Assembly: GCF_026151205.1 (NCBI RefSeq)
Contig: NC_087080.1
Location: 16,715,337 to 16,779,336, forward strand
Length of the DNA stretch: 64,000 bases
Reading direction: 5' to 3'
Origin: Bolinopsis microptera
Taxonomy: Eukaryota; Ctenophora; Tentaculata; Lobata; Bolinopsidae
Shown: positions 1-64,000 of the stretch, one piece after another
Numbering within the stretch: the first letter of the stretch is position 1
Layout: each line of letters opens with the position of its first letter
The notes under the pieces: model-generated
Told to the model about the DNA's origin: nothing
Database searches by the model: none
Seen by the model: only the letters and a program-made list of their open reading frames with translations
Program-made: the position numbers and the translations under genes

Positions 1-569
1 ATTAGATGCAACACTGAGGTCGGTAACAACTGTTGACTAGACAGTTGCAGTTGCAGAATTGGACACAAGAAAACTAAGCTATAAATGAATACAATGATAA
101 TTTCTAATAACCAATCAGAATTTAATCGCAAGTTTTTAAAAACAGTGTATGTATACTGAGTCTCACATTAAAATCTGACATTTAAAGTTGTCATTTTGAA
201 AATGCAGCAAATTTAGAAGCACCCAGTGTATAACACTGATTCTAAAACCACAGCAGTTTGGTATAATTTCAAAAGATCTGTTGCCACTTTTATAGTCAAA
301 TAATTTACACCAACAAAAATGTTTTATCTGGGGCTGTAACTGTTCCAGGATTTATGCTCCATTAATCCTCTGGTTTTTAGAAAAGCTGTTTCTAAAATGT
401 TCACTCTTCTCAATCATTGAAACATCAGGGATCCAGTGTTTTAATTTATCAAACATGGTATGTACACAATACCATGAAGAACAATCAAATGTTCCCTCTC
501 ACATTCAATAACCTGCTGCACTGTTAACCTTGGTTAGTGAGCTAGGCCTGATACGCCACACCTTGTAAC
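1..569. other. No gene recognised
   Basis: AT-rich sequence with stops in every frame. It lies downstream of the minus-strand GKAP-like gene and may hold its 3' UTR. I see no repeat or RNA gene here. Confidence 0.5.
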
Positions 570-2558
570 TGGTGCTTAAACTACTTCAGGAATGATAATA
601 CATTTACACTCCAAGGTTTTCAAATGTTGTTTTCAAAGGCATATGGTCAACTCCACTTTCAGAACGTTTTAACACGGCACTGTCTGAGAACAGTCCGTCT
701 CGCTTGTTGTTTAGAGCCTGAGGGGACTTGAGGGTGACGGATGAGTCAGGATAAGAACGTTATTTTTTTCGAGATTAAAACATATTGATATCATAAATTG
801 GCAAAGAACGGGGACCGAAGAATCTATAGCAAATAGTCAATTTAAAACATGCTATGTTCGAAAAAATGTATTGATTAAAACCAAGTGTACCTTTTCTCGG
901 TCAAGTTTTTGTTTCTTCAGAGTGTCCTCCTTTTCCACTGCTCGTCTGCTACTCCGTCGCTTCTTGGGTGTGAACCGGTCGAAAACATACTCTGGATCCG
1001 CGAGGACTGCTGACCTGGTAGAGTTGAGTGTATATACCGCAATTTACACAATTTATACACCGCTACAACACGGTCAAATGTATACATCCTTTTAGAAGAG
1101 ATGCGTGTTATATAACTTGCTCCAGTCAGCGGCTATTCAGTTAGTCGGATTGAAGGTGTGGTATCTGTCGACGGGACAGCTTGCCGATAAAAAGGCTGGC
1201 CCCCGGAAACTTGAGTCAGTGTCCATTATACATGCAGTGACATCACGCACGACCATGGGAAATCAACCAATAGGCGTCTAGCGTTGGTTCACCTCAGAAG
1301 ACGTTTCCCTGAATTTTGTAGTGGATTTTGTAGTGGATTTTGCGCGCCGAACGTACGTTACAATATTTATCATTGTAGAATCTACGACGCTAGAAGTCAA
1401 AAGTCTCAATAAACTGCTCGTATTTATACTTTTATAGACACTGAGATATAGAAATCTAAGTAACACATCCAACCCCATTCAGGCCGCCCATCCAAAATAG
1501 CTTGAAATCTGTGACAAATCCCTAAAATCCAGAGTAAGAATCTTTACCCCTAGGCCCAGAAGGGGATTTGTGTTGCTGAGTATTTGAAACATGTTTTGGT
1601 GGTTAAATAGGTAGTACATATCCCAAACAAAGACCAAGTTTTAAGCTCTTGAACCACTCAAGCCACTCCCAGAGGCCATGCCAATCCCAAAATTACTGAA
1701 ATCCAGGATCTATTCAGAAACAATCAGAAATTTGAATAAAAGAACTATCAAATCATGAGACTCAAAAACACTACACGAATCCACCAGATTGAAGTAGAAC
1801 TTCAATCCTAGAAACTGTACCTGAAGTAGGACCATCTCCCAGAAGCCAGTCAGATCTGAAACTTTGGTAGGAGGTGTGTAAGTAGGACTGAGGGCGTCGT
1901 CTATCATACGCTGATACTGCTTTCTCAGCTTACTCGTCACCAACAGATGCGCTTTTCCGCTGAATGCTTCCATAACACCCCTCGCTAAAAAAATAAGGGT
2001 TTAATGGGTTCGTCACAATTTTAGGGAGGGTGATTATAAATACTAAACACAAGTGAAGGGTGAATGTAGTAGAAGTAAGTACAAACCATTTTCCGATATC
2101 TGAGATTCCGGGGTGTTGTAACTTTCAATTTCATCCGCAAGTTTTAGTAACTTAGTACCTGCTTTGTCCATGAGATCCTGACAGCCCTGAACTCCTGCCA
2201 CGTGCTCCGCTCCGAAATGTTTTAACACGGCACTGTCTGAGAACAGTCCGTCTCGCTTGTTGTTTAGAGCCTGAGGGGACTTGAGGATGACGGATGAGTC
2301 AGGATAAGAACGTTATTTTTTTCGAGATTAAAACATATTGATATCATAAATTGGCAAAGAACGGGGACCGAAGAATCTATAGCAAATAGTCAATTTAAAA
2401 CATGCTATGTTCGAAAAAATGTGTTGATTAAAACCAAGTGTACCTTTTCTCAGTCAAGTTTTTGTTTCTTCAGAGTGTCCTCCTTTTCCACTGCTCGTCT
2501 GCTACTTGGCGGGTGTGAACCGGTCGAAAACATACTCTGGATCCGCGAGGACTGCTGA
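570..2558 (-). CDS. DLGAP/GKAP-domain protein, fragmentary C-terminal exons
   Basis: Minus-strand exons recognised by splice signals and similarity to the guanylate-kinase-associated (DLGAP/HURP) domain. Exon 2270-2087 encodes a helical stretch (KHFGAEHVAGVQGCQDLMDK) and ends at a GT donor. It joins in phase to exon 1984-1821, which contains GKAHLLVTSKLRKQYQRM and then SDLTGFWEMVLLQ, matching the family pattern of an alpha-helical block followed by 'DLxGFWDM'. Downstream blocks at about 1020-888 (basic, with FTPKKRRSSRR) and 735-570 (ending NLGV, stop near 570) look like C-terminal exons. The segment holding them is duplicated at 2220-2568, where the equivalent first exon has a frameshifting 8-base loss and an in-frame stop. 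I could not find the exon that should follow FWEM in the family, so the model is incomplete. Family members are scaffold or spindle proteins; the role here is inferred only from the domain. Confidence 0.6.
666..1022. repeat. Direct duplication, copy 1 (exon-intron-exon segment)
   Basis: Nearly identical to 2220-2568 (copy 2) over about 350 bp, and includes two exon-like blocks and the intron between them. Copy 1 keeps the reading frame open in the block at 888-1020. The copies differ by an 8-base deletion and a few substitutions, so the duplication is recent. Confidence 0.9.
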
Positions 2559-2568
2559 CCTGGTAGAT
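2220..2568. repeat. Direct duplication, copy 2 (degenerate first exon)
   Basis: Second copy of the 666-1022 segment. On the minus strand an 8-base deletion around 2507 shifts the frame to a stop, and a G-to-A change near 2450 creates a TGA where copy 1 reads Arg. The second exon-like block here is fused in frame to the GKAP domain exon, unlike copy 1. Confidence 0.9.
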
Positions 2569-2658
2569 ACAGGTACCATATGATTTTTTGACGTATTGTA
2601 TACAGCTTGCACTTAACCATATGGTTCAGACAAAAGGACAATTAAACTGGTGTTTTGT

Positions 2659-2740
2659 TTTTAACGGGTGATACACGTAAAATATTACCTTCGACAAGTT
2701 TAACTCGGCGCACGTCCTGGCAGGTTATAAACCTACAATT
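2659..2740. repeat. Dispersed repeat copy (pair with 31597-31692)
   Basis: Shares TTAACGGGTGATAC, AACTCGGCGC and the palindrome-containing block AGGTTATAAACCTACAA, in the same order and spacing, with 31597-31692. This suggests a short interspersed element of roughly 80-95 bp. No terminal inverted repeats or coding potential are visible. Confidence 0.7.
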
Positions 2741-3430
2741 TTGTTTTAGTTTGTCTACCGCGTAACTATACTTGAATCCGTTAAGTAATAAGTTTAACTA
2801 CATGATCGAGATGTTGATTGTATTGATAAAACATGGATTTTAAGGCATAAGGAAGCATTGTTGAGTTCTGAAACCAAGTTTAATCGATTTCTCGTGCGAT
2901 TTTAGGTCAGGAATGGTCATCAAAATAAATTTAAAACAATGACGATATTTTGGTAAATTTCTAGCTTTCTGCCAGAAAATAAATTTTCGGTTTCTATAGG
3001 GGTTTAATTAGGTATAAACTACAGTACAGCTATACTTACACCCACATTCACATGCATGCAAGCTCACCTGGTCCAATGAGCGGGAAACGGAGAGGAAGGT
3101 CTGGTGACGTCATAGTCACGTGACCTCAGGCTCATAATCACGTGACCTAAGACCCAATCAATTGGGTTCTGGCCTGGTCAGCCCCCTGTCACCCGATCTT
3201 GAGGTGACGTACGACACCTCGTTAACCCAATCAATGTCTGGAAGGCTGCAAATTTTCACATGCCAAATCCACAAGATTCTTAAAGAGTTGTGCGAGATGA
3301 CGAAACATAGAGGCCGCAGAATTATGAGGACTACCAGATCCTGGTGGAACCTAAGCGATCCATGATATCACGACAGGCCCTAATGATCTTACAATTTATT
3401 TTATACATAATTTTTTGACAACCCAGAAAC
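2741..3430. other. No gene recognised
   Basis: No supported gene. Two CACGTGACCT motifs (near 3117 and 3140) and a CCAATCAATTGGGTT palindrome-like stretch (about 3153) occur in a slightly GC-richer patch that could be a promoter for a neighbouring gene. This is only suggestive. Confidence 0.3.
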
Positions 3431-3910
3431 CTTGTAGCGCGATGCACTACTGGGTCGCGCGCGCGCATCCAATAATGCTTCTCGCAACCACAGATCGGCG
3501 AGATGCAAAGGATTGACATCGTGAATCAACCAGAAACCCTGACCGGATGGGGCTTAACTTTACAAGTAAAAGAGTTGGAGAATTTCGGTTTTTTGTGACA
3601 TGTTCTTCTTTTAAAAGTAATAATGTTACCTCCGCAGGAGGAAAATTCAAGACAACGTAATTGTTGAGTTATCTCAAAATCTCCAGAAAAGTCTCATTTC
3701 GGGTCGATCAAAAGTTTGCAACGTTAACTTTGCATGTTCCTGTACCCTGGTTGGCTGAATTGTGTCACGCGCGTGGTAGCTGCTTAAACATTGGAATGCA
3801 CCACGCGTGCAAATCATTTATATCACGTTGTGACACCCACGGTCGTTTCACCTAACGATACAGGGGGAGCCGCGCACTCGTGCGCGGCGGGTCATACAAC
3901 GTATGACAAC
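3430..3910. repeat. GC-rich interspersed repeat, copy 1
   Basis: Diverged copy of 4478-4745. Shared blocks are a GTAGCGC..GC..TACTGGG segment at 3436 and 4485, a CTTnTCGCAACCA segment about 45 bases on, and a nearly identical 50-base block at 3855-3907 and 4685-4741. The last block contains two adjacent hairpins. Many CGCGCG runs stand out from the AT-rich surroundings. Confidence 0.7.
3866..3906. repeat. Double hairpin in repeat copy 1
   Basis: Perfect inverted repeat CCGCGCAC-TC-GTGCGCGG is followed within a few bases by TCATAC-AAC-GTATGA. The same two stems with the same loops recur at about 4694-4736, so the structure moves with the repeat. Confidence 0.8.
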
Positions 3911-4477
3911 AAATCATGCTTGTTGTCGCGCGCGAGGTCGAGCCGTTTGTTTAAATTAAACCAACTCTAGTACCACCACCAGCCAGTAACTTTTCCTGGG
4001 AAATGCAGTTGGCAGTACTTCTTTCAATTTTTTAAGTAGCGCACGCCGCTTGCAGCTTGCTTTTTCAGTTTATGAGTTGCAGCACAACAGTTTTTTCCTA
4101 TTGTTATAAATTTGGTAACATAATTTGCTTCGGAATGTGAACGATACAAATATAACGAGCAGCATGATATATATTTAATAAAATAATATATTATTAAGCT
4201 GTATTTGGGCCTTTTATGCATTGCAAGTGTGCATGCGTAAAAGGACAAAAATGGATAATATTTTACTTATGACTTTAGCATTTAGATAAATACTATACAG
4301 TATAACTTCTAATTTGACAGAATCGTAATAAGCTTGATCAATTGTTGCGCGCGCCATTTTCTTCTCGAAGTAGCGCGCGCTGGGTCAGTCCTTTAACAAT
4401 GAAAAATTTAGGTTAAGACATTTTTGATTTTGAAAAGAATGTTTCAATTTCATTAAATCTTCAAATATTTGTTTGGC

Positions 4478-4745
4478 TGAGTTGTAGCGCAGTGCGTTAC
4501 TGGGCCGCGCCGTGCACTCAATTATGCTTTTCGCAACCATATAAATCGGCAAACTGTGCTACTGGGCATTGCCAAGCTGCAATGATCAATTGACTTTTTA
4601 TCGTCAATCAACTGGCTGTTCACATAACCATGTGTTGTATCAAATAATGACCCCTACTGTCGTGTCGCTTCACTATATAGTTTCTACGATACAGGGGGAG
4701 CCGCGCACTCGTGCGCGGTGGGTCATACAACGTATGACAAGCCAT
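4478..4745. repeat. GC-rich interspersed repeat, copy 2
   Basis: Second copy of the element at 3430-3910, shorter in the middle. It carries the same two-hairpin block near its 3' end, with one base different (GCGCGGTGGG for GCGCGGCGGG). Confidence 0.7.
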
Positions 4746-4918
4746 GTGTATATGCGTACTGCGTGACGCGCTTGTTTCACAAGTTGAAACGGCGGTCGCG
4801 CGCTACTGCGGTCGCGCGCTACTGCAAACGAAAGGGCTCTTGTTAGAGCAAACTGGCTGAGCTAATTACGACTCCATAATTTTTTAAAGTATCAAAATAC
4901 TATGGACGTTATTGACAA

Positions 4919-5158
4919 AAAACTATAAAAACTGTCGGAGGACTTCGACGCGCCGCGCCGTGCGAACTAGCATTCTTGCTTCGCAGAGCAACGATCTCGA
5001 TGGTTTGACATCGTCAATCAAAAAGAACTGCAAAAGATCGCGCGCGTCAACCAAAAAATTGTTGGAGGACTTTGTATTGCCGCTTCGACGCGCTGCGCAA
5101 GCTAACATTCTTGCTTCGCATCGACAATCTCGATGGGTTGACATCGTCAATTAACAAA
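4919..5158. repeat. Two-unit tandem repeat, about 120 bp
   Basis: Two head-to-tail diverged units share GGAGGACTT, CTTCGACGCGC, TTCTTGCTTCGCA, ATCTCGATGG and TTGACATCGTCAAT. The block TTGACATCGTCAAT also contains a small palindrome. Open frames on both strands look like a by-product of the repeat. Confidence 0.75.
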
Positions 5159-5794
5159 TTGCTGCAGCTGCACGGTGTTATTATTTTTTCATATTTTTAT
5201 GCAACTTTTGGTATTATATCTATTAAATCGGAGAAAATTTGTTTTACTTAATAGTCATTTAGGCCACCTAGAGCTAGTAGAGATCGTTTTAAAAAGTCAC
5301 TTGACAGTCGAGTGAAAAGTGATTAATATCAACCTAGTCAAAATCAATTTTTGACGATGCCTAACCACTAATTTTATAAAATCACAACAGAACACGATTC
5401 AAGTTTGATTTGCTATGCGAAGCATACTTTTTCTAATTTGAAAATTCAATTAATCATTATATATATATAAATCAAGCGTTACATTTCAGCCATGCAAAAT
5501 TACAATGACATATTTTGATAAACTAATTGATAAAAGGTACTGCAATATAAGTTGCTTAATGTTTGGCCGGATGACAACCAACTAAAAGAGAAAAATAAAC
5601 TTGATTACATAATAATTAATTCGGCTAAACCAACACATAGCAAGAGCCACATTAACGTTGGGGCCGTCAACTCATAGCACTCCGGGGAATCAAAAGAAAA
5701 CAAAAAGCCCAGCACATTTAATTGGACTGGATGACGTATTTTTCTAAATTGTAAATTTGTTTATATAAATTTGGTCAACCATAAAAATTCTGAA
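5159..5794. other. No gene recognised
   Basis: AT-rich spacer between the GC-rich repeats and the truncated retrotransposon. There are stops in every frame and no recognisable element. Confidence 0.5.
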
Positions 5795-6551
5795 AAAGGA
5801 GAGGGTTTGTAAAAGGAAAATCTTGTTTGTCAAATCTTTTGGAGATTTTCGACACTATACTTAATTTAATAGATGAAGGTGCTCCTGTGGACTTATTTTA
5901 TTTTGATTTTAGTAAAGCTTTCGATTCTGTTCCCCATTATCGCTTGATTAACAAGCTAGAGAGTTTAGGGATAACTGGTAAAGTTTTAGATGTAATTACA
6001 GATTTTATCTCAAATAGAACTATGAGAGTGTGTGTAGAAGGTGAAACTTCAGAGTGGAAGATTGTATGGTCAGGAGTTCCCCAGGGATCAGTCCTTGGAC
6101 CATTACTATTTGTGTTATTTATTAATGATTTACCAGATAACATTAAAAGTAAAGTTAAAATATTTGCTGATGATCTTAAGCTTATAGCTAATGCCTCCGA
6201 GCATGAAACTATAGCTAATGATCTGAACGAACTAGAGATGTGGGAGAGTAAATGGCTTTTAAAGTTTAATCCTACTAAGTGTTCAGTAATGCATTTAGAT
6301 GTTAACGATAACCCAAGATCAAGTTATTCTCTTAATGGAGTTACATTGGCAGAATCTGTACAGGAAAAAGACTTGGGAGTTATAACCCATAACTCTCTGC
6401 TTTGGAATGAACAGATTACGGCTTCAATATCTAAAGCCAACAGAATGATATGTTGGATTGTTAGAAATCTGATTATCAGGGAAAAATCTGTGATGATATC
6501 CATTTACAAAGCTTTAATAAGACCCCATTTAGAGTATTGTGTTCAATTTAG
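5795..6551 (+). pseudogene. Non-LTR retrotransposon A, reverse transcriptase fragment (5' part)
   Basis: Encodes a reverse transcriptase core without its N-terminus. From about 5800 the frame reads a GFVKGKSCLSNLL-type motif. Then come YFDFSKAFDSVPH (first catalytic Asp block), GVPQGSVLGPLLF (about 6076-6114) and FADDLKL (about 6163), followed by the thumb region up to LEYCVQ. The gene starts without an ATG, so the element is 5'-truncated, as is usual for target-primed insertions. The frame breaks at 6551, where foreign DNA begins. The continuation (WSPVAAHGSWG) lies at 14640. The type looks CR1/jockey-like, inferred from motif spacing. Confidence 0.85.
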
Positions 6552-7411
6552 TAGAGGCTCTTACGGGCAAAAAGACGTGTTTTCTGCTACGAGTTTAGAG
6601 ACCTAACCGCTAATTGGACACAATAGTATGATGTCTAAGGATCGATAATATGTTAAGAAGTATAAATTTGGCCTTATTAGTCACGTGCTATACCAATGCG
6701 CGTTTTAAACTTTGACAGTCTATTACTCTAAGGCAAATAGAGTAATTATATTCATATTTTGTCAGCAATAAGATCACATTATTTTCTATTTAGTGTGAAA
6801 ATATGAGCTAGAACGGACATAATCTCGCTGAGTTATAGCTGTTTGAAATTTATGATGAACGCGCGGGTGCCAATTGATAACAACTAAATGCTTTTGCGCG
6901 TAGTGCGCGTCGAAAATTTGGCAAAAACGCTTGCGGAGTGAAAATATTCAAACTTCGATAAAGTATATGAAGTGGGTACTTCTCGGAAAGGAAAAATTTA
7001 GGCAAACACGATGTGACTATTTTTGGGTTGATTTAATACAACTGCAAAAAATTATTCAAACTTCAAGCAAAAAAGTCAAAATTTTTACCACTTTTTTGGA
7101 TTTTTACCTCAGAACAAATAGAGGGATTTGTTTTATTTTTATACAATCTTGTGCGGCTGTCTTTTAGCTATCTTTATGCAAGTTTTGCCGACATGCCAAC
7201 AAAATTAACTTGCTCAAAATATCAAAAAACATGGTTTTTTGGCCTATTTTTGGCCCAAAAATCGGTTTTTTGCGATTTTACCCCAGAACAATCAGTCCAA
7301 TCATCTTGAAACCACTTTCAATCGATTCTACGGTCAAAAATACGTCTAGTAAGGTGTATCTGGGGTCCCTAACGTATCGAGCAGACAATGCCCGTAAGAG
7401 CCTCTACTAAT
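6551..7411. mobile_element. Non-autonomous TIR element (about 860 bp)
   Basis: The left end GTAGAGGCTCTTACGGGC (6554-6571) is the exact reverse complement of the right end at 7391-7408. The match extends to TTA/TAA outside. The inner sequences near both ends remain loosely similar (TCTGCT...). The flanking TA on both sides fits a TA target duplication. No transposase ORF is present; the 78- and 66-codon frames inside show no similarity that I recognise. It sits exactly at the left junction of the insertion that splits element A. Confidence 0.7.
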
Positions 7412-8658
7412 ACTTTTAATACTTTCAACACTACTATATAACAAATAATTTGAGGATGTCGAAAAAGAATGTCAGTCAAGCAAGTTCGCAAGTAATGCAG
7501 CACTAATTGGAAAAGGTGTGTGGGGGTGATGCGGGGTGGCCGGGTCGTGTACTCAGAAGACTAGCCATGGACTCCTGAAGCAAGTTGAGTAATTATCATT
7601 TTTCTACAATCAGCATCAGCACCGCCATAAACATCATCATTCAAATCCACGTCCACGTGACCCTACCCTGACCCTACTTTTAACCCTGCGAACTTGCTTG
7701 GCTACAGTCTGGATATCCTTAAATATTTGTATATATATATGATACTGCTGTATGTAGTGTTGAAATGTATGGTGACTACGGTCTGCACTTGAAATAGAAG
7801 AGCCTCAATAAAATAGCAGTTATTATAAGTAATGGTTTTGTGAACCACTGCAAATAGCAAATTTACTAAAACGTATTGATATGTAATTACTTTATTGCTC
7901 ATTTAATGTATGACAAATTCAAATTTAAATTATACTTTAAATTTATACTGATATCTTTGATTGTCATAACTCTAAAAGTATTAACAGATGAATATTAATT
8001 TTTTTTAAATGTTTAAAATTGCACTTGAGGTTTAGCTGTGCTTTTATCATTATGCTGTCCTATTCGTGTTAGAGTGAGAAGATTATTTAACCCAAGACAG
8101 TTATTCAATGGAAATCTAAAAAGTAAAGATATCCACCTGCAGTCTTGCAAAATCCCTCTCCCCATTTTTTCCCCTGTTATCTGCCTCCCCACACATTTTT
8201 TATTAAAAAATTTATATATAATACCCGCAGACTATTTACCCTTTATATGTGTACATTCATTCAGATTTGAGATTCTAACTAATATTTGTGTGGGATTGTT
8301 TATTGATAAAGTTGAAAATTTACATTGAATTTGAATTGATAGCCCTTCCTTACCCCAACCCCTCCGATCCTTACCCCAGCCCCTTCCCCCTCATTGCACA
8401 TTCACTCCATTTTACATCTCATCCAAAACAATTGACGTTTCGATATACTTTATTCATTTTCAATCAACAATCGTACTTAATAACTCATTAACTAGCCTTA
8501 AATATACTGGTGATTCCTGCTAAGCTTAACGTGATCACTGATAAATTTATGTTACTCATCTCACTGCCGCCTAGCTTGTTTCAGGTTTACTGGTCTGGTT
8601 CGATGGGTCTGACCCTGGCCCCCTCCGCTCACCCCTGTACTCCGCATCCATTATCATC
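7412..8658 (+). promoter_or_regulatory. Presumed 5' UTR/promoter region of retrotransposon B
   Basis: No gene is recognised between the TIR element and ORF1. The stretch has stops in every frame and includes a pyrimidine-rich block at about 8140-8420. By position it should contain the internal promoter of element B. This is inference from layout only. Confidence 0.4.
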
Positions 8659-10827
8659 ATGAAAAAGACCGACAAGAAACTCGACAGGAGATCGGACCTC
8701 TTTAATTCCACGTATCGAGGGTGCAAGTCAGCTGGATCCACCCCTATTTCAAGCCCTGTTTTAAGCCGAAAAGTCACTAGCAGAATACATAATAGGAACA
8801 CAGAGCCAGATGCAGATCTAACATCTGATGGAGACTTTGTAGATGTAGAGAGCAACGAACCAGCATCGATCCCAGGAACGCTACTCTCTAAGTGTCCCTG
8901 CTTTGTAGAGTCAAAGAACCCTGCAATCTTATGTGTTACTTGTAAGCAGACCTTCCATTCTAACTGTGTTAACCTTGCTGGCCTCACAGCAACTTCTCTA
9001 AAGAAGCTCAGCACTTCCTGGAAGTGCCCGGACTGCTTTATCTTTCCTTACACAAGAAGATTGAAGGAGGAGGAAAAATCCAAAGCGTTAACAGAATTCT
9101 TTAGCAATATTTCTAAGATATCAAAGTGTAATGAGGAACTCAAAGAAAGTACAACAACCATAGAGTTCTTCAACGAGCATATCAAACACCTCATACTCAA
9201 GGAGGACAGTTGTTTCAAAGAACACTCCAAAAGAACAGAACGATTAGTGACTGGAATTGAAGATATCACTGAAGACATAGCTTCTATCAAGGGTGTACTT
9301 ACGAAAGTAAAGGAGAGTGGCTCAGCCCTTGAGACAACCAGCAACTCTCTCAAACAGGAGATTGATGGCCTGAAGGACTCTCTCAAAAATATACCTATGA
9401 CAGAGCAACCTCCGACTAACAGCAGTACTTTCGATCATGTTGACAACCTTATGACCCAGATCAAAGTGCAATTGGAAAAGATCAATGATCATGTATGTCC
9501 CTCAACGTCCACACAGAACTTTGATGAAGGTGAACTACGTTACAATGAATCTATCCTTATGACCCCTAACACTACTTCTCCTCACTTTGCTGCATCTCAA
9601 ATTCCTGAAGGCCCTGCATGTGACCCTTATCTAACTTATCAGGAAGATATAGTGCCTGTTGAGCTTCACAGCAAACTTATAAAGCTGCTGGAGGACAATA
9701 GTGCGGATTTTTCTTCGGTTGGTGGCAGCAGGGATGTTGTCTACTTTGGTGAACATGGATACTGGTACACAGGAGCCTATCATCAGGCAAAGGAAACTCC
9801 ACCGGAGATACAAGATCTTTTGGACTGTGTGCGTCCCTCTCTCCCCAATAGGAAGAGCTGGCTGAACTCTTGCCTTGTTACAAGATATACAGGCAATAGT
9901 AGCCATATCCCCCAACACTGCGACAATGAGGTTCTTATTGACCCAGAATCGATAATAGTCACTGTGTCCCTTGGTGAAGAACGCACAATAAAGTTCACAC
10001 ATAAGTCGACTGAAAAGTCCTTAAAGCTCAAAGATGGAAGTGTATACGTGATGTCCAGAATGTCCCAAGAAATCTGGAATCATGGTATTGAACCCCTCGC
10101 TAATGAAGAAGATGGCGAGGAATCTGAAGAGAAAACTTCTGTGAGGTACAGCTTTACCTTTAGGCATATTGCGCCTTTCTACAAAAATAGCACAGTGTTA
10201 ATTGGAGACTCAAACACTAAGTACATTAAATTTGGTAAAGATGTTGGAACTCTAGGAAAATGGGTTCCCGGTAAGCGAATGTGGGCTGCTAAAATCGACG
10301 ATATTCCTGCTCCCAAAGACATAGGCCCCTTTCGGAACATTGTTATACATACGGGAATCAATGATATTCGAGATGATTCCAACAGACCATCCACTAGAAC
10401 ACTTATTGCTAAGCTTAAGAAGAAATGTTGTGAAATTCAGCAATTTTATCCTAATAGTAAAGTTCATATTAGTTTACTCTTGCCCACCAAATCACAGTTT
10501 GTTAACTCACGTATAGGGGAGTTAAACAGTTTAATTGTCGACATGGTTTATAATAGGAAAAACATGTTTATTATAGATAACTCTGTACTAGGTTCTGTTA
10601 ACGGATGTATGCCCTCTAAGTATGGTAGATTCTCACGTGATGGCACACCATTGGTCAATGATGTTGTTCATCTCGGGAGAGAAGGCCTGAAAATATTTTG
10701 TATGAACATAAAACGGTGTATTGTACAACGTGGTGGAAGTCAGTCCACGGAAAGATTTAAAGGTGGAAATGGTGACTATAGGAGTGCCCTAAGTAGGGGT
10801 AGTACGGGTGATATCTTACCGATATGA
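8659..10827 (+). CDS. Retrotransposon B ORF1: PHD finger, coiled coil, AlkB-like dioxygenase, SGNH hydrolase
   Basis: 722-residue intact ORF. Residues about 78-128 form a PHD-type zinc finger (CPC...CVTCKQTFHSNC...WKCPDC). Residues about 130-290 are charged and heptad-like, probably coiled coil. Residues about 355-505 resemble the 2-oxoglutarate/Fe(II) AlkB fold of the plant-RNA-virus type: IPQHCDNE gives the HxD pair H420/D422, WNHGIEP the distal H475, and SVRYSFTFR the arginines R496/R502. Residues about 510-690 are SGNH/GDSL-esterase-like: IGDSN with Ser518, HTGIND, and DVVHLG with the D668/H671 pair. PHD plus esterase ORF1s are known in CR1-type elements and help particle formation and RNA/membrane interactions. 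The AlkB module would remove alkyl or methyl groups from nucleic acid. The ORF1 stop overlaps the ORF2 start (ATGA). Confidence 0.85.
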   Translation: MKKTDKKLDRRSDLFNSTYRGCKSAGSTPISSPVLSRKVTSRIHNRNTEPDADLTSDGDFVDVESNEPASIPGTLLSKCPCFVESKNPAILCVTCKQTFHSNCVNLAGLTATSLKKLSTSWKCPDCFIFPYTRRLKEEEKSKALTEFFSNISKISKCNEELKESTTTIEFFNEHIKHLILKEDSCFKEHSKRTERLVTGIEDITEDIASIKGVLTKVKESGSALETTSNSLKQEIDGLKDSLKNIPMTEQPPTNSSTFDHVDNLMTQIKVQLEKINDHVCPSTSTQNFDEGELRYNESILMTPNTTSPHFAASQIPEGPACDPYLTYQEDIVPVELHSKLIKLLEDNSADFSSVGGSRDVVYFGEHGYWYTGAYHQAKETPPEIQDLLDCVRPSLPNRKSWLNSCLVTRYTGNSSHIPQHCDNEVLIDPESIIVTVSLGEERTIKFTHKSTEKSLKLKDGSVYVMSRMSQEIWNHGIEPLANEEDGEESEEKTSVRYSFTFRHIAPFYKNSTVLIGDSNTKYIKFGKDVGTLGKWVPGKRMWAAKIDDIPAPKDIGPFRNIVIHTGINDIRDDSNRPSTRTLIAKLKKKCCEIQQFYPNSKVHISLLLPTKSQFVNSRIGELNSLIVDMVYNRKNMFIIDNSVLGSVNGCMPSKYGRFSRDGTPLVNDVVHLGREGLKIFCMNIKRCIVQRGGSQSTERFKGGNGDYRSALSRGSTGDILPI

Positions 10828-13800
10828 CCTCAATAAACTTCAATATTACAAGAGAGAGATGTCCAGGTTGTGATAGCAATGTACTAAGCCATCATAAAAT
10901 CATAATATGTGAGAGTTGCGATACAATATATCATGCCAAATGTTCTGAACAGAGTTTTAAATTTGATCATGTTAAACAAATGTGGCACTGCAGTCAGTGT
11001 TACGCCTTCAAATCCCAAAGGTACAATCCTTTTAACTCAATTATCTATGACAAATATGATCCCAACACTGTAGAAAGAGACGAGGATATGGAGACTATTT
11101 CAAACATTCTAAAAGACTGTAGGTATTATAACATGACAAATTTCAACCGGCTGTCAAAAAACATACTTAACCATAACAAGCCGTTTATATCTATTGTGTT
11201 TAACAACATTGATGGGAACGCATCTAACTTTGACAGCTTTATTACTGATATGAGTCAATATGATGAGAAATTTGCAGTTATTGCGCTAGCTGAAACAAAC
11301 ATTAATGAGGAAAATAAAGATCTATACAAAATTTATGGTTACAGCAGTGAGTACAACTCTAAAACTGATGGGAAAAAGAAAGGTAGTGGCCTTGGTATAT
11401 ATATTGACAATCAGTACCAATACAGCCGAATCGAAAAGTTATGTAAATGCTCTGACAATCTTGAAACACTTTTCGTTGAGATCACTAACACAGAGGTTCC
11501 ACAGATTGCTGGTGTTGTTTACAGGCCCCCTAGTGGTGATATTCAAGATGCACTTGCTGAGCTTGATGTGTTGATGAAATTTCTACCGTCTAATAATGTA
11601 GCCTTGACAGGTGACTTCAATGTTGATCTTTTGGCCCAGGGACGAAACATAGCTGAATTTGAACAAACTATCTACAGTAACAATTTAATCCCTTTGATAT
11701 CGATTGCCACCCATGCCAAGCCGGGTTGCAATGAAAGCTTAATTGATAATATTTTAGTGAACTCTACTGAGCGTGTGTTAGGATCTGGAATTCTTGAATC
11801 CAAGATTTCCCATCATAACCCCATCTTCTGTTTCATATCGTGTAATATTAAAGAGAGTTCAAATACTGCCAAACTTAAACCTAAGTATGATTACTGTGAG
11901 TCTAATATAGAAAGTTTCCTTAATGATATTGGAAAGGATATCTACCAATCGAACTTTTCGTATGATGAGGAAGGTTTTGAAAAATTTGTCGAAACTGTCC
12001 ACGAAAAAATCGAACTGAATTTCAAAGTGGACTGTACTGCTGGTTTTCAATCAAAACGCAATAGATTGATGAATCCATGGATCACTTCTGCGTTAATTAA
12101 ATCTGTGTTTACTAAAGGCTTTCACTACAAGCGATGGAAGGCTTCGTGTACCAAAATCAACCCATTAGGTGAGGAAACTTTATATCTTAAGTATAAGGAG
12201 TATCGTTCTATCTTAAACAAAGCTATAAAATCTGCGAAAAAAGCCCACTATGGGAAAAAATTTGAACTTGCTAAAGGAAATATTAAAAAAACCTGGGAAT
12301 TGATCAACGAACTCAGGGGTAAATCTAAAAAAGATATAAAAGCATCATTCTTAATTGATGGTAGAATTGTAACTGAACGCCGTGAGATTGCCAACGGATT
12401 TAACATCTACTTCTCGTCTATTGCTCGTAATCTTAATTCAAAAGTTCAATCTTCTGTACCATCTCGTACGGTAACTGATGGCAATTTCAATAAAACGAAG
12501 TTTAAACAATACCTCAAGGGCAGAGAAAGAATAGTGAACTCTTTTTTTCTCAGCCCCTGTGACGAGGAAGAGATAGGTAAAATTATTGGTAGCCTTGAAA
12601 ATGGGAAGGCAAGTGATATCTCTGTTAAAGTCTTGAAAAAGAGTGTAAATTATCTGTCTGGTCATATCTCTAGATTCTTTAATTGGTTCTTGGACAATGG
12701 GGTCTTTCCAAACAAGCTTAAAACGGGCTCTATTACACCAATTTATAAAAAAGGAGACTCACGATGCCTTGATAACTATCGACCTGTTTCTACATTACCG
12801 ACATTTGGCAAAATACTTGAAAAAATAATTTATAATAGGTTATATAATTACCTCAGTGCTATGAACGTGATTTATGATCGACAATTTGGTTTTAGAAAAC
12901 AACACTCAACATCTCATGCCGTAAACTATTCTGTCAATAAAATACTTAATGAGATTGAACAGAAAAATCATGTAATTGGAATATTTATTGATCTAAGTAA
13001 AGCATTTGACACAATTGAGCACGATAAACTCCTGCATAAACTTGAACACTATGGAGTAAGAGGTATTGCACTAAAAACTCTTGCTAGCTATCTAACAAAC
13101 CGTAGCCAAGTAACTTCTTTTCAAACTGAAAAATCGGACAAGTGTTCAGTTGAGTATGGTGTACCCCAGGGGTCAGTGTTAGGACCTCTACTATTTCTGA
13201 TTTATATAAATGATATTGTGAGCTCCTCAAGTTTGGCTGAATTCGTCCTGTTTGCTGATGATACAAATATTTTTGTGATAGGTCGTTCAGCACAGGAAGC
13301 TTTTGAAAAAGCTAATCATGTAATGAAACAGGTCAGTAACTATATGGAGTCTAACAAGTTACATATAAATGCAGGGAAAAGTTGTTTTATGCATTTTCAG
13401 CCAGGTTTGTCAAGAGCAACACAGACCTGTGCTAGAACACGGCCCTTTAACAGGAATCTAACGATTTCAATAGATGGCAAAAAGCTAGAAAAAGTTCAAT
13501 GTACAAAATTTCTTGGGGTGATAATAGACGAACAGCTATGTTGGGAACCACATCTTAATCATTTATCTTTAAAGCTGAACTCCAGTATTGTATCGATTAA
13601 GAGAATTTGCAAATTCATTCCCAAATCTGAATATTTGAAACTATACAATGCTCTTTTTATGTCACATCTTAGCTATTGTATAAGTTGCTGGGGTGGGATC
13701 CCTAAACATAAGCTGAATAAAATCTTTGCTATTCAAAAACGATGTATACGACTGCTATTTGGTAACATTCCCAATTTTGATCATAAAGAATACTACTTAA

Positions 13801-14255
13801 CCTGTGCACGTTCAAGAACTTATAACGAACATATGGCTAAAAAGAACTACTGTCTTGAACACACTAAACCGCTATTCACTGAGCAGAAAATTATGAACCT
13901 GGAGAATCTGCACATGTACCATACATTTATGGAGCTATTCAAAATTCTTAAATTTGATGTCCCCCAGTCGATTAAAGATCTTTTCAAGTTCTGTCCTAGA
14001 AATGAAAAACTTCGTCTGATTGTCCCATTACTGAGGTTAGATATCTCCCAACAGAACTTTTTGTACACCTCTACGAAAATATGGAATGATCTCATCCCCT
14101 ATGTATTCGAAATATGTGATGCTAATGTAGATGGGATAATAATCCCGGGGTCTTCCAAAAATTCAGACTTATCAGCCTCGTCAGGTATTATTAAATCTAA
14201 CCTTAAAAAGCACTTGCTATCCCTCCAAAATCGAGGTGACCCTAATATATGGTAA
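10824..14255 (+). CDS. Retrotransposon B ORF2: zinc finger, APE-type endonuclease, reverse transcriptase
   Basis: Intact 1143-residue polyprotein. It starts inside the ORF1 stop (ATGA overlap), which suggests coupled translation. Residues about 13-60 hold a second PHD-like finger (CPGC...CESCDTIYHAKC...WHCSQC). Residues about 125-335 are the apurinic endonuclease fold: ALAETN, GVVYRPPSG, TGDFNVD, LIDNIL and SHHNPIF supply the metal and phosphate-binding residues. Residues about 630-900 are the reverse transcriptase: PIYKKGD, YRPVSTLP, FGFRKQHST, FIDLSKAFD, YGVPQGSVLGPLLF and LFADDT with the catalytic aspartates. The C-terminal region is the usual thumb and tail. It nicks target DNA and primes reverse transcription from the nick. 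No frameshift or stop is present, so it is potentially active. Confidence 0.92.
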   Translation: MTSINFNITRERCPGCDSNVLSHHKIIICESCDTIYHAKCSEQSFKFDHVKQMWHCSQCYAFKSQRYNPFNSIIYDKYDPNTVERDEDMETISNILKDCRYYNMTNFNRLSKNILNHNKPFISIVFNNIDGNASNFDSFITDMSQYDEKFAVIALAETNINEENKDLYKIYGYSSEYNSKTDGKKKGSGLGIYIDNQYQYSRIEKLCKCSDNLETLFVEITNTEVPQIAGVVYRPPSGDIQDALAELDVLMKFLPSNNVALTGDFNVDLLAQGRNIAEFEQTIYSNNLIPLISIATHAKPGCNESLIDNILVNSTERVLGSGILESKISHHNPIFCFISCNIKESSNTAKLKPKYDYCESNIESFLNDIGKDIYQSNFSYDEEGFEKFVETVHEKIELNFKVDCTAGFQSKRNRLMNPWITSALIKSVFTKGFHYKRWKASCTKINPLGEETLYLKYKEYRSILNKAIKSAKKAHYGKKFELAKGNIKKTWELINELRGKSKKDIKASFLIDGRIVTERREIANGFNIYFSSIARNLNSKVQSSVPSRTVTDGNFNKTKFKQYLKGRERIVNSFFLSPCDEEEIGKIIGSLENGKASDISVKVLKKSVNYLSGHISRFFNWFLDNGVFPNKLKTGSITPIYKKGDSRCLDNYRPVSTLPTFGKILEKIIYNRLYNYLSAMNVIYDRQFGFRKQHSTSHAVNYSVNKILNEIEQKNHVIGIFIDLSKAFDTIEHDKLLHKLEHYGVRGIALKTLASYLTNRSQVTSFQTEKSDKCSVEYGVPQGSVLGPLLFLIYINDIVSSSSLAEFVLFADDTNIFVIGRSAQEAFEKANHVMKQVSNYMESNKLHINAGKSCFMHFQPGLSRATQTCARTRPFNRNLTISIDGKKLEKVQCTKFLGVIIDEQLCWEPHLNHLSLKLNSSIVSIKRICKFIPKSEYLKLYNALFMSHLSYCISCWGGIPKHKLNKIFAIQKRCIRLLFGNIPNFDHKEYYLTCARSRTYNEHMAKKNYCLEHTKPLFTEQKIMNLENLHMYHTFMELFKILKFDVPQSIKDLFKFCPRNEKLRLIVPLLRLDISQQNFLYTSTKIWNDLIPYVFEICDANVDGIIIPGSSKNSDLSASSGIIKSNLKKHLLSLQNRGDPNIW

Positions 14256-14494
14256 CTAATCTATATTATATCTCAAATTCTACATCTGGTACGGCTCTGC
14301 ACACATGATATCTCTCTCTGCCATGAAACATGGCTAACCTTTCAAACTATGATTTAAAACATAAACCTAAACTAAAACTCAACTGGGCTCTCCTATGTCA
14401 CCAAACTAGACCAATAAGCAATTTTAGCTTAGATAATTATATTTTTCTATATTTGTATAATAAGTTTTATATTGACGTAGTGGATGGTTGAGGG

Positions 14495-14557
14495 GGTTTC
14501 AAGCACAGGTCACTCTCAAATCCTAAAGATAAGCAGTGTCCTTCGGCACTTGAAACC
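14495..14557 (+). other. 3' UTR stem-loop of retrotransposon B
   Basis: GGTTTCAAG (14495-14503) pairs with CTTGAAACC (14549-14557) around a 45-base loop, about 80 bases before the 3' repeat tail. Reverse transcriptases of several non-LTR clades recognise 3' hairpins in their template RNA. That role is inferred here. Confidence 0.5.
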
Positions 14558-14636
14558 TCTTCAAACCTCCCCTGATTTATTTATTATTGATATTGTTTGA
14601 TTGTGCCGTAAAAATAAATATTTGTTTTATTAATAA

Positions 14637-15385
14637 ATATTTGTTTTTATTAATTGTGGAGTCCAGTTGCGGCTCATGGAAGTTGGGGGATCATCTTGGA
14701 GCTGGAGAGCGTCCAGAGGCGGTTTACCCGTCTGATTGACGAGGTGGGTACTCTTCCATACAGTCGTCGACTGGAAATCCTCAATTTGACAACGCTGGCA
14801 GAGCGGCGAATACGTGTGGACCTCATTGAATCTTTTAAAATGATAAGTGGTTTGGCCAATTACGGAGCTGGTTTGTTCAGTATGAGCAGATCTGGTCTTA
14901 ATGTGGTATCAAACAGTAGATGCAGTAAAAGTAGCAGTAAAATGAAGAAAGTCCACAGTTCTTTTCTTCCGGAGAGGGTGAGACCATATTGGAACAAACT
15001 CCCCTCGGATGTCGAGAATTGTGGGACTGTGTCAAGTTTTAAAATAAGATTAGAGGCTTTCAAAAAAGAGACTATTTTAAACGGATCCGTAAATGATATT
15101 CATTTTTGGTATGTTTCGGACGAAGTATTAGGAAAGATTGAGGGATTAAATTATGCTACTAATGAAGAGAAGCACAATGAATATCTTGTGTGTCATCCTC
15201 ATGTTGCTAAGAAACGCTTTATTAACTTATATAGTAGTGGAAAGTATGTAAATTAGATTCATTTTATCTTGGTTGTTTAGGCCAATAGATTTAAGATATT
15301 TTTAAAACTTTAGTAGATCTATTTTTGATGATGTGTGATGATGTTTGTGTCATTATATTTTGATTTGATTTGATTTGATTTAGAG
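14637..15385 (+). pseudogene. Non-LTR retrotransposon A, 3' part with TTTGA-type tail
   Basis: Continuation of the fragment ending at 6551. The frame 14640-15256 reads WSPVAAHGSWG...LESVQRRFTRLI, the usual region after the reverse transcriptase thumb. It then has FLPERVRPYWNKLPSDV and an SSFKIRLEAFK motif typical of CR1/jockey ORF2 C-termini, and stops at 15256. The 3' end carries about five TGATT repeats at 15358-15382, a short tandem tail typical of this clade. A is therefore one 5'-truncated copy of about 1.5 kb that was later split. Confidence 0.85.
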
Positions 15386-16292
15386 TAAGATCTACCAGAT
15401 CATATTATTGTAGCCGGTCAGGAACCATCTACCAGTTGTTCATGTTAACAATGAATGGGAATTCGTAAATTTCGGTTGTATAGGTTTGGCAGGTATACCG
15501 AATACAATTAAGGTGCTGAATTTGGTAGTTGACCTGAAGACAGTGAAGTTGTGTGTCCAGGATCAAGAAAAAAAGAATACTAGCAGCATTGAGCGAACAC
15601 ATTAGTAATGCTATTAGCCTCAACCAATCCAGGTTTGCAAGTGGACAGCCACAACGAGTTGGTCGGTATTCTTAGAGTTGGTTAGTGCTGAAAATTGGAA
15701 CACTGCACCTTCTTGCCCTTCGACAAAGTTCTGATGTTATGGTGTCTTTATTGTCCACAACAAACAACTAAAATGAACAAAGTATTGTACCTCCAGATAC
15801 TCAAGACAAAATTATGGACTCCAGCTACTTCTTGTGCCTTGTATCCACCATTTACAGCTCCTAAGCCCAGACTGAATACAGTGTAGTACTATGTGAACAG
15901 TAAACTATGATGTAGATGTTCTGAAAGGGTGTCCTAAGAAGAAGGCAGGCTTCTCCTTATTTAACCCTTTATCAGGTTTCCTATCATTCGGCTGAGTCGA
16001 CCAAGGACTCAGGACACATTACACAGATATGTTATTTCGCATAGATCTGCTGGATCCTTAGGTACTTACTCTAGACTAAGTTTTCCGGGGAAATAATTCC
16101 CGGAAAATATTATAAAAAATAAACGTCATTTAGAGCTTATTATTGCCCACTTGAAGGGGACGGTTAATAATTTGTTAAATTATTAGCTATTTAATAATAA
16201 TGTATGTCATATTTTAGCAAGTAAGTTAAAATTTATATATTAAACCTCCTCAATGTTTAGACTAAATGGAAGATTACAAGATATGATGGACT
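15386..16292. other. Upstream region of the TAPT1-like gene, no gene recognised
   Basis: AT-rich with no convincing coding exon. The short frames at 15429-15623 and 15695-15886 lack family similarity or splice context. The TAPT1 promoter probably lies near the right end. Confidence 0.4.
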
Positions 16293-19200
16293 ATGGAAAA
16301 GGAAGATGAAAAACCTGTTAAGAAGCAGTCTTTATTGAATTGTATTTATGAAGAGGTAAGTAGGTAAACAGACAATACCACTTAAATGGTGAAGAGGTAA
16401 CATAAATAATTTTGTAGTATTACGGGGTGCAAAACGTTGCACCCCCTTAAGTATCAGTTATTTATAATTAAATATTTTCCCTTGGATTAATTATCAAAAT
16501 CCAATAATTGTGTAAATTTGCTGAACTTGTATCCACAAGGCTTGTTTTCAGATTGTGAGAGGGTCTGCTGTTAGTGAGGATGATGCAAACTATTTAATAA
16601 AAGAACAACGTATCATAACATTTCTTAGTATACCATGTAAGTCAACAAGATTAATCAACAAGTAAATATCATAACATTTCTTAGTATACCATTTAAGTCA
16701 ACAAGATTAATCAACAAGTAAATATCATAACATTTCTTAGTATACCATGTAAGTCAACAAGATTAATCAACAAGTAAATATCATAACATTTCTTAGTATA
16801 CCATGTAAGTCAACAAGATTAATCAACAAGTAAATATCATAACATTTCTTAGTATACCATGTAAGTCAACAAGATTAATCAACAAGTAAATATCATAACA
16901 TTTCTTAGTATACCATGTAAGTCAACAAGATTAATCAACTTAAATATCATAAAATTTCTTAGTATACCATGTAAGTCAACAAGATTAATCAACAAGTAAA
17001 TATCATAACATTTCTTAGTATACCATGTAAGTCAACAAGATTAATCAACTTAAATATCATAACATTTCTTAGTATACCAGTGGCGTAACGTTGCCTGTTG
17101 GCGCCCCCCTGCCGAAAAGGCGCCCCCCTGTTGGCGCCCCCTCCCCTTTTGGTGCCCCTCCCTAAAATTGAACAAATTAGGTGATTTTAGAAGATACGCC
17201 GGTAAAAATCTCTAAAAAAGTGTGTATCTAGAGCAAAATGCGCATTTTTGCTAGTACTTTAGTTAAGTTTTCGAAATTGTCCCACATTCAAACGACGATT
17301 TGGCGCCCCCCTAAGACGGCGCCCCCCTGCACAGCGGGGTCAGCAGGGCCCTTCGTTACGCCACTGTAGTATACCATGTAAGTCAACAAGATTAATCAAC
17401 TTAAATATCATAACACTTCTTAGTATACCATGTAAGTCAACAAGATTAATCAACTTTATCATAACATTTCTTAGTATACCATGTAAGTCAACAAGATTAA
17501 TCAACTTTATCATTGATATAAATTACAGTTCACCATTTTACCACAAATAATTTATAAATACCAGGTGCAAGTATTTAGTTTGTTGAATTAGAATCTCAGA
17601 TAATCTAAGCTAATTTAATTAATTCAGGGGAGCTGGAGAAAGTTCTATATTTAGGTTATCTGGTTTGTTTGGATGCATTCTTGTTTCTCTTCACATTCCT
17701 TCCTATTCGCACTGTTTGTGCAGCGGTTAAGATACTCTTCTGGGTCCTCAAGAAGTTCCTTTTCTTGGATACTCCTCCTATTGATAAGGTATCTTTACTA
17801 AAACGGGATATTATCCAACTATCAGTATCTTTACTAAACATCAACAGCGCAATTATTTCGTAAACAGAGATTATTTCCAATCATGAAATTTTAAAATAAA
17901 TATGTTTTGATCTGATAAAAACCCTTTTACCAACTTTCTAATAATTCTTCATTGTATCATACAATATTGATATTTCACGGGTCCGTATAAAGCCGATTTT
18001 GCAGATTTAAGTTACAGAAAAACTAGCGGACCTAGCGGCAATATCGGATAGCTAGCGGAAACTAGCGGATGTGTTAATGAAGCTAGTACTATTCTCCACT
18101 AGTTTGTGCGCGATGTCCACTATACTCCGCTTGCCAGCCGCTAACTATTAATGCTGCATTTTGTTGCATCTCCGTTAGGCGTCCGCTAGCCATCCGCTGG
18201 CTTTTGTATAACTGAAATCGGGCAATACGGACCCTTGATTTACTAGTTGTGATAACTAAAACCGTTCAGGGGCACATATGTGATATATTTAGGGTAGCAA
18301 TAATGGGGGCTTGTATCTGGATCTTATCCTGGGTGAACATCTCCATGCTCTACCACCTGATTAGAGGACAGAGCGTTATCAAGCTCTACTTTATCTACAA
18401 TGTGCTAGAGATAGTGGACTATCTTTGTCTGTCTTTTGGTGAGTCATCACTTTCTTAAGCTTATTAAACAGGAATCACAGTGTATTAATAACTTACTGCA
18501 GCTTAAACGGAGCCACAGAGGCAGCTTTACAAAATACAAACTCTATTATCGATATTTCATATTATATTATTATATTAAATACTGTATTACATTTAATTAT
18601 TTTAGTACAATCTGATTGTTTAAATCCTATTTACAAACTTACATTGCTCAATTATAGAATAATTGTTGACTCTACTTAAAATGTAACGTAATCTAAGAAA
18701 ATCGGGCAGTCTGTCAACCATTTACTACATTGACTCATCAGGACAAATGATTTGTACATTACAAACATATATTCCAGCTTATAGCTGCTTATTGTACGAG
18801 CTGTATCATGAAAGACTCCATGATTTAGCTAACCTACTTTATCATTATGTATAGAGTATATTAGATAGTAGAGTATACTTACAAGTAGTGTATTAACTAC
18901 TACACACAGGTTTGATTAGAAAGTATACAGTCGTGTAATTACAGTGTTTAACATTACACCACCTGTTACTCTAGAACCTTCTCTTTTCTTTGTCACTAGT
19001 TGAGTAGTTGGAGCACTCTCTTCAATGTTATTATTATAACTAAATCACATGTATTACTGGAAGTGTACTTAGAACTTTACACTAAAAGTTTGAGTAACAG
19101 TAAATATACGGGTGTAACCACTAATAACCACAAGTAACCAATAGTAACCACTATACTAGTAACCACTATACTAGTAACCACTAGTAACCACTAGTAACCA

Positions 19201-22200
19201 CTAGTAACCAATAGTAACCAATAGTAACCACTAGTAACCACTAGTAACCGAACCAATAGTAACCAATAGTAACCACTAGTAACCAATAATAACCAATAAT
19301 AACCACTAGTAACCACTAGTAACCACTAGTAACCGCTAGTAACCACTAGTAACCAATAGTAACGATCACTACTCACTAGTCTTACACTTGTGTTAATTCT
19401 CCTCTAACATGTGTCATAATGCTAATTAGACCATTTTGGGACACTTTGAAAATGTGAAATTGTATTTTCGTCAGAACATTGGCCCAGCATATTATCGAGC
19501 GGAGTGTAGATATTATAAGTGGTAATGTTTGTAATGTTATAAGATGTGGTGTTTAGTATGAGTTTAATTAATTTTAACAGCAGAAAAGGGATTAAGTTTA
19601 AATATTTGAACACTAGTCTCTATAAGAAAATGTGGTTGCTCTACAAGTAAGTAACTACATTAACTCACAAACTAACAGGTGCTTTACTCGCTACTACTTA
19701 CTGCTACTATTCACTACTAGTTACTACTAGTTACTACTAGTTACTACTAGTTACTACTATAACTACTTACTGCTACTATTTACTCAGGTAGTGATGTAAT
19801 GGAGGCGCTGTTTTGGTTGACGATACGGAACAAGAGAAAGAAGCGGGAACATGTGGGAGTGTTATGGCACTGGGTGCTGGCCTGTATTTACACTACTATA
19901 CACTCCATGTGCTTCCTTATTCAACTTATCTGTCTTAGGTAATATTTACATGATATTACAGGGCTTGTGCGTGTTATTCAGTAAACAAACTGATTAAACA
20001 GTACAAATTAGAGGCTACATATTAAAGGGTACATATTGAGGGTACTAGAAGGTACATATTAGAGGGTACTAGAAGGTACATATTAGAGGGTACATATTAG
20101 AGGGTACATATTAGAGGGTACATATTAGAGGGTACATACTAGAGGGTACATACTAGAGGGTACATACTAGAGGGTACATATTAGAGGGTACATATTAGAG
20201 GGTACATATTAGAGGGTACATATTAGAGGGTACATATTAGAGGGTACATATTAGAGGGTACATATTAGAGGGTACATATTAGAGGGTACATATTAGAGGG
20301 TACATATTAAAGGGTACATATTAGAGGGTACATATTAGAGGGTACATATTAAAGGGTACATATTAGAGGGTACATATTAGAGGGTACATATTAAAGGGTA
20401 CATATTAGAGGGTACATATTAGAGGGTACTAGAAGGTACATATTAGAGGGTACATATTAGAGGGTACATATTAGAGGGTACATATTAGAGGGTACATACT
20501 AGAGGGTACATATTAGAGGGTACATATTAGAGGGTACATATTAGAGGGTACATATTAAAGGGTACATATTAGAGGGTACATATTAGAGGGTACTAGAAGG
20601 TACATATTAGAGGGTACATATTAGAGGGTACATATTAGAGGGTACATATTAGAGGGTACATACTAGAGGGTACATACTAGAGGGTACATACTAGAGGGTA
20701 CATATTAGAGGGTACATATTAGAGGGTACATATTAGAGGGTACATATTAGAGGGTACATATTAGAGGGTACATATTAGAGGGTACATATTAGAGGGTACA
20801 TATTAGAGGGTACATATTAGAGGGTACATATTAGAGGGTACATACTAGAGGGTACATATTAGAGGGTACATATTAGAGGGTACATATTAGAGGGTACATA
20901 TTAAAGGGTACATATTAGAGGGTACATATTAGAGGGTACTAGAAGGTACATATTAGAGGGTACATATTAGAGGGTACATATTAGAGGGTACATATTAGAG
21001 GGTACATATTAGAGGGTACATATTAGAGGGTACATATTAGAGGGTACATATTAGAGGGTACATATTAGAGGGTACATATTAGAGGGTACATATTAGAGGG
21101 TACATATTAGAGGGTACATATTAGAGGGTACATAGTGATAGTGTCCACTGTGTGGTGCACATTATATTGTATGTATGCTAATTATTATTATTGTATGTAA
21201 ATTGTAAACATATCGCGTTATCAAGTCTACTTTTAGTACATGGGGTACCTTTCTAACCTTAGTAGTGACATTAAGGATACCTAGCAATGTGATAATTCTA
21301 TTAATAAATATCATAACTATAATATTATTTATTGATTGTAAGAGTTAAAATGTTAATACTATTCAGTGTGGCGATTAACTCGCACAACAAGAGTTTACTC
21401 GTGGTAATGACCTCTAATCAGTATATGGAACTGAAGTCTTATCTTTTTAAAAAGTTCGACTACATGAACAACTACCAGGTAAAACAATAAAAGCTATGCT
21501 TTGCTATACGAGCTTTATTAGTTTATTAAGAAAAGGACTCTAATTTAGTTTTAAATGTCGAAGTCATAGTAAATAGTTTACAATGAATATTGACTTACTT
21601 TGATCAAATTATGACGTGTTTAAGTATGTTTATGTTTACAGATAGTTGCGCGGGATGTAAGAGAGAGGTTCTCCTAATCTTTATGTTTACAGATAGTTGC
21701 GCGGGATGTAAGAGAGAGGTTCTCCTAATCTTTATGTTTACAGATAGTTGCGCGGGATGTAAGAGAGAGGTTCTCCTAATCTTTATGTTTACAGATAGTT
21801 GCGCGGGATGTAAGAGAGAGGTTCTCCTAATCTTTATGTTTACAGATAGTTGCGCGGGATGTTAGAGAGAGGTTCTCCTATACTGTGGTCCTTGTCATGG
21901 TCTTCATCAGAAACATGTCCCAACTTGGTTAGATATTATTTACTACAATATAACCATTATCTCACAATTAGAGTGGCTACTAGTTTCACGTCCTCTGATA
22001 AGAGACAGGTTCCAGTATATTGCACTGCTAAACCAGTTAAACTTACCACTTACCACTTACCTTGCTGGTTAGACTGGTTAGATTTAGAAACTGTGCAGAC
22101 GCTAATCCTGTTAGAACTAAGTGATCTAATTAGATTTGACAATGTACCACGGATCAAATGACATATCTTGAACCTCCCAACCGAAAATTAGGATTTTCAG

Positions 22201-25200
22201 CTATTTTTGTAAAGAATGTGTATCTTACATCTTACAAATTACGCAGCCATGGTGTGAAATGTGTATGAAGTTGGAATGTGTATGAAGTTGGTGACTAAAC
22301 TTTAAAAACCCGGCAGCACAAAACCTGGTCTGGAAAACCCTTATCAGTAGAGTGTAGCTGTGCAAATATGATTGCTTCTAGGAACGGTTACCAAATTACG
22401 GCAAATATTCTCCTTCTAGATTAAATATGTTGCATATGTTACACACTAATAGGAACCAGGTTATATTCTCATTATGTGTATTACACACTGTGTAACCTCC
22501 CAAAAACCTGAGCCTTGTCCGCTAACTAACTAATCATAAGATAAGGTCCGAGTATCTGCACTGTAAATTAAATACTTTAGTCCTTGTTATAATCAACTAC
22601 CTGAGTATCTGTAAATTAAATACTTTATTCCTTGTTATAATCAACTACCTGAGTATCTGTAACATTAAATACTTTAGTCCTTGTTATAATCAACTACCTG
22701 AGTATCTGTAACATTAAATACTTTAGTCCTTGTTATAATCAACTACAGTGATATATATATATATTATATATATATATTATATATATATATTATCAACTTA
22801 ATAACACCAGAATGTGTGTGTGTCTGTGTGTGTGTCTGTGTGTGTGTCTGTGTGTAATTTCCGAACGGTTATACAAAAAAAACGGTAATAGTTACGGGAC
22901 TGGTTTTTTCGGTATAGTGCCGACAAAACTCTGACGAAGCCAATAAGCAAATTTTATAAAAATCGGCCGGTGGTAAGTGGTTTAATTGATGGTTTTGTAC
23001 CACAAAATATGTTACATAAAATGGCTTGAGAAGAACGGCAAGAGTTACGGGGCTAGCTCTCTCTCTCTCTGCATATGTAGCGTATATATTACATGGCGTA
23101 TATATTACATGGTCATATAATACTATAAACTTATTAGGGGAGGGAGTGCTCAAACGGTCTGTTTGGACTGTAGAGAGAGTTCATACTTTCATACGACAAT
23201 GTAATGCATGTTCACAAATATGATAGGCTGGTGTGGTGCATGGTGTTAAGGGTTAATTTCTATTGATTATAGATTAAGAATTACTATCTTTTAAGCATAC
23301 TATTGGATACGTGAGGGCACTCCGAATAGAATTGCTCGCCTAATCCGGGTTTTGACTCAGCGGGTAATTACTCCTACCCTTTTTAACTGCGGCAGTGAAA
23401 TCCCGGCCGTAGGCCGGGTTACACTAGTATATACTATATAGTGCAACATTGCTATTCAGATAGGCGATCTGCTCTAACGTTCCCAACATTCGCTATTTAT
23501 ATGTATATTTTAAAATCTATTTCGATATAAGCGGACTATAAGTAGTATTTATTGTATACCCTGTTTCATTTCATATACATAAGAGTGTTGTAGACTGTCA
23601 CTTTTCACACAAAGTTTTTAAAAAGCACATACCAACCTGAACATTCCTGACTCACCTGACACTGTGAGGGGACTAATTAGTGGGACTAATTACCCCTCAC
23701 TGTGAGGAGAGGGGACTAATTACCCCTCACTGTGTCACACACTAACTAGAATGTTGGCTCAATGCCAGCATGTGCAAATACTACAGTTCAAATCAGTTCA
23801 ACTCTAATTTCACACGTTCTAGGATGAGTGGAAGGACGATAACAACTTAGTATAAACCTTCCTTAATCTCACACATTACACTTATTTCTCCCTCAGAATG
23901 GGACACAGCCCATATGTGGGACATATTCCCTGATGTTGCTGTCATTGTCACGTGGTGTGACGTCATAACACGTGATGTGACGACATAACACGTGGTGTGA
24001 CGACATTACACTTATTCCCCCTCAGAATGGGACACAGCCCACATGTGGGACATATTCCCTGATGTTGCTGTCATTGTCACGTGGTGTGACGACATAACAC
24101 GTGGTGTGACGTCATAACACATGGTGTGACGTCATAACACGTGGTGTGACGTCATAACACGTGGTGTGACGACATAACACATGGTGTGACGTCATAACAC
24201 GTGGTGTGACGACATTACACTTATTCTCCATCAGAATGGGACACAGCCCATATGTGGGACATATTCCCTGATGTAGCTGTGATTGTTATCAGTGAGATAC
24301 TGATAGACTGGATCAAACACGCTTTCGTTACTAAGTTTAACGGAATACCTGTGGAAACATACAACGATTACAGGGTTTGTAACTAATTGTTATTATTTGT
24401 AACTAGTAACTAGTAACTAATTGTTATTAGTCACTTTCATTGAAGTCACGCTTTGTAGTGACTCTTTAGGACAAGTTCTCATTTCAAATCAGCTGTGAAA
24501 TGTTTGAAACTAGAAGCACTTATCAACAAAGTGAATACTGAATACTGCCCTAGTAGGTAGGTGAACTCTATTTGATCTGACACGTGACAGTAATTATGTA
24601 ATTACCCAATTAACCCATTATAATAACCACAGTACCAGCTGTATGACGACCTACTGAACCCCCAGCACTTTAAACAGACCTTCAGTAACAGGATGGACCT
24701 CATGGCGAGGAAGATACTATTTATTGCAATGCCACTTGCCTGCCTTACTGTTACTGTCTTATTAGAGGTGCGTACTGAAACCAGGGAATTTGGCAAAACT
24801 TGTGCTCGCTGATAGTTGTATTCTCTCTAAAACTAAAACAAGTCTTTATTGATATAAACGTAGTTAAAACTTGTTATTAAATATTGGATACAACATTAAT
24901 TTAAAATTAATAAGCCCGCTAATATACTAGCCCGTGTTAAACAATGTCCTGCTGTAGTGTATTATTACTCTGTGCTCCAGTGTTATAAATATATATCAGT
25001 AGTCAATGACTAGACATGGTTATTGAAAATTACAAAGAACAAAATGTATATATATATGTATTACTCTGTGCTCCAGTGTTGCCCTGTACTCGCTGTCTTT
25101 ATACACGTCACTCTTAATTAGCAGTACGTGATTTCGTAGGTTTAACACCTGACCACTTGTAAGCCATACCTCTACAGTGTGCGTGACATACCTGTTCGTG

Positions 25201-26519
25201 AGCAGGGACATTATCTGCTCCTTGTATTACGGGCTGTAATAATTAATATAATGTAATTAGAACCTGTATACTAAAATACTGACATATTTGGGGATCACCT
25301 CAGGAATTTGTGTGTTTTAGTTCAAACAAAGAATTCTTTTACACTGTAGGTGTGTATCAAGTATCTGGTCTCATATCTGAAGCGGTCATTAGCAAAACAG
25401 CAATGTTGTTTGTGTTGTTTAGGATGCTATGCTAACGACAGTTACGACGATATGATAACTAATAATAGATATGGTGTAATATACTAATATGGTGTAATAT
25501 AGCATAGTCTACGGCTTACATAAATAAAACATCCTAATAATAATCTCACGGCCTGTTGTATCTTACAAGCTGAGTTAAAAATAGAGTACATATTGTTTGA
25601 TGCTGCGCTGGGTAATTTAAGTGTATGCACAACAGTACAACAGTACAAAATGACACGTACTGTAAATAGTACCAATATATAGTATATACTCTAGCGGTGT
25701 ACTAATATATTGAAATGTGTATCTTATTCACTAGTTGTTAAATTGGAGAAGCAATGAAACGGCATGACGTAGGTGATATCTTCGTAAATAAAATTACATC
25801 TTTAACCTACAAACAAGAAAAATGGTTAGAAACAACGGTAATTCTTACTCACTAGTTATATCTTTATTTTGCAGGTGATCCCAGATGATTTAGAGCTGGA
25901 AACCCACGAGTATCTGAAGTACGGAGCTATAACCATAGTGACACTCTTCATTGTAAAGATAATAAACATGGGACTCATACTGAGGAATGCTGAGCAGTTA
26001 CGAAAAGAGCGCCCAATCTACTCCACCCCAGTTATACCTCCCATAAGGAATGTAAATTCCTCAGTTAAACTGCCTACCTTCCCTCCCTCTACCCCTACTA
26101 CCCCCCTGCTCACTCCTACAGATCCCCTCGCTGCTAGCTCCCTCTCTACTATTGACGAGACTGCTACTAGTTCTACTACTAGCTCAGTAGAGCTAGTTAC
26201 CCTCACTCCCTCCCGTTCTGCTCCAGATTTAACCTCACTTGAACCTCCTTCCCCCTCTAACCTCTCCCCCTCTACTCCCTCACCCTCCAACCTCTCTCCT
26301 TCTCCAGAAGTGTTCTACAGGAACACCTCCGCAGACTCACATTCCAACCATTCCAGGGGCTCCCCTGAGTCTAGTACCTCTGTCAGTTTGCCCACCCTGG
26401 ATTCCCCCGATGGTATTGAGAATGAACCTCCGCTTGAGAATGTGAGGAACTTGAACTCTAATGAGAATATGGGAGAAGGACTCAGAAAGAGAACAGCAGT
26501 GAGTTTTGAAGATCAGTAA
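16293..26519 (+). CDS. TAPT1: TAPT1-like multi-pass membrane protein (10 coding exons)
   Basis: Exons 16293-16355, 16552-16636, 17628-17788, 18270-18438, 19788-19938, 21367-21478, 21846-21927, 24235-24374, 24639-24767 and 25875-26519 splice in phase to 578 residues. Diagnostic family segments are CLDAFLFLFTFLPIR (exon 3), MLYHLIRGQSVIKLYFIYN (exon 4), INSHNKSLLVVMTSN (exon 6), RERFSYTVVLVMVFIRN (exon 7) and WDIFPDVAVIVISEILIDW (exon 8). TAPT1 proteins are ER/ciliary-base membrane proteins needed for skeletal patterning in vertebrates and linked to GPI-pathway or ciliary function in other organisms. The last exon adds a Ser/Thr/Pro-rich cytoplasmic tail. The ATG at 16293 follows an in-frame stop, supporting it unless a further 5' exon exists. 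Introns 2, 5, 6 and 7 are full of tandem arrays that include splice sites. A poly(A) signal lies at 26930. Confidence 0.92.
16612..17515 (+). repeat. 56-bp tandem array including the exon 2 end and its 5' splice site
   Basis: The last 25 bases of exon 2 plus its donor (ATACCAT|GTAAGT) and about 30 intron bases are repeated about a dozen times. Most units are 56 bp; some are 52 bp or shorter, lacking CAAG. The first unit is the real exon edge; the others are decoy donors inside intron 2. The array is interrupted by a hAT-like element at 17088-17366. Confidence 0.92.
17088..17366. mobile_element. hAT-type non-autonomous element (279 bp)
   Basis: It begins CAGTGGCGTAACG and ends CGTTACGCCACTG (13 bp perfect TIRs). 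It is flanked by the 8 bp target duplication TAGTATAC (17080-17087 and 17367-17374). CAGTGGCG-type ends with 8 bp duplications are the hallmark of hAT elements. The interior is G/C-homopolymer rich (GGCGCCCCCCTG repeated) and non-coding. It sits inside one unit of the TAPT1 56-bp array, so the array is older than the insertion. Confidence 0.92.
19105..19365. repeat. TAACCACTAG-type minisatellite in TAPT1 intron 4
   Basis: About 25 imperfect 10-bp units (TAACCACTAG / TAACCAATAG). A related TACTACTAGT array follows at about 19700-19760, just upstream of the exon 5 acceptor at 19788. Confidence 0.9.
20025..21134. repeat. 14-bp minisatellite in TAPT1 intron 5
   Basis: About 78 units of GGGTACATATTAGA with variants (ACTAGA, ATTAAA, and a shortened GGGTACTAGAAGGTACAT form). 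Higher-order order is visible: the run of TACTAGAAGG, TATTAGA, TACTAGA and TATTAAA variants recurs at roughly 20050, 20425, 20590 and 20935. Segments of several hundred bases were therefore duplicated after the units had diverged. Confidence 0.95.
21640..21845 (+). repeat. 51-bp array repeating the exon 7 acceptor (four decoys)
   Basis: Unit: TTTACAG acceptor, then ATAGTTGCGCGGGATG, then AAGAGAGAGGTTCTCCTA. Four copies precede the true exon 7 start at 21846. The decoys read GATGTAAGAG where the true exon reads GATGTTAGAG, and end in TCCTAA where the real exon reads TCCTAT. Because 51 is divisible by 3, a spurious open frame runs through them. Confidence 0.92.
21928..23890. other. TAPT1 intron 7, microsatellites and an unclassified repeat-like block
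   Basis: Four diverged units of about 55 bp (ACCTGAGTATCTGTAA...TTGTTATAATCAACT) lie at 22547-22745. They are followed by (AT)n at 22750-22793 and (TGTGTC)n at 22812-22854. A CCCGGCCGTAGGCCGGG hairpin lies near 23402. No coding exon was seen. Confidence 0.7.
23890..24234 (+). repeat. Duplicated exon 8 acceptor units with CACGTG/TGACGTCA spacer array
   Basis: Two complete decoys of the exon 8 start (CTCAG|AATGGGACACAGCC..ATGTGGGACATATTCCCTGATG) lie at about 23898 and 24017, before the true exon at 24235. Each decoy runs into a 20-bp spacer repeat (CACGTGGTGTGACGTCATAA, some with GACGACATAA). In total about ten CACGTG or near-CACGTG motifs and several TGACGTCA motifs result. Confidence 0.9.
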
Positions 26520-27592
26520 TAAGCTGGTTTTTAACTTATTAGGTTTAAACGTTGTTGATTGAAGAATGAAGAGGGATACACGCGAGTGGTAATTTTTATG
26601 TCAGTTTGAATTTGATTGAAAGACGGAAAGAAATACTATTGTATGGTTGTTGGACGGAGGAAATATTTTAAAATGTTGAACTAGTTGGAACTAGTTACTA
26701 CTACTAGTTACTAGTTACTAGTTACTAGTAACTAGTAACTAGTAACTACTACTAGGAACGTCTAATGATCAACAGTACCGTTTAATTCTGATTAACTTTT
26801 TGGTAGAAAGAGAAAAGGATGGGAATATTATGTATTTATTCTACTTGATATCATTTTTGATTAGGAATTTAAATCATATCTTAGATAATTATTTGAACTC
26901 TTTATAAGTTAATCTCTACATAAACTCTTAATAAAGTTGCCTGTGTTCACTTTGAACAAGTGATTACTATCTTAGCTGTTTATTACAGCTGCTTTATACA
27001 TATAATAATAATTGCATATAAATCTTCTGTTCTTCTGTTATCTTGAAGTAACTTTCATAATTGAAGTAATTTTCAGTTCAGTATTTATAAAGTTGTAAGT
27101 TGTGTTGTGTTACTTTTATTCGTAGCTCTTGTTGGGTTGTTTTAGCTTCTTTTTTTTCAGTTCCTGTTTTTTTTCTAACTTTTTGAGTATTCACAAAACA
27201 GCTTTCAACTGAAGTTGTGTTGACGCACATTAAAAAAGTTAATGAACAAACAATTTTAATTAATTTTCAGTGATACTTGTAATAATTTGATCTTGTTTAC
27301 ACATTACGTCGAGTCTAATAGTTCTGTTTCAAGAAAATTATTAAATTTCTCACAATGCGGCAGTGAATACTCTGAACAAAGCGCAATTCTGCCTTTTGGA
27401 CTATCTTTAGTTAAATTTAGTATTCAATATCAAACTACAGCTGATGTGGTGAATAATTCAACTTATTAAGTTTATTTCCATTTGTTTGCACGTGACAGCG
27501 TGTTATAAACTAAGTACTCGACTAAGTTTAACGACTGAACAGTGAACAGTAACAATAACAGAAGTAGTAACAGTAACATATAACTACCAGAC
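26520..27592. other. TAPT1 3' UTR and PBX-like upstream region
   Basis: Contains the AATAAA at 26930-26935 with GT-rich sequence after it, and a short palindromic ACTAGTTACTAGTAACTAGT array at about 26685-26750. The rest is AT-rich upstream sequence of the homeobox gene. No other gene is recognised. Confidence 0.5.
26930..26935 (+). terminator. Polyadenylation signal of the TAPT1-like gene
   Basis: AATAAA followed by GTTGCCTGTGTTC, about 410 bases after the stop codon. Confidence 0.6.
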
Positions 27593-30500
27593 ATGATTAA
27601 TGGACGAGGAGAGGCGGTTGAGTCTGATGTACAGAGGTCTATATTAGCTAAAAACAGGGAAATACAGCAACAAATCCTCGCTGTGGACACTGCTGACGAC
27701 ACTTTACAGAGGTAGTGTATTATACCACTATAATATACTATTCTATTGAGTGAAGTGTGTTGACACTTCAATTCTCACAGTTCAACATAACACTAAATGT
27801 CTATATAACTATGTATATAAATAATAACTATATGTCAGGTTGTTGCTAGATGAACTAGAGAGACACCCCAATAACTATATAAATAATAACTATATATCAG
27901 GTTGTTGCTAGATGAACTGGAGAGACACCCCTATAACTATATAAATAATAACTATATGTCAGGTTGTTGCTAGATGAACTAGAGAGACACCCCTATAATA
28001 ACTATATGTCAGGTTGTTGCTAGATGAACTAGAGAGACACCCCAATAACTATATAAATAATAACTATATATCAGGTTGTTGCTAGATGAACTGGAGAGAC
28101 ACCCCTATAACTATATAAATAATAACTATATGTCAGGTTGTTGCTAGATGAACTAGAGAGACACCCCAATAATAACTATATATCAGGTTGTTGCTAGATG
28201 AACTGGAGAGACACCCCAATAATAACTATATGTCAGGTTGTTGCTAGATGAACTAGAGAGACACCCCAATAACTATATAAATAATAACTATATGTCAGGT
28301 TGTTGCTAGATGAACTAGAGAGACACCCCAATAACTATATAAATAATAACTATATGTCAGGTTGTTGCTAGATGAACTAGAGAGACACCCCAATAACTAT
28401 ATAAATAATAACTATATATCAGGTTGTTGCTAGATGAACTAGAGAGACACCCCAATAATAACTATATGTCAGGTTGTTGCTAGATGAACTAGAGAGACAC
28501 CCCTATAACTATATAAATAATAACTATATATCAGGTTGTTGCTAGATGAACTGGAGAGACACCCCAATAATAACTATATGTCAGGTTGTTGCTAGATGAA
28601 CTAGAGAGACACCCCTATAACTATATAAATAATAACTATATATCAGGTTGTTGCTAGATGAACTGGAGAGACACCCCAATAATAACTATATGTCAGGTTG
28701 TTGCTAGATGAACTAGAGAGACACCCCTATAACTATATAAATAATAACTATATATCAGGTTGTTGCTAGATGAACTGGAGAGACACCCCAATAAAGCTGC
28801 TTTGGTGGACGTTCTTAAAGAAATATCTCAACAAACTCTCTCCCTGCAGCAAATACCTTCCTTTGAGAATGGTAATTTTGTAAATTTCTATAAAGTCTTA
28901 TACATTTAACAGCAGATTTGATAACATCAGCTTCCAGAATTAGTGTTACATAATAAAACAATTAACATTTCCTCAGAACAACAGATGATACGACTGGACA
29001 GTATGTTAGCCTCAGAGGGGATTACCCGCCCTGAAAATCCCATCATCTTCCCAAATGTAAGTTAACATCGTAATGTTACCTCTTATAGCTCTTATAGTTT
29101 TATATTGCAAAACTTCCTCAATTTGTTTATGAAATCTCAAAATTGAAACGTATTATTTTTAGATCGGCGAATCAGCAGTTGACCAGAGAGAATACCAAGA
29201 GAAAATTTCCATTCTTCGTAAAATATACCAAGAGGAAATGGCAGCGTACGAGAAGGCATGTCAGGAATTCAAAGACCCTGTCTTATCATTGTTAGAACAA
29301 CAGTCCACACTGCGTCCTGTTACCCAGATAGAGAAGGAGCTGTTACTTGCAAACATTCAACACAGATTCCAAGGTAACTATTCTTACCTTATAATTTAAA
29401 TTGTCGCGACCATTTTGCAATCCTTATAATCAAAGGATGTTGCAAAGTTAGCCATGATCACATAGAGTGATAAATATATATATGTCGAATGTCGATGGTG
29501 AAATGATATAATATATATAAGTATTGAGTTTAAAAACCTTGACTCTAAAAGTGGCCTATGGTTGGTCCATGTCCGAATCGGCCCCAACAAAACCTTTCAT
29601 ACGTGATTCTTTGTCAGTTTTTGTCTCGCGTAATCTAGCTAATTTGAAAGATAGAATTTAAAGAATTCCAGGTATGCCTGCATGGAACGCTCTATGACTT
29701 TGTATTAGATAACCAAATTGTAAAATCTCCTCAGGAATTCAGTTACAGCTTAAAGATTCGATATGTCAGGCGATCGTGGTCTTACGAAATAGAATATTTG
29801 ATGTCCGGTAAGTCCATGAGAAAAGTACGTGTATTTTGAACATGATGGGTATTTCTTATCTTTATTTATCCGAACTTACTAATCAATTAGCATCCTTGGA
29901 TCTCCTCAGAATAACATAATTTTTCTGGAACGCGCGATCGCCGAATATAGTTTTGATAGGGTAGCAAACAACTGTTCACAGTTGAAAACGTAGGGATTTA
30001 AGCGCGCGTGGTCGGAATTTGAGTGACTTACTTGGTTCCTGTAATAGGCTGTCAGATTTTAAGACACGTTGAATAAGTAATACAGACACGTTCATTAGTG
30101 GTATAGTTCGACCTGTTCATTCGGTCTACAGGTCCTGGGCTGGTAATTAAATTGATAACATCAGATGGATGGCTGCTTTTTACCGACATATATCTTCACA
30201 ATTCAAATTTCAGACGCAAAAGACAGAATTTCACTAAAGCTGCAACCGTCATTTTGAATGAGTATTTCTATAACAATCTTGCAAATCCTTATCCTAACGA
30301 ACAAGTTAAAGAGGAACTCGCCGCAAAATGCAATCTCTCAGTAGCTCAGGTTGTTATCTTAACTCATCCGCTAATATTGCTACATAATTAGGTTCACGAA
30401 AACCTTGTATTACTTTTTATCACTGTCACTTGTAACTGATGTGTAAGCCTGATTACTCTTCAGATAACCAACTGGTTTGGGAACAAAAGAATTCGGTTCA

Positions 30501-30619
30501 AGAAGAATTACGTTAAAAGCGAAGATGAGCTGAACGTAGAAGAGACACACGAGACTCAGACATACCCTGACACTAATCCTGACAAGGAAATGAGAGATAA
30601 TAATAATCCAGACAGTTGA
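27593..30619 (+). CDS. PBX-class TALE homeodomain transcription factor
   Basis: Exons 27593-27711, 28759-28871, about 28978-29057, 29161-29373, 29734-29809, 30214-30348 and 30465-30619 splice in phase. The N-terminal PBC-A part has [21 protein letters not shown] and [17 protein letters not shown]. The PBC-B part has [19 protein letters not shown] and [17 protein letters not shown]. The homeodomain begins [19 protein letters not shown], has the TALE three-residue loop extension (NPYP), and its recognition helix reads WFGNKRIR, as in PBX/Extradenticle. Members pair with Hox and Meis proteins in the nucleus. The C-terminal tail after the homeodomain is short and acidic (about 40 residues), and the usual poly-Ala linker between PBC-A and PBC-B is absent. 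Intron 1 is mostly a decoy-acceptor array. A poly(A) signal AATAAA lies at 30656. Confidence 0.93.
27836..28758 (+). repeat. 50/62-bp array repeating the PBX exon 2 acceptor (about 16 decoys)
   Basis: Each unit carries an acceptor and the first 30-odd bases of exon 2 (TCAG|GTTGTTGCTAGATGAACT.GAGAGACACCCC). Units alternate between a long form with ATAACTATATAAATAATAACTATAT and a short form with AATAATAACTATAT. About 16 copies precede the functional one at 28759, where CCCCAATAA continues as coding AATAAAGCTGCT. Read as exon, every decoy runs into an in-frame stop. Confidence 0.93.
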
Positions 30620-30655
30620 ATCGGAGGAAACAGCCGAGAAACTTTCTTAAAGTAA

Positions 30656-30661
30656 AATAAA
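30656..30661 (+). terminator. Polyadenylation signal of the PBX-like gene
   Basis: AATAAA 37 bases after the TGA stop at 30617-30619. Confidence 0.6.
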
Positions 30662-32160
30662 TCACAGTTTGTAATTGGATCAATTCAGCCATGAGTTATT
30701 TGCTGGTATGTTTTCATGTGAGAAGATATTATTGTAAACTTCTTTGCTTGTTAAGTTTTTCTGTCGTAGAAAGAAAAGAATGCCGACATTTCTTTGCTTC
30801 AAATGTATTAAACATAATAATTCTAACTTATTTTCATGAGAATTCATTATTGCTAGGGATTTATTTTCATTACAGTATTTATTTATTAATAGCTATGTTT
30901 TATCTTACGAATTGTTTCACTGCTCAATATTATTCGAAAATATTATGAATAGAAAATTGATGCCGATTTAAAACATTATCCGATCATTAATTTTTGAAGT
31001 TTCCATTCCAAAACATCTCATCACTTTCATCATAGATTGAAGATAGCATGATTAAAACTCGGTTATCACATCCCACTGCCAGGTTAACATTGTTACCTGC
31101 GTGTCTAATGCCTTGATTTTATTGCAGATACAACAATAAACACGGTTACTTTAAGGATTTTTAAATAGAAGAGAACTGATTGCTTGTGTCTGGAAATGAT
31201 CTCTCAGTGAATTATTTGCTGCTGATCTGTTTGAAAAGAGTGGGAGGCTGAAACTGGAAAAGTGACAGTAGTGATTGGAAAACGATAAACTTTTCGATGA
31301 AACGCATTTTGGGGAGAGGGCGGTATGCAAGATAACTGCAGATCCTCAATCTCAATGTATTAACCGTGATCTATTGAAGAAGATACTGAATGCATATGCA
31401 GCTTAATGCTTACTTACTAGCGCCTCATTTGGAAAACTTTGTGTGAGATTACCAAGACGTTTGCAGGAAGGAGCGATTTGCTCTCAGAGGAAAAGAGCTT
31501 ATAACACGTGAGTTTACTCTTTAGAAAACAATAACTGTTTAGTTGTTCAACAAGTTGTTAAAGTATTTAAAATAAAACACCAAACAAGATATGATTAGTT
31601 AACGGGTGATACTCTAAAATATTTGTTCCAAATATTAGAGACCGTCGACGAGTCCAACTCGGCGCGTGTCTTGGTAGGTTATAAACCTACAATATGATTA
31701 GAAGATGCTTAAAAGCCAGTGTAATTTCTACACAATAGTAATAGTTATGTGGGGGGGGGGGGGGGGGGGGGTGCCGGGTGGGGGTATGTGTTAACGGGTC
31801 CCTATACCGGCGGTAACAGGTAACTAACCCTACAATTATCAGCTCCACACAATAATTCCTTCATTGATAAATTGCTTTTAACATGTAGTTTAGCCCCGTA
31901 TGAGAGCCAGAAGAAACTGTAGAATTCTGACTATGAAATTGAACTGTTTTTCATTCAGTGTAAACTGTAAGCGAGTAAAACTAATTCATCGACGAGTTCA
32001 CTATTTTAACAAAAAAGTTCTTCAAATTTCAATCAGCTACAAAAACCAAAAAAAATTTACTATTTATAGTAACAGTTGGTTTATGAACTCGGATTGGTAA
32101 GATTAAAGCGTAATAAATGTCCGATTCTCATGATTAGTTGAGAGTTGTAAGCGTGCCTGC
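30662..32160. other. Intergenic, with dispersed repeat copy and a poly-G run
   Basis: No supported gene. It contains the partner of the 2659-2740 repeat at 31597-31692, and a G-homopolymer of about 20 bases at about 31751-31771. The short frames at 30691 and 31900 lack splice context or family similarity. Confidence 0.5.
31597..31692. repeat. Dispersed repeat copy (pair with 2659-2740)
   Basis: Same ordered blocks as the first copy (TTAACGGGTGATAC, TAAAATATT, AACTCGGCGC, GGTTATAAACCTACAA). It has an extra TTGTTCCAAATATTAGAGACC in the middle. See 2659-2740. Confidence 0.7.
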
Positions 32161-35061
32161 CTAGTTGAGCATGCAGAACATGAACACGGCTAGATCGTAG
32201 TAGCCGGACTCCTCCATACCATGCTTCACCATCTTCCTCCACACTTCCCAGTGTTCTGCACTGTCCACATGCACTGTTAAAACTTCGTCAGCGTCTACCA
32301 GCTTCTCTGCTATATCTTTCAGCAGCTGGGGAGTAATTGGAGTTATTCTTCACTGTACAAATACAATATTATTGATAGCAACAAAAGATAGTAAATAGTA
32401 ATAGTATCAGTATTAGTAAATAGTACTATGTTTACAGTATGCATTGAATTGAAGGGGTATCCTAGGAAGTTTGTTATGAAAATCAAGGGCTTTTTAAAAA
32501 TAAAAATAAAGTTGTTATTTTTGTAAACTGAGTTTTATAGAATAATAACCTCAACGTCGGAGAGATCAAAGTCTATTCCATTAAAATCTGCAGGGGACCC
32601 CTCGCCACTGAAGTAGAAAGTGTATAAATTAATCATGTAGCCTACTCCAGCTGCTCGTCTTTCTCTTGATGTCAAATCTGAAAACACGAAGTTAACACAC
32701 CATTCTCATAGTATAGTACATTCACGTTCTTGTATGTCGTGGTGGGTACCCTAATATGTCATTGAAATTTTGAGTTGATTTTGTCTAAGCTGTTCAATTT
32801 GAAGATTGTTTGTAGATTTGCAGAACCTAATTAAACCTTTAACCTACAGTAGTGTACCCCCCCGGCCCCCACTTACAGCGATCAGTGAGAGTCTTATTTC
32901 CAGTAGTTATGCCAGGGTACTTGATCTTGAAGGCTAGAAGATTAAGGTGGTTTAGCACATCGTTCTCCTCAATGTTGGTCACACACCCACAAACGTCAGA
33001 TTCAGGGTCGAGCAGCCGTTCTACAATTCTGTACTGCTCGGCGGTCTTATCCCAGATCTCAGCCATGTGGAAGGCGTGGGTCAGTTTGTCTAGAGTGCTG
33101 AAGTTGGTAACACCCCACCACGTTCTATTCATGTTCCTCATCACCTGCATACAGAATAACGTTATAGCTAGACCGACAAATACCAGTTTATCACCTGCAC
33201 ACAGAATAACGTTATAGCTAGACCGACAAATACCAGTTTATCACCTGCACACAGAATAACGTTATAGCTAGACCGACAAATAACAGTTTATCACCTGTAT
33301 AGTGTATAATGGGATAACAGGATAACTGTCCAGAAGGTTTTGTATCATACTCACCAAGTCAAATGTCTTCATGCTCTGTGTTGAGAAGTCTTCATCGTAA
33401 CCAGCTAACGGTGCGTTGAGTAGAATCCTCGTGTCGCTCATCAGATCCATATTCACTGAAACATTTTGATATTTGTCATGCCCATATATGGTGATATGTT
33501 ACTTCTGTACAACAGAGAGTGTTGTCATGGTGATATGTTACTTCTGTACAACAGAGAGTGTTGTCATGGTGAAATGTTACTTCTGTACAACAGAGAGTGT
33601 TGTCATGGTGAAATGTTACTTCTGTACAACAGAGAGTGTTGTCATGGTGAAATGTTACTTCTGTACAACAGAGAGTGTTGTCATGGTGATATGTTACTTC
33701 TGTACAACAGAGAGTGTTGTTCTGGTGATATGTTACTTCTGTACAACAGAGAGTGTTGTCATGGTGATATGTTACTTCTGTACAACAGAGAGCGTTGTCA
33801 TGGTGATATGTTACTTCTGTACAACAGAGAGTGTTGTCATGGTGATATGTTACTTCTGTACAACAGAGAGTGTTGTCATGGTGATATGTTACTTCTGTAC
33901 AACAGAGAGTGTTGTCATGGTGATATGTTACTTCTGTACAACAGAGAGTGTTGTCATGGTGATATGTTACTTCTGGACAACAGAGAGTGTTGTCATGGTG
34001 ATATGTTACTTCTGTACAACAGAGAGTGTTGTCATGGTGATATGTTACTTCTGTACAACAGAGAGTGTTGTTCTGGTGATATGTTACTTCTGTACAACAG
34101 AGAGTGTTGTCATGGTGATATGTTACTTCTGTACAACAGAGAGCGTTGTCATGGTGATATGTTACTTCTGTACAACAGAGAGTGTTGTCATGGTGATATG
34201 TTACTTCTGTACAACAGAGAGTGTTGTCATGGTGATATGTTACTTCTGTACAACAGAGAGTGTTGTCATGGTGATATGTTACTTCTGGACAACAGAGAGT
34301 GTTGTCATGGTGATATGTTACTTCTGTACAACAGAGAGTGTTGTCATGGTGATATGTTACTTCTGTACAACAGAGAGTGTTGTCATGGTGATATGTTACT
34401 TCTGTACAACAGAGAGTGTTGTTTTAAAATTCACGTTTGGGTTTGGTCGGGTATCTGTCACTTTACACAAATATATTATATACAGGAATTTTCTGTATTT
34501 TCAAGTTTAAGTAGTTACCTGTTGGAATGCTGTTTTCCTCCGTAGCATCCTCCTTGAAGAAGTATCGGATGTCTTCCAGTGTCAGCGAGTGTATGCTATG
34601 AGCTACCATCGGAGCAAATATTTGTGATACTCCGGCTGTATTCAGGATATTTGGGCACTCTTCAGAGGTGGGAGCTGGAGGGAAATAAAATTATCTACAT
34701 TTGATTAATAATCGATGCTTCCAATTTATGCGTTTTCATAAAGTATCAAAAATATTACGAGTAAAATAAGCTGGTACAATAAGGAACCGTTGGTTTCTCA
34801 AAAACAATTAGGGCCAGGGGATTACAATAGTTCTTTTAAAAAAATATCAACAAAGTTTCCTTGAAATCGATGTAAAATAAAATGCGCAATACAATATACA
34901 ATATAAATTATGCATTATATCAAATTTGTAAATTTTTCCTTACTCCCAAAAGTATATTCATTCATAGCTTTATGCTGATATTATGAATATTGTTATTTAT
35001 GAAATGTTTTATTATTACCTGCTCCAACAGCCCCGATAAGGATTATCAGAGAAAGAAACAT
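32161..35061 (-). CDS. Secreted protein of unknown family (six exons, 286 residues)
   Basis: Minus-strand exons 35061-35019, 34674-34519, 33455-33355, 33144-32877, 32677-32550 and 32325-32161 have GT-AG borders and add up to a whole number of codons. The first exon is a typical cleavable signal peptide (MFLSLIILIGAVGA). The mature part is rich in acidic residues with few cysteines (one near the start, a CGC cluster in exon 4, one near the end). It has N-glycosylation sequons in exon 4 (NRT, NFS and NKT) and helical segments such as LDKLTHAFHMAEIWDKTAEQY. I do not recognise the family and propose no function. Its extracellular destination is inferred from the signal peptide. A donor-like GAGCAG|GTAAGT at about 36040 on the same strand may mark a 5' UTR exon. 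Confidence 0.8.
33145..33300 (-). repeat. 50-bp array repeating the exon 4 acceptor of the secreted-protein gene
   Basis: On the minus strand each unit ends ATTCTGTGTGCAG|GTGA, duplicating the true exon 4 acceptor (ATTCTGTATGCAG|GTGATGAGG at 33144) and its first bases. Two full decoys and a partial third lie upstream in the intron. Confidence 0.85.
33484..34424. repeat. 39-bp minisatellite in intron 2 of the secreted-protein gene
   Basis: About 24 units of GTGATATGTTACTTCTGTAC followed by AACAGAGAGTGTTGTCATG. Scattered variants (GAAATG, TTCTGG, GGACAA, GAGCG) recur in the same order about 350 bases apart, showing block duplication. Unit length is a multiple of three, which creates long artificial open frames. 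The array begins about 30 bases from the exon 3 acceptor. Confidence 0.95.
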
Positions 35062-37120
35062 CCTCTCCTGATATTAAATCTTAAAACATCTAATTTACAG
35101 CAGCTTCTGGTTTTGTTTATTGTAAAAGTTCAAATAAAGAGGGAGTAAAGGTTAAAGTACAGGTATAATGGCATAAGGCAAAATGGTTGCTGATGTAAGG
35201 TTTTTTGTAAAGCTCGACCAAACAAAATGTCACGATTCACGAAACTTATCTTCATGGTTAGATTAATTAGATTAAGATTGATTACAATCGACTGAACATG
35301 TTTCCTGGAACTCTGCGGAGAGAAATATACTAGGAAACATTCAGGTCTGATTTTTCTGTGTGCAATTGTTTTATAAGGCCAACGCTGAAATCGCGTTGTG
35401 CGCAACGCTTCTGTAGCCATTAATTCACTTAAGTCTTTGTCCGTTATTTTATGATTAAGTAAAAGTGAATAATTCGTTAAAATTGCGCAAAATTTAAAAC
35501 TTTTGGTTGTAGAAGTTCTAGTTCTACTAGAACTGCAGTCAAAGGTGTATTCATGATAAACTGCTCTATTAATTGTAAATTATAATTTCTCACGCAAATC
35601 AGGAGAGATGTTTGAAATCTGAACTTTATATTAACTTATATGCCGTGAATATCTCATTATGTTAATAACTTTGTCCATAACTTATTATAAATTTGCAAAT
35701 TTCATCAGATTGAGTAGTTAACGGAAAATTATCAGTACCCAAATCTGATAAAAATCTTTAAATCTTGCAGTCTTGCACATAAATTATTACGTCTTTAAAT
35801 TTAAACGGAAACCTAAGCTTTTTTATTTTGAACGTTTGAAGTTCGAACTTAGAAACTTTAAAGGTTGAATAAAGGTTGTAAGGTTCGCACTCCGTATGTA
35901 TACTGTATAGTTGGTATGGTATGATTGATAACAGATCACTATTAAGGAGGAGGACCTACCTATTGTAAACTAATAACGTCTAGCTGCTAGCTGCTAGCTG
36001 CTAGAAAGAAAAGGGTTTCATCAAGTATTTAGCGATAACTTACCTGCTCACCTTTCTTCAGTTTCTTTATTCTTTGACGGCCGGCAATCACGATGTGTAA
36101 TCCTGGATAATACTGTATTCTGGATAGAGATTATATTGCACTAAAATCATTCATCCAACAAAGTCTCTTTGGGTTGTAGCTTCTGATACAGTGATACGTG
36201 TTAATATTTGATTTGATCTGCAATACTACTCAGCTGCAGTTATGAGCAAGAGGAAAGCACGGAATATACCCGATGTAAAGAGGTTCCCAATTCCTCTCCA
36301 AATATAACCTGTCTGGCGTCTCATTTACCCCATTAGGGTCCTTATATGCACGTATTGTGTCGCCCGATAGAATACAGCTCGATATGTACTCTGATTACTG
36401 ATTACCACCAAACACGGGCCAATTGACCACTAAATTTGGGAGAAAATAAGAGGCACGGTATGGACAGTTTTGCTGTGTACGTGTTTTTGGACTCGTGTAA
36501 GCTTAGAAGTGTTTTCAGGGGAGATTGTTAGAGATGAATTTAGTATTGTAGTTTGCACATTCCAGACATTCTTGCAGTCTCAGCTGTATGAACGGTTTGA
36601 TGCTTTGTCGATATTTTTTGAGGAGCGACAGTATTCACGAAGGCGATCTTGCAGACACTGGACACCGAGTAAGCTCTCATATTTGCACCCAAAATGGATC
36701 ATTATTAGGAGGACCCTGAAGAAGTTGCATAACACGTGACTTATAATGTTACTTTAGAAAACAAGTTGTTAGCATTCAAAGTGTAATACAAAATAGACAG
36801 TATCTACACAATGAAATTGTTAAAAGTCTTGGTCCAAGTTCGTGTTTAAAACAGTAGATTATTACAACAAATCACAATGGGGCCTGACACTGTCTCACTG
36901 TCTCAGTATTGTTCAGACAGGAGCTAGCCTTTCATAGCTCAATAGAAATTGCTTCACTTCGATAGCAGTATGTATCTGAGAAACCTGTCTATGTCCGCTC
37001 ACATTTTAGCAAGGCGTTTGATATTCTCTCAAAGAAACTTCCGTGTGATTTTATCTGAACTTCATAATTTAGATACCTTCAACTTGATGCAGAACATCAT
37101 TTAATTGTGATCTTGTAATT
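35062..37120. other. Intergenic region between two minus-strand genes
   Basis: No supported coding gene. It contains a CTAGCTG triplicate at about 35983-36003 and a minus-strand donor-like site near 36040. The 89-codon frame at 36470 has no recognised similarity. Confidence 0.4.
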
Positions 37121-39046
37121 TCATACTTCAGGTCGTGGTGGAGCAGTCTTGGACCGGTGGATGGCCACATCTTGAGCAATACTAACCACTGCTGCACCAG
37201 TGCAGGATACAGCCATTATCCAGCCTCCCAGCGTGCATGTCATATACTTGATGACCATCAGAGCTACCATGTGACCTGCGTACACACTTAGCATCCAGGA
37301 GCAGAGCCACAAGGTAGACACCGCTGATTTGTGAGCCCTGGTGCACTGCCTCCCTCCTAGCACCACGTGTACCTCCTCCACTGCTGGCAGAGAAGCCACC
37401 GCGACCAGCTGGCACCCGTACCCTTGCAGGAACATTCCCAAGTAGGCCGTCTGCGGAACTAAGTTGTAGAGGCACTGAGAGACTTGACCAGGGAAGATAA
37501 GCAGGACACCTAGAGCTGCTGATATGGAGCCTGCTGCTACGATCTTACTGGGACCACACCTTCTCTGCAACATGACTCCAGATACAGAGCAGCCGAGGAA
37601 GGAGGCTATGTAGAACACAAACACGTAGCTACTTCCTTTACCTAGAGGGACTTGGAACTCGTCGAGTAGGTAGGGAGTAGTGATTGAAGTGGAGAAACCC
37701 TCTAGAATGAGTGTCATGGCCTGAGCTAGAAGCGGGAAGATAACTTTCCATGAGAGACCTTGGTTAGTATCGGCTGCTAGTGACTCTTTCAAACCCTTAC
37801 TTTCATGCTCAGCCTCAGGTATGTTTTCTTCTGCGGATTCTTCCTTCGCCTTAACCAAAACTGGATCCGAGGTCTTAGGCAAGGTAGCTAGATTGAAGAG
37901 CAGGAAAAGAACTGCAACGAAGCCAAATACAAGGAACGGTTCCTTGAAGCTGAAAGCCTCGTAGACGTAACCTCCCATAAGAATAACGAGAGCTCCTCCG
38001 AAGTAGTAAGCTCCACACTCCAGTCCTATAATCAAGTTCATGTGATCCGGGAACCACACTCTGCAACATTCCACAGTTCCTTTACTGGCGAGGAAGCCAA
38101 CGTAACCGCTCACTGCTCGTTGAAGGGTGAGGACCAGGACTAGCAGATCGTTGTAGCTGGAAGGGATTAGATCCACAGCGCCTTGCCCTGCAAAACATTA
38201 GTTTTACTGCGTGGAAATACCTTACCTACAGTGTGCTTTGTGGAGACGATCCAGGCAAAATAAATAGCTCTGGTCATTATTTTGGAAAATCTTAATGAGA
38301 TAATACAAACTTAAAGACCTACTACGAGCCTAGTAAGCAGTAACTACGAACCTACGCAGTTGAGTATAGCCACAGTGAAAAACATGCACTGGCACACTTT
38401 TAAGGACACGTTCTTCTTGACGAGGAGGTGGTCCAACAAGTCGTAACAGAGATTAAACACGTAGCCAACACAGGGGAACATTCCTATTAGACCCACCTGG
38501 ATATTTGGGATTCCTGCAGGAGGAGTATCATCGTTTAGTTACTGTTTACTGTATCTCCATTAACTTGTGCATAATTATGCTAAATAATTATGTTGAATAA
38601 GGTTGCACAATATTTTCTGAATAATCTCACCGTATGGCAGGTTCTGTGGCTGCAGCTTACTGCTGCAACTATAATAGTAATTTACTCTACCAATACCATA
38701 GCTTAACTAAGTTAGCTACTTTATAAAGTTGCCAGTTATTATTATTACCTAGTTATTAACTAGTTTGTAGCTTAGTCACTATTTTATTGATTGCCACTAA
38801 CTTTGATGATACAAATTAGACAGCTCATTACTTTTTATAGTTGCAGTCTGCAGCTGCAACAACTACTGAGGATATTTCGTAGTTACGAATAGAAAAGGTT
38901 TAACCTCTGTCGATGAGATACGATACGTAGAAGGAGATGGAGACCACCGAGCAGCCGTACAGAACGAAACTCTGTAAGTAGATAGCTGCGAACACGAACA
39001 CTGCCCTCCATTTCTCAGCTCTCCATGAAGTTTGAGCCTGACTCAT
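37121..39046 (-). CDS. MFS transporter, SLC18B1-like (vesicular amine/polyamine type)
   Basis: Three minus-strand exons, 39046-38905, 38513 to about 38352, and 38187-37121, encode about 457 residues. The first carries TM1 (VFVFAAIYLQSFVLYGCSVV). The second covers the GxxxGxxP-like loop and TM2-TM3. The third has the rest, including GLECGAYYFGGALVILMGGYVYEAF, the motif seen in SLC18-type proteins where ancestors read ETxxGxGxxxGPxxGG. A charged cytoplasmic loop (KTSDPVLVKAKEESAEENIPE) separates the two six-helix halves. SLC18B1 relatives move polyamines or amines into vesicles in exchange for protons. The substrate here is inferred only from family. The ATG at 39046 lies just before the hydrophobic TM1, giving a normal N-terminus. 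Introns are free of tandem arrays, unlike the neighbouring genes. Confidence 0.85.
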
Positions 39047-40929
39047 CTTTTTCAGTATTAGTTGTACGACCTGAACTGCAATGATTTGAACAGTTTTGGT
39101 TAGGATTGAGAATAGTGAGAATCTATACTCTATAGTCGTTGAGTTTTTGGGGATCAATAATAATGATTAAAATAGTTAGATAATTCGCGTAATATATTAT
39201 ACACCTGACGTAGTACTAGTAGCAGTGTAAATGTAATTGATTAAGCAATCACACACTTTTCAGTCTGATGTAATTAGCAGACAGGTGTATAATACATTAA
39301 TATCACTCCCCTGTCGTGCGACTCGTGCAATAATCAAACTCGCTCATCAAACTTGCTCGTTAGATTATTGAACTAATATTAGTTAAGGTAAAATTAGTTA
39401 AAGAATCGCACAGGAAGGGAGTAATATTAATCGCGTAACCTGGAATAGATATTCGGGAAGGCGAATAAAATGAATAATGGCGTAATGTCCTACGAATTGC
39501 GATTAAACTACCAATAATTAAACAAACCAATAATTACAGAGTAATAATCGACAATCCTAGGACGAATTAAATAGGACAATTTCTTGTGTTAGAATGAAAT
39601 GACTATGACTTGTGGGTGACAAGTGTGAATTATTACTCTATGAGTGCGCGAAGCACACACTACACAATTGTTCTTCTCCGATTCTCGTCTTAAACGTGAA
39701 CCGTTTGGTTATGAAGATTGAAGACTGTTTGAATCGAACTGTTAAGTGTAACTGTGAAATGATATAATTTTCACAAGGATTAAAATTTGAATTAGAGACA
39801 AAATTAAAAATTTGGTGATATGAGTATAAAAGATCGGCCCAAAATTTAAGATTTGATTTTCTAACTACATCTTTAAAAATTTGGAATTTTGAAGCTCGAA
39901 TTTTTTGAACCGAACAGCAAAATTTTTATCGGCATGACGAATTAGAAATTTTCGTGCTTGAAATGGAAACATACTGATTGTGAGTAAGGTGGTAGTAGGG
40001 GGGTCGAGTAGAGTTGCTATATTTAAGTGCTTCCAGTTGTCAGCGAGCCTTTTCACACTTATATGTTCACTACGTAAGCATATTTACCAGGACCACGTCC
40101 GTACGATCGAGAGCACATGGTATTACAGTTTATAACACTTGTGACACTGAATAGGGCTCAGGATTATTGGTTAAGTTTTGCCAGGTTTTATTTTAGATTT
40201 AACTTTTCCATTGGTCGCGGTAAGTTTTAAAAGTTTAAAAACCCGATTTTGAAAGTTAGGCGAGGTTTTAAATGTTTGATCTGTTATCAGATGGCTAAAA
40301 ACATTTAAAATTTCCGCTGAACCTATAAACTTGTTCAACTATTTGAGTGTTTTGTTGAAAAGGCTAAAAGAGAAGTAGAACAGCCAAGTCTCAAACGTCG
40401 TACGTCGTACGGCCAACTAGCTGCAACTACAGGTTTCAATCTTATAAATGACCAGAGTTTTCATGTGCTAGGGTAGAGAATGCACTCCGATTGTTCCTGG
40501 AGGCAACTAGATTATCCGTATAGGAACTATTACTGAGGTCACAATCAACTATTATTAGTTGCGCACTGTTTATAAAGTAGAAATTATGGATACTATTGAA
40601 GGCGGATTACTGAATGACATTCTTCTTTCAAATAACAATAGCTGGATATATATATAGCTCCACAGATCAAAGGGTTGTGAGAGAAAATAAGACTCAAAAT
40701 TTACTCGGTCGCCAGATTCCGACCTGATCTCGCATTGTTTTGGTGGAATACCTTCGTCTTAGAAGTAGAACAAGTATAACTAGTCAAATACCAGGCGAAT
40801 AATAAAATAATGTCGCCTGAAAAGACGGGTTATTCTCGCTAGGATAATATATAGAAGTATAGGGGAACTTAGTAAACCGTGGGAGGTAACTATGGTAACA
40901 TAACTGTAGGCCGGGATACTAAATATTCC

Positions 40930-40965
40930 GATACTATCTGGATATTACAGGGTACAGATAGTATC
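40930..40965. repeat. Hairpin with 11-bp stem
   Basis: GATACTATCTG pairs with CAGATAGTATC across a 14-base loop. A further GGGATACT at 40916 can pair alternatively with AGTATCCC at the right arm. Confidence 0.7.
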
Positions 40966-42180
40966 CCGTGATAGTTGTGCAGCTTCATTTCTAGTAGCGT
41001 ACGTGTGGTTAGCCATTATACCGCTCTGCAATTATGTGGCAAATAGAGCAGATATAGCAGTCTTATCTCAAGGTTTATTTGCTGATATCGTGGTTGTCTG
41101 TCTCCTAGAACCATTAATAGAGTCCGGGGTCAAATGTAACATTTGTACGATTAGTACAGTACTGTACACGATTTGAGATTCTCGCAATTACAATTTGTTA
41201 AATTCCATCGCTGTGAAATAAGAATACTTTAAAATTAACAAAGACTGTTACTATCCAGTATCCACCATTACATGTGAGTGTGAAATAGAAGGTTTCAAAA
41301 TTTCAAAAAAGTTTCCTTTCTAATTTCTATATTTTTCAATAATTAACCGTGATTACTGTCAGGTTCTCCCAATGAAAATCAAAACAAGCCCTGCCCACAT
41401 TTCCTGAGAATGATCTGGAAGTTGTTCAGCGGCGTACTGAAGTTGTTGAAACTCCTGGACCTTATTCCAAGTAAGAAATTGTAAGATTTTGGTTGAGATA
41501 AAAAGTTTAATTTCTTTTCGATTCCAAATATAAATTCCGTGTCCGTCAAGTAGGACTCTCTTTTTCTAGTTTAAATAATTAGACATGATGAGATATTTCT
41601 AACTGTTAATTAACCACGTTATACTATGCCACTACACATTATACTGTGCCACTATACCACTACCTTTAAAGTTATGTAACCCTTTTAGTATCACAATTGT
41701 ATGATAGTTGACAACGAAGCCGTAAAAATTAAATTATAAAAACCAAAAATACCTGCAGCTACCGCTATTGTTATGGCAACAAATTAATTGGTTTAAATTC
41801 GTTTGTGTAAATGACTCAACAACTAATATTATTATTACCGGAGTTTCTTTTCTAAACATGGAGCATTTTCCTGGAGGGGTTCTTGAAGCATTTTTAGGTG
41901 TAAGTTCGGTTTGACGGCATTTTGTAAAAAATATAACGAAAAAGTTTTAATCTGCAAAATAAGAAAAAATTTACTATCAAAAGATAAATTACTATTTGGT
42001 TGAAAATTGATTATAGTGCTGGGTTCCTTTTATATTTCTCTTACATTATTATTAAGCTTAAAGTAAAATTCAAACAACAACACATTATTAAAGAACGTCC
42101 AACCAAACTGTGTCGATATTTTCCCACAATCGACAAGACCCCAACAAAAACAATTAATCAACATATCATTTAAATATCAA

Positions 42181-42186
42181 TTTATT
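42181..42186 (-). terminator. Polyadenylation signal of the DEG/ENaC gene
   Basis: Minus-strand AATAAA about 30 bases past the stop codon, implying a very short 3' UTR. Confidence 0.55.
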
Positions 42187-42215
42187 TTATCAAATGATTA
42201 ACAAAATGATTTAGT

Positions 42216-45200
42216 TCAGTCCTTCTTTCTGGAATGCTGGTATATCTTCTTTGATATCTTAGAGAGCACCTCTAGTAAAGTAAACACACTGGCCCCAAGA
42301 AGCAGTCCCATCATACCACCTACATCCGCTGCAAGTTTACACGTGTCAGCAAGGAATAATTAGCAAGGAATAATTAGCAAGGAATAATTAGCAAGGAATG
42401 ATTAGCAAGGAAATATTTGAAGCGGCACTATCCTGTTTTAAGGGACTTATCTTTTAGTATGACACGGAGGGGAGGGGGGGGGGGGGGCATTACACTTAGA
42501 CTTAGAGCAAGTTGAGGACAACAAAAAGTTATACTTTAGTCTTTAAATTTAAATTTTGACTTAAAAGAATTTACCTAGAAGGTTCCAAAAGTCATAAGCT
42601 GGAATTTGAGCTATTTTATCCACGTACATGTCAGCAAAGAATACCTCTATTATCACATTGTTTTCTCTGAAAAGATTGGTATTAAGTAACTCAACAATAA
42701 AAACCTTTTTATGGATTTAAAGCACTCCTTTTATGGATTTAAAGCACTCCTTTTGTATTTCCCATATTTTTAGCATCAGAACATTGTGTTGCTTGAATCA
42801 GGAACATTGTAGAACATCTAAATACTTAGTACTACGTGATTATTTCAGCGGATCGCCTAACGATGAATTAATTAATTAATTAATTAAGTAGAAAATAATA
42901 ATTATAATTATAAAACAATAATAAAACTCTTACAAATAGTCAGTAGCTGTGTAGTTGAAGTTAAGGCCCTCTTTCTGAGCCTTTCTGATAGCCCACTCCT
43001 TGCTAAGAGCAGTGGTGGTAGTTTGTAGTGAGTAGATAGTGTTCTTACAGGGTACCGGACAAGAACACTCCTCCTCCTTCTCCGGCTTGTGGTCCACGTC
43101 ACTCTCCTTCAATACTGGGAGGAGGAGGGGGTTAACAGTTATATATAAGACGAGGCTTGTGGTCCACGTCACTCTCCTTCAATACTGGGAGGAGGAGGGG
43201 GTTAACAGTTATATATAAGACGAGGCTTGTGGTCCACGTCACTCTCCTTCAATACTGGGGGGAGGGGGTTAACAGTTATATATAAGACGAGGCTTGTGGT
43301 CCACGTCACTCTCCTTCAATACTGGGGGGAGGGGGTTAACAGTTATATATAAGACGAGGCTTGTGGTCCACGTCACTCTCCTTCAATACTGGGGGGAGGG
43401 GGTTAACAGTTATATATAAGACGAGGCTTGTGGTCCACGTCACTCTCCTTCAATACTGGGGGGAGGGGGTTAACAGTTATATATAAGACGAGGAGTTAAA
43501 TTAAGTTTATCTATCTAAAGGCATGGAAAATGAGACAGTTACTAGTATGGAGGGGGGGGGGGGGGGTTACTACTACTATCACTTGAGGAATGTTGAAGAG
43601 GGGAGTGCTTGACTAACCGAACTTGTAATAAGCAGCGAACCCGCAAGTGTAAGTTTCCTGTAAGTTACAACGTCTGTAACCGTGTATATTGTGTGGTGGT
43701 AACCAGAGCACACACCCACATTCTTTTTCTAAGATCCTGCAAAAATTGTACGAACTAAAGTACTGATATCTTGGTACGAACTAAAGTAGTGATATCGTGG
43801 TACGAACTAAAGTAGTGATATCGTGGTACGAACTAAAGTAGTGATATCGTGGTACGAACTAAAGTAGTGATATCGTGGTACGAACTAAAGTAGTGATATC
43901 GTGGTACGAACTAAAGGCACATCTAATTCTAAAAACACATGATTAACAATGTTAATAGTATTAAACTGGATTTAACTAATAAATACAGCTACTAACTTGT
44001 CTCTACATTCCATGTGACAGGACTCCAGATCGTAAGCTCCGTAACTGTTAGTTTTTCTGTTCACGTCGCATTTTCCTCCTCTAGACACATCTAACTCTTC
44101 CCTCTGCAAAGTTATTTTATCAGAGACATTTACATACATCAATTTTTAATCTTAATTTTAATTTTCAGTACGTTTTACCTAACAATATCATATTTTAGCT
44201 AGCAGAATGGTTTTCAGAGGGCATTAATGAAATGTACTATGAGCTGGTCCCAAGTCCAGACGCCATTTTATTCTTTGTAATTTTCAATAACCCTGTCTAG
44301 TCATTGACTACTGATTTACCTTATTCTTCTCGGATCGCTCCATATATAATATTTAACATTCGTGGAAATATCACTGAATCTATCAAATTAGTATAAGCTA
44401 ATTTAAAGGTAATTGCAGCTAATTGCTAATTGCTATAGTAACCTCAACAGCTCGGACCCCAATCTTGTACTTGAAGCCGGGACTAATCTGGATACCAGTA
44501 TTCCTAGTCACACTGTATTGGGTGTGGTGGTGTATCGCTACTGTAAACAGTACTTCATCTGGGGAGATACAGGGGTTTAGTGGTGTGGTGTGGTGTGGTG
44601 TGGTGTGGTGTGGTGTGGTGTGGTGTGGTGTGGTGTGGTGTGATGTGGTGTGGTGTGGTGTGGTGTGGTGTGGTGTGGGGTTCAGACCACTAATAAGTAA
44701 TAAAGAATAAAGATCCGTCTCCAAGCTGAAAATGTGCCCATTCTGATTTCAATAAACTACGCAAGTGACATTAGCGCGTAATGTGTAACACGTGTTTAGG
44801 CTTGATGACGTTCATATTACGTTATGAGAAGTGGTATCTAGGTAATAACGTGGTAGCTAGGTAACGTGTAACTGGTAGCTAGGTAACGTGTAAACACCGC
44901 CCACCCGGAAGTAGGATCTACTGATGATCATATAACGAAACAAGGCTGTACAATACAAAGCAGTAGTAATGTAGAACGTGAGACCAGGTATAACGTGGGC
45001 GGTAATCACTAATCAGTTACCAGTAGACTAGAGACCCGGTAATAGTAATACAATTAGTGGTAATTAGTTAATATTCACACACCTAGCACTAAGTACTCTC
45101 GTCGGTTAACATTGAGTCTCAGATAAATAGAGCCGTAGTCGCCCGCTTTGGATCGTATCACTCCCTTTGGGTTAAATCTGAAGCATTTTCCCGTCGGCCC

Positions 45201-46752
45201 AAATTCCTGGAAGATCAAAATCGAATCTGCTGTAAAAATTCTAGTGTAGAACCACGATTTATAAAAGTAGTAAAATTTATAAAGATAATACATGATCACT
45301 GGATCCAAGAGGTGGAATATGGATATAATTACCAGATGATAATTAGTTAATTAATTAATTAATTAATACTCGATCTGCTCACTGACCTGGAGGACTATGT
45401 GGTCTTTGCTAAAATGAAGGTCTTCACAGTACCTCACTCCTGCGTGGTTGCAAGCTACTGCTGTCTGCTCCCAAGTTGATGAAAACCTGCAATATATCTT
45501 ACTACACTAACGGAGACAGGGTATATTATATACCCTGTCTCTCTACCAGATACCGGCCACCGGGCCTCTTCTTCCCCCAAAACATTATTTCAATTGGCCT
45601 GCAATCAGCCAGAAAAATGGCAAGCGCATAACAAATTTGGTGGTGTTTTGGGCTATAAATTGGCACACTTATATAATTTAATTGATAAAAGACTGACTGA
45701 TAAATATCGTAATTAGTAAGCTCCTTGTAAGTGTTGTAAGGTTCCTGGCTCCAGTCTACAGCAGGATGGGCCCAGGGACTAGACACCACCTTCCACACCT
45801 CTGCCAGGTCCTCATGCTCCTCCATATACGACTTGTTTACCTGAACCATTGGGAACATTATACAGTGTAATATTTCCAACATATTGTAAAACAAATAACA
45901 TCTCCTATTTTACTGTCAGAATAAACTGAACAGTATTGTTTTAGAAGGAATAAGAGTATTCCTCAGTATCAATATAATCTCAAAAAGCAAGTTAGCATGT
46001 TGCAATATACCTTGTTAAGGTTACATATAGATATGGTTGGGAAAGGCATTGATCCGTTTTCTGATCTGTATGTTGTAATCTGTGTTCTGACTGGTTTCTC
46101 CAGGTATTTACCCAGGCTCTGAGATATGTTGTAGATCGTGTACATTATAGCGCAGGCCCAAACTGAAGATATTGTTTTATAATTTACTATCACATTTCTG
46201 CAATGTTGTTTATTATCAAGGCTCTTCACATTAAGTTGTTTGCTACTAATTATTAGTGTGAACTGTGAGATTACCTCCTAAATAGGCCAGGTAGAGTCCC
46301 TTCTTGAAGGTTCTAAAAACCGATTCTGTAAAGTCCACACTTTCTTCTTCACCTTCATTGTCTGGCGAGGGTTTGGGACTGAAATACAGTTAGTTTATCA
46401 GGACAATTCTTATAATTCATTTTAAACATTAATGCATGTGTTTTTACACAATGTTCAACACAGTGCTTTTCGTAGTACGGTTAATTGGGACAGGGTGTGG
46501 TACAAGACAGAGTACATGGTTCCTCTTCTACTGGCTTCAAATCAGGATTGATGGCTGACCTTCCCTCTAGTTATTATTGGAGTAGAAAGTAACGAGTTTA
46601 ATAAGCTTGTTTGGAATCAGAGTCCCGTTTATAAGCCGTATTAAAAAGAAGAAAGAAACTAAGATTGCACGTGGGCGTGTTTTCAACAAGGGGAGAGGAA
46701 TATCTACTCACAGAAACAGGTCTTCTAAAAACTCTTTTAGTCTGCAACCCAT
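42216..46752 (-). CDS. DEG/ENaC (ASIC/degenerin-like) sodium channel subunit
   Basis: Twelve minus-strand exons splice in phase to 463 residues: 46752-46712, 46378-46275, 46162-46011, 45840-45698, 45486-45387, 45206-45083, 44558-44443, 44103-43997, 43736-43618, 43114-42934, 42666-42575 and 42328-42216. TM1 is WACAIMYTIYNISQSL, followed by PFPTISICNLNK (the conserved FPxxTICNxN). The extracellular domain has FGPTGKCFRFN, VAIHHHTQ, PGFKYKIGV, SCHMECR, CGCVLWLPP and CSCPVPCKNTIYS, giving the family cysteine pattern. TM2 is VGGMMGLLLGASVFTLLEV and includes the GAS selectivity filter. Such channels are trimeric, amiloride-sensitive, and gated by peptides, protons or force; the stimulus cannot be told from sequence. 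The cytoplasmic N-terminus is short. Introns 7 and 9 carry tandem arrays at acceptors. Confidence 0.93.
43115..43492 (-). repeat. 66-69-bp array repeating the DEG/ENaC exon 10 acceptor
   Basis: On the minus strand, each unit has ATATATAACTGTTAACCCCC, a CCCAG acceptor, then TATTGAAGGAGAGTGACGTG GACCACAAGCC, the first 31 bases of exon 10. Five decoys lie upstream of the true acceptor at 43114. The first two units (including the true one) carry an extra CTCCTC in the pyrimidine tract. Confidence 0.93.
43752..43914. repeat. 26-bp minisatellite beside the DEG/ENaC exon 9 acceptor
   Basis: About six units of TACGAACTAAAGTAGTGATA TCGTGG, starting some 12 bases from the exon 9 acceptor at 43737 and sharing its TTCGTACAA stretch. 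Confidence 0.9.
44578..44682. repeat. (GGTGT)n microsatellite in DEG/ENaC intron
   Basis: About 20 GGTGT units, one with a GATGT variant. It starts about 20 bases upstream (in gene sense) of the exon 7 acceptor at 44559. It produces artificial frames on both strands. Confidence 0.95.
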
Positions 46753-48444
46753 ACTGACTGGTTATCAGTAGTAGTAACTACAACTGTTATTTAACTATCC
46801 TCCACAGTAACATCTGCTTAAGATGAAAGCAGCCATATAATGTCTTAATTTGGAAACAAACAACTTTCAAAAGCTATAAAACTGTACAGTATAAAAAAGA
46901 GATAATATGTTAAACAAAATGCAGGGAAAACCACTCCTAGAATCGATAGTAAAGTTTGGCGAATAGCGAAGAAATACACCAGAAATTACTGAGCCAGAGA
47001 AGAAAATTACATTAAGAATTAAGTCTTGTTATTGAAAATATCCCAATTAAATACCCACTATTTATATTTGAACAGTCGTCTTAATAATTAGGTGACAATT
47101 AGGTTAATTATAAAACTGAGAGGGTGTCCAAAAACGTTCATATTTTTGGCCAATGCCGAACCTACATATTTAAATAAGCCTTGTTTCTACAAAGAGCATG
47201 TCAACGTACATTGTTGGCCCTCTTTTAGACGTATATTTTGGCATTATATAGTTTAATCGGACTAGATAAAACTACACCAGCGCCGCTAGGTTGTTTTCAT
47301 AAAAGACTAAGTACAGTGTTTGAGATCAGTCTAAAATAAAACTAAAAGACAGACTCAGATTGAAAATAGACTCACGTGTAATATTAAGTTATTAGAGGTT
47401 AGTAATACCTGACGATAGTATTAATATTGAGTAAGACATGAGTTATACCATTATCCTGAACAATGAGCAGCCGAAATTTTAAACGGCTTTTTATTTATGA
47501 GGTATAGTGAAATAAGGGTCAACTATTAGTATTAACTATTAAGGGTTAAACTTTTAGTCTTAGAGGACCGATAAAATGTATCAACATTTAGAAACTGTTG
47601 AGGTCAATAAATCCAATTCAAATGAAGCTGTAGTTAAAAAAGAATGACAATAACAATTAATCTAACACTTTGGTTAGCGGTCTGCTATATGATTATGAAG
47701 AAGGAGTTCCTAACACTTCATAATTTGTGTTTTGCGCCAAATTTTATTCGTATAATCTTTTAACTGTTTGCTTTTTAGATTGATGAAAAATGTTATAATA
47801 ATGATAGACGTGCACGTGTTAATTGCACGTGCTAACTGCACGTGGGCACGAGTTAACTGTTAAGACGAGTAAAATACAACTCTGGCAAATCAAAATGAAA
47901 TATGTCCGGGGAGTTAACGATTGTCTAAAAGGGAGTGATTTAAGCTCACTACACACTACACAGACACAGTAGATTCACGTGTAACATTTTAAGGCTTCTT
48001 GACTGAGAAGAATTATATAAATTCATTCTTGGCAATCAAATTATCATTTTATGATATGGTTAAGTCTCCAAATCAAAGAATGAAGAGAAATGTAAAAAAT
48101 TCGGCTAAGTCACCCCTTTTCCGGTCGGCACATTCGATTATACACAATAATATGATTTAAACACACAGCTACAACTTATACGTGGTTCACATTATGTACC
48201 ACCGCCTCTGCAGTATGTACCATTGAAGGTAATGTACCCTTTAATATATATTATTATAGACGTGGTACACAATGCTGACACTATAACTTAACAACGCTCT
48301 TTATAATCGATATCTTTACTACCTCTCTACTACTACTACGACTATCTCTTTAACAGATGTAAATATTCCCATACCTCTTCTTATTATGAAAGAGCTAATT
48401 TTATAATCGGTTTTTGGGGAGACCTGTGGCTGCAGTTGTGGGAA
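46753..48444. other. Intergenic, no gene recognised
   Basis: AT-rich with no supported gene. It holds a cluster of GCACGTG motifs at about 47809-47845, like one at 51059-51100. Confidence 0.4.
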
Positions 48445-50533
48445 GGGGTAATGCAACGACCATTAATGTCAGTATTTGAGATTTTTCCGAAACTGACATT
48501 GTCATTAATGGTCATTAATGGTCATAAATGGTCATTAATGGTCATTAATGGTCATTAATGGTCATAAGATATCTCAAATTTTGTAATATCTGGCAGTAGC
48601 CTTGACTAATTGAGGGGAGAAATCATGTTTCGTACGGAGATCAGCGGCTTAGGTCAATACAGATGAACGGATCAAAACAGCCAGTCAGAGCGAGCTGTCG
48701 AAGTGGGAGTACCCGCCAGTATTTTACTTCAACAAAACAGGAGACTTTCCCATGCAGGACATCTGTCATGAGTTGAAAAAACTGGTTAACTGTCTCCATT
48801 ACCTCAGTACTAGATTCATCATAATGGCCGATTCTGATTCGATCGAAGACACGAAATTCACCCTAAACTGGGGGATGATTCTTAAACTCGCTACGGAAAG
48901 TGAAGAATTCAGAGACTCTGTATCCCTTACAACTCTGCAGCACTCTGATAGACAAAACCCGCAGTGTGCTGCAGAGCTAACGGCTAAATGGGATGTTCTA
49001 AAACAAGCAGGATTTCTGAGCCTCTCGGCCTATCTTAAGGCCGGGTTTTTGCTCCTGGCAGCGTTTTATGACAAATCGCTGACTGTTTCAGAAAGAGCTG
49101 AAAATGCGTGGACTGTTTTCACGTTCTTCACTCTGTGGGGAGAACACTCGAAGAAATTAAATACCAGCGAGAACTTCATAACTAGAGAAAGCTTCAAAGA
49201 CTTAATATCCGCAGCTAACGGACTTGTCTTGTATTTTGTCGACTTGATTTGTAATCACCCCAAAGCACCAGTAGTACCGTGGTTTTTATCGTCTGATCAA
49301 AATGAACAACTCTTCGCTCGAATCAGGGTTGGACGGCACTCCGGTAGACGCACACAAATCGACTCTACAAGAGTCCCTGAAGCCATGGGTCGTTACAACC
49401 GACTATTAGAGGTGGAGAATACGCTTGATGTTGAATGTGGTACAAGTGTTCATAAAACCGCTCATACCCGGGGGAAGACACTCTTTCGTTCTGAGTGGAG
49501 CAAACATCCAGAGAAAAAGATTGCTGTTGATTTTGGATGTTCGGTCAAGATGAGTAACCTTATAATCCAAAGCTTAAAAAGAGGATCCAAGATTGGAGAG
49601 GAACTCTTTGTTTCCTCTTCTAGTTATGGAAGTTCGTATCTTTCAGGTGATAATGGAAATGTTATTTCTGAAAGACGGCGGAGTCTCCAATTTCCACTCT
49701 CATATGGTAGTGAACAACAATCAGATGATGAATCAGACCATGAGAGTGAAGACAACTTTTCTGATTATGAGGACGAAGAGCTGGTTGATAGCTCCACTAA
49801 GGTCGTGACCAAATATTGTAACCAAGGCAAGACCAACTTTGGTGCGAAAAGCCGAAGGAAAAGATTTTTTGGTCTTGCCTTGGATACAAGTATTGGGTTG
49901 TATCGCCCAGTCTGTAAAGGTTTAGCAGAACCAGAGCTATGCAACGCTCAAGAGGTGCAAGTTTGTGGAACAATAACTGGTATACTCATAACAGGCAAGG
50001 ATGAAAAAAGAAGGCGCACGGTTGTGCAGGGCAAAGTGCTTTCTATATCTGTTAAGACATCTAAAGCATCACAAAGAAAAGGAAATGCTCGGTCGGGAGA
50101 GAGAAGACCTGCGGTGGCGATCTGTATTGAGCACGATATGTCTTCCCAGTGTTGGGTGAAGACCCAGGATGGTTCAATAATAAGTTTAGATTGGGAGAAC
50201 GTTGTTGTTATGGTATAATTGGGTTAGTTGTAATATGTAGTAATATCAGTGTTTGAGAAAGTTGTAAAATTAACTTTTCATCCTCTTCCAAGACGTAAAG
50301 TACCGTCTACTTATTGTTAGTTAACTTTAGGTAGGTTCTAAGTGGTCCTCGTGTCCGTCCTTCTTGTTCCAGGAAGTGCGGAAAAAAACATGACCATTAA
50401 TGTCAGTATTCGAAATTTTGGCAAAACTCATTAATGGTCATTAATGGTCATTAATGGTCATTAATGGTCATTAATGGTCATTAATGGTCATTAATGGTCA
50501 TTAATGGTCATTAATGGTCGTTGCATCACCCCC
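48445..50533 (+). mobile_element. TIR DNA transposon with 8-bp target duplication (P-like?)
   Basis: The left end GGGGTAATGCAACGACC and the right end (reverse complement GGGGTGATGCAACGACC) are matching TIRs. They are flanked by TGTGGGAA at 48437-48444 and 50534-50541, an 8 bp target duplication. Subterminal regions carry arrays of the 10-bp unit GGTCATTAAT (48499-48551 and 50429-50519), beside a shared block CCATTAATGTCAGTATT. One long ORF lies between. The 8 bp duplication fits P or hAT superfamilies; the protein looks more P/THAP9-like than hAT-like. The element is only 2.1 kb and its ORF lacks a recognisable DNA-binding domain. It may be an internally deleted derivative. Confidence 0.85.
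48752..50218 (+). CDS. Transposase-like protein of the TIR element (C-terminal part?)
   Basis: 488 codons. The same frame is open upstream to about 48650, where a TTAG acceptor-like site precedes it, so the real start may be further 5' or on a lost exon. It reads ICHELKKLVNCLHYL near the N-terminus. The middle has LVLYFVDLICNHP..PVVPWFLSSDQNEQLFARIRVGRHSGRR, resembling the block in P-type transposases where 'D...E.FF..R' residues of the RNase-H-like domain occur. The second half is basic and then strongly acidic (DDESDHESEDNFSDYEDEEL), ending with a basic region and WENVVVMV. No stops or frameshifts are present. The catalytic set is incomplete in what I can see, and no THAP zinc finger is present. 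A transposase origin is supported mainly by its placement between TIRs. Confidence 0.6.
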   Translation: MQDICHELKKLVNCLHYLSTRFIIMADSDSIEDTKFTLNWGMILKLATESEEFRDSVSLTTLQHSDRQNPQCAAELTAKWDVLKQAGFLSLSAYLKAGFLLLAAFYDKSLTVSERAENAWTVFTFFTLWGEHSKKLNTSENFITRESFKDLISAANGLVLYFVDLICNHPKAPVVPWFLSSDQNEQLFARIRVGRHSGRRTQIDSTRVPEAMGRYNRLLEVENTLDVECGTSVHKTAHTRGKTLFRSEWSKHPEKKIAVDFGCSVKMSNLIIQSLKRGSKIGEELFVSSSSYGSSYLSGDNGNVISERRRSLQFPLSYGSEQQSDDESDHESEDNFSDYEDEELVDSSTKVVTKYCNQGKTNFGAKSRRKRFFGLALDTSIGLYRPVCKGLAEPELCNAQEVQVCGTITGILITGKDEKRRRTVVQGKVLSISVKTSKASQRKGNARSGERRPAVAICIEHDMSSQCWVKTQDGSIISLDWENVVVMV

Positions 50534-50541
50534 TGTGGGAA

Positions 50542-51909
50542 TGCAATAATCTTGACAAACTTTTAAAATGTCTGGACGATCTTATTTTTCATTAGATGAT
50601 TACATTAAAAATAAATAAATTCCATCATTAACCACACCAAGTTATTAAATTAAGAATTAAGGGGATGATCCATCTTTGAAATATTATAAAACAAGATATA
50701 AAAAAAAGGTTCAAGTTTTCACGACTATTAAACGTTTATACCGCATGGCCGCGGTCACAGAACAGCGATAAACAGATAATGTTGATCACAATGGAGTAAT
50801 GACTCAATTTTAGAATTTTATGTGCCACGTATTTACCAGAGCTAGGTTTGAGACTGCCGGGTGTTTTCTAACCTAACACTACTAAGTACTATATATAATA
50901 ATAATACTACTAGCAAATTAATAGTCAAACTAATAAACCCATGAACTCTGGTAAGAATCGCAATAAATTAAAAGGCAAACGATTTTTTAGGCGTAATCAA
51001 AATAAATTCAGCATAATAGGTTTCTCTGAATTAGCGCACACTGTTAAGTAATAAGTATTGCACGTGCGCTTCATTGCACGTGCGCTTCATTGCACGTGGG
51101 CGTCTAATGATATTGACTGTGTCTGCGACGTCAGCCCAGTCATTGGGTGACCACTAAACTACCGGCCCTATACCAGGCAACAGACAGTGTCTAATGTGTA
51201 TACTGGAATGCTAGACAAGGGAGGAGACATGTGTTATACAAGTAATGTCATGTTGGACACTGTTTTAGAAACTAGCTGTGAAAGTAAACATAATAATCGA
51301 ATTCTCTTCGTCAGTAATGGGCATGAAACTTGTTTACACTATATTTGCCATAAAAGTGTATTTTATTACTTCTTATATCCAGAACATGGCACGTTTATAC
51401 AGAGATCCGACCATTGGACTAATTGTAAACATTTTGTTTGCACGAAATATAGCGACTAAAAAGCTATTAATTGCAAAATGACTTGTGCTTCACACTTCAA
51501 ACTGAAACGCTATCTTTTAACTAACTTCTTATAATTGTAGCAAAGAGGAAGTGAGGTTAGGTATTCACAGATATCTCTCAATCCTTGAGGTGTCCTGGGG
51601 GTATGGTCATGACAGAGTTGAGGTGTTGTGGTGGTATGGTCATGACAGAGTTGAGGTGTTTTGATGGGCTGGTCATGACAGATTTGGGGGATGTCGCCCC
51701 TTTCTAGAATCTCTTCCTCTGATATCGCTACAATAGGACCTGAGATTAGGTTCACATTTTCCATCTACTTATCTGAGAGTAAGATATTAATGTGCGAATT
51801 TTATAGAAATACTATTATTATTAAGAAACTGTTTACACCAGTAAAATATTCAAAACCCCTAAAAGAAATCAAGTCATCCTAAAATGGTGATCAGTAAAGA
51901 TCAAGACAG
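50542..51909. other. Intergenic, no confident gene
   Basis: Contains three GCACGTG motifs in 14-bp tandem at 51059-51100. It also has a minus-strand 84-codon frame (51510-51764) with three 33-bp units encoding PQLCHDHT-like repeats. That frame begins MENVNLISGPIVAISEEEI but has no known relatives and no visible splice partners. I leave it uncalled. Confidence 0.4.
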
Positions 51910-52290
51910 TTAGAGACAAAATTTGTTTCTCCAAGCAACTCTATCATCGGCTAATATCTTAAGCTTATTAAGATCATTCAAAGAGTTAAGTTTTAAACCT
52001 CTACGGGTCAAATCATTCACAATAATCTTGAACAAATTCTTACGATGCGCACCGACGCGCCCTTTACAGTTTGTACTTTGTTGTGACAGCAAACTTTAAC
52101 GCTAATGCAGCGGGTGAGTCATCAGCACTACGCAAGATATGACCTAGGAGCTTCCATCTTGCTTTAGGGACACGATCTGATAGCTTTACTGAGTTACATC
52201 TGGGGTATAAGTTTGCATTGGATATTGTTCCATGAGGCCAATAAATGTTCAGTAATGATCTAAGAAATACTATAATAATCAATATCAAAT
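51910..52290 (-). pseudogene. Decayed non-LTR retrotransposon tail
   Basis: Minus-strand remnants of a reverse transcriptase C-terminal region. LLNIYWPHGTISNANLY..C and RWKLLGHILRSADDSPAALAL are in one frame. After a frameshift near 52080, RRGLKLNSLNDLNKLKILAD DRVAWR follows in another. The order (I.WP...SN..L, RW.LLGHILR, LA.DR..WR) is that of many metazoan non-LTR ORF2 C-termini and their domesticated derivatives. It is distinct from elements A and B. No catalytic core is present. Confidence 0.75.
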
Positions 52291-52943
52291 AAAGGCAAGG
52301 CGGAGTGTGCAGATTGGTTGCAGAAGCAAAAGCAAAACGTTACTTATACATGAGAATAATGGATAGTATGCATTATACCTCTAAACCAAGTCAATTATAT
52401 CAGTTAGAGCTAGCCGCTAGGGTGGTGGTTTTAATTGAGTACATAAATTAAAATTTACAGGTATTTTCAGATGTACTGCATGGATTCATAAATCAAGAGG
52501 CTTGCATATAATGAACATATTGACATGGGTGCAGAGTTGAGTCTGTACGGAACCTAGTAGTTTCAGTTCCTTGTTTAACTTGCCATACAGCAAGGACTTC
52601 CACTACATGCCATCGCACTGAGGGGTGAATATCAATTAGAACGAACATTTACATCAAACATCTTACTAAGACAATTGGGGTGACTAAAGTTTTGATTGTT
52701 GATTTGAACCACATTTGATACCACAGCTGTGGTTTTGCCGAGAATTCTCGATCTATATTATGACATAAGTTGTAATGTGATGTGTGAACCCCAAGTACCA
52801 AGGAGAACAATAACATTAAGTGATCCCGTACACAGAGTCCAGGATGTTAACTAACTCCACATCTCCCAGTACACTTCTAGCTCATACTCTATTTGTGGTG
52901 ATTTTAGTTGCAGATCGTACAAGGTTATCAAAACTTAGTGAGA
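52291..52943. other. Upstream region of the alpha-tubulin gene
   Basis: No coding exon recognised. It presumably holds the tubulin promoter; I see no clear TATA box in a defined position. Confidence 0.4.
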
Positions 52944-54409
52944 ATGGTGAGTTTTCCTTTTCAATACTCTTTATCTAGATATTGATAAATCCTTAGGAAA
53001 ATCCTTAGGAAAATCCTTAGAAATCTAAAAAATAAAGCTGATTTATTAAAGCTCCCATTTCAGAGAGAGTGTATCTCTGTTCACATTGGACAGGCAGGTG
53101 TCCAAATTGGCAACAACTGTTGGGAGCTGTACTGTCTAGAACATGGCATCCATCCTGACGGTCAGATGCCCTCAGACACTGGAGCTGGTGGAGATGATTC
53201 CTTCAACACCTTTTTCTGGGAGACTGGATCTGGGAAACATGTCCCTCGAGCTGTCTTCTTGGACTTGGAGCCGACGGTTATAGATGAGGTTAGATTGGGA
53301 ACCTACAGACAACTCTTCCACCCGGACCAGCTGATAAGTGGGAAGGAGGATGCTGCTAACAACTATGCTAGAGGACATTACACGGTGGGAAAGAGAAGAT
53401 AGATGAGCTGGTGGATAAGGTGAGGAAACTCACTGACGCGTGTAGTGGACTGCAGGGCTTCCTCGTCTTCCATTCCTTTGGAGGGGGTACTGGCTCCGGG
53501 TTCACCTCTCTATTTCTTGAGAGACTAGCAGTGAACTATGGTAAAAAGAGTAAGCTTGAGTTTGCTATCTACCCCTCTCCTAAAGTGGGAACCTCAGTTG
53601 TAGAACCCTACAATTCTGTCCTCACTACGCACAACACCTTAGAGTACTCGGACTGTGCCTTTATGGCTGATAACGAGGCTGTCTATGACATTTGCCGTCG
53701 GAACCTTGACATTGAGAGGCCCTCTTACACCAACTTGAACAGACTCATGGCACAGATTGTCTCCTCCATCACTGCTTCTCTCCGATTTGATGGAGCTCTA
53801 AATGTTGACCTGACAGAGTTTCAAACTAACCTGGTCCCTTTCCCCCGGATCCACTTTCCTCTGGTAACCTACTCTCCGGTCTTCTCTCCAGAAAAAGCTT
53901 ATCACGAGCAGCTCTCAGTGGACCAGATTACAGCTGCTTGTTTTGAACCTGCCAACCAGATGGTTAAATGTGATCCTAGACACGGCAAGTACATGGCCTG
54001 CTGTCTCCTGTACCGAGGTGACGTAGTCCCTAAAGATGTGAACGTGGCTATCAGCACCCTCAAGACCCAGAGAAACATACAGTTTGTAGACTGGTGTCCC
54101 ACAGGGTTCAAGGTAGGTATCAACTACCAGCCCCCTGCTGTCGTCCCTGGTGGGGATCTAGCTCCAGTCCTCCGCTCTGTCTGTATGCTGGCCAACACCA
54201 CGGCTATAGGAGACGCCTGGGCTCGCCTGGACCACAAGTTCGACCTGATGTACAGAAAGAGAGCCTTCGTACACTGGTATGTGGGGGAAGGTATGGAGGA
54301 GGGGGAGTTCTCAGAGGCTCGGGAGGACATGGCTGCTCTGGAGATGGACTACGAGGAGGTGGGGAGGGAGTCCCCTGAGGACGGGGACCATGAAATTAGC
54401 GAATATTGA
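52944..54409 (+). CDS. Divergent alpha-tubulin with a one-base frameshift
   Basis: Exon 1 is only the ATG (52944-52946), the usual tubulin arrangement. Exon 2 starts at 53064 and reads [21 protein letters not shown]. The GTP-binding signature GGGTGSGF is at about residue 141 onward. The frame breaks at about 53391-53393: one base is missing after TVGK, so the frame ends at TAG 53402, and the correct frame resumes with [13 protein letters not shown] to a stop at 54409, otherwise intact for over 330 residues. This may be an assembly error or a new pseudogene. Position 40, the acetylated Lys of most alpha-tubulins, is Thr, and the luminal loop is one residue shorter ([10 protein letters not shown]). 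The C-terminus ends EISEY, keeping the terminal Tyr. Compared with typical alpha-tubulins it is diverged (about 80% by eye). A specialised isotype is likely if functional. Confidence 0.85.
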
Positions 54410-56870
54410 TTATTTTTAAACTTTTACTTTTAGAGCTCTTAGCGAATTAGGGAAACGATTTATAGGATTGTGATTATTGGTGAAACTTAACACTGTGCCA
54501 CCCCCTGCCTGTGAAGAACGACCCCTCGACCCCTCCTCTCACTACTGAATTATTACCTTTTCAATTTACCATTAATACATCTTTTTAAGAACTTTCATTA
54601 CTCACCAACTTATTACCTCTCTTCTGCAGCCCTCACCTCCTCTTGCAGCTTGTAATTGTCCATGCCCCCGGCCCCCCTATACGCCCCCCACTACACTCAT
54701 TCCCTCTCTAAGCCCCCCCCCCCAATAGACTAGCGGGGGTACCACAGCTACCCCCAGATATATGCTGCTTGCTGAAGCTCGACAATGCAAATGGAAGCTT
54801 TTGAATATGTATCATAACTATACAAATATGACTGGTGTAGTACAAGTTTGTAGCACAAATAACTACCAAATCAAAGAAGAAAAGGTCAAAAGGTGCAATT
54901 ATTGAGTTCTAAAATTATAAACGGGTGAGTAACGAACATAATATGTTATTATACTTATCATCACAAAGCCGTACAATATCAATTGAAGGGGATACAGTGT
55001 GATTACCTAATTAACATGTGCTGCTTAGTTGGTTGCATTTTACTGAAGTTAATGTTAATAATTACACATCATAAATGATTATAAGAATTAAAATTCTACA
55101 CTGATAATAGTTTCAATATATCAAGCAAACGTGCTTTGCTTCAACAACACACCCAGCCCTAACATTGTTACAGTTTTGTCAAGAGAAAATGAGAATTATG
55201 ATAACACAAATAATTCGATTTTTAAAATTCACAGTTCCGTGGCACAGTTCCAGAAGTGATTTAAATAGTGCTGAGCAGTTTTCTCGTTGACAAGTTGACG
55301 GCGTTAATTCCATAGCATGGTCCGAGTGTCACGATATGACGGTAATATCCATCACAAATACAATTCCAGTGTTTGTAGCGCTATTATATCTATATCCGTA
55401 TATGTATATACGGACACTGGACAGTCTGACGTTGTGAGGTGGCCAGCTGGGTAATTTAGTAGCGAGGTATATTACTTGCACTCCAGACAAGGTCAAAGAA
55501 CACATCCGCTCCAAAAAAGCCAAGATCGAAGTCGCCAACTATTTCAATTAATCTATAATTATATTTATAGAATAACGCGCAATAAATTAATATTTCATCC
55601 ATTGTGATTTGAGAATTTAAATACTGGTATAAAAATCAAATTCAGTAAAAAAAATCGAGTATAATATCCGATGTGTTATTTTTTTGAAGCGTACTAGTAT
55701 TATATATAATTATTTGACAACTGCAAAATTATTATTTATATTAGTATTATATAATTTATATAAGCTGTACTTTTTTAATCCAGTGCCACTGAGCTGAGAG
55801 TGATGGAAAGTAGAAAGTGAACAACGTGAGTTGAGAAAGGTAAGAACATGAATTTACTTGATTGTGTAGTAGGATTCACAATGAACATAACAATATGTAC
55901 AATAAGTGTATACGTCCTCATTGATGTTGCCTCCGGTTCACTATAACACTGACATCATTCACTTTGTTTTAATTTTTACTTTATCATAACGATTTACCAT
56001 CGCGATACAGGTATTGATTTACCTCCCTGCAGTAGGACACCGCTTCACTCCATCGCCATGTTTGAAGCTCTCTCATCAACTGTCAGTGTTCTACTTCAGA
56101 GGGAAGTAAGATATTTTATATTTTACAATTGTTATTATTCCTGTATAACTAATAGATTTTCTAATCGTGTAAATCGTGTGTAATATTCTGGTAGCTGAGA
56201 AAAACGTGCCCGGAAGCGTGCAGAACTAGTGACCGTGGGATTGGGCAGGGTTAAACCTATCAGACCACAGAACTAGCAACACTTTGCCATGTTATTTTAA
56301 AGGTAGTACCAGCTGCGACTAGTGCTTGTTTGTTTTGAGAACAGTTTGAAGTAGACCCTGTTCATTGAAAGTTCACACGAGATATACCACGTTTTCCCCA
56401 ACTATCAGTGTTTGTTTAGAGAACAGTTCATGCTAGTGCTTTCTGGCTTTCTTCGCACGAGATGGACCACGTTTTTCCCAATTTAACTTTAGAAGATTGT
56501 CACAGGAAGAACTTTTAAGATAGGCATATGATATTTCAAATGTCTATACTTCTATAGTTCAACTAATCAACATATCATATGATGGAGTTGTTCGCTGTTT
56601 ATTAGTCTCATGATTGAAATACTGATAGTTGGATAATATCCGGTTATATATTAGAAGTTACAACCGGATATTATCAAACTATCTGTGTTTGTTTAGAGAA
56701 CAGTTCGTAGTAGTGATTTCTGGCTTTCCTGTTAGTGCATAGTACCGACCACTTTATTGGTCTACCTGTTAGTTCATAGTACCAACCACCTTATTGGTCT
56801 ACCTGTTAGTTCATAGTACCAACCACCTTATTGGTCTACCTGTTAATTCATAGTACCAACCACCTTATTG
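54410..56870. other. Intergenic, possible 5' exons of the Ig-like gene
   Basis: C-rich patch at 54640-54760. Donor-like GAGAAAG|GTAAGA at about 55838 and a possible exon 56058-56107 (MFEALSSTVSVLLQRE, then GTAAG) could be 5' exons of the Ig-like gene, since its first clear exon follows an acceptor. A 22-bp hairpin lies at 56624-56683, and a related block GTTTGTTT.GAGAACAGTT occurs three times between 56328 and 56708. Confidence 0.4.
56624..56683. repeat. Long hairpin with 22-bp arms
   Basis: Arm GATAGTTGGATAATATCCGG TT (56624-56645) pairs with 56662-56683 with one mismatch, around a 16-base loop. It is flanked by the repeated GTTTGTTTAGAGAACAGTTC block. Confidence 0.8.
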
Positions 56871-56875
56871 GTCGG
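56735..56875. repeat. 37-bp tandem repeat, about four units
   Basis: Units of TGTTAGTTCATAGTACCAAC CACCTTATTGGTCTACC, the last interrupted by the inverted CAATTGACCCCC element that follows. Confidence 0.9.
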
Positions 56876-57568
56876 ATGGGCAACAATTGACCCCCGACAA
56901 TTGACCCCCCGACAATTGACCCTCGACAATTGACCCCCCGACAATTGACCCCCCGACAAATGACAATATAATTTAATACAATTCTAACCCTGACCCTGAA
57001 CCTGACCCTGACCCTGACCCTGACCCTGACCCTGACCCTGACCCTGACCCTGACCCTGACCCTGACCCTGACCCTGACCCTGACCCTGACCCTGACCCTG
57101 ACCCTGACCCTGACCCTGACCCTGACCCTGACCCTGACCCTGACCCTGACCCTGACCCTGACCCTGACCCTGACCCTGACCCTGACCCTGACCCAGACCC
57201 TGACCCTGACCCTGACCCTGACCCTGACCCTGACTCTGACCCTGACCCTGACCCTGACCCTGACCCTGGCCCTGGCCCTGTCCCTGACCCTGACCCTGAC
57301 CCTAACCCGATCAATTGACCCTAGTGTAATTACATGGGGGGTCAATTGTCGGGGGTCAATTGTCGTACTAAGCCCTAAATTTCGCGACACTTGACCCCTG
57401 TGTAATAACATAGGGGGTCAATTGTCGGGGGGTCAATTGTCGGGGGGTCAATTGTCGGGGGGTCAATTGTCGTACTAAACCTTAGATTTCGCGACAATTG
57501 ACCCCAGTGTAATTACATAGGGGGTCAATTGTCGGGGGTCAATTGTCGGGAGTCAATTGTCGCGGTAC
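56876..57568. repeat. Inverted CAATTGACCCCC arrays flanking a (CCCTGA)n core
   Basis: Left arm: five units of GACAATTGACCCCCC (56884-56965). Core: about 52 CCCTGA units (56988-57303). Right arm: the reverse complement GGGGGGTCAATTGTC in three groups (57334-57366, 57412-57472, 57521-57563), separated by a spacer with TACTAA.CCTTAGATTTCGCGACA-like sequence. The whole reads as a large inverted structure inserted in the preceding 37-bp repeat. Long Arg-Val and Gly-Ser frames through the core are artefacts. Confidence 0.9.
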
Positions 57569-57671
57569 CGTCCCAACCACCTTCTTACTATAGATTCTGT
57601 GACAGAAATACCAGAAATACCTTGTATAAATACCTTGTAGGTAATCTGAAGTATAATATTTGCACGTGCAG

Positions 57672-60600
57672 GATATGGCTGGACGTGTCTTCCTCTTGAG
57701 TGTACTGACATGTGCTCTACTACACCCCTCTCTCGCTTCACATCGTACGTACCAAACATTCTACTTGCCATCATGTGTATAACATTAGAAATTATAAGTA
57801 GATATTATAGTGGTTCTACATGAATATTACAGTTGAATCTCTGTTGTCATGACATTATTATCTCACCCCCTCTGTTGTCATGGCATTATTATCTCACTCC
57901 CTCTGTTGTCATGACATTATTATCTCACTCCCTCTGTTGTCATGACATTATTATCTCACTCCCTCTGTTGTCATGACATTATTATCTCACTCCCTCTGTT
58001 GTCATGACATTATTATCTCACTCCCTCTGTTGTCATGACATTAATATCTCACTCCCTCTGTTGTCATGACATTATTATCTCACTCCCTCTGTTGTCATGA
58101 CATTATTATCTCACTCCCTCTGTTGTCATGACATTATTATCTCACTCCCTCTGTTGTCATGACATTATTATCTCACTCCCTCTGTTGTCATGACATTAAT
58201 ATATCACTCCCTCTGTTGTCATGACATTATTATCTCACTCCCTCTGTTGTCATGACGTTATTATCTCACTCCCTCTGTTGTCATGACATTATTATCTCAC
58301 TCCCTCTGTTGTCATGACATTATTATCTCACTCCCTCTGTTGTCATGGCATTATAATCTCACTCCCTCTGTTTTCATGGCATTATTATCTCACTCCCTCT
58401 GTTGTCATGACATTATTATCTCACTCCCTCTGTTGTCATGACATTATTATCTCACTCCCTCTGTTGTCATGACATTATTATCTCACTCCCTCTGTTGTCA
58501 TGAAATTATAATCTCACTCCCTCTGTTGTCATGACATTATTATCTCACTCCCTCTGTTGTCATGACATTATTATCTCACTCCCTCTGTTGTCATGACATT
58601 ATTATCTCACTCCCTCTGTTGTCATGACATTATTATCTCACTCCCTCTGTTGTCATGACATTAATATCTCACTCCCTCTGTTGTCATGACATTATTATCT
58701 CACTCCCCCAGAGCTAGAGATAGACGCTAACGATGCAACAGTGATGAATACTGGTGACCATCAAATAATCTGCACAATAGACGATCTCGCCGGACCAGTA
58801 ATAGAGTTTAAATGGATAACTCCCGTTCTCCCCAGCGGAGGAACCTTCCTCTCCGACCCCCTCCCTGACTCCCTTACTGGGAGTCAGAACACTGCAGATA
58901 TTGTTCTTACCATCACGGCGGCTCAACTTGTAGAACTGAAAGCCATTGATGAAGAGCAATCCTTCGCCTGTAATCTTCTATATTCATCATACGACATAGA
59001 ACAAACTCAAGATTTAACAATATTAACACCACGTTAGTTCTTACTCATTATACTCCATCTACGTTTTGACTTAACAAGCCATCGATTCTAATACCCCTCC
59101 AGTTACTCATCAGTTAAGGTAAATTCATTTGAAATGATGTATTATTAATTTCTCTATTTCAGAAGTCTCTATGGAAGTTCCCGCTACTAAAGCGTACACC
59201 ATGCAGGATCACATTATCAGCTGTGTAATAACAGGGATCACTGCAAAACAAACCGACATCGTGTGGAGTCATATCCCAGCTGATAGCGTCACCGGCGCCT
59301 ACACCCAGGACCTTGGATCTTACGATTCATCTGGACACACCCAAACAGCCTTTTTAAAGATAAAGAGTTCCGAGTTGGCACTTCTTAAGTCGTTCCAAGC
59401 TCGTCACCTCTTCACCTGCACAGTTACTGTTGGTGATCATATCATGAAAACAACACAAGATCTCCTTCTCTTCACCCCAAGTAATCCCACATATATTAGA
59501 GTAGCTAGGAATGCCGGACCAAGTAATCCCACATATATCAGAGTAGCTAGGAATAGCGGACCAAGTAATCCCACATATATTAGAGTAGCTAGGAATAGCG
59601 GACCAAGTAATCCCACATATATTAGAGTAGCTAGGAATGCCGGACCAAGTATAAATCCTACATATATTAGAGTAGCTAGGAATAGCGGACCAAGTAATCC
59701 CACATATATCAGAGTAGCTAGGAATAGCGGACCAAGTAATCCCACATATATTAGAGTAGCTAGGAATGCCGGACCAAGTAATCCCACATATATTAGAGTA
59801 GCTAGGAATAGCGGACCAAGTAATCCCACATATATTAGAGTAGCTAGGAATAGCGGACCAAGTAATCCCACATATATTAGAGTAGCTAGGAATGCCGGAC
59901 CAAGTATAAATCCTACATATATTAGAGTAGCTAGGAATAGCGGACCAAGTAATCCCACATATATCAGAGTAGCTAGGAATAGCGGACCAAGTAATCCCAC
60001 ACATATTAGAGTAGCTAGGAATAGCGGACCAAGTAATCCCACATATATTAGAATAGCTAGGAATAGCGGACCAAGTAATCCCACATATATAAGAGTAGCT
60101 AGGAATAGCCGACCAAGTAATCCCACATATATAAGAGTAGCTAGGAATAGCCGACCAAGTAATCCCACATATATCAGAGTAGCTAGGAATAGCGGACCAA
60201 GTAATCCCACATATATTAGAGTAGCTAGGAATAGCGGACCAAGTAATCCCACATATATTAGAGTAGCTAGGAATAGCGGACCAAGTAATCCCACATATAT
60301 TAGTGTAGCTAGAAATAGCGGACCAATTAATCCCACATATATTAGAGTAGCTAGGAATAGCGGACCAAGTAATCCCACATATATTAGAGTAGCTAGGAAT
60401 AGCGGACCAAGTAATCCCACATATATTAGAGTAGCTAGGAATAGCGGACCAAGTAATCCCACATATATTAGTGTAGCTAGGAATAGCAGACCAAGTATAA
60501 ATCCTACATATATCAGAGTAGCTAGGAATAGCGGACCAAGTAATCCCACATATATTAGAGTAGCTAGAAATAGCGGACCAAGTAATCCCACATATATTAG

Positions 60601-63600
60601 AGTAGCTAGGAATAGCGGACCAAGTAATCCCACATATATTAGAGTAGCTAGAAATGCCGGACCAAGTAATCCCACATATATTAGAGTAGCTAGAAATAGC
60701 GGACCAAGTAATCCCACATATATTAGAGTAGCTAGGAATAGCGGACCAAGTAATCCCACATATATTAGAGTAGCTAGAAATGCCGGACCAAGTAATCCCA
60801 CATATATTAGTGTAGCTAGGAATAGCGGACCAAGTAATCCCACATATATTAGAGTAGCTAGGAATAGCGGACCAAGTAATCCCACATATATTAGAGTAGC
60901 TAGGAATAGCGGACCAAGTAATCCCACATATATTAGTGTAGCTAGGAATAGCGGACCAAGTAATCCCACATATATTAGAGTAGCTAGGAATAGCGGACCA
61001 AGTAATCCCACATATATTAGAGTAGCTAGGAATAGCGGACCAAGTAATCCCACATATATTAGAGTAGCTAGAAATGCCGGACCAAGTAATCCCACATATA
61101 TTAGTGTAGCTAGAAATAGCGGACCAAGTAATACCACATATATTAGTGTAGCTAGGAATAGCGGACCAAGTAATCCCACATATATTAGAGTAGCTAGAAA
61201 TGCCGGACCAAGTAATCCCACATATATTAGAGTAGCTAGAAATGCCGGACCAAGTAATCCCACATATATTAGTGTAGCTAGAAATAGCGGACCAAGTAAT
61301 CCCACATATATTAGTGTAGCTAGGAATAGCGGACCAAGTAATCCCACATATATTAGTGTAGCTAGGAATAGCGGACCAAGTAATCCCACATATATTAGTG
61401 TAGCTAGGAATAGCGGACCAAGTAATCCCACATATATTAGTGTAGCTAGGAATAGCGGACCAAGTAATCCCACATATATTAGAGTAGCTAGGAATAGCGG
61501 ACCAAGTAATCCCACATATATTAGTGTAGCTAGGAATAGCGGACCAAGTAATCCCACATATATTAGAGTAGCTAGGAATAGCGGACCAAGTAATACCACA
61601 TATATTAGTGTAGCTAGAAATAGCGGACCAAGTAATCCCACATATATTAGAGTAGCTAGGAATAGCGGACCAAGTAATACCACATATATTAGTGTAGCTA
61701 GAAATAGCGGACCAAGTAATACCACATATATTAGTGTAGCTAGGAATAGCGGACCAAGTAATCCCACATATATTAGAGTAGCTAGGAATAGCGGACCAAG
61801 TAATCCCACATATATTAGTGTAGCTAGGAATAGCGGACCAAGTAATCCCACATATATTAGTGTAGCTAGGAATAGCGGACCAAGTAATCCCACATATATT
61901 AGAGTAGCTAGGAATAGCGGACCAAGTAATACCACATATATTAGAGTAGCTAGGAATAGCGGACCAAGTAATCCCACATATATTAGTGTAGCTAGGAATA
62001 GCGGACCAAGTAATCCCACATATATCAGAGTAGCTAGGAATAGCGGACCAAGTAATCCCACATATATTAGAGTAGCTAGGAATAGCGGACCAAGTAATCC
62101 CACATATATTAGAGTAGCTAGAAATGCCGGACCAAGTAATCCCACATATATTAGAGTAGCTAGAAATAGCGGACCAAGTAATCCCACATATATTAGAGTA
62201 GCTAGGAATGCCGGACCAAGTAATCCCACATATATTAGTGTAGCTAGAAATAGCGGACCAAGTAATCCCACATATATTAGTGTAGCTAGGAATAGCGGAC
62301 CAAGTAATCCCACATATATTAGTGTAGCTAGGAATAGCGGACCAAGTAATCCCACATATATTAGTGTAGCTAGGAATAGCGGACCAAGTAATCCCACATA
62401 TATTAGTGTAGCTAGGAATAGCGGACCAAGTAATCCCACATATATTAGTGTAGCTAGGAATAGCGGACCAAGTATAAATCCTACATATATTAGAGTAGCT
62501 AGGAATAGCGGACCAAGTAATCCCACATATATTAGTGTAGCTAGGAATGCCGGACCAAGTAATCCCACATATATTAGTGTAGCTAGGAATAGCGGACCAA
62601 GTAATCCCACATATATTAGTGTAGCTAGGAATAGCGGACCAAGTAATCCCACATATATTAGTGTAGCTAGGAATAGCGGACCAAGTATAAATCCTACATA
62701 TATTAGAGTAGCTAGGAATAGCGGACCAAGTAATACCACATATATTAGTGTAGCTAGGAATAGCGGACCAAGTATAAATCCTACATATATTAGAGTAGCT
62801 AGAAATAGCGGACCAAGTAATCCCACATATATTAGTGTAGCTAGGAATAGCGGACCAAGTAATACCACATATATTAGAGTAGCTAGGAATAGCGGACCAA
62901 GTAATCCCACATATATTAGAGTAGCTAGGAATAGCGGACCAAGTAATCCCACATATATTAGTGTAGCTAGGAATAGCGGACCAAGTATAAATCCTACATA
63001 TATTAGAGTAGCTAGGAATAGCGGACCAAGTAATACCACATATATTAGTGTAGCTAGGAATAGCGGACCAAGTATAAATCCTACATATATTAGTGTAGCT
63101 AGGAATAGCGGACCAAGTAATCCCACATATATTAGTGTAGCTAGGAATAGCGGACCAAGTAATACCACATATATTAGTGTAGCTAGGAATAGCGGACCAA
63201 GTAATCCCACATATATTAGAGTAGCTAGGAATAGCGGACCAAGTAATCCCACATATATTAGTGTAGCTAGGAATAGCGGACCAAGTAATCCCACATATAT
63301 TAGAGTAGCTAGGAATAGCGGACCAAGTAATACCACATATATTAGTGTAGCTAGAAATAGCGGACCAAGTAATCCCACATATATTAGTGTAGCTAGGAAT
63401 AGCGGACCAAGTAATACCACATATATTAGTGTAGCTAGAAATAGCGGACCAAGTAATACCACATATATTAGAGTAGCTAGGAATAGCGGACCAAGTAATC
63501 CCACATATATTAGAGTAGCTAGAAATAGCGGACCAAGTAATCCCACATATATTAGTGTAGCTAGGAATAGCGGACCAAGTAATACCACATATATTAGAGT

Positions 63601-64000
63601 AGCTAGGAATAGCGGACCAAGTAATCCCACATATATTAGAGTAGCTAGGAATAGCGGACCAAGTAATCCCACATATATTAGAGTAGCTAGGAATAGCGGA
63701 ACAACAATTCTACACTCCAATGACTACTACTATGATCATTATATCGCATGTATTTTTATAGACAACTAACCTCTAAATCCTTCTCAGCCGCTTCCATTAA
63801 ACCGATGATAACTAACGTTTACACAACGGACGATAACCATGTTATAAGCTGTATGTTTGATGATACTTTAGAAGAAGTGACCGGAGTTACTTGGAGCCCA
63901 GCTACCGAGACCATTGGAAAATACAGCCTGGCTGACGGGAGTTATGATATTCCGGGCAGAAGACAAATCTCTACTTTGACTATCTCACAAGAGGAACTTG
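57672..64000 (+). CDS. Secreted/surface protein with tandem Ig-like exons (5' part)
   Basis: An acceptor at 57671 precedes ATG 57675. The first exon (to 57744) is a signal peptide (MAGRVFLLSVLTCALLHPSL ASH). Exons 58712-59032, 59163-59480 and 63788 to beyond the window each encode one domain of about 106 residues. The shared pattern is H.ISC...W.P......Y....SYD..G..Q.A.L.I....L..L......F.C. This Cys-Trp-Cys spacing fits an Ig-like fold, and every exon has phase 1-1, ideal for exon duplication. The domains are clearly homologous but diverged. Such arrays occur in adhesion and allorecognition proteins; the function here is unknown. Introns 1 and 3 consist mostly of tandem arrays. The 1532-codon open frame across 59171-63769 is exon 3 plus an in-frame intronic repeat, not a real protein. 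Confidence 0.75.
57838..58706. repeat. 31-bp minisatellite in Ig-gene intron 1
   Basis: About 28 units of CTGTTGTCATGACATTATTA TCTCACTCCCT. The final unit runs directly into the exon 2 acceptor (TCTCACTCCCCCAG), so the repeat supplies the pyrimidine tract of the real splice site. Confidence 0.95.
59478..63700 (+). repeat. 42-bp minisatellite starting at the exon 3 donor of the Ig gene (about 100 units)
   Basis: Unit: CCAAGTAATCCCACATATAT TAGAGTAGCTAGGAATAGCGGA. It begins at the real donor CCCCAA|GTAAT (59480/59481), so each unit repeats CCAAGTAAT. Variant positions (AGA/AGT, AGC/GCC, CCC/ACC, GG/GA, and a 3-base insertion giving ATAAATCC) are shuffled along the array. Because 42 is divisible by 3 and the unit lacks stops in one frame on each strand, it is open for over 1400 codons on both strands. 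Most variants change amino acids, which argues against coding selection. Confidence 0.95.

Follow-up and report, generated by a model that had tools for sequence, protein, structure and literature searches.

Previous research has shown that a tandem repeat can incorporate the splice site of the gene that hosts it. In human ABCA7, intron 18 contains a VNTR with a 25-bp unit, the first two bases of which are the exon 18 donor GT (PMC5954066). The array is described there as ranging from about 12 to 427 copies; canonical splicing persists, retention of one unit causes a frameshift, and skipping of exon 19 has been observed. Likewise, intron gain and sliding in Drosophila have been linked to tandem duplications that carry splice signals; since the additional copy is spliced out, such duplications are tolerated, and premature stops and NMD are discussed in the same paper (PMC2891723). 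Among ctenophores, tandem repeats were reported to make up 13% of the Hormiphora genome (PMC8527503). Titles and abstract openings in a partial coverage of the literature yielded no paper that deals with arrays at splice junctions in ctenophores.

The window analysed here is a 64-kb stretch of the genome of the ctenophore Bolinopsis microptera. TRF returned 69 rows for the window, which merged into 45 arrays; across the window and the first four of the random blocks described below, TRF arrays made up 11-20% of the sequence. Sequence reading together with spliced gene models placed six window arrays across coding splice junctions, and four genes within the 64 kb were affected (TAPT1, PBX, a gene for a secreted protein, and DEG/ENaC). 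The first-pass annotation had claimed seven such overlaps; six hold, whereas the seventh, at Ig exon 3, is doubtful and the array there is perhaps coding. The six arrays, and an element found within the first, are as follows.

16611..17079, + strand: 56-bp array, 8.4 copies, TAPT1 exon 2 donor; exon 16552-16636, then GTAAGT; 26 exon bases per unit; nine decoys
17078..17366, no strand assigned: element with terminal inverted repeats AGTGGCGTAACG...CGTTACGCCACT, inside the TAPT1 exon 2 donor array
21629..21880, + strand: 51-bp array, 4.9 copies, TAPT1 exon 7 acceptor; exon 21846-21927; about 35 exon bases; four decoys
23873..24300, + strand: 129-bp repeats that contain 20-bp arrays, across the acceptor of TAPT1 exon 8 (24235-24374); two decoys bearing about 52 exon bases each
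27814..28794, + strand: 48/62-bp array, PBX exon 2 acceptor; exon 28759-28871; about 36 exon bases; 16 decoys
33140..33297, - strand: 50-bp array, 3.2 copies, secreted-gene exon 4 acceptor; exon 33144-32877; 5 exon bases; two decoys
43084..43493, - strand: 67-bp array, six copies, DEG/ENaC exon 10 acceptor; exon 43114-42934; 31 exon bases; five decoys

Five of these six overlaps are at acceptors, TAPT1 exon 2 being the one donor, and all decoys counted above retain an intact GT or AG. The units include 5 to about 52 exon bases and are thus local copies. The introns that hold the arrays measure 210, 367, 503, 991, 1,047 and 2,307 bp, and in each case the array covers one intron end only, never both. 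As in the ABCA7 VNTR, an authentic host-gene splice site forms part of the unit (in the six window arrays; Ig is doubtful), and the canonical exon-proximal site is still used, here according to annotated proteins (at the three TAPT1 arrays and in P0241, a random-block protein discussed below). In contrast, the ABCA7 array (PMC5954066) begins at the donor GT, without repeated exon bases, and concerns a donor only, whereas the Bolinopsis units bear exon bases, mostly involve acceptors (5/6) and recur in four genes within 64 kb. The Bolinopsis arrays are of the same kind as the ABCA7 VNTR, extended to acceptors and to units that bear exon bases. The Drosophila events differ from them in that an exon duplication creates a new intron (PMC2891723), whereas in Bolinopsis existing introns are lengthened and have one end in the repeat.

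The NCBI B. microptera TAPT1 homolog isoform X2 (P0001, 580 amino acids) equals the spliced window model apart from two residues, a difference that stems from the edge of exon 9, misplaced in our model. At all three arrays this annotated protein uses the exon-proximal copy. The exon 2 donor junction reads ACCAT/GTAAGT, and its array resumes past the inserted element as 51-bp units (17367-17513). The end of the exon 8 array was set by hand; about 52 exon bases were hand-counted and 66 were entered in the placement test. The match to PF05346 covers residues 104-405, with the exon 2/3 junction outside it, and two relatives 69-70% identical to TAPT1, presumably from ctenophores, are continuous across the array junctions. 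When the exon 7-8 stretch was searched against the genome, the matches listed elsewhere lay in a mobile element only (40 of the 1,932 candidates were scored). At exon 7 the decoys read GTA and the true copy GTT; loss of a cryptic donor was considered for this difference and rejected, as the two score nearly alike (4.7 vs 4.2).

Arrays of this kind are hard to assemble, and an assembly artefact could imitate them. However, the copies within arrays differ from one another, one array is split by the inserted element, and a donor array shared by two paralogous genes has 14 copies in one and 6 in the other (a between-paralogue comparison within one individual). We consider it extremely improbable that the arrays are artefactual.

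The acceptor of PBX exon 2 reads TATATCAG/GTTGTTGC and is present in 17 copies; a search of the 264.65-Mb assembly returned a single match for this stretch. In the PBX model, which also has a homeobox, the PF03792 match starts at residue 41, where exon 2 begins. Exons 1 and 2 are continuous in two relatives (92% and 82% identical), which does not imply that their genes contain the array, and no protein labelled B. microptera appeared among the PBX matches listed (120 of 280). For DEG/ENaC, PF00858 covers residues 46-448 of 463, while the secreted protein matched no Pfam family. The spliced TAPT1, PBX, DEG and secreted-protein models are open along their full length. It had also been claimed that every decoy leads to an in-frame stop. 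This is the case in the six window arrays (TAPT1 9/9, 4/4 and 2/2; PBX 16/16; DEG 5/5; secreted gene 2/2), but decoys yielding a stop number 0/90 in the Ig gene and 0/13 in a WD-repeat gene from the random blocks.

Two arrays lie at exons 2 and 3 of the Ig gene.

57839..58707, + strand: 31-bp array, 28 copies, stopping 4 bases short of the Ig exon 2 start (58712); abuts, no overlap
59477..63704, + strand: 42-bp array, 100 copies, at the end of Ig exon 3 (59163-59480); intronic or coding

The second array begins (59477) with a donor-like site 4 bases within the presumed end of exon 3. As the frame of exon 3 is open across all of the roughly 100 units to a stop at 63769, giving an open reading frame of 1,534 amino acids, this array may be exonic and coding. 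Under such a reading some arrays, most clearly that of Ig exon 3, would present no splice choice at all. The unit lengths are compatible with it (cutting at CCAAGTA gave 99 pieces, of which 89 have 42 and 8 have 45 bases, with one double piece of 84 and one terminal piece of 46), and the gene finder called the array an exon in the array-collapsed sequence. However, distinct changes among units comprised 8 non-synonymous and 3 synonymous ones, close to what the 93:29 possible changes would yield, with no sign of coding constraint; the Ig modules stop at exon ends, and a splice from exon 3 to exon 4 (59480/63788) is in frame. Nor can a coding reading extend to the six arrays whose decoy blocks contain stops, and as an explanation we regard it as very unlikely. 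The Ig model itself is open to the window limit and falls just below the Pfam cut-off.

A splice-linked origin had been proposed partly on the ground that random placement should seldom meet exon edges. Placement was compared with chance in the window and, beside it, in a random sample of five 50-kb blocks plus 20 kb of a sixth (270 kb, the first of 32 blocks drawn), the sixth block adding no further array in a predicted gene (85 either way). Genes were predicted on both strands with a self-trained gene finder on sequence in which each array had been collapsed to one to two units; beyond the window the models are ab initio, apart from the one matched to P0241. The unit of each array was then placed randomly within the same gene, wholly exonic placements being left out. 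Chance overlaps with junctions proved common, since the median length of introns free of arrays is a mere 229 bp and units are tens of bases long: chance alone gives 2.54 in the window and 6.65 in the random blocks, so that the proposed rarity does not obtain.

For periods of at least 10, the window contained 6 overlaps among 37 arrays versus 2.54 expected (P 0.03), in the very window that had prompted the idea. The random blocks contained 9/85 versus 6.65 (P 0.21; ratio 1.35, CI 0.62-2.57). Omission of the second paralogue gave 7/78 versus 5.79 (P 0.36), restriction to genes scoring at least 40 gave 6/73 versus 5.42 (P 0.46), and both together gave 4/66 versus 4.57 (P 0.70). Pooling without the paralogue, with the prompting window included, yielded 13/115 versus 8.35 (P 0.061). 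For periods of at least 20 (the cut-offs were not fixed in advance), the corresponding counts were 6/17 versus 2.10 in the window (P 0.008), 9/42 versus 5.22 in the random blocks (P 0.055), and 13/56 versus 6.73 when pooled without the paralogue, again including the prompting window (P 0.01). An arrays-masked version of the test gave 7 versus 3.1 in the window and 7 versus 5.3 in the random blocks, with units too short for the exon 8 and secreted-gene arrays, which lowers the expectation. Eight small homeobox loci, kept outside the main counts, had 1 overlap in 4 arrays versus 0.1 expected in that version.

Several assignments affect these counts. In the window, the gene finder merged the Ig gene with a tubulin-like gene and called the Ig array an exon, which left it uncounted. 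In block B5, the donor array at 41811-42869 fell wholly within a predicted exon and its neighbour at 41049-41839 was counted instead. The exon at the B1:46155 overlap is doubtful, judging from the protein family to which we take it to belong, and the exons at B1:24619, B1:33528, B5:46420 and B5:49264 are unconfirmed; these overlaps were retained in the counts. As the overlaps with weak exons were kept, together with B3:32902, which has no decoy, the observed count is inflated in favour of enrichment.

Arrays that lie near a junction without overlapping it, which the first-pass annotation had listed at Ig exon 2, DEG exons 9 and 7 and secreted-gene exon 3, are real. Besides the Ig exon 2 array given above, they are as follows.

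43748..43916, - strand: 26-bp array, 6.5 copies; distance to the acceptor of DEG exon 9, 11 bases; junction not covered
44580..44678, - strand: 5-bp GTGGT array; distance to the acceptor of DEG exon 7 (44558), 21 bases; junction not covered
33488..34422, - strand: 39-bp array, 24 copies; distance to the acceptor of secreted-gene exon 3, 32 bases; junction not covered

Their nearness is, however, no commoner in the window than expected by chance: for periods of at least 10, which omits the 5-bp DEG exon 7 array, 1 array lay within 10 bp of a junction versus 1.24 expected, and 3 within 30 bp versus 3.26. In the random blocks the counts at the same period were 7 versus 4.14 within 10 bp (P 0.12) and 16 versus 10.59 within 30 bp (P 0.049).

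Overall, array placement is nominally enriched at junctions in the window, whereas the excess in the random blocks is not significant. The sample comprised the window and 270 kb of random sequence, and a modest enrichment at junctions of up to about 2.6-fold stays compatible with it. Such an excess could arise if a transcription- or splicing-linked process, e.g., RNA-DNA hybrids or pausing at splice sites, seeded duplications preferentially at junctions, and both the window count and the results for units of at least 20 bp (pooled and, at P 0.055, in the random blocks) point in this direction. The random blocks at the lower period cut-off and their stricter subset (4 versus 4.57) speak against it, as does the lack of any excess within 10 bp of junctions in the window. 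Furthermore, seeding at splice sites should leave units with an exon overlap clustered close to zero. The overlap does not cluster there in the six solid window arrays, and across nine cases, a small number (seven from the window including Ig, two from random blocks), exon bases made up 0.10 to 0.74 of the unit in a uniform-like spread (KS P 0.51), with array edges not fixed at the splice site. A mechanism that starts duplications at splice sites, as had been suggested, is therefore unsupported, and we consider seeding of this kind quite unlikely.

The strength of the decoys was assessed with a splice matrix trained on the B. microptera genome, which was applied to 14 overlapping arrays (seven from the window including Ig, seven from random blocks). 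The median decoy scored at least as high as the true site in nine of the 14 arrays and 0.1-0.4 lower in four (PBX, DEG, the B5:42847 donor and the two-copy B5:49299 donor); no decoy site was found in the remaining one (B3:32902). The decoys are without visible decay.

As to which copy is used, the exon-proximal one appears in both annotated B. microptera proteins checked, P0001 and P0241, although RefSeq models may track homology or open frames. P0241 is isoform X1 of LOC134824088, the WD-repeat gene in a random block, and its sequence STEPDSKSLR/LYTF corresponds to use of the first of 14 donors; in a relative, P0242, the junction is read likewise. In LOC134824088 all 13 decoy donors are in frame and free of stops, and use of a decoy would merely add residues. 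The exon-proximal junctions of the secreted and Ig gene models are backed by open frames, and that of DEG by an open frame and the Pfam match. The suggestion that decoys beside the true site are tolerated is thus supported: they score like true sites, overlaps are not depleted, and the exon-proximal copy is used in two annotated proteins.

It is conceivable that decoys are used as well as tolerated, in regulated or noisy isoforms that carry either premature stops leading to NMD or in-frame insertions, with array length tuning the output as for ABCA7, for which one-unit retention and exon skipping with VNTR length are described (PMC5954066). The decoy scores would permit this, and decoy use in TAPT1, PBX, DEG and the secreted gene would introduce a stop. 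In addition, the P0241 cluster has 8 members, and since the TAPT1 record is labelled isoform X2, a further isoform has probably been annotated. However, both annotated proteins checked use the exon-proximal site and no decoy-containing isoform was seen among them, and we regard decoy use of this kind as unlikely.

Ordinary minisatellite birth in a repeat-rich, short-intron genome, combined with splicing that chooses the exon-proximal copy, is probably the explanation for the arrays described here. Tandem duplications of about 20-130 bp would arise more or less anywhere in introns, presumably by slippage or unequal exchange and regardless of splice sites. A duplication that straddles an exon edge would leave the exon intact at the exon-side copy, and the other copies would become intron with full decoy sites, the arrangement read in the sequences. 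Such decoys could be tolerated under exon definition, in which pairing of sites spans the short exon and, of equal sites, the one nearest to it wins. We infer this exon-side choice from the near-equal scores, the annotated proteins and published rules. For alternative sites that lie in large flanking introns, PMC9225289 reports a preference for the pair with the shortest distance across the exon; for short introns, it reports a preference for the pair with the shortest distance across the intron. This proximity rule was derived there from an alternative splice-site database and reporter tests, not from long arrays or ctenophores.

The introns in our sample are short (median, 319 bp), and that of one overlapping array, at 210 bp, is not obviously of the long class, an observation that runs against exon definition. 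The arrays themselves lengthen their host introns. A survey (PMC6142364) places a shift towards exon definition in bilaterian ancestors, and ctenophores are not bilaterian; it also reports that exon skipping in Mnemiopsis, a ctenophore, exceeds that in unicellular relatives.

A bolder reading, to which we assign a low probability, is that ctenophore splice sites are chosen so firmly across the exon that junction-spanning duplications are nearly neutral or are mildly favoured in their origin. At donors and acceptors alike, the genome would then hold many natural contests among copies of a splice site, with 2 to about 30 copies and possibly 90 competing, and duplications would be seeded up to about 2.6 times as often at exon edges.

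The lack of a visible deficit of overlaps suggests that the growth of an array at an exon edge carries no evident cost, a point relevant to the annotation of genes in genomes rich in repeats and to human VNTRs like that of ABCA7. If the exon-proximal copy wins throughout, the arrays would provide ready-made tests of spliceosome choice among near-identical sites without engineered reporters, and these tests would cover acceptors as well as donors. They would also bear on whether exon definition already operated early in animal evolution, a shift that one survey places in bilaterians.

In the window, an open reading frame of 1,534 amino acids is read from the sequence at 59163-63769 (+). Exon 3 of the Ig-like gene comes first, after which a 14-residue unit (SNPTYIRVARNSGP) recurs approximately 100 times before a short tail closes the frame; this represents either a giant coding repeat or else a readable intron.

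Arrays at exon ends were also found in paralogous genes of block B3, a random 50-kb genome block, and further repeats and genes lie within the window:

C12:5826272-5843280 (another contig; block B3, loci L020-L022), two adjacent WD-repeat paralogues
22792-23440 (+), repeat of ~640 bp within TAPT1 intron 7
48501-50519, long ORF (48824-50212) with flanking arrays
27593-30619 (+), intact-looking PBX gene

The two WD-repeat paralogues share one and the same donor-overlapping 21-bp array (14 versus 6 copies), as well as further arrays at corresponding exon ends.

The repeat in TAPT1 intron 7 is adjoined by AT- and TG-rich simple repeats. A genome search, in which 40 of 1,932 candidates were scored, returned at least 40 further near-full-length matches with 94 to 100% identity, and the repeat looks like a recently active nonautonomous mobile element. 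Because one 10-bp unit (TCATTAATGG) is arrayed on either side of the ORF, the 48501-50519 segment is likewise suggestive of a mobile element, in this case with subterminal repeats. The frame at 53064-54409 (+), which we take to be alpha-tubulin-like, is broken near 53384-53456 and is possibly a pseudogene.

Among the 120 protein matches listed, out of 280 for the PBX gene, close relatives were present and none was a B. microptera-named protein. The array in this gene may have impeded its automatic annotation.
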